27,809 bases of DNA, from NCBI GenBank assembly GCA_026770585.1, contig MU647406.1, forward strand, positions 86,630 to 114,438, given 5' to 3'. The stretch is from Baffinella frigidus. Lineage: Eukaryota > Cryptophyceae > Cryptomonadales > Baffinellaceae. Of the stretch, positions 1-27,809 are shown piece after piece. The position numbers were made by a program, and so were the translations under genes. A model generated the notes under the pieces. It saw nothing but the letters and a program-made list of their open reading frames with translations, was not told the origin of the DNA and ran no database searches. How positions within the stretch are numbered: position 1 is the first letter of the stretch; each line of letters begins with the position of its first letter.

Positions 1-9
1 GGGGTGAGG

Positions 10-106
<97 letters not shown>

Positions 107-125
107 GATTCAGGGTTGAGGATTT
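1..125 (+). repeat. GGGTTGA heptamer array
   Basis: About 15 tandem copies of a TTTAGGG-like variant, then more degenerate TTTAGGG/TTCAGGG units to about 195. The G-rich strand is on +, opposite to most repeat introns of the gene. Confidence 0.9.
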
Positions 126-195
126 AGGGTTTGGGGTGTAGGGTTCAGGGTGCAAGGAGCAGGGTTTAGGGTGTAGGTTTAGGGTTTACAGTTGA

Positions 196-545
196 GGGGT
201 TGCCAATGCAGGCCTACTTCTCTTCGTGAATGTAACCCCCCCTCCCCCCAAAAAAGGAGAGATTGATATTTATTGCCAGACAACCAGCGTCAGCGCCGCA
301 CATGCCACGCATTGAGCCACTTACTGTCCCCCGTGTCGGCCGCTCATACAAGCATTTTCCGGATGGATTCTAACTCCACCTCCTACACCCCTAAACCTTA
401 TTGGTGAGAGTACCGTGCCGATCAGGCTTGTTCAGGGCCACACTTTTTAATATTATTTTAGGTTTAGGGTTTATTATTGTGTAAACCGTAGGGTGCACCC
501 TTTTGTACACCCTACAAACCTGTGTTAGTCTGAGTGCTTTAGGTT
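196..545. other. Non-coding stretch upstream of the gene fragments
   Basis: No exon-like segment or ORF of note. It contains a short TTTAGGGTTT patch at about 461-473 and a weak inverted repeat around 488-518 (GTAGGGTG and CACCCTAC). Function unknown. Confidence 0.5.
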
Positions 546-931
546 TGTAGCTCTTTCCCGCTCCAAAGTAGACGGATTTTTACCGCAAACCCAGCATGTC
601 AACTTAAGAATATTTTGAGTTGTGGAACCCCAACATCGATCAGTCCTCGCCCTCGATCAGCATGTAGGGGACGGGTAAGCATCCGCCCATTAATTTATAT
701 ATCTCTCTCAGTCTATTCGGTCTCGCCGATTTGGTGAGACCGAGCTCTTTTCCGCTCCAAAGTCGACGGATTTGTACCGCGAACCCAGCATGTCAACTTC
801 ACTCCGAGCCAGAACATTTCGCCCAAGTCAACTCCCCCTGACAACGTATATAGCATATCAAACAGAGCATTATTGAGCTGCGGAACCCCAACACCGCCCA
901 GTCCTCGCCCTCGATCAGCATCCGGGACGGG
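546..931 (+). repeat. Diverged tandem duplication carrying decayed exon copies
   Basis: The segments at about 549-680 and 750-931 share AGCTCTTTYCCGCTCCAAAG, CCAGCATGTCAACTT and GGAACCCCAACA..CAGTCCTCGCCCTC in the same order. The second copy has about 60 extra bases before its exon-like part. A hairpin (TCGGTCTC 717-724 with GAGACCGA 736-743) lies just before the second copy. Confidence 0.75.
866..930 (+). pseudogene. Decayed exon fragment of the repeat module (NP-x-T-A-Q segment)
   Basis: After a CAG at 863-865 the sequence reads SIIELRNPNTAQSSPSISI and then meets GTAACG, a plausible donor. This matches the FTLRNPATAQ-SPSISI segment of exon 29. Its end phase does not fit exon 1, and a diverged tandem copy upstream (about 601-657) reads NPN-x-x-QSSPSISM followed by a TAG. 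I read both as remnants of 5' exons of the same gene, or as exons of a damaged upstream unit. Confidence 0.5.
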
Positions 932-1190
932 TAACGCCCGACCGCCTCATTTTGCAAGAGGCGAATTTGTCCAAAGCAAGGCAACCTGAACTGTTGGTTG
1001 TTTTCGTACTTCGGGCCGGGAGTACGGAAGAACCGGAAATACGGCGGAGAGCTCCCGTCGACAGCTCCCGTCGCAGTAACTATCTTTCTCTCTCTAGTGG
1101 CTTGCGCGGTCGCGCTCGGCTGGATTCCGCTCAGTCGCACCCAGGATTTCGTGGTTTTATTGGCATCCAATGAACTTGATTTTGATGCAG

Positions 1191-1346
1191 GTGGAAGTAG
1201 GCCCGAAAGACGCGCAGATCGACACGGTGAGCATGGCGTAAGCGGGGCTCGACAACATCGGCGTCTCGCTCGGCCTCGACCCGTACCTGATCCACGTGCC
1301 AGAGCTCACTGTCAAGAGCATCGAGCAGAGCACGCCCCTCGCTGCG
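1191..1346 (+). CDS. Exon 1: repeat-module exon carrying an in-frame TAA
   Basis: The acceptor is GATGCAG and the donor GTAATC. The 52 codons include VEVGPKDAQIDTVSMA, then TAA, then AGLDNIGVSLGLDPYLIHVP and LTVKSIEQSTPLAA. The second half matches exon 10 (KSIEQSTPL) closely, and the frame continues into exon 2. The TAA at 1239-1241 stands where other copies have a sense codon, usually for K, after M-A/T. The stop overlaps GTAAGC, a good donor sequence, so an extra splice is possible. Otherwise this exon is disabled. Confidence 0.6.
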
Positions 1347-4300
1347 GTAATCGTTGATTAGGGTTCAGAGTTTAGCGTCAGAGGGGAATTCAAGCATCTG
1401 CGTTAAATTGAGAAACTTTCCGTTCACCTGCAGGCACGCCTCTCACCGCGGCAACCAGGGTTCAGGGTTTAGGGTGCAGGGTTTTGGTGCTTGTGATTCC
1501 AACGATGGCGGCCCTGTACTAAGGGTGTAGGGTGTAGGGTGAAGGATGTATGGTGTCGGGTTCAGGGTTCAGAGTTTAGGGTTTAGGGACCAGGGTTCAG
1601 GTCCCCAGTTGATGTTGGCCCAGCTGTCTCATGGTGGGTTCTCGCTGCCAACGAGTTGTAGTGAGACCAAGAAGCCTTGTCCGGTTTCGTCCCGGGAGGG
1701 CGTGCGGTGCCCAAACTACATCTCTCCCAGGCCTCTCAGGTGTACTACACGCTCATGCTACAGCACACACCTAAACCCTGAACCATGAACCATGAAGCAG
1801 GTGTACAACACGGTGACTGTAACGCTCAACGTCGACTGCGACCTCTCTGTCGGAACCCACCTTGCTGTCTCGGGCCTCATGGGTACGCTTCAAATCTGAA
1901 CCCTGAACCCTGAACCCTGAACCCTGAACCTTGAACCCTGAACCCTGTACCCTGAACCCTGAACCCTGAACCCGGAACTATAAACCCTTAACCCAAACCC
2001 CTACACCCTGCACCCCAAACCTTAATCCCTAACCCCTAAACCCTAAGCCCTAACCCCTAAACCCTATGCCCTACACCTAAACCCCAAGCCCGACACCCTA
2101 AGCCCCAACCCCTAAACCCTGAACACTCAAACCAGAAATCTTAAACCCGAATCCCTAAACACTAAAATCTAATCCCTAAACCCTAAACCCTAAACCCTAA
2201 ACCCTAAACCCTAAACCCTGAACCCTCAAACCTAAACCCTAAACCCCAAACCCTAAACCCCAAACCCTAAACCCTAAACCCTAAACCCTAAACCCTAAAC
2301 CCTAAACCCTGAAGCCTCAAGCCTCAAGCCTAAACCCTCAACCCTCAACCCTCAACCCTTAACCCTAAACCCCAACTCCTACACAAGACGTCCGGAAAGG
2401 ACCCATCAGTTGATCTTGGTTCTTGTGAAATCCGCTGGTGCACATGATCATAATAATAATATTGATATTGTATTTATCAGAACAATCATGGTAATTTGTA
2501 TTATCACACACTCTGATCAATCCGCGTGTGTCTTCGCGAGCAGGGACCCAGACAGCAGACGACTCATCGTTGAGCATTACCTCTACCTCCAACGTCTTTG
2601 GCACAAGCGCACAGTGGACGCAGGTAACCTCTAAGCCCTGAACCCTAAACCCCAAACTCTAAACACTCAACCTTGAACCCTAAACCCTAAACCCTAAACA
2701 CTAAACAGTAAACACTTAACACTAAACACTAAACACTAAATACTGAACCCTGAACCCCAAATCCTAGATCCTAAACTCGTCACCCCACAGCCTAAACCTT
2801 CCATCTCTCAGAGCACTGGGTTGCTGAACCATAAACCCAAAACTCAAACCCCTGAAACTTGAACCCAGGACATGATTAAACCTTAAACATCAACCCCCCC
2901 TCCCTCGCGCAGAGCACGGGGATACTGAACCTCACGGTCGCATCAATCACAACATCCGGGACCAACTACACTGTCACGGCAGAGGTCGTACCCCAAACCC
3001 TAAAATCCTATTGATGGGTACATTGCGTGGAGGTCAAACCACAACCTAACGCCTAAAACCTGAAGCTCTGAGCGCTGAACCCTGAACTATAAACCATAAC
3101 TCCTACACCCTCAACCCTAACCCCTACACCCCAAACCCTTAACCCTAAACTCTATCCCCTAAACCCTCCCCCAAACCCTAAACCGTGAACACTAAACCCT
3201 AAACCCTAAACCCTCAAGCCTCAACCCTAAACACAAACCCTAAACCCTAAACCCTAAACCCTAAACCCTAAACCCAAACCCAAAACCCTAAACCCTGAAC
3301 CCTAAAACCCTAAACCTTACACACCAGACCTGAAACCCTCAACACTAAAACAGGTCACAAATCTCGCGACGGCCCAAACTCAGAACCCTACACCCCAACC
3401 CCTAACTCCTAAACCCCCACCAATAAACCCGAACCTCTTATCCCAACACCTTGACTCCTACACCAGGTCACAAATCTCGCGACGGCGCAGACTGCCCCAA
3501 CCTTGGCTGTAGCGGGTGCTGTCGTTTCTCCAGGTCGGCACATCTCCTCAATTAACGCGACCAGAAGAGGGCTTCACAGATAGGTCCCTTTATTTTTGTG
3601 GTACTAATTTAGAATTGCTCGTTACTCCGGGTTTTGCTTTAATCGCTCTTCTGCTCGTGTGAACCGGCTCAAATACCCTTTACCCTAAAGATGTGCCATC
3701 AAGTTGTGCCCTAACCCCCCCCCCTTCCCCTGGGTGCTAATCTGCCAAGTCTCTTTAGATGCGCGCGAGTTGCACCCACCCTACTCGCTACACCCTAAAC
3801 TCGGTGGTGCACAACCGAACAGGCGCACTGGACTCCCCTATCGCATCGACGACGCTCTCGCTCCGCCCTGACCCGGACCTCCTGGGTGTTGCCGACGGCA
3901 AGTATCCTCTCGAGGTAACAAGGCTGTTTTTTTACACATTTTTCCGCGTGAGGGTGGACGCCCTTACTCCGGCGCCAACCTAATTCCGGCATTCCGTGTC
4001 ACCTTACTGTAGTGCATACGGTAGCATCCTACGGAATACCGGAATTAGGTTGACGCCGGAATTAGGAAGTCCACCCTTACTGGTTCTGTCTCAGTTATTC
4101 TGGTCTCATCATTCAATACATCTAGATCACGGTAATTTGCTGTTGAATCTACAAGTAGGATCTATCCACTGGGACCAAACATGGTCAGGAAAGCGCAAAC
4201 ATAAAGCCCTGGGGACAATCCCCGTCATCTGTTCGCAGGTCCACGTTCCAGTGTTCCTCGTGAACCGCAGTTCACCCCTTGCCCCTAAATCACAGCCGAG

Positions 4301-7300
4301 ATCTTATCCCGACAAGTATTCAAATTAAATGCCCAGGAATTGTACATAACGGCTAGGATTTGCAAAAAAAAGTAATTTTCACCAATTTCCACATAATCTT
4401 AGCCGTAGTACCCAGCTTTCGAGTATCTAATTTAAATACCTGGCGGGATGAGATACAACGCTCCTCTAGCCCCGATTCGCAGCTGCTCGTTCCGATGTTC
4501 TTGGTGATTGCGCGGGCATACAACAACACCATAAAATGAAAACTTCGTAGTCTACCGTGTGGCTACAGAGAAGCGCAAGCGTAAAGCCCTGGTGACGAGG
4601 CTCGAGACCTTTCCGCAGATCCACGTGCCGGCGTTCGTGGTGAAGACGATCCAGCAGTCGTCGCCGCTCGCGGCCGTCTACAACAACATCTCTGTCACCC
4701 TTCAGGTGTGGTGAGGTTGGGGGGGTGGGGAAAGAGGTTTCCTCGCGCGCAAACCTTGACCATTGATAGCAACTCGGCGGAGAGCCACACCTTGATCCCT
4801 GACATCATTTTAGCCGAGGGCTAAGGTTAACCTTTGATAGCATCTAGCCAGTTTCTGGCGGCAACCTTGCCAACAATCTCGGGCAAGCGCCGGACCCCAG
4901 CTCCTCGGGCACTGAGGCAGGTTGACTGCGACCCCTGCTCCTGGGGCAGGGTGGCTTTGCCTGACCCCTGCTCTCCTCGGGCAGGTTGACTGCGACCTGG
5001 CGGTGGGCAGCATCGTCGATATCACGGGACTCACCGGTCAGTGCTTTGTCGATGAACCCCGAACCCTCAGCCCTGATCCCTGAGCCCGAAACCTTAAACC
5101 CTAAAACCTAAACCCTGAATTCCTCAACCCTAAACCCTAAACCCTCAACCCTAAACCCTAAATCCTAACCCCTCAACACTAAACCCTAAACCCTCAGCAC
5201 TAAACCATAAACCCTCAACCCTAAATCCAAACCCCTGAATCTTAAACCCTAAAACCAAAAACCTCAACCCTCAACCCTCAACCCTAATTCCTAATCGTTT
5301 CAAGCCTAAACCCTAAACCCTAAACCATAAAACTTGAAACCTGAACCCCTGAAATCCAAATCTTAAACCCTGCTGCATGGAGACCCACGCGCCACACGGT
5401 TTGAGGAGGGCATCAAACCCCGAGAGTGTTGGCGGGCGCTCCTCGTTGAAAATCTGTGCTACGAAACGCCAAGTCCTGCGTCAGATCAGCAACATTCGAA
5501 CTTCAATTTTCTCACCAGAGGTCGCTCGGTCAACGTGCTGGTCACTGAACCTACGCCAGCAGTCACTCTCTCGGTCTGTCTGTTTCTTTATAATAATAAC
5601 AATACAATAATAATTATAATAATAATAATAATAATATGTAAGTCTGGTCTCTGTCTTGGGTCGACAGGCTCGCAGACCGACGACGACTTGGCGATAGCGA
5701 TCACGTCCTCGGAGGATGTCTTCGGGACTACCGCTTCCTGGACAAACACCACAGGTGCCTAAACCTCAACCCCTGCACTACATCTGAGATCCAACGCTCC
5801 AACGGCCCCTACTCCTGCATCGATGCGGGTCTCTGGCAAATTGCCGTGGAGTCTTGAGGAGATAATCCGACCACCTTAACCACCAAACCACGATTGCTTT
5901 GTGCGATTGAACGGGACTTGCAACCGAACCGTTTCAGGTGCTGGCGCACGCGCACGGAGCGTGTGCCGTGGAGCGTGAGTGTGCTCTGCGTGCTCTGCCC
6001 CGAGCGCAGAACGCGACCTCAGCAAGTCCTGCTGTCCTTTTTCCTCATGTGGTTCACGATCTTCTTCTCTGAGGCCGCCATGCCCCCGCTCTCAACACTC
6101 AACCCTAAACCCTAAGCCATAAACCGTTGACCCTAATCCCCAAACCAGGCTTGCTTTCGCTAACGGTAGCTTCAACCACCGCGAATGGCACTTCGTACGA
6201 GGTTGTGGTCCGGCTCATCAACTCTGGCACCGCCCAAGACTCCCCCACAATCTCTGTCGCCGGGATCGTCGAGGCTGGGATCTTGGATTCTCCGATCGTG
6301 GTTACCGACATGGTCAAGACCGGCGACACGCTTCTGTCTGTCGCCCAAGGTTACGACCCGATGAAGACCTGGGTGGGTAACTTCACGGTAAAGTCGATCG
6401 AGCAGAGCACGCCGCTCGTCAACGTCTACAACACCCTGACCGTGACCCTCGTGACGGACGTCGATCTCGCGGTGGGGACGATCGTGACGCTCACGGGGCT
6501 GGCGTCCACCGCGCACGGCGACGACGCCGCGCTCGCGGTCGCGTCGACCTCGTCCGCGTTTGGCACGGCGGGCGTGTGGACGCAGGCCAATGGCACGCTG
6601 GTCCTCACCGTGGACGCTGTGACCACGGGGGGGACCAGCTATCAGGTCACGTTCACGCTCCTGAACCCGGGGAGTGCCCAGAGCGCGCCCGAGATCACCA
6701 TCGCTGCCACCATCGAAGCGGGGGACCTCGACTCTCCCATCACCGCGGCGGCGATGGCGCAGCCGGGCTCCTCGCTTCTCGCCGTGCCTCTCTCGAAGAA
6801 CCCTCTGGAGATCTTTCTCCCGGTCTTCGTCACGCAGACCATCGGGCAGACAAACCCGCTGATCCACGCGTCCAACACCCTCTATGCGACGCTGGTGCCG
6901 TACCAAGACATGGCTGCCGGGTCCAACGTGACCATCACGGGGCTCACAGGCACCCAGACTGCGGACAACTCCTCAATCCTGGTGTCGAGTGCGCCGTCCA
7001 ACTTCAGGTCTACGGGCGAGTGGACGCAGTCCTCAGGGACAGTCGTGGTCTTTGTCGACACCATGCTCGACAAGGACGCGACGTACATCGTGTCCTTCGA
7101 GGTGCAAAACTCAGCCACCGCGCAGGACGCCGTTGTGGCAACGATCTCCGGGTACGTGGAAGCCGAGGGAATCCTCGACTCCGACATTGCGCCGTCGAAT
7201 ATGGCCAACGGCATCCAAGACATGATAAATGTGACCAACGGCTCGCACACGCTCTACACGATCGTGCCTCTCTTCACGGCGACGACCATCATTCAGGTTC

Positions 7301-8703
7301 TCGCGGAGTTCGTTAAGACGGACAAGCCGATGTTCCTATCCTATTATTTACTATGGGGCTGATCTAATAGTCTAATTGGTTGACTAATGTATTAATGCGT
7401 GCAGGACAACCTGCTGACCAACGCCTCGAACATCATCACGATCGTCCTCACCACCAACTGCGACTTTGCGCAAGCCTCCGTTATCACCCTCTCGGGGCTC
7501 AACTCCACGCAGGTGCACCACACCCTCAGCCCTCAACTCCAACATCCCCTCGCGGGGCGCACCTCCCCGCAGGTGCTCCAAAGCACGTTGGTCTGTTTAT
7601 TGTCAAGCAACTCAGTGAGGAAAGTGACTTTACTTGACGTGGTGTAACACAATCAAACGTTGTTTCACGCCTCGCAGACACCGCGCCCTACACCTCAACA
7701 GCGGTTGGGGTTGTCTGTACCCCGCTCCGCTGCTTGCGCTCCGTAAAGTCACTTCTCCCACTGAGTTGCTTTACAGTAAACATCTCTCTCTCCCGCACAC
7801 ACACGGAGGATGGGAGCGTCTTACTCACCCTCGACGGCTCTTCCTCGGCCTCGGAGTACTCGGCCACTGGATTAGGACCCTTATTAAATTTAGTCAGGGC
7901 CGTAATCAAACTTCATCCAGCTCCTATGACAATTAGGATATCTTTTTCGTTCAAAATAAACATGTACCCGGATTAACGCAGACGGAAGATGGGAGCGTCT
8001 CGCTGACGCTCGACGGCGATCCCGCGACCGCGGAGTTCACAGCCACGTTCGTCCAGAGCTCTGGCACGCTCGAGGTCGCACCCCTGCCGCTCTGCGATCC
8101 GTGCATCCGATAGGGGTGTGAGAGAGAGGGGGGGCGAGAGTGCGAGAGAGAAAGAGATATTTGCTGTAAAGCAAACTGGTGACCGGGCCTACATAACCCG
8201 CCCAAAACCAAAACAACCTGTAGCGCGAACGGAACACTCCCAGTGAACCTGGGATTATTCTCCAGAACTGAACTTCTCTCTGTCCGTTCTAGCCTCCCCC
8301 TTTTCCCCTGCGGGACTGTGTCATCAGAACGGTATGCTGACGACATCCGTTGCCACAAGCAGATCGTGGTAGCCTCGGCGTTGACCATGTACGGACAAAC
8401 CTCCTACGCGCTCGCATGGACGTGAGTGCCCGCAAACTCTGCAAATTATGCACCCTACCCATTACTGCCGAACCCCAAAGCCACTGGGAGCCACTGGGGC
8501 AGTGCGCCTGCCGCCCTAAATCAGAGGAACACAGAAATGAGACTTCAACGAGCGTGGCCGGAACTTTTTGCTGCTCGGACAAAGTGTATAAGAATAAGGA
8601 GCTCCACGCCAAAAATAACGCCACCAGAGCGATGTCCCGGTGATCAAACAAGCAGCTCAACGCACGATTGGAATCAAACATCAGAAAGAAACAGAGACCA
8701 AGC

Positions 8704-8741
<38 letters not shown>

Positions 8742-11700
8742 CTTCATATCCAAACCGCAGAAAGAAAGAGAGAGAGTTTTTTATTGACGACCACCTGGTC
8801 CGGATGCAATTCATCGTCGAGATAATTCAGCGGGCCGTCCTCGCGCCACGGGGGTTTGATTACCCACGCCGCACAGGTTATGGAACCCGCAGACACCGCA
8901 GGCTTCCCCGACGATCTATCTGGCCGCAACCATCGAGGCGGGCGGCCACGACTCGCCGGTCTCAACCCTAGACCACGCTAAACCCTATACCCTGAACCTT
9001 GAACCCTGAACCGCAAATGCTTATCCTAAACCTTAAAACCCTGACCCCGCAGGTCGTCACAACCTCGATTTCCAAACTCATCCAGGACATCCAGGTCCGC
9101 CCTTGATGCCTCGTCAGTGTGAACATTGTTTTAGTATTTTAGTGTTTGGGGTTTAGGGTCTAGTCTCCGTAATCACGCGCCGCAACGCCCTGCAGGGAAC
9201 GCAGTTTTGGACACTACGGAGCCATGCATTGAGTTCTAGCATTGAGGTCTGGCTAAACTCTCCTCTGACCTGAAACGGCAGTTTACCTCAACCCTAATCC
9301 CCAAACCCTACACCCTACACCCTACACCCTACACCCTACACCCTACACCCTACACCCTACACCCTACACCCTACACCCTACACCCTACAACCTACACCCT
9401 ACACCCTACACCCTACACCCTACACCCTACACCCTACACCCTCAAAGGTCAAACCGTAAACCGTAAACCCTGAACCCTATACCCTACACCCTGAAATAAA
9501 ACAGCGGAGAGCGTTGGCAGGCGGTGACGAATGGATCAGCGGTGCTGTACATCGAGCACCCGGGCTGGGACATGACATCGAGCATCGGCCAGACCGTGCC
9601 CTTCACCACTGAAACCAACACCATCAAGGTAGGGCTGCACCCTCTCCTTTGCCCAACTCCCTGCAATGCCGCTGGAGACTGTTGTTCCCCACCCGGGACT
9701 CTGTGATGCGATTGGCCTGCACTGAATCCCACTTTGCTGCAGGTGTCGTTCACGCCCAACGTGACCTTGCCGCAGTACTCATTCCTGACCATCAGCGGGC
9801 TGACGGGGACGCAAACGCCCGACGGGGCGATGGTCATCGGAGGGACCTCCGCGGCGGTGGTTGGGTATCAGGCGACTGGCACGACGGAGCTTGCTTCGTG
9901 GGTGCAGAGCGATGGAGTAATGACGTTCCGGCTGGAGCAAGATGTCGTTGGACAGGTGGCATACGCGATCGAATGGAACGTCACGAACCCAACCGCCGCG
10001 CAGAACTCCCCATTCGTCAACATCTCAGGCACAATCGTCGCAGGCACGCGCCTGTCAGAGCTGCAACTCGACCCTGTCACCAAACAGACCGGGCAGCTGT
10101 ACGGTGTCGGGTATGCAGGGCTTGGACCGGCGCTGAACAATGACATCGGGAATCCGCTCGAGGTGGTATATGTCAACTTCACGGAATCGAGCATCAACCA
10201 GTAAACCCCACACCCTAAACCTGAAACCCTAACCCGTAAACCCTAAATCCTAAACGCTTAACCCTAAACCCTAAACCCTAAACCCTAAACCCTAAACCCT
10301 AAACCCTAAACCCTAAACCCTGAACCATTAACCCTAAACCCTGAACCATTAACTCTAAACCTTAAACCCTCAACCCTCAACCCTCAACCCTAAACCCTAA
10401 ACCCTAAACCCTAAACCCTAAACCTTGATCCCTAAACCAGGTCCTCGCCCCTCGCAGGCGCCGACAACTTCATCACCCTCCAGATGTACACCCTAAATCC
10501 TAAACCCTAAACCCCGAACCTCAAACCCTAAACCCTGCACCTTAAACCTGAATCCCGAAATTCGTAACCCTCAGCCCGAAACTCGAAACCAGGCACGTGC
10601 AGTGCTGGACAGCACTGCAGGAGGTGGGATGCCGATTCCCTTCGAGCAACACTCTCTCCGGCGGCGCAAACGTCAACGGCAACGGGTCCTCCTCGTTCAC
10701 GATCTCGGGGCTGACCGGGACGCAGACGCCGTCTTCGGTGCAGGGGCTGACAATGGCGCAGGCGCCCTCTGCGGTGTTCGAGATGGACGTCTTCGTCCAG
10801 AACACAGGCTACTTCACGCTCACGACCCCTGCGACAATCGACGCCAACCTCTTCTCCTCCCTCTTCTCCCACACATTCCAGTTCATCTTGCAGAACTCCG
10901 CCACGGCGCAGGAGGCGCCGACCTGTACGCGCCCTCAACTCTGCACCCTAAACTCTAAACCCTCAACACTAAATCCTAAGTTTTATCCCAAACCCAAAAC
11001 CCTGAACTCTGAACCCTAAACCTTACACCATCCATGCTTCACAGTGTCGCTGCAAGGGAACCTCGACTACCTCGACTTCATCCACGTGGTGCGAACGCCC
11101 CTCAACCCCAATCCCTGAACCTACCCCCTACAACCTACACCCTACCCCCTACACCCTACACCCTACACCCTACACCCTACACCATAAACCCTACACCTTA
11201 CACCCAACACCCGACACCCTACACCCCACACCCCACCCCACACCATACACCCTACACCCTGCACCTTACAGCCTACACCTTGACCCCTAAACCCCAAACC
11301 CTGAACCCTTAACCCTAAAACTCGAAACCAGGTGCCCTCGGTGACGATCGCGACGACGAACGAGACGCTCCTCGGCATAGCCTACGCCTCCGCCACGCTC
11401 TACACACACGTCCCCGAGATCGAGGCAGCCAAACCCCCATCTCTAAACCCTAGGGCCTAAACCCGCACCTAACCCCTAAACCCTAAACCCTAAACCCCTG
11501 ACCCTGAAGCAGGCAGCGACAGTCTCGCACTCGTCGCCCCTCGCCTCGGCGGACAACGTGGTGTCCGTCTCCCTCGTCGCAAACGTAAACCCTAATCGAT
11601 AAACCCTAAATCATCAACTCTGAACCCTGAACCCTGAACCCTGAACCAGGCGGACCTCGCGCTGGGCACAGGGTTGACGATGGTGGGGTTCACAGGCTCG

Positions 11701-14700
11701 CAGACCCTCACCGTGGGCCAGGGCTTTGCTTTGTCAGGTTACGAGCCGCGCCTCCCTTTCTCGCGTTTGCGTACATCAAACGTTGAATGGAACTGTTCTC
11801 TGAAGGCAACTCCTGAACCCTAAACCCTGAACCCTGACTCCTAAGCCCTAAACGTTCAACGTGATCGCGTTGGCAGGCAACAACGCGTCGGCACTCATGG
11901 ACGTGAACGGGGCAACCTCCAAGAGGGGCTGGTCCCGCGCCGACGGACTCGTAATCACCCCCACCCACACACTCGAAACGACTTGTAATCACACGTCCGT
12001 TACCCCACAACCGCTCTCTGTTTGCTTCACATGTGTAGTAAATCCCCACCCCCTTGGCAGGTGGTGATCCAGATCGCGCTGGCCGACGGGATCCCCGCCC
12101 ACTCCCCGATCGAGTTCTCCTTCACGATCCAGAACCCTGCTACCGCCCAGGTCCCTAAACCCTAAACCCTACCTAAACCCTAAACCCTAAGCCTCACTTG
12201 GGTTTAGGCACTGGCGAAGCCTAAACCCCACGCCCTAAATCCTACAGGCCTCCCCTTCTGTCGAGGTCCACGCAAGTGTGCGGGCCGAGCCTCCATCGGG
12301 GTTCGACTACACGCATTTTGCTCCGATAGCATCGTTCACGGCAAGCAAACTGTCGACCGACCTCATGGGAGTCGGCGGCGGCGCGCAAGTCCTCTACACG
12401 GTGGTGCCGGAGTTCAATACTTCGGCGATCGGGCACTCCTCCCCCCTCGCGTCCGCCGACAACGTCTTGACTGTGACGATCCAGGTATTCTCTCGCGCTC
12501 TCTCTCGCTCTCGCTCTCTCTGTCGCGCGCGCTCTCTCTCTCACACACACACTCTCGAGCGCGCTCTCTCTCGAGCGTTATCTCTCGCTCCCTCGCGCGC
12601 GATCTCTCTCTCTCTCTGAAGCATCTCTCTCTGCCTCCGCAGGCCTCGGTCGACATGGCTTTGCTCACCACCATCACCATATCCGGCCTCACGGTACTTA
12701 CTCCTCATCTGCCTGACTCTCCTGAGGGCAACCTAGAGGTGCATTTTCTTGGACTTGGAATGCGGTATGTTGAAGGTTTGGCTAACGGCTGATCCCGCCA
12801 CCTCGACAGGCGGCTCAAAATGCCGACGCCGCCACAGGGTTTGCGCTCACAGGGACCAACGCCAGGTGACCTTTCAACGTGCTGCATTCTGCTCCGCCCC
12901 GATTCTATCATTTTATCATTTGCTGACGCCTTCGCTATGGACTTATGATAGGCTGAAACCTCGTCCCCCGTGACGCAGCGACCTATACGACGGGGTGGCG
13001 CTTTCGAAGGGCACGTGGACCAAAGCGTCCGGCTCGCTGGTCGTGCGTCTGGCGCAAGGCACCTCCGTCTCGGACGAGCTAGTGTTCTCCTTCACGCTCC
13101 GGAACCCCGCCACGGCACAGGTGTCTCCGTCCATCTCGATCGAGGCCTCGATTGCAGGCTACGGGACCCACCAAGCGCCGATCGCGGCTGTTGCCATGAC
13201 CAAGACGAGCGGCGACCTGATGAGCGTCTCGGGGGGGGGCGTCCCGTTGTACGTTATGGTGCCATCCTTTGCGACCAAGGCGATCGCGCACACATCGCCC
13301 CTCGCCAACGTCGCCAACACCTTCTCCGTGACCATCAAGGCCGACGTCGACATGGCGCCCGGGACTGCCATCACACTCTCGTACGCTGCATCCGAAACTC
13401 CAAACCCAAACCCAAACCCAAGTCCAAACCCAAGTCCAAACCCAAACCCAAACCCAAACCCAAACCCAAACCCAAACCCAAACCCAAACCCAAACCCAAA
13501 CCCAAACCTAAACCCAAANNNNNNNNNNACCCAAACCCAAACCCAAACCCAAACCCAAACCCAAACCTAAACCCAAACCCAAACCCAAACCCAAACCCAA
13601 ACCCAAACCCAAACCCAAACCTAGACCCCTGAATCCCACACCTTGAACCCTAAGATTAGTAAAACTAAGTTGTTGGTGTGGATGGGCCCTCAGGGGCCTC
13701 ACTGCCTCCCAGACCGCCTTCGCGGCCACAGGCTTCTCGATCGCAGGGACGAACGCGAGCAACCTCTACGATGGATCCACGCTCGGAACCGCGTCGTGGA
13801 CCAAGGTGCTGGCCCGAACCCCGAAACGTTTGACCTCCTCATCTTCCGCCCAGCTGTACTTCCTCAATAAAGCGACACTCTCCCACGCGAACCCCTGCAG
13901 GCATCGGGGGCGCTGGTGGTGCTGCTCGCCAACGGATCGCTCGCAGCAGACTCGCTGGTCTTCTCCTTCGAGCTGCAGAACCCCGCAACCGTGCAGGCCT
14001 CCCCGTCCATCTACGCACAGGTCCTGCCAACACTACCAGAATTCACGTCGCCCCCTGCAGTTTTACGTTTGGTCTATATCCAGGACAAGTGTAGGAAACC
14101 TCTTTCTCTGACTGAACACTAGACCATAGCCTGATCCCCCAACCTCGTCCTCTCCTCCTCTCGCGCAGGCGTCGATCGCAGGCGACGGGACCAACCGAGC
14201 GCCGATCGCGGCCGCCGCCATGACCAAGGCCAAACCTCAAATCCTAAACCCTTCACCATGAGTGCTGAACCCTGAGCCCTCAACCTAAAACTCTAAAACA
14301 GGCGAGCGGTGACCTCCTGGGCATCTCGGGCGGTGAGACCCTACACCCTGAAGCCCAACCCCAATGAACTCTATAAAGCAACTCTGTCTCCCGCTCTCTA
14401 AACGCTTAACTCTAAACCCTGAAACCCAAACCCAGGCGGCGTACCGCTCTACGTCGTGGTGCCAGCCTTCATAACAAAGGGCATTTCGCACTCCTCCCCG
14501 CTCGCCAACGTCGCAAACACCGTCTCCGTAACCCTCCAAGCCTCTGCGGACATGACGCCGGGTTCAACCGTCACCCTCTCCGGCCTCACGGGGGTGCAGG
14601 ACGCTGACGCCGCATCAGGGTGAGCGCTAACCCCTAAACCCGAAACACGAAATCTTGAACCAGAAACCCGAAACCCGAAACCAGAAACCCGAAACCCGAA

Positions 14701-17700
14701 ACCCGAAACCCGAAACTCGAAACCCGAAACCCGAAACCCGAAACCCGAAACCCAAAACCCAAAACCCGCAACCCGAAACCCGAAACACAATACCCTAAAC
14801 TAAACCCTAAAACCTAAACCAGGTACCCGCTGGAGGGGGCAAACGCGACGATCCTGTGGGACGGCGCTGCCCTCGCCTCCGCCTCCTGGACCCAGGCTCG
14901 TTCAGGGAGAGGGGTTCAGGGAGAGGGTGTGGGGTGAAGGGTGAAGGGTGAAGGGTGTAGGGCGTAGTATGCCTCTATTGAGGGCAGAAACCTTGAACTA
15001 AACCCTAAGTCCCAGACCCTAAACCGCAGGCCTCGGGGACGCTCGCGCTATCCGTAGCAAACGCGACCCGCGCTGAAGACGCCCTCTCCTTCGCCTTCGT
15101 CCTCCGGAACCCCACCACTGCACAGGCCTCCCCGGACTTCTCCGTCTCCGGAACCATCCTCGGAGCGGGATCAGGCGGGTTCACGTCGCCCTTCACTTCG
15201 GTCTACCCCTACACCGTAGTGACTTTTTTTTTCTCTCTCTCTCCAAGCGAGAAGTTGCTTTACAGTGCATCTCCCTTAACCCTACACCTGAAACCCTCCA
15301 ACTTGATCACCAAATTCAAACGCAGGTGGCGATGGTAAAGGCGTCCGGGGCACTCCTTGGGATTGCAGGCGCCGCGGAACCGCTGCTCACCCTGGTAACC
15401 CCCGAAACTCTACACCCCGCGAAATATTCACCATAATGTGAGAGGGTTACCCAAACACCCGAAACTCTGAACTCAAAATCTTTCACCCCAAAAACCTGAA
15501 CCCTGAGGGGTTTGGGTAACTTGAGAATCCCAACTCCCAAACCCTGCACCAGGTGCCGACGATAGCGGTGGCGGCGATCGGGCAGTCGTCGCCGTTCGCG
15601 GGGGCAGTCAACACCCTCACCCTCACTCTCCAGTTCGCACAGGACATGGTACTCCCTAACACCCAAACCCTACACCACAAACACTAAACCCAAAGCACTG
15701 AACCGAAACGGCGGTGAACTTACACCTAAACCCGAGACTCTAGACTCTCATCCCAACCCCCAAACCCCTACCCAGGCGGTCGGATCGACAGTCACCCTCG
15801 CGGGACTCACCGGGACAAACACGCCCGACACGCAAGCCCTCCCGGTTCCCCCCAAACCCTGAACCCTGAACCCTGAATCCTGAACCCTGAACCCTGAACC
15901 CTGAACCGTAAACCTTAAACCCTAAACCTTGATCCCTAAACCTTAACCCTAAACCCTGAAACCTGAACCCTGAACCATGAACCGTAAACTAGGTGTCGGA
16001 CAGCCTCTCGGCGTTGAACACATCCGGGGTCTTCAACCAGATTGGCGGGACGCTCGTGCTCGCCTTCGCCAATGCTACCGAGGCGGACCAGGTCCGTCAC
16101 CCTAAACCCCAAGACATGTTTGGTTATGGTTTAACAAACGATGAACTCTGACCCTGAGCTATTATTTCTAAACCCTGAACCCCAACCCCTACACCAGGTC
16201 CTGACACTGTCCTTGGACCTCAACAACCCCGTGGCCGCGCAAACCTCACCAATCCTCTCCATCTCCGGCACAGTCTCCGCACCTGGCGCCTACTCTTCCT
16301 CCATCCCGTCGTTTACGATGACTAAGGCGGCGGGCGCGCTGCTTGGGGTGGAGGATGGCGCACAGCCGCTTTTCGTTTCCGTCCCGAGGCATGCTCCCTG
16401 AGTCATACACCGTAAACCACCAATTCCTCAAAATCCAAACCCTACACCCTACACTCTACACTCTACACCCTACAACCTACACTCTACACCCTGCACCCAT
16501 GAACCCTGGAGCCTGCCACAGGTTCACCCTCGGCAAAATCCGGCAGTCAGTGCCCTTCACGGGCGCGGCCAACACCCTGACAGTCTCGTTCACCACCTCC
16601 TTCACGGTCCTCGCTGCCTACGTCGCCTCTTTCACCATTTCAGGCCTTGAGGTCAGACCATAAACCCTGAACCCTTAACCCTAACCCCCAATCCATGAAA
16701 ACTGAAAACCCCACACTTTAAACCTCAAACCCCGAACCCTAAACCCTAGACCCTACATCTTATCCCCTAAACCCCACACCGCAAACCAGGGCTTCACGCT
16801 GGACGCCGCCCCTGCGCTCACCGACATCTCCGGAGGGCTGGGCCTCGAATCAATCCTCATCTCCCCTGTCGGGTCGACCCCAAACACTCAACCTTTATCC
16901 CTAAGCCCCAAACCCCAAATCCCAAGTCCAAACCCAAACCCTAAACCCTTCATCAGGTCGAATGCCGACAACACTTACATTTTGACCATCAACGGAACCC
17001 TGGAGGCGACTCTCCCGTATGCTTTCACGTTCAGCGTGACCAACCCCGCAGCGGCTCAGGCGCGCTCCGCCCACCTACCATGCGGAACAACTTTTCATCT
17101 GTACCACGAAAACAATTCAGGTTGAACCGTTGTGTTTGCAATCCAAAACTGATGACCTCGTCTTGCAATAAATCTTGCTCCCCTGAACCCCAAATCATAA
17201 AACAGGCGGCGCCGACGATGTCAGTGACAGCAGGGTTCCTCACCTCAACTTTTTCCCTCGCGCTCTCCACCGTGTCAACGCCCGCCTTCGGCAAAACCCG
17301 AACCCGAACTCCTACACGGCTCAGCTGTTTGCTGCACCCTAAACTCAAACCACCAAACACCATACACCAATAGCCAAACATCAAACACCAAACACCAAAC
17401 ACCAAGACCCAAACGCTAACCCCGACACTGCATCGCACAGGAGTGCCGGCCGGAGCGCGCGCGGGGTACATCGTCCAGCCTTTCTCGGTACGCTCCCTTA
17501 CCTAACCTCCCCGGGAGAACCAAGGTTGTCGGCGGTAACCTTCCCCGTGAAACCCCTGTGAAACCCCCAGGAGTGAAACCCCGTGAAACCCCAAAAGTTG
17601 GGGGGTTCAACCCTAAACCCTTTGTCATTCACACTCCTAAACCCTAACCTGGCAGGTCAAACCTCGTCACGCTTCTAAACCTCACACCCAACAGTTGCGG

Positions 17701-20700
17701 ACGATTGAAGGGTCCTCGACAGTCGGCGGATCGCTGACCAACATCACCGTTACGCTCAAGACCGAGATCGTGTTTATCCGCGGGGATAAGATCACCCTCT
17801 CGGGCCTCATCGGTACCGCTCTTCTCCCGTTTCCCCTAGGGTTTGAGGGTGACCCCGACGCTTGATTCGCCAGGCCTTGACGTTTGATTCTCGGGGATAC
17901 TCACCGTAACCCCTACCCCTAGGCACGGGCACGGAGGCGGCGGCATACTCGGTCTCGCTCTCTGACGTCGGGTCCAGCGGCGCCGCCGGAAACACGGGGG
18001 TATCCTACCTTACCTAACCCTTACACCCTATACCCTATACCCTTCACCCTACACCACACACCATGAATTTTGAACCCTAAACCCCAAACCCTTAATCCCA
18101 ATCCCACAAACAGAAGCTCGAGACGTCCGCAACATTCACGGAAACGACGGGTGTGCTGGTAACAACCAAGCCACAGACCCTAAACCCTAAACCCTAAACC
18201 CTAAACCCTAAACCCTAACCAATATACCTTTAACCCCAAACCCTAAACCCAAAACCCTCAACTCCAAACCCTAAACCCTGAACTCTAAACCCTAAACCCT
18301 AAACCCTGACCCAGGTGCTGACGGTGACCGACGATATGTCCGCCTCCACGGAATATGCGTTCCTCTTCCAGCTCCGCAACCCCCCGGCCTTCTCTGATGC
18401 GGCCATCGTCACCGTCTCAGCATCCGGTTCTAAACCCTAAACCCTAAACCGTGATACATCGTCCCCTCCCTCGCATCAGCTACTTGACCTGCTGTTCTGA
18501 CACTATGCAATGGTGGTTGAGCAGGCTAACAGGTTATTCTCAAGTTGACACCCTGCGTTCCTGGTCCACATGCGTCAACATTTGGGGTTGAGCAGGGGCC
18601 ACAGCGACGATTTCGGCGCTGACGATGGACGCTGTGTCCAACTTCACGGGACCGCTCCAGGCACAAAAACCTTAAACCCTAGGCCTTAAACCTTAAACCC
18701 TAAACCCTAAACTCTTAGCTGTAAACCCTAACCTTGAATCCTAAACCCTCAACCAGGTGTTCAGTGCGATGGAGTTTTCGTCCCTTTCGTTCGACCCTGC
18801 GACGGCCGGCGCGGCAACAACCCTCGTCTTCAACTTTACCATCGGCCAGGTGCGGGTGAACAAGGCAGAAAGCAAGACAAGAGAGTTGACCCGGTACGTT
18901 TCTCGTTCTTTACAACAGGACAATGTTTTGGCAGTAAATCTCTCTCTCTCGACATTTCAATAAAGCAACACAATCTATCCAGGACGTGTCAGCAGGCGGG
19001 GTGGTGACCTTCCTCCTCCCCTACTTCACGGGTGGCACCGACGCGGGAATCTCCGTCTCCTCTTCCTTGATCACGACCTCCGGGGACTCCTCGTCCCCGC
19101 ACGCCGTCTTTACGTCCGCGTCTTGGACACGCGCGGGTGTGTCCAGCACACTCGTGCTGACAGTCGCGTCTGGGCAATCGGCGGGCGCCAACGACGTGCA
19201 GGCGGTCGTGATATCGTCCGAGGCCGGCATTCGCATCCCGCCGCAGGTCCGTGAAAACATGACCCTAGATGAGCACGCGCAGGGGCAATCCGCAAACGAC
19301 ACTAAAATCATAAACCCTAAAACCTAAACCCTACTCCCCAAACCAGGGGACAACCGCAAACGACACGGCCTTCAAAATGAGCGCTGAGTCCGCGGTCTCC
19401 TGCGTCCTATCCTCCCAAGCCATCGCCGGAGCCTTCGGAGGCAAACCCTATACCCTAAACCCTAACCCTAAACCCTAAACCCTACTTTGCCAATCATGGC
19501 TTTCAATACAGTGAAGTCTCTCTCTATCTAAACCCTAAACCATAAACCCTAAACCCTAAACCCTAAAACGTGAGACCCAAACCCTGAACCCTGGACCAGG
19601 GGCGTCTGTCTCGTTGCTTCCGTCCAACGCCTCCGCGACGATCCCTGCTGCGTACGGCGTTTATCTCGCGCTCACTGAGGTCACGGCCAGGATATGCCAA
19701 GCATTGAACTTTCTGGAGGACTCTCTTGAAACGGAAGGGTGGTGCGTGGCACCAGGTTGCAAACACTAAACCCTAAACACCAAACACTAAACCCTACACC
19801 CTTCATCCCAGGTGACGGTCGGGTTGCTACTCGCGGAGGGCGACCAGATCGCGCTCCGCCCCGCGACTGCCGACTGCTTCTCCACCCGGTCAACCCTAAG
19901 CCCCAACACCTGAAACCTGAAACCTAAACCCTCAACCTTAGACCCTAACCGGATGCCTCAAACCCTCAACCCTAAACCTCTCAGGTTTGTGACGGACGCG
20001 GGGACGGAGACAGAAGGGGTGTTTCTCGACGGGAACCTCTCGGGCACCCTTAACGCCTCCGGCCTCGCTTCGGGGGAGTACAAAGTGTGCTACGTGCAGC
20101 GCACGTGGGCGGGGAACGCCACGGTGGGCGTCGACGCCGAGACAGGGCTGACCCTGACAGTGCAGGACGCGGTCACGGCCCTCGCCATCGGCGCACAGGC
20201 CGCAGGTCACGCCCCTCGAGGCTCACCCCAAACCCTAAACCCTAAACCCTAAACCCTAAACCCTAAACCCCGACTTCCATCCGAGCAGGCGTGCGGCTGC
20301 AGGCGCCGCGCAACCAGTTTGCAATCACTGTTTCCGGCGCCTCAGGTAAACCCCAAACCCTAAACTATGAATCGTTTACCCTAAACCCGAAATCCGAAAT
20401 CCGAAATCCGAAATCCGAAACCTGAAACCCGAAACCTGAAACCTAAAACCCTGAACCCTAAATCCTAAACCCGAAACCAGACGGCATCTCCGCGGGCGAC
20501 GGGCTCTCGCTGGTCCTCTCAAACTTCTCGTGCGCTGACGCCGCGGCCGTAACCCCCCAACCCCCAACCCCTAACCTCAAACCCTAGCCCTCAACCCTCA
20601 ACCCAAAAAGCAGGGCGGCGTCTCAGCCTCATCGGGGCTGTACTCAGGCGAGGCCACACTCCCCACCAGCCTCGGCGAAGACGTTGGTCTTCGCGCGACG

Positions 20701-23700
20701 TTCGCCTTCGCGGGGTGCAGCCCGGCCGGGACGCCCAAGACTCTCGGAGGGGCCGGGGGCTGCCCGGAGGTGGGGGTATGGTGGGTCTGCTACATCCCGA
20801 TAGCTAGTAATGTGTCGCAGGAGACGGGAGTGGCGGTTGAGGTGGAGCAGCCCTCTATCGCGATCGCGTCCGGCTCGGTACGCAAACTCCTACACCCCAA
20901 ACCCTAAACCCCAAACCCTAAACTCTAAACCCTGAACCCTACACCCTGAACCCTGAACCCTGATCCCGAAACCAGGCCGGCGCGTCGCTCTCCGTCGACG
21001 CGACCCTCGACACGTTCGTCGTGTCCGTCACCCAGGGGGGTGTTGCGTGCTGCCAGGGCACCCAGGTCCTAAACCCCAAACCCTACCCCCTAAACCCTAA
21101 ACCCTAAACCCTAAACCCGAATTTCTGAACAAGTTTTATTGACGGCAGGTCTACATGAACCTGGTGATGGACGCGACCACGGACATGTCATCCTTCCTCT
21201 TCACGTCCTCCGGTTCCAATGCTGACGCGGACAAGACAGCAGTCTCCACGTCCGCGGGCACAGGTTCAAACCTAAACCTTAAACCTTAAACCCTAAACAC
21301 TAAACACTAAATCCTAAACCCTAAACCTCAAACCCTAAACCATGAACCCCCAACCCTAAACCCCAACAAACCCTAAACCCTGAAAGCCCTAAGCCCTAAA
21401 TCCTAAAAAGTAAACCCAAACCCCACAGTGACGTTTTCTGGGCTGGCGGTGAAGCTGACCGGGGGCGCGGCGTTCAAGCTTCAGTTCTCGAGCGCGGGCG
21501 CGACTACGGCCGAGAGCTCGACATTCATCATCATTCCGCACGGCCTCGCGGTGAGAGAGGGACAGAAAGAGAGAGTGAGTGAGTGAGCGAGAGAGTGTGT
21601 GAGAGAAGCTTTACTGAAAGCTTTGCAGCAAGCGCGCTGCGGACATCTGACACACACATCTCGCAACAGGTGCTGACTTCGATCGACGCGGAGCTGTTCA
21701 CGGGAGCGGGGGGTGTCACAGCTCTCCCCGCACAGTTCACCATCTCTGCGCAGGACGCTGACCTCGCCACCATCACTGGTAACTCTGTCATCCCTCAACC
21801 CGTCAACGCTAAACCTGTCAACGCTAAACTTACAACCCCTCACGCAGGCATCAATTCAGTCGACGAGCTCGCGATCCTGGTCTCTCTGCACACGGGGGAC
21901 AACGGCACCGACGCGTCCCTCAGCACCACCCTCGGGGCAGCCTCGGACCAGACAGCGCTCCTCCCGGCCTTGGCGCGCACCTCCGGCGCTGCTATCCAGA
22001 ACGGATTGGCGGTGTTTAATGACACGCTGGCGCTCTCGCTCACGGGAATCGCAGGGCGGTACTTCAAGCTCGTCTTCACGCTCGAGGGCTACCCGGACAT
22101 CACCGTATCGTCCACCACCTTTCAGGTTTCCCCGGCAGCGTTCAAGGTAGGGTACGGCGCGGCGAGCACTGACTACGATGCCCCCGGCTTCCCCTACGTG
22201 GTCCGGCTAGACGGCAATGCCTCCGACTCCCCGAACGTCGACGGGCTTCCCTCCTCGCTCACCGTCTCGCTGATGGGGGACGCGAGCACGGTGCTGAGCA
22301 AGGCCGCGTGCTCCGCCTGCATGATCGCGCGCCTTGTCAAGTGCGACGGTGTGCCACCCCGCCACTATCACTACCAAAACCCTAAACCCTACCGCGATCA
22401 GCTGTTCCTCTCTCTCCCGTTCTCACTCGCGCCCCCCGTCCCACCACCTTGAGGCCTCCGCGACCAGCTGGTTCCTGCCCAGTAACCCTCTCTCTAATTC
22501 GGTTATCACCAAGTGAACCCGCTCTCCCGCGTAGACTCGACGCCGACGTCCGGAACAACCTCCGGCGAGGTCACTTCGGACTGGGCGCCTGCCTGCTCCA
22601 GCACCCTCTCCGACGCCGAAGATGACGAGATGTCCGGCGCAACCCAGGTGCCTCCCTCTCTCCTGCAAAACTCCCCACTCCTTACGCTTGCACACAACAA
22701 AGATAAGACACCTCTCCTTGCTCATGTGGCCTGTGCTTTGTCACCTATTCCGCACGAGGCCTACGAGCCCCCCCACGAGGCAAGTGCATCTAATCTGTGA
22801 ACGTGCCTGCCCGCAGGCGCGGTGTGCGACGGCCAACACCGCAAGGACGGCTTGCACGTCGCCCAACGCGGACTCGGACCAGTTCGCCCACACCCTCTCC
22901 AACGTTCTTGGCGTAGTTGGGGGGACCACTGCGGACGTCGTCGCCGGTACATCACAAACTCCTAAACCCTAGACCCTAGCTTATTCAGGATTTAGGGTTT
23001 ACGAACACCATCAACGTTGCAGAACCATTGATTCAAGGGTTCCTCCACAGGGGTGGCGACTTTCACGGGGCTGCAACCGCACTTCGTGGTAGGCGCCGGG
23101 TACCGCCTCCGCTTCGTTTTCAACCCTCAGGACGCGTCAGGTTCCTAACCACCAAACCCTAATCCCTAAAATATAAACCCTCAACCCTAAACCCTGAGAT
23201 TCCGAACGTTCCTAAACCCTTTACCCTGGGACTCCGAAGGTTCCTAAACCCCTAAACCCTAAACCCAAGCTAAGAGTAGGGACTTTGGCTGGGTAAACCC
23301 TCAACCCTAACCCCCTGAGCGGCAGCGTTTAATGTAGCGTCGGCGCACACGGCCGCCAACGGGAATGTCTTCCTCCCAGACGCAGGGTCGCACGTCACCG
23401 CGCCCATCAGGTCAGACCTTTTTCGGTAGCTAATTTTACAGAGTATATTCCCTAAACCCCAAACCCTTAACACTAAACCCTAAACACTAAACACTAAACA
23501 CTAAACTCTAAACCCTAAACCCTGATCCCTAAACCCTAAACCTTAAACCCTAAACACTAAACACTCAGCAGTAAACCCTAAACCCTAAACACCAATCCAG
23601 CTCATTCTTCGTGCGCCCGACCTCCCTGGTGGTCCTCCAATCCCCGGGCGGCGACGGCGTCGACCTCGGCGCTTCCGGCGGTCAATCCGAAACCCCTAAA

Positions 23701-26700
23701 CCCCGAATCCCTAAAGCTTCCCAGGAGGTCATGACTCGTAGGTCGCACGTTGCGGTGAACCCTAAACCCTAAACCCTTAAAACCTAAACCCTAATACCTA
23801 AACCTAAACCCCTGACCAGGCGACGGCGAATCAGGGACGCCCGACGGGGTCGGCCGCGCGATCCTCTTCCGCTTCCAGCCGATCATCGCCCTCCAGGGCG
23901 ACGGGTACCCAGACCCCAAACCCTAAACCCCAAATCACAAATCCTAACAATAAACAATAGACCATAAACCATAGACCATAAACCATAGACAATAGACAAT
24001 AGACAATAGACAATAGACAATAGACAATAGACAATAGACAATAGACAATAGACAATAGACATAAGACAATAGACAATAGACCATTGACAATAGACAATTG
24101 ACAATAGACAATAGACATTAGACAATAGACAATAGACAATTGACAATGGACCCTGAACAATTCGTGAAAGCGTAAACCCTACTCCCTACTCCCTACACCA
24201 GGTACTACTTCACATCATCGTGGGGCGTGCACGGACACATCCCCGTGACCGCGATCATCAAGGGCGATTCCTGCGGGGGGTCGTCCTACTCCAACTGCTC
24301 TGCGCGCTGGGTCTGCCCACTAATCCCGAAACCCTACGCCCTACACTTCTCCCAAAACACCAAACACCACACACCAAACCCAAACACCACCACCCAACCT
24401 CAAGACCCTAAACCCCAACCCCCAAACATCAGGTGATGCTCTCCGGTTCGCTGACCCCCCCGACCTCGACGCACGCCTCCTTCTCAGCGGTCTCAGCCGA
24501 GGGCCTCCCGTACGCTGCCACCGAAGACGGTATCGACCCTAATCCCTCAACCCTGAACCTTGAACCTAAACCCCCAAACCTAGAATCCGAGACCCTACAC
24601 ACTGAACCCTGAAACCTGAACCCTGAAGCAGGCACGTCTTCGGGGGGGGGGGGGTTCTCTGGAACGCCTTCGGGCGCCGACGCGGTTACACCCTCAACCC
24701 TCAACCCTCAACCCTAAACCATAACCCCTAACCCTGATCTCTGAACCCTGAATCAGGTAGAGGCGATGTACACGCAGAGCACGGCAGTGACCTACGGGGG
24801 GACAGCGTACACCTACACCACGTCAATCACGCGGCTGGGGTTCGCCTTCAAGGACCTGTACGTCAACACCTCCGACGCCAGCACGGGAGCCGAGGACGTG
24901 CAGCTCTCGTTCCTGGTCGGCGTCGACACCCTCAACGCGACCGCTGCCGACTCAGGTTCACGGGTTAAGGGGTTGATGGGTAAAGCTTATGGACTTGCCC
25001 TAAATTCTTAACCAGTAGTTGATTGCTTTGCAGTGACTCCCGCTGTCCCGCGCAAGCCCCAAACCCTCAACCCTAACGCAGGGTCGGGCGGGGCGTTCAC
25101 GGTGGCGTCGTCCTCGCCGTTTGACGTCTTCCTTCCGCCTGAGCCTCCCACCAACCTCCAAGCTGTCGCCTACGGGCCCCAGGTACCGAGAGAGAGGTTG
25201 GGGGTCAAGAGTTGAGAGTTGAGGGTTTAGGTGGGTCAAAGAGAGATTGACTGTACAGGAATTGGCCCTACATATCTTAAGCGCAAACCCCAAACCCAAC
25301 CCGCAGGGGATCCGGCTAGAGTGGGACCCCCCTTCCGTGACGCGCGCGCGTCCCCTCTCGGGATTCATCATCCAGATCGACCAATGCACTCAGGTCCGAA
25401 GCCTGAACCCTGAACCCCCAACCCTAAACCACAAGCCCTAAATCCCAACCCCCAAACCGCAAGCCTTAAACCCTAACCCCTAAACCCCAAAACCTAATCT
25501 CTAACCCCAAACCCCTAAACCCTAAACCCCAAACCCTAAACCCTAAACCCCAAACCCTAAACCCAAAACCCTAAATCCAAAACCCTAAACCCAAAACCCT
25601 AAACCCCAAACCCTAAACCCCACCCCGCAGGCCGTCTCCACGACCGGCTTCACGGCAGTCACGACCGGGTCGTGTCCCCCAGCGAGGATGGAGTACGACG
25701 CGTCGCTCCCGCTCGCGACCGAGCTCGCGTCCGACTTCGCCCACGCCGGCGGCCGCACCCAGGTCGATAATCACCTAAACCTAAACGCTGCATCCTAAAA
25801 CCTAAGCCCTAACCCCAAACACAGGAGGTGGCAGTTGCGTGGAGTCACACGACGGGCGGCATTGCGGTCGCGATCACCCTCGCGTTCGTGCCGGCCCGCA
25901 CCCTCGAGGTCCCCTCCAACCCCCACATTCCTCCTCAACCCGGGGGTTCTCAACCCTCAGCATCTGCGGTGCCTGTGATGAGATGTCGTGGCTAAGGTGT
26001 TCGGATGAACTCTGCAGGTCGGCGACACGCTGACGCTGGGGTTTGGGTTCCCCGGGATGCTCCACGCCTCCGACATCCCGTCTGTCGCCCTGTCTGGTGC
26101 CCTGAACCCTCAACTCGAAACCCTCAACACTGGAACCTAAACCCTGAACCCCTAAACCCCTGAACCCCTGAACCCTAAACCCTAAACTCTAAACCCCAAA
26201 CCCCAAAGCCTAAACCCTAAACCCTACACCAGGGGCGGCTGCGGGCGGGTACACGGGAGCGTGGACCGCAGCCTCCTCCACGCTCGTCCTCACCCTCGCG
26301 ACTTCCGTGCGACCTGGGAGGCCCCAGGTCTAAACTAAACCCTAAACCCCAATCCCTGAACCCTAAACCCCAAAATCCAAGCCCGAAACCCGAAACCCGA
26401 AACCCTACACCAGGCGCTGACCATATCCGAGAGCAACGACATCGCCTACCCCGACGGCGGCAGCACACTCTTCGCATACGCCTACGGCTCGGCGTTCACC
26501 CCACTGGTCCCGCTGCTCATCGTTGGGGAACTCACGGGCGCCTCTGCCTCCGGCCGCCACGACAACTGCAAGGTGAGAGAAAGATAGATGCTTTATTGAA
26601 GAAGTACAGCTGAGCGAGACTACAGAAAATCCCAAACCGTCAGCCCGAAGGAGGGGAGGAGGGGAGCAGAAAACCAAACCCTGGCCCCTAACCCCTAAAT

Positions 26701-27809
26701 CGGAGTGGCAGGGGGACGGGTGCACGGTGTCGACGACGTGGGTGCTCCCACCGATCCAAGACGGGAGCTCAATGGACCTGGCATGGTCTGGGGATGTGCA
26801 ATACGGGGGCACGGGCCTTGCCTGCGGGGTACGTGCCCCGAACAGAGCAAAAGTTGCTTTGTTGAAACTCGGTTCAGGGTTTTGAATGAATCGCTGGCAA
26901 ACGAGGGCCTGATCGGACCCCCCTGTGCCCTGCACCCTGCGCCCTGAACCTGCCTCTGGTACAGGCGCCCGGGGCTTTGGTGTGGGAGTCATCGGCGGCC
27001 TACCCCCTGAATCGCGAGTGCTCGCTCTACGCTGCCGGGAACTCCAACGCCCCGCTCACCAACCCGACTCGTGCAAGGCCGCTCTCAGGGGGGGCCGGCG
27101 AGAACGGTATTTGTACCACACCCCAGCATGTCAACTTAAGAATAGGCAGCCAACCCGACCTAAACCCTAAAGTCTCCTCCCCCTGTGTGGTTCTCGCCAT
27201 CTCTCCCCTGGAGTTGCTTTACAGTAACTCTCAGTGGATCGTTCTCGCAGGAGCGCCGATCGGGGCGTACCCTCCGCTGCTGAATCGCGTTTCGGGGATC
27301 TCCGCCCAGGCCGACGCCTGCCGCGCTGGTTTCACTCCTAAACCTTAACCCTAAACCCTAGACCCTAAACCCCAACACCCAAACCACCAAACCTTAAGCC
27401 CTAACCCCCAAACCTCACCCCCCCCCCAAGGGACCGCGTCGGCCAACCCCTGCGCGCTCCCGCCCGGCTCCGGCTGGGCGGTGGCGTTCGCGCTCTCTTT
27501 CGCGGAGTGGGGTGGCGACACCTCCTTCAACGCATCCTCCTCGCTCGCCGCGTCCGCCCTGCACCCGCGCGCGTACGTTCTACGCCCTAAACCCCACACC
27601 TCAAACCCCACACCTCAGACCCCAAACCCCACACCAGGCTGCTCCCCGGGGACGTGCTGACGCTGGTCCTGCCTGGCGTGACGCGGGACGGGGGGGAGGT
27701 AGCAAGCAGTCAGGCCGAGGCCTTGACTCTCGCGGTCAACGGCGCGTCCGTCTCAGGCTGGACCATGTCCTGGGCGCCCTCCACCTCCTCCCTCTCCCTC
27801 ACCGTCGCC
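1191..27809 (+). CDS. Giant multi-exon gene for a tandem-repeat, probably extracellular protein (partial, no start or stop in window)
   Basis: About 87 exons, listed by group in the following entries, join into one frame of about 3,755 codons; their lengths sum to 11,265 nt, a multiple of three. The frame was built from splice sites plus continuity of a repeated protein pattern, so most junctions are supported by alignment of one repeat against another. The first 48 exons encode about 14 copies of a module rich in T, S, V, A, G and N and almost free of cysteine. The later exons are more divergent and include an FN3-like domain. Sequons such as NGT, NAS, NVT and NIS are frequent and no transmembrane segment is evident, so a secreted or surface adhesin-like role is inferred. 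I do not recognise the family. The one in-frame stop in this model is the TAA at 1239 in exon 1, so the intact gene may effectively begin at exon 2 here. Individual boundaries could be off by a few codons, and several transcripts rather than one remain possible. Confidence 0.8.
1347..1800 (+). other. Intron 1 with TTTAGGG-oriented repeats and a partial copy of the exon 2 start
   Basis: The GGGTTCAGGG/TTTAGGG orientation dominates at 1458-1603, against the rule for this gene. After CTCAG at 1735-1739 the sequence GTGTACTACACGCTCATGCT resembles the start of exon 2, 61 bases upstream of it. Confidence 0.6.
1801..3914 (+). CDS. Exons 2-6: first clean repeat unit
   Basis: Exons are 1801-1882, 2544-2623, 2913-2984, 3467-3533 and 3823-3914. 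In order they read VYNTVTVTLNVDCDLSVGTH..SGLMG, then TQTADDSSLSITSTSNVFGT..WTQ, then STGILNLTVASITTSGTNYT, then VTNLATAQTAPTLAVAGAVV, then ALDSPIASTTLSLRPDPDLL..KYPLE. Phases fit at every junction (for example G split g|gg between exons 2 and 3). This gives a full module with the order GLTG-TQT, W-TQ, SGTL, N-ATAQ, SPI. All donors are GT. The introns hold CCCTAAA-type repeats, and the upstream introns of exons 2 and 5 carry short copies of those exon starts. Confidence 0.8.
1887..2390 (+). repeat. CCCTGAA then CCCTAAA heptamer block (intron 2)
   Basis: It begins with CCCTGAA units, passes through mixed CCCTA/CCCCAAA units, and contains perfect CCCTAAA runs around 2170-2216 and 2270-2310. The rest of the intron to 2543 is AT-richer unique sequence with ATAATAATAAT. 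Confidence 0.9.
2638..2905 (+). repeat. Degenerate CCCTAAA/CACTAAA block (intron 3)
   Basis: Mixed heptamers including a local run of ACTAAAC units at about 2695-2745. It ends in a C-rich tract before the exon 4 acceptor. Confidence 0.8.
2990..3466 (+). repeat. CCCTAAA block with a partial copy of the exon 5 start (intron 4)
   Basis: C-rich heptamers fill the intron. Bases 3351-3380 repeat the acceptor and first 27 bases of exon 5 (3464-3493) with only two differences visible, 113 bases upstream. Confidence 0.85.
3534..3822 (+). other. Intron 5, mostly unique sequence
   Basis: It lacks the heptamer arrays apart from single CCCTAAA-like units near 3682 and 3793. It has a C run near 3715-3724. 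No exon-like segment seen. Confidence 0.6.
3951..4077. repeat. Foldback element with 47-bp inverted arms
   Basis: Arm 3951-3997 (starts AGGGTGGACG) is the reverse complement of 4031-4077 (ends GTCCACCCT) at 41 of 47 positions, with a 33-base loop. It lies in intron 6. No clear target-site duplication and no coding capacity; a MITE-like or foldback element is the likely class. Confidence 0.85.
4191..4290 (+). pseudogene. Decayed upstream copy of exon 7 and its acceptor
   Basis: 4191-4290 aligns to 4571 onward at a constant offset of 380 through the acceptor (AAGCGCAA..TAAAGCCCTGG, then CGCAG). It then reads VHVPVFLVN-SSPLAP against IHVPAFVVKTIQQSSPLAA, having lost several codons. No donor follows, and the frame later ends at TAA (4326). 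It could be an old alternative exon; decay is favoured. Confidence 0.75.
4291..4570 (+). other. Unique AT-richer intron sequence
   Basis: Between the decayed and intact exon 7 copies. It has an A8 run at about 4364 and several AATTTAAAT-like words. No heptamers, no exon pattern. Confidence 0.5.
4619..5754 (+). CDS. Exons 7-9: repeat-module exons
   Basis: Exons are 4619-4705, 4985-5036 and 5668-5754. They read IHVPAFVVKTIQQSSPLAAV..NNISVTLQ, then VDCDLAVGSIVDITGLTG, then SQTDDDLAIAITSSEDVFGT..SWTNTT. Exon 7 continues exon 6 in phase 0, and exon 9 passes into exon 10 in phase 1 through a glycine codon. Exons 7 and 8 both have a second, partial copy just upstream in their preceding introns. Confidence 0.8.
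4910..4950 (+). repeat. Partial copy of the exon 8 start
   Basis: A CAG followed by GTTGACTGCGACC at 4921-4933 repeats the first 13 bases of exon 8 (4985-4997), 64 bases upstream, with CTCCTCGGGCA nearby in both copies. The upstream copy soon diverges and offers a second possible acceptor. Confidence 0.75.
5041..5375 (+). repeat. CCCTAAA/CCCTCAA block (intron 8)
   Basis: Degenerate heptamers, C-rich strand on +. The remainder of the intron to 5667 is unique, ending in an ATAATAATAAT microsatellite at 5590-5637. Confidence 0.85.
5590..5637. repeat. AT-rich trinucleotide microsatellite (ATA/AAT)
   Basis: Runs of ATAATAATA with minor interruptions, shortly before the exon 9 acceptor. Confidence 0.85.
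5755..6148 (+). other. Intron 9, mostly unique sequence
   Basis: Only the last 50 bases are CCCTAAA-like. An ORF across 5894-6115 has no repeat-module pattern and no codon signal I trust; nothing else seen. Confidence 0.5.
6149..7296 (+). CDS. Exon 10: 382-codon intron-free exon with about 2.7 repeat modules
   Basis: This is the longest exon and the easiest place to read the module. It begins after CAACCAG with GLLSLTVASTTANGTSYEVV and ends at TATTIIQ before GTTCTC. Landmarks occur about every 130-145 codons: NSGTAQDSP, NPGSAQSAP and NSATAQDAV; then GILDSPIVV, GDLDSPITA and GILDSDIAP; then NTLTVTLVTDVDLAVGTIVT and NTLYATLVPYQDMAAGSNVT; then GLTGTQTADNSS. There are no cysteines, and sequons include NFT, NGT, NVT, NSS and NGS. 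The same modules elsewhere are cut by up to six introns each, so this stretch has either lost introns or never gained them. Confidence 0.9.
7405..9094 (+). CDS. Exons 11-15: repeat-module exons
   Basis: Exons are 7405-7512, 7982-8074, 8363-8421, 8877-8958 and 9053-9094. They read DNLLTNASNIITIVLTTNCD..GLNSTQ, then TEDGSVSLTLDGDPATAEFT..QSSGTLE, then IVVASALTMYGQTSYALAW, then LWNPQTPQASPTIYLAATIE..GGHDSP, then VVTTSISKLIQDIQ. TGACTAAT lies 25 nt before exon 11 as a likely branch site. Exons 14 and 15 were fixed by matching DSP-VVT to DSPIVVT in exon 10. Exon 15 is only 42 nt. Confidence 0.75.
7604..7772. repeat. Inverted repeat element in intron 11
   Basis: 7604-7633 and 7743-7772 are reverse complements at 26 of 30 positions (AGCAACTCAGTG and CACTGAGTTGCT cores) with 109 bases between. 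It may be a small foldback or two opposed copies of the TTGCTTTACAGTAA-type element. Confidence 0.8.
7803..7874 (+). pseudogene. Decayed upstream copy of exon 12
   Basis: It reads TEDGSVLLTLDGSSSASEYS against TEDGSVSLTLDGDPATAEFT in exon 12, 179 bases downstream. The acceptor AG has been replaced by a CACACA run, so it cannot be spliced in as it stands. Confidence 0.75.
8075..8362 (+). other. Intron 12 with a GA-rich tract and a TTTGCTGTAAAGCAAA palindrome
   Basis: GAGAGAGAGGGGGGGCGAGAG lies at about 8118-8140 and the near-palindrome at about 8159-8175. The rest is unique. Low coding potential. Confidence 0.55.
8422..8876 (+). other. Intron 13 with a GA dinucleotide microsatellite
   Basis: (GA)n at about 8706-8741 and more GA-rich sequence at 8760-8776. 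The ORFs across it owe their RERERE-type runs to the microsatellite and are not genes. Confidence 0.7.
9305..9442 (+). repeat. CCCTACA heptamer array (intron 15)
   Basis: About 19 near-perfect copies, with a single variant unit near 9385. The 5' part of the intron (9095-9290) has TTTAGGG in the opposite orientation near 9150-9160 and a CCCTGCAGGG palindrome near 9190. Confidence 0.92.
9521..10200 (+). CDS. Exons 16-17: repeat-module exons with a long second exon
   Basis: Exons are 9521-9628 and 9743-10200. The first reads AVTNGSAVLYIEHPGWDMTS..SIGQ..TETNTIK. The second reads VSFTPNVTLPQYSFLTISGL then TGTQTPDGAMVIGG, ASWVQSDGVMTFRL, WNVTNPTAAQNSPFVNISGT, and ends in VNFTESSIN plus two bases. 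A stop (TAA) follows only if the GTAAAC donor at 10201 is not used. Exon 18 completes Q-SSPLA exactly as expected, so splicing is favoured. Confidence 0.82.
10205..10440 (+). repeat. CCCTAAA block (intron 17)
   Basis: It includes about eight perfect CCCTAAA copies at 10262-10320. The intron is repeat almost from donor to acceptor. Confidence 0.92.
10441..10924 (+). CDS. Exons 18-19: repeat-module exons
   Basis: Exons are 10441-10485 and 10593-10924. Exon 18 gives SSPLAGADNFITLQ, and the split ATG codon leads into HVQCWTALQEVGCRF. Then follow NTLSGGANVNGNGSSSFTIS, GLTGTQTPSSVQGL and FQFILQNSATAQEAPT. This unit departs from the others in having two cysteines near its start and a shorter W-TQ segment. 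Confidence 0.78.
11045..11950 (+). CDS. Exons 20-24: repeat-module exons, including the first GC-AG intron
   Basis: Exons are 11045-11088, 11332-11424, 11513-11584, 11650-11737 and 11877-11950. They read SLQGNLDYLDFIHV, then VPSVTIATTNETLLGIAYAS..THVPEIE, then AATVSHSSPLASADNVVSVS, then ADLALGTGLTMVGFTGSQT, then NNASALMDVNGATSKRGWSR. The exon 21/22 junction has no GT: the intron begins GCAGCC and the next exon begins GCAGCG, so only a GC-AG intron keeps HVPEIE-AATVSHSSPLA in frame. The end of exon 20 could be 3 nt earlier. Confidence 0.75.
11115..11280 (+). repeat. CCCTACA/CCCCACA array (intron 20)
   Basis: Same variant family as the 9.3 kb array but more degenerate. Confidence 0.9.
12061..12865 (+). 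CDS. Exons 25-28: repeat-module exons
   Basis: Exons are 12061-12150, 12248-12484, 12643-12693 and 12810-12865. They read VVIQIALADGIPAHSPIEFS..TIQNPATAQ, then ASPSVEVHASVRAEPPSGFD with LYTVVPEFNTSAIGHSSPLA and SADNVLTVTIQ, then ASVDMALLTTITISGLT, then AAQNADAATGFALTGTNA. The 158-nt intron between exons 26 and 27 is mostly CT-rich microsatellite. Confidence 0.8.
12200..12228. repeat. Hairpin between opposed telomere-like units
   Basis: GGGTTTAGGC at 12200-12209 pairs perfectly with GCCTAAACCC at 12219-12228 around a 9-base loop, in intron 25 near its acceptor. Confidence 0.8.
12487..12635. repeat. CT/CG-rich microsatellite (intron 26)
   Basis: CTCTCT and CTCGCT runs with CACACACA. The intron appears to use this as its pyrimidine tract. 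Confidence 0.88.
12979..13380 (+). CDS. Exon 29: long repeat-module exon
   Basis: It reads DLYDGVALSKGTWTKASGSL, VFSFTLRNPATAQVSPSISI, GTHQAPIAAVAMTKTSGDLM, VPLYVMVPSFATKAIAHTSP and LANVANTFSVTIKADVDMAP, ending ITLS in phase 2 before GTACGC. It is almost one complete, intron-free module and a good reference for the consensus. If the donor is ignored, the frame runs into an apparent NPNPNP tail, which is translation of the CCCAAA-repeat intron and not protein. Confidence 0.85.
13391..13622 (+). repeat. CCCAAA hexamer array interrupted by an assembly gap (intron 29)
   Basis: The period is six, not seven, and more than 30 copies are visible on the two sides of the gap. It lies inside the GTACGC...CTCAG intron, so the apparent PKPKPK or NPNPNP translation is not protein. 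Confidence 0.9.
13519..13528. other. Assembly gap (10 N)
   Basis: Ten ambiguous bases in the hexamer array; the true array length is unknown. Confidence 0.98.
13694..14619 (+). CDS. Exons 30-34: repeat-module exons, one GC-AG intron
   Basis: Exons are 13694-13805, 13901-14020, 14169-14228, 14302-14332 and 14436-14619. They read GLTASQTAFAATGFSIAGTN..ASWTK, then ASGALVVLLANGSLAADSLV..NPATVQASPSIYAQ, then ASIAGDGTNRAPIAAAAMTK, then ASGDLLGISG, then GVPLYVVVPAFITKGISHSS..GLTGVQDADAAS. Exon 30 joins exon 29 across the assembly gap as S-GLTASQT. The 31-nt exon 33 is among the shortest. The intron after exon 32 starts GCCAAA and must be GC-AG to give MTK-ASGDLL. Confidence 0.82.
14634..14820 (+). 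repeat. CCCGAAA heptamer array (intron 34)
   Basis: A local variant family (AACCCGAAACCCGAAA) with about 15 copies, grading into CCCTAAA near the acceptor. Confidence 0.9.
14823..15844 (+). CDS. Exons 35-39: repeat-module exons, one GC-AG intron
   Basis: Exons are 14823-14895, 15030-15215, 15326-15394, 15553-15648 and 15776-15844. They read YPLEGANATILWDGAALASA..SWTQ, then ASGTLALSVANATRAEDALS..RNPTTAQASPDFSV, then VAMVKASGALLGIAGAAEPL, then VPTIAVAAIGQSSPFAGAVN..TLTLTLQFAQDM, then AVGSTVTLAGLTGTNTPDTQ. The exon 35/36 intron begins GCTCGT. It is unusual in carrying a GGGTTCAGGG/GGGTGAA block in the orientation opposite to most introns. Confidence 0.8.
14900..14962 (+). repeat. GGGTTCAGGG/GGGTGAA block in reversed orientation (intron 35)
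   Basis: G-rich strand on +, in the GC-AG intron between exons 35 and 36. Confidence 0.8.
15853..15992 (+). repeat. CCCTGAA heptamer array (intron 39)
   Basis: About seven clean CCCTGAA units, then mixed units to the CTAG acceptor. Confidence 0.88.
15993..16872 (+). CDS. Exons 40-43: repeat-module exons, one GC-AG intron
   Basis: Exons are 15993-16091, 16198-16388, 16522-16651 and 16790-16872. They read VSDSLSALNTSGVFNQIGGT..ATEADQ, then VLTLSLDLNNPVAAQTSPIL..FTMTKAAGALLGV, then FTLGKIRQSVPFTGAANTLT..FTISGLE, then GFTLDAAPALTDISGGLGLE. The intron after exon 41 starts GCATGC, and the arginine codon AG|G closes it. The intron after exon 43 begins GTCGA and exon 44 also begins GTCGA. Confidence 0.8.
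16957..17999 (+). CDS. Exons 44-48: last clear repeat modules, two GC-AG introns
   Basis: Exons are 16957-17059, 17206-17290, 17441-17487, 17695-17812 and 17923-17999. They read SNADNTYILTINGTLEATLP..VTNPAAAQ, then AAPTMSVTAGFLTSTFSLAL, then VPAGARAGYIVQPFS, then LRTIEGSSTVGGSLTNITVT..KITLSGLI, then TGTEAAAYSVSLSDVGSSGA. Introns after exons 44 (GCGCGC) and 45 (GCAAAA) are GC-AG. Exon 47 begins after CAACAG with T, one of the few exons not starting with G. Confidence 0.76.
17545..17605 (+). repeat. GTGAAACCCC repeats and a CCCCAA/TTGGGG hairpin (intron 46)
   Basis: Four imperfect GTGAAACCCC units followed by CCCCAAAAGTTGGGG, which can fold. Confidence 0.75.
18114..18660 (+). CDS. Exons 49-51: divergent module
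   Basis: Exons are 18114-18158, 18315-18426 and 18596-18660. They read KLETSATFTETTGVL, then VLTVTDDMSASTEYAFLFQL..RNPPAFSDAAIVTV, then ATATISALTMDAVSNFTGPL. The RNP plus beta-strand rhythm still resembles the NPATAQ segment, but TAQ is lost. The intron after exon 51 starts GCACAA (GC-AG). Confidence 0.72.
18176..18312 (+). repeat. CCCTAAA block (intron 49)
   Basis: Repeat almost from donor to acceptor. Confidence 0.88.
18757..19440 (+). CDS. Exons 52-54: divergent module
   Basis: Exons are 18757-18849, 18983-19246 and 19347-19440. They read VFSAMEFSSLSFDPATAGAA..FNFTIGQ, then DVSAGGVVTFLLPYFTGGTD with SASWTRAGVSSTLVLTVASG and GANDVQAVVISSEAGIRIPP, then GTTANDTAFKMSAESAVSCV. A W-T-x-x-x-x-STLVLTV landmark is retained. 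The intron before exon 54 contains a diverged copy of its first bases. The intron after exon 54 starts GCAAAC (GC-AG). Confidence 0.75.
19276..19312 (+). repeat. Partial copy of the exon 54 start
   Basis: GCAG followed by GGGCAATCCGCAAACGACAC at 19283-19302 resembles the exon 54 start GGGACAACCGCAAACGACAC at 19347, 64 bases downstream (17 of 20 positions). Confidence 0.78.
19600..20205 (+). CDS. Exons 55-57: divergent Ig-like region
   Basis: Exons are 19600-19679, 19812-19888 and 19985-20205. They read ASVSLLPSNASATIPAAYGV, then VTVGLLLAEGDQIALRPATA..DCFST, then FVTDAGTETEGVFLDGNLSG with ASGLASGEYKVCYVQRTWAG and GVDAETGLTLTVQDAVTALA. The GEYKVCY pattern followed by alternating strands suggests an Ig-like beta sandwich; this is inference from pattern only. 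Confidence 0.72.
20289..20877 (+). CDS. Exons 58-60: divergent cysteine-bearing region
   Basis: Exons are 20289-20345, 20481-20548 and 20614-20877. They read VRLQAPRNQFAITVSGAS, then GISAGDGLSLVLSNFSCADA, then GGVSASSGLYSGEATLPTSL with RATFAFAGCSPAGTPKTLGG and CPEVGVWWVCYIPIASNVSQ. The WWVCYIP segment parallels YKVCYVQ in exon 57, so exons 57 and 60 may hold related modules. Confidence 0.75.
20370..20475 (+). repeat. CCGAAAT/CCTGAAA heptamer block (intron 58)
   Basis: Another local variant family: four CCGAAAT units, then CCTGAAAC-type units. Confidence 0.85.
20976..21778 (+). CDS. Exons 61-64: divergent region
   Basis: Exons are 20976-21065, 21149-21263, 21429-21550 and 21670-21778. They read AGASLSVDATLDTFVVSVTQ..VACCQGTQ, then VYMNLVMDATTDMSSFLFTS..GSNADADKTAV, then TFSGLAVKLTGGAAFKLQFS..ESSTFIIIPHGLA, then VLTSIDAELFTGAGGVTALP..FTISAQDADLATIT. 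FKLQFS-x(n)-STFIIIP fits the strand pattern G-x-Y-x-L-x-F...S-x-x-F-x-V of Ig-like surface domains. Exon 63 starts with T. Confidence 0.73.
21551..21640. repeat. GA/GT-rich microsatellite with AGCTTTACTGAAAGCTTT (intron 63)
   Basis: GAGAGA, GTGAGTGAG and GAGAGTGTGTGAG runs, followed by a short self-complementary AAGCTTTactgAAAGCTTT. Confidence 0.8.
21848..22348 (+). CDS. Exon 65: 501-nt exon with an Ig-like strand pattern
   Basis: It reads INSVDELAILVSLHTGDNGT, TSGAAIQNGLAVFNDTLALS, GRYFKLVFTLEGYPDITVSS, TTFQVSPAAFKVGYGAASTD and YDAPGFPYVVRLDGNASDSP, and ends ACSACMIARLVKCD before GTGTGC. The run GRYFKLVFTLEGYPDITVSS-TTFQV is a classical end of a bacterial or eukaryotic Ig-like surface domain. 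The C-x-x-C pair and a third cysteine follow near the end. It is long and intron-free among heavily interrupted neighbours. Confidence 0.8.
22514..23410 (+). CDS. Exons 66-69: divergent region
   Basis: Exons are 22514-22647, 22817-22946, 23051-23140 and 23326-23410. They read NPLSRVDSTPTSGTTSGEVT, then ARCATANTARTACTSPNADS, then VATFTGLQPHFVVGAGYRLR..FVFNPQDAS, then FNVASAHTAANGNVFLPDAG. VATFTGL...GAGYRLRFVF is typical of Ig-like domains. Exon 66 uses an AAG acceptor (ATCACCAAG), less usual here than CAG; exon 69 starts with C. Confidence 0.68.
23196..23250 (+). repeat. Short tandem duplication in intron 68
   Basis: TTCCGAACGTTCCTAAACCC and CTCCGAAGGTTCCTAAACCC lie 32 bases apart. Confidence 0.75.
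23411..23600 (+). repeat. CCCTAAA/CACTAAA block (intron 69)
   Basis: Mixed heptamers with a run of ACTAAAC units at about 23470-23505, like that in intron 3. Confidence 0.85.
23601..24310 (+). CDS. Exons 70-72: divergent region
   Basis: Exons are 23601-23680, 23820-23904 and 24202-24310. They read SFFVRPTSLVVLQSPGGDGV, then DGESGTPDGVGRAILFRFQP, then YYFTSSWGVHGHIPVTAIIK followed by GDSCGGSSYSNCSARW. The intron between exons 71 and 72 holds the ACAATAG array and begins GTAC, as does exon 72. Confidence 0.74.
23925..24150 (+). repeat. ACAATAG heptamer array (intron 71)
   Basis: About 28 units, starting from CCCTAAA/CCATAAA/CCATAGA intermediates and becoming nearly pure ACAATAG. Period seven is kept although the C-rich character is lost. 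Confidence 0.92.
24433..24955 (+). CDS. Exons 73-75: divergent region
   Basis: Exons are 24433-24529, 24632-24684 and 24757-24955. They read VMLSGSLTPPTSTHASFSAV, then TSSGGGGFSGTPSGADA, then VEAMYTQSTAVTYGGTAYTY with TRLGFAFKDLYVNTSDASTG and DVQLSFLVGVDTLNATAADS. Exon 74 contains a run of 12 G bases coding four glycines, a site where sequencing or replication slippage would shift the frame. Confidence 0.74.
25034..25393 (+). CDS. Exons 76-77: fibronectin type III-like domain
   Basis: Exons are 25034-25182 and 25307-25393. The protein reads TPAVP, then GGAFTVASSSPFDVFLPPEP, PTNLQAVAYGPQ and, after the intron, GIRLEWDPPSVTRARPLSGF IIQIDQCTQ. The run P-x-x-P-T-N-L-x-A, I-x-L-x-W-x-P-P and G-F-x-I-x-I-D matches the A, B and C strands of FN3 domains, which are protein-binding modules of surface proteins. 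The FN3 tryptophan is present. Inside exon 76, bases 25052-25081 are telomere-like and could be a 30-nt GC-AG intron, but they are in frame. Confidence 0.75.
25396..25626 (+). repeat. CCCTAAA/CCCCAAA block (intron 77)
   Basis: Dense heptamers filling the whole intron up to the CCCGCAG acceptor. Confidence 0.9.
25631..26327 (+). CDS. Exons 78-81: downstream of the FN3-like domain
   Basis: Exons are 25631-25762, 25825-25908, 26018-26096 and 26233-26327. They read AVSTTGFTAVTTGSCPPARM, then EVAVAWSHTTGGIAVAITLA, then VGDTLTLGFGFPGMLHASDI, then AAAGYTGAWTAASSTLVLTL. The last returns to the W-T-x-x-x-STLVLTL landmark of the main repeat, so the protein alternates domain types. Confidence 0.75.
26101..26230 (+). 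repeat. CCCTGAA/CCCTAAA block (intron 80)
   Basis: Repeat from donor to acceptor. Confidence 0.85.
26414..27106 (+). CDS. Exons 82-84: divergent region
   Basis: Exons are 26414-26572, 26712-26828 and 26965-27106. They read ALTISESNDIAYPDGGSTLF with LLIVGELTGASASGRHDNCK, then GDGCTVSTTWVLPPIQDGSS, then APGALVWESSAAYPLNRECS with AGNSNAPLTNPTRARPLSGG. Several single cysteines may form disulfides between strands. Donors are GTGAGA, GTACGT and GTATTT. Confidence 0.74.
27107..27250 (+). repeat. Intron 84 with dispersed repeat copies
   Basis: 27122-27144 is identical to 590-612 (CCCAGCATGTCAACTTAAG core). TTGCTTTACAGTAA at 27214-27227 is identical to 7766-7779. Confidence 0.8.
27251..27809 (+). 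CDS. Exons 85-87: last exons in the window, frame open at the edge
   Basis: Exons are 27251-27328, 27431-27572 and 27638-27809 (cut by the window end). They read APIGAYPPLLNRVSGISAQA, then TASANPCALPPGSGWAVAFA, then LLPGDVLTLVLPGVTRDGGE followed by VSGWTMSWAPSTSSLSLTVA. The final W-x-x-S-x-SLSLTV is again the W-TQ-SGTL-LTV landmark, so another module continues downstream. Exon 86 uses an AAG acceptor after a run of C. Confidence 0.76.

Follow-up and report, generated by a model that had tools for sequence, protein, structure and literature searches.

How does a gene come by introns that are built of telomere-like repeats, and why should these repeats lie predominantly one way with respect to transcription? 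The question is raised by a 27,809-nt stretch of contig MU647406.1 of Baffinella frigidus (the window, analysed over its whole length), where a model based on coding signal predicts a very intron-rich nuclear gene:

1242..27809, + strand: modelled gene with 87 exons and 86 introns, reaching the end of both the window and the contig

The 86 introns (78 GT-AG and 8 GC-AG) derive from 93 raw model introns after merging at zero-length exons and at one 9-nt exon. Their removal restores the frame, giving a stop-free modelled coding sequence of 11,091 nt (3697 codons), and this, taken with the GT/GC-AG ends, would place them in the U2-type spliceosomal class; the model requires such ends, and, therefore, the sole independent support is the continuity of the repeat-module protein, which carries 14 homologous modules of ~150 residues each within its first 2180 residues. 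A database search found relatives of the exon at 6149-7296. The exon protein matched no Pfam family above the cut-off (DUF7604 lay just under it), and no relatives of the exon were present among the viral contigs searched. A dinoflagellate source was considered at first, but a cryptophyte is the most likely one: of two light-harvesting proteins compared with PDB chains, one has ACPI, ACPII or CAC chains, which are cryptophyte names, among its first 16 matches (best 9.5 × 10⁻⁷⁸), and the other matches chains of several kinds distantly, LHCI-11 leading (1.3 × 10⁻³²).

Orientation of the arrays

Read in the sense direction, C-rich tracts of the CCCTAAA type occur in 73 of the 86 introns and G-rich tracts in nine, eight of which also hold a C-rich tract. 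This leaves 65 introns with C-rich tracts only, one with G-rich only and 12 with neither, an imbalance (65 versus 1, p = 2 × 10⁻¹⁸) that speaks for the insertion of telomere-type repeats considered below. Summed over the introns, 6925 bp are C-rich and 292 bp G-rich, where letter-shuffled introns yield 264 ± 63 bp and a mean of 9 bp, respectively; the exons of the gene hold 8 bp and 0 bp. The result is stable across tract thresholds of 10 to 13 of 14, and strict counts in the window agree (CCCTAAA, 189 on the + strand versus 9 on the − strand; AACCCT, 307 versus 35). A sequence-only reading of this DNA had described a strong strand bias, which is real; its further statement that most introns consist of such heptamers holds for about half of them, 43 of 86 being at least 70% array (22 at least 90%; 10/14 threshold), and fails for the rest. 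General strand asymmetry as the cause of the bias was rejected in view of the small skew outside the arrays: GC skew is −0.667 in the array part, −0.071 in the non-array part of the window introns, −0.101 in array-free introns, −0.090 in exons and −0.035 in the non-array part of introns from the kinesin genes described below. In the same analysis, CT runs of four or more number 12 in sense and 5 in antisense.

The tract scan returned 13 G-rich tracts in the window. Features with this orientation include the following:

1..198, − strand: GGGTTGA-type array (as read on the + strand) upstream of the modelled gene, in the opposite orientation
1347..1800, + strand: intron with the most G-rich sense content (133 bp); its C-rich block at 1766-1791 adjoins the 3' splice site
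9137..9166, − strand: G-rich tract lying upstream of a C-rich one within intron 9095-9520
14945..14967, − strand: G-rich tract lying upstream of a C-rich one within intron 14896-15029
22983..23005, − strand: G-rich tract within intron 22947-23050, where C-rich sequence occurs only upstream of it
25211..25233, − strand: G-rich tract lying upstream of a C-rich one within intron 25183-25306
26869..26885, − strand: G-rich tract in intron 26829-26964, the sole G-only intron of the window

Five of the six opposite blocks listed in the earlier reading overlap a computed G-rich tract, whereas the sixth (12200-12209) is under threshold; the list also missed tracts at 15504-15517, 17837-17850 and 24961-24975 within the region that it covered (1883..26411), and those at 5-198, 455-478, 1355-1378 and 26869-26885 lie beyond it. 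In the 1241 bp upstream of the modelled gene, the bias is reversed (217 bp G-rich versus 17 bp C-rich). The same reading had proposed that a single orientation prevents pairing between introns; as eight window introns hold both orientations, any such avoidance is not absolute.

The bias also follows the sense strand elsewhere in the same 382-Mb assembly. From 45 matches in a kinesin search, we kept 15 ordered single-strand groups, by our own grouping, as 15 genes lying on both contig strands (3 of 15 on the minus strand). Their sense totals are 8140 bp C-rich and 490 bp G-rich, and C-rich exceeds G-rich in 14 of the 14 genes that bear tracts. Equal sense orientation was, therefore, found neither in the window gene nor in any tract-bearing kinesin gene. 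A sixteenth locus, L101, is a single match and was left out of the count (in sense, its C-rich tracts sum to 454 bp and its G-rich ones to 67 bp); a myosin search gave four exon matches, which were left out of the analysis. Introns were modelled in 10 kinesin genes: L093 and L095 were excluded for their N stretches, 3 of the remaining 13 (L084, L091 and L098) gave no path, and L089 was modelled minus its last match. Among the introns so modelled, 43 are C only and 5 are G only (p = 1 × 10⁻⁸), and none holds both.

Register and splice signals at the intron ends

The arrays range from tracts within longer introns to introns that are array from end to end:

1883..2543, + strand: intron holding the longest C-rich stretch of the scan (1895-2381)
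10201..10440, + strand: intron, end-to-end array, GTAAACCC...CCCTAAACCAG|G
11585..11649, + strand: 65-nt intron, end-to-end array
20346..20480, + strand: 135-nt intron, end-to-end array
26097..26232, + strand: 136-nt intron, end-to-end array, with the 3' end ACCCTACACCAG|G

At the 3' splice site the heptamer register is fixed to the ending CCCTAAACCAG|G: 33 of 55 introns fall in one register class where 7.9 are expected (p = 6 × 10⁻¹⁵). The same class recurs when units farther upstream are used (26/52 at 20-45 nt, 28/51 at 30-60 nt and 22/50 at 45-80 nt). The 5' ends are diverse, the best class there comprising 15 of 55 introns (3' versus 5', p = 0.001), although 28 of 55 lie in two neighbouring classes, and this partial 5' register counts against insertion. 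The 7-nt periodicity persists in a model without splice-site profiles. In the kinesin genes, the same 3' class takes 22 of 51 CAGG sites in a model-free count and 19 of 32 modelled introns. Of the model-free controls in these genes, CGAG does not cluster, but ACGG does (11/20 in one class), as does, strongly, CCGA, which is part of a unit variant (66/99); both are points against insertion. In a non-coding stretch of array, 4312 bp long, CAGG occurs only five times, once behind a unit and then in a different class. Nor does the register reflect a general splice consensus, since position −4 carries G in 8 of the 12 array-free introns but C in 22 of the 33 that are in register.

The units had also been credited with supplying branch sites and a C-rich pyrimidine tract, and here the outcome is mixed. 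Between 10 and 29 nt upstream of the 3' site, the density of CTRAY is 3.2 times that at 40 nt and beyond (21/1720 versus 42/10955 nt, p = 5 × 10⁻⁵), as branch-site supply would predict, but CTRAA, which arises from the plain unit, is likewise 1.7-fold denser at 10-29 nt, so the enrichment is partly one of array density; moreover, CTRAY lies 12-55 nt upstream of the 3' site in only 22 of 86 introns (shuffles, 16.0 ± 3.7). The case for the pyrimidine tract is weak: over the last 20 to 4 nt of the introns, pyrimidines make up 58% of the bases (C 0.41 and T 0.17, with A at 0.29), which is C/A-rich rather than a true tract.

Among A>G variants of the unit, the window introns hold 46 at position 5, where no AG is made, and three each at positions 6 and 7, where one is; the kinesin genes hold 68, 16 and 7, respectively. 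Selection for AG avoidance was considered and rejected, because an array without coding signal (C1:185.7-190.0 kb, non-overlapping count) has the same spectrum, with 20 at position 5 and 1 + 2 at positions 6 and 7; the spectrum, thus, belongs to the repeat family.

How the introns may have arisen

Taken together, the data suggest that telomere-type DNA (CCCTAAA, which reads TTTAGGG on the other strand) gave rise to most introns of the window gene or took them over. The explanation that we favour, at about even chances, is that telomere-type repeats were repeatedly inserted into exons, where only those with the C-rich strand in sense would be spliceable. Short telomere-repeat stretches would enter exons time and again, for example, through telomerase or as telomere-derived DNA at double-strand breaks. 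A break at a CCAG|G-like exon site would expose GG on the antisense strand, and TTTAGGG synthesis from it would leave CCCTAAACC-AG|G on the sense strand; the product would be a C-rich sense array whose 3' end falls in register on a splice site already in place and whose 5' end is freer. Such an array might afterwards lengthen, shorten and mutate through slippage. In the opposite orientation, every unit would present an AG and a GT, and G-quadruplexes might form in the pre-mRNA, so that G-rich insertions would presumably be spliced badly and be lost from exons. In mammals, telomeric repeats are inserted at breaks where nucleotides that fit the repeat register, such as GG or GGG, are often exposed (PMC7215372). 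Such an origin would account for the orientation rule and the register rule together, and introns of this kind would need no transposase and would bring their own 3' splice site. A wider proposal is tentative, and we regard it as possible but on balance doubtful: insertion of telomere repeats at CCAG|G-like sites would be a separate route to new introns, with splicing as its orientation filter, and would have furnished a substantial fraction of those present genome-wide.

The intron positions bear on this question and, like the 3' register lock, go beyond the earlier reading in that they differ from module to module. The 51 introns mapped on the 14 homologous modules occupy 41 positions, eight of them shared, and the closest pair of modules (65% identical) has three and five introns with none in common. 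Inheritance of intron and array together through module duplication is, therefore, rejected for most introns. C-rich arrays are found at 28 of the 33 unshared positions; the introns at the other 5 are array-free, so intron gain is not confined to arrays, which tells against insertion. On contig C411, two frames free of stops, of 3866 and 2109 codons, contain related modules; this, like the mostly unshared positions, speaks for intron gain in the window gene.

The main rival, which we judge rather unlikely, supposes that the introns are older or were born otherwise and that arrays invaded them or grew inside, splicing picking the C-rich orientation and barring the G-rich one from the 3' site. 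It would explain the array-free introns, which number 12 of 86 in the window and 53 of 101 among the modelled kinesin introns, the latter a point against insertion. It is also consistent with the placing of the G-rich tracts, none of which lies in the last 30 nt of any of the 86 window introns, and with a C-rich tract downstream of the G-rich one in seven of the nine G-bearing introns; nevertheless, with only about a dozen intronic G-rich blocks, the G-free last 30 nt is weak evidence. Slippage-type arrays are present, as this rival would have it:

9305..9442, + strand: homogeneous (ACCCTAC)20 array, 98% matches, within intron 9095-9520
13395..13621, + strand: AAACCC hexamer array, 38 copies, 88% matches, in intron 13381-13693
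23947..24151, + strand: heptamer array of a different sequence, ACAATAG, 29 copies, 89% matches, in intron 23905-24201

The first of these points to growth by local slippage, and the evidence of the tandem-repeat scan that slippage also builds arrays weighs against insertion, as do the kilobase arrays at C1:187-190 kb, where no coding signal was detected. (The 10-N gap of the window falls inside the hexamer array.) Against growth within old introns stand the 22 introns that are at least 90% array, end to end, and the register locked at the 3' junction, where growth alone would leave array ends free to fall at any point. The five G-only kinesin introns clash with a strict orientation rule of this kind; they indicate that a G-rich array can be tolerated with no C-rich partner, which is awkward for insertion also.

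An improbable alternative is introner-type copying, in which transposition or reverse splicing spread copies of a whole array-bearing intron, with orientation and 3' end preserved. The conservation of both orientation and 3' register and the mostly unshared positions are as expected from copying, but the 5' ends are diverse and weaker in register, and there is no overall excess of target-site duplication at the intron junctions (permutation p = 0.16 and 0.22), which tells against insertion of telomere repeats as well. Exact junction repeats of six or more number six against 5.2 expected, and 2 of 13 junction positions are in nominal, uncorrected excess (−5, p = 0.004; +3, p = 0.013). Least probable is transcription-linked mutation or instability, with G-rich non-template arrays lost through R-loops or G-quadruplexes and C-rich ones persisting without selection by splicing. 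This would fit a bias that tracks the gene strand and a variant spectrum identical in the array without coding signal, but neither the small skew of non-array intron DNA nor the 3' register lock, which it does not predict.

Related systems and occurrence in the assembly

For most gained introns, the mechanistic origin is not known, according to one review (PMC3443670). Break-inserted DNA turned into an intron, as treated there, resembles what we propose, and the seven mechanisms that the review lists do not include telomere repeats. Introners derived from transposons (PMC9860276) are alike in that repeated DNA makes many introns at new positions in aquatic protists, with splice sites partly from the element and partly from the site. 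They differ in being elements with conserved ends, rather than 7-bp telomere-type tandem units, and in the target-site duplications of many, although not all, of their families, of which we see no overall sign; the string 'telomer' does not occur in the main text of that paper. In Amoebophrya, whose telomere motifs are of the TTTAGGG type, introner elements likewise invade as repeated introns (PMC7789003), but bear both inverted and direct repeats, and their splice sites are non-canonical, whereas the GT/GC-AG ends found here are imposed by the model. Short interstitial telomeric sequences at double-strand breaks (PMC7215372) share the internal telomere repeats, and their register is set by break-exposed nucleotides, as may also hold for the 3' register seen here; as described there, none lies in human coding exons and the intronic share fits random insertion, whereas here many introns consist in large part of the repeats, whose orientation follows the gene. 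Plant telo boxes (PMC3022908) are also short AAACCCTA motifs in genes, but single ones enriched in the 5'UTR, with intron counts at or below expectation. In the open PMC literature, to which the search was largely limited (subscription journals lie mostly outside its scope), we found no description of telomere-repeat introns.

In the sense of tandem telomere-type repeats at internal sites, the arrays are interstitial telomeric sequences. Across the 382 Mb, (CCCTAAA)3 matches 27288 times in the forward and 25832 times in the reverse direction, the reversed control giving 14 and 13. With ~53,000 overlapping matches, orientation, register and empty sites could be counted over very many introns, and these would be natural substrates for studying how, within repeats that hardly vary, the spliceosome locates its branch point and 3' site. 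The array-acceptor pattern is found in none of the viral contigs, and the CCCTGAA pattern at 39 viral-contig loci; these loci, and one genome contig that has the array-acceptor pattern, were examined by tract counts only. In the viral contigs, (CCCTAAA)5 occurs at five loci, where tandem-repeat scans show one or two isolated arrays.

Array introns of the window gene and their orientation

The introns predicted for the window gene carry telomere-like tracts in a strongly biased orientation on the sense strand: 65 have C-rich tracts only, 8 have both kinds, 1 has a G-rich tract only and 12 have neither, and these classes hold across array thresholds. All of them derive from a gene model, built by dynamic programming on codon usage, frames free of stops and intron ends of the GT/GC..AG type, with nine open-frame stretches as the training set. 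It places one gene in the window (G000:C985:86630-114438; the assembly comprises 1364 contigs and totals 382 Mb), running from ~1242 to the window end, which is also the contig end, with 3697 codons without a stop, 93 raw introns (86 once chained ones are merged) and median sizes of 133.5 nt for introns and 90 nt for exons. A second model, with splice-site profiles left out and codon statistics borrowed from the first, agrees at its middle setting on 70 of the 86 acceptors, 74 of the 86 donors and 62 whole introns. One long exon is matched by 20 other proteins of the protein collection (E ≤ 0.001), unnamed or annotated 'hypothetical protein'.

At a threshold of 10 matches per 14 nt, 22 window introns are at least 90% array and 43 at least 70%; in those 43 the array lies a median of 1 nt from the splice site at either end. 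Array sequence in exons is nearly absent (8 bp). An (ACCCTAC)20 array at 98% identity, together with AAACCC and ACAATAG arrays, indicates that slippage also enlarges arrays. The intronic ACAATAG array (23947-24151; 29 copies) keeps to a 7-bp period with a sequence that is not telomeric. By eye, similar AGCATGTCAACTT-type sequence, possibly a dispersed repeat, occurs upstream of the gene (540-660 and 735-930) and in the third-last intron (27107-27141).

Outside the window, one family was compared: 45 exon matches to the kinesin motor family defined 15 genes, in which the stretches between ordered matches were scored on the sense strand. C-rich tracts amount to 8140 bp (107 blocks) versus 490 bp (16 blocks) of G-rich tracts, and C exceeds G in 14 of the 14 genes with tracts, including three on the minus strand; the sequence-only reading, that heptamer introns have the C-rich strand as sense, is thus borne out in both sets. 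Gene models for ten of these genes yielded 101 introns, with C-rich tracts in 43, G-rich tracts in 5 and no tract in 53. Among the 86 window introns, 9 carry G-rich tracts. GC skew is −0.667 in arrays and −0.03 to −0.10 outside them, so it is the array that is oriented, not the strand in general.

Genome-wide, (CCCTAAA)3 occurs 27288 and 25832 times on the two contig strands (reversed control, 14 and 13), near-equality that is expected with genes lying both ways and is uninformative on intergenic orientation. Ten preset 5-kb samples yielded three with sequence, seven being all N. In one, the called coding segments flip from minus to plus and array orientation mostly flips along; another, without coding signal, holds three C-rich and four G-rich blocks; the third has coding segments and zero tracts. 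At C1:187-190 kb (L046 1200-3021 and L053 1700-3021, two loci from this contig), kilobases of degenerate CCCTAAA arrays lie on one strand without coding signal, and may represent an old telomere or subtelomeric block.

Register at splice sites and positions of the introns

Among window introns with a unit no more than 45 nt from the 3' splice site, the distance to that site modulo 7 is uneven: 33 of 55 fall into one class, CCCTAAACCAG|G, where 7.9 would be expected. The register survives, at 22 of 50, even when the units taken lie 45-80 nt upstream, farther out than the acceptor profile extends. For the 5' site, the most frequent class accounts for 15 of 55 introns and a pair of adjacent classes for 28 of 55. 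In kinesin genes modelled with generic ends only, 19 of 32 introns are in the favoured class. A model-free count there places 22 of 51 unit-preceded CAGG sites in the same class, a test that alone is not clean since, among control tetramers, CGAG shows no class (19 sites) but ACGG clusters in a different class (11 of 20) and CCGA, itself part of a unit variant, clusters strongly (66 of 99). An array region that lacks coding signal has few CAGG sites (5 in 4312 bp), one of which follows a unit and falls outside the favoured class. Of the 12 array-free introns, 8 have G at base −4; of the 33 introns in register, 22 have C there. Arrays tend to end at a fixed point ahead of AG|G.

The same 20-bp exon start occurs twice (3354-3373 and 3467-3486), separated by 93 bp of telomere-like sequence, and looks like a 3' splice site duplication with array insertion or unequal exchange. 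By eye and unaligned, 4186-4300 and 4571-4680 look like two versions of one exon start together with the intron end before it, one of them a diverged duplicate within intron 3915-4618.

The sequence-only reading also has such units supplying branch sites. CTRAY is 3.2-fold denser 10-29 nt upstream of the 3' splice site (p = 5e-5), which suggests that variant units act as putative branch sites; CTRAA, however, is denser too (1.7-fold), and the proposal stands only in part.

The 51 introns of fourteen homologous modules in the protein occupy 41 alignment positions and phases, of which 8 are common to two or three modules. Sharing over all module pairs is 12 of a possible 222, and the closest pair (65% identical), with 3 and 5 introns, shares none. 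An ancestral module with 41 introns, followed by differential loss in each copy, is implausible. C-rich arrays occupy 28 of the 33 unshared positions, and 5 are without. Related modules at G000:C411:366648-386116 are found in frames that run for 3866 and 2109 codons without a stop and apparently lack introns.

Possible origin of the array introns

For mammals, PMC7215372 describes telomere repeats inserted at breaks, with exposed nucleotides setting the register and telomerase proposed to participate. Here the orientation, the register and the unshared positions are observed; comparable breaks, a part for telomerase and a splicing filter are what we infer. If a break fell next to an exon site resembling CCAG|G, antisense GG would become exposed in the observed register, and the new strand would then be C-rich in sense and halt at AG|G. 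The converse insertion, made on the sense strand, would be expected at equal frequency, but would place AG and GT in every unit of the pre-mRNA; that such G-rich sense insertions are nearly absent matches the outcome predicted for a splicing filter.

Light-harvesting proteins of the assembly

The light-harvesting family (PF00504) is matched nine times at exon level, which indicates a photosynthetic eukaryote. Of two such proteins compared with the PDB, the first has ACPI, ACPII or CAC chains, names used for cryptophyte antenna proteins, among its best 16 matches (best 9.5e-78); the second gave distant, unspecific matches. The source is most likely a cryptophyte. At locus L113:1090-2022, one open frame places residues DVDGSGSIDANEL and DMDGNGAIDYAEY, presumably an EF-hand-like motif, ahead of the antenna domain of a light-harvesting protein.
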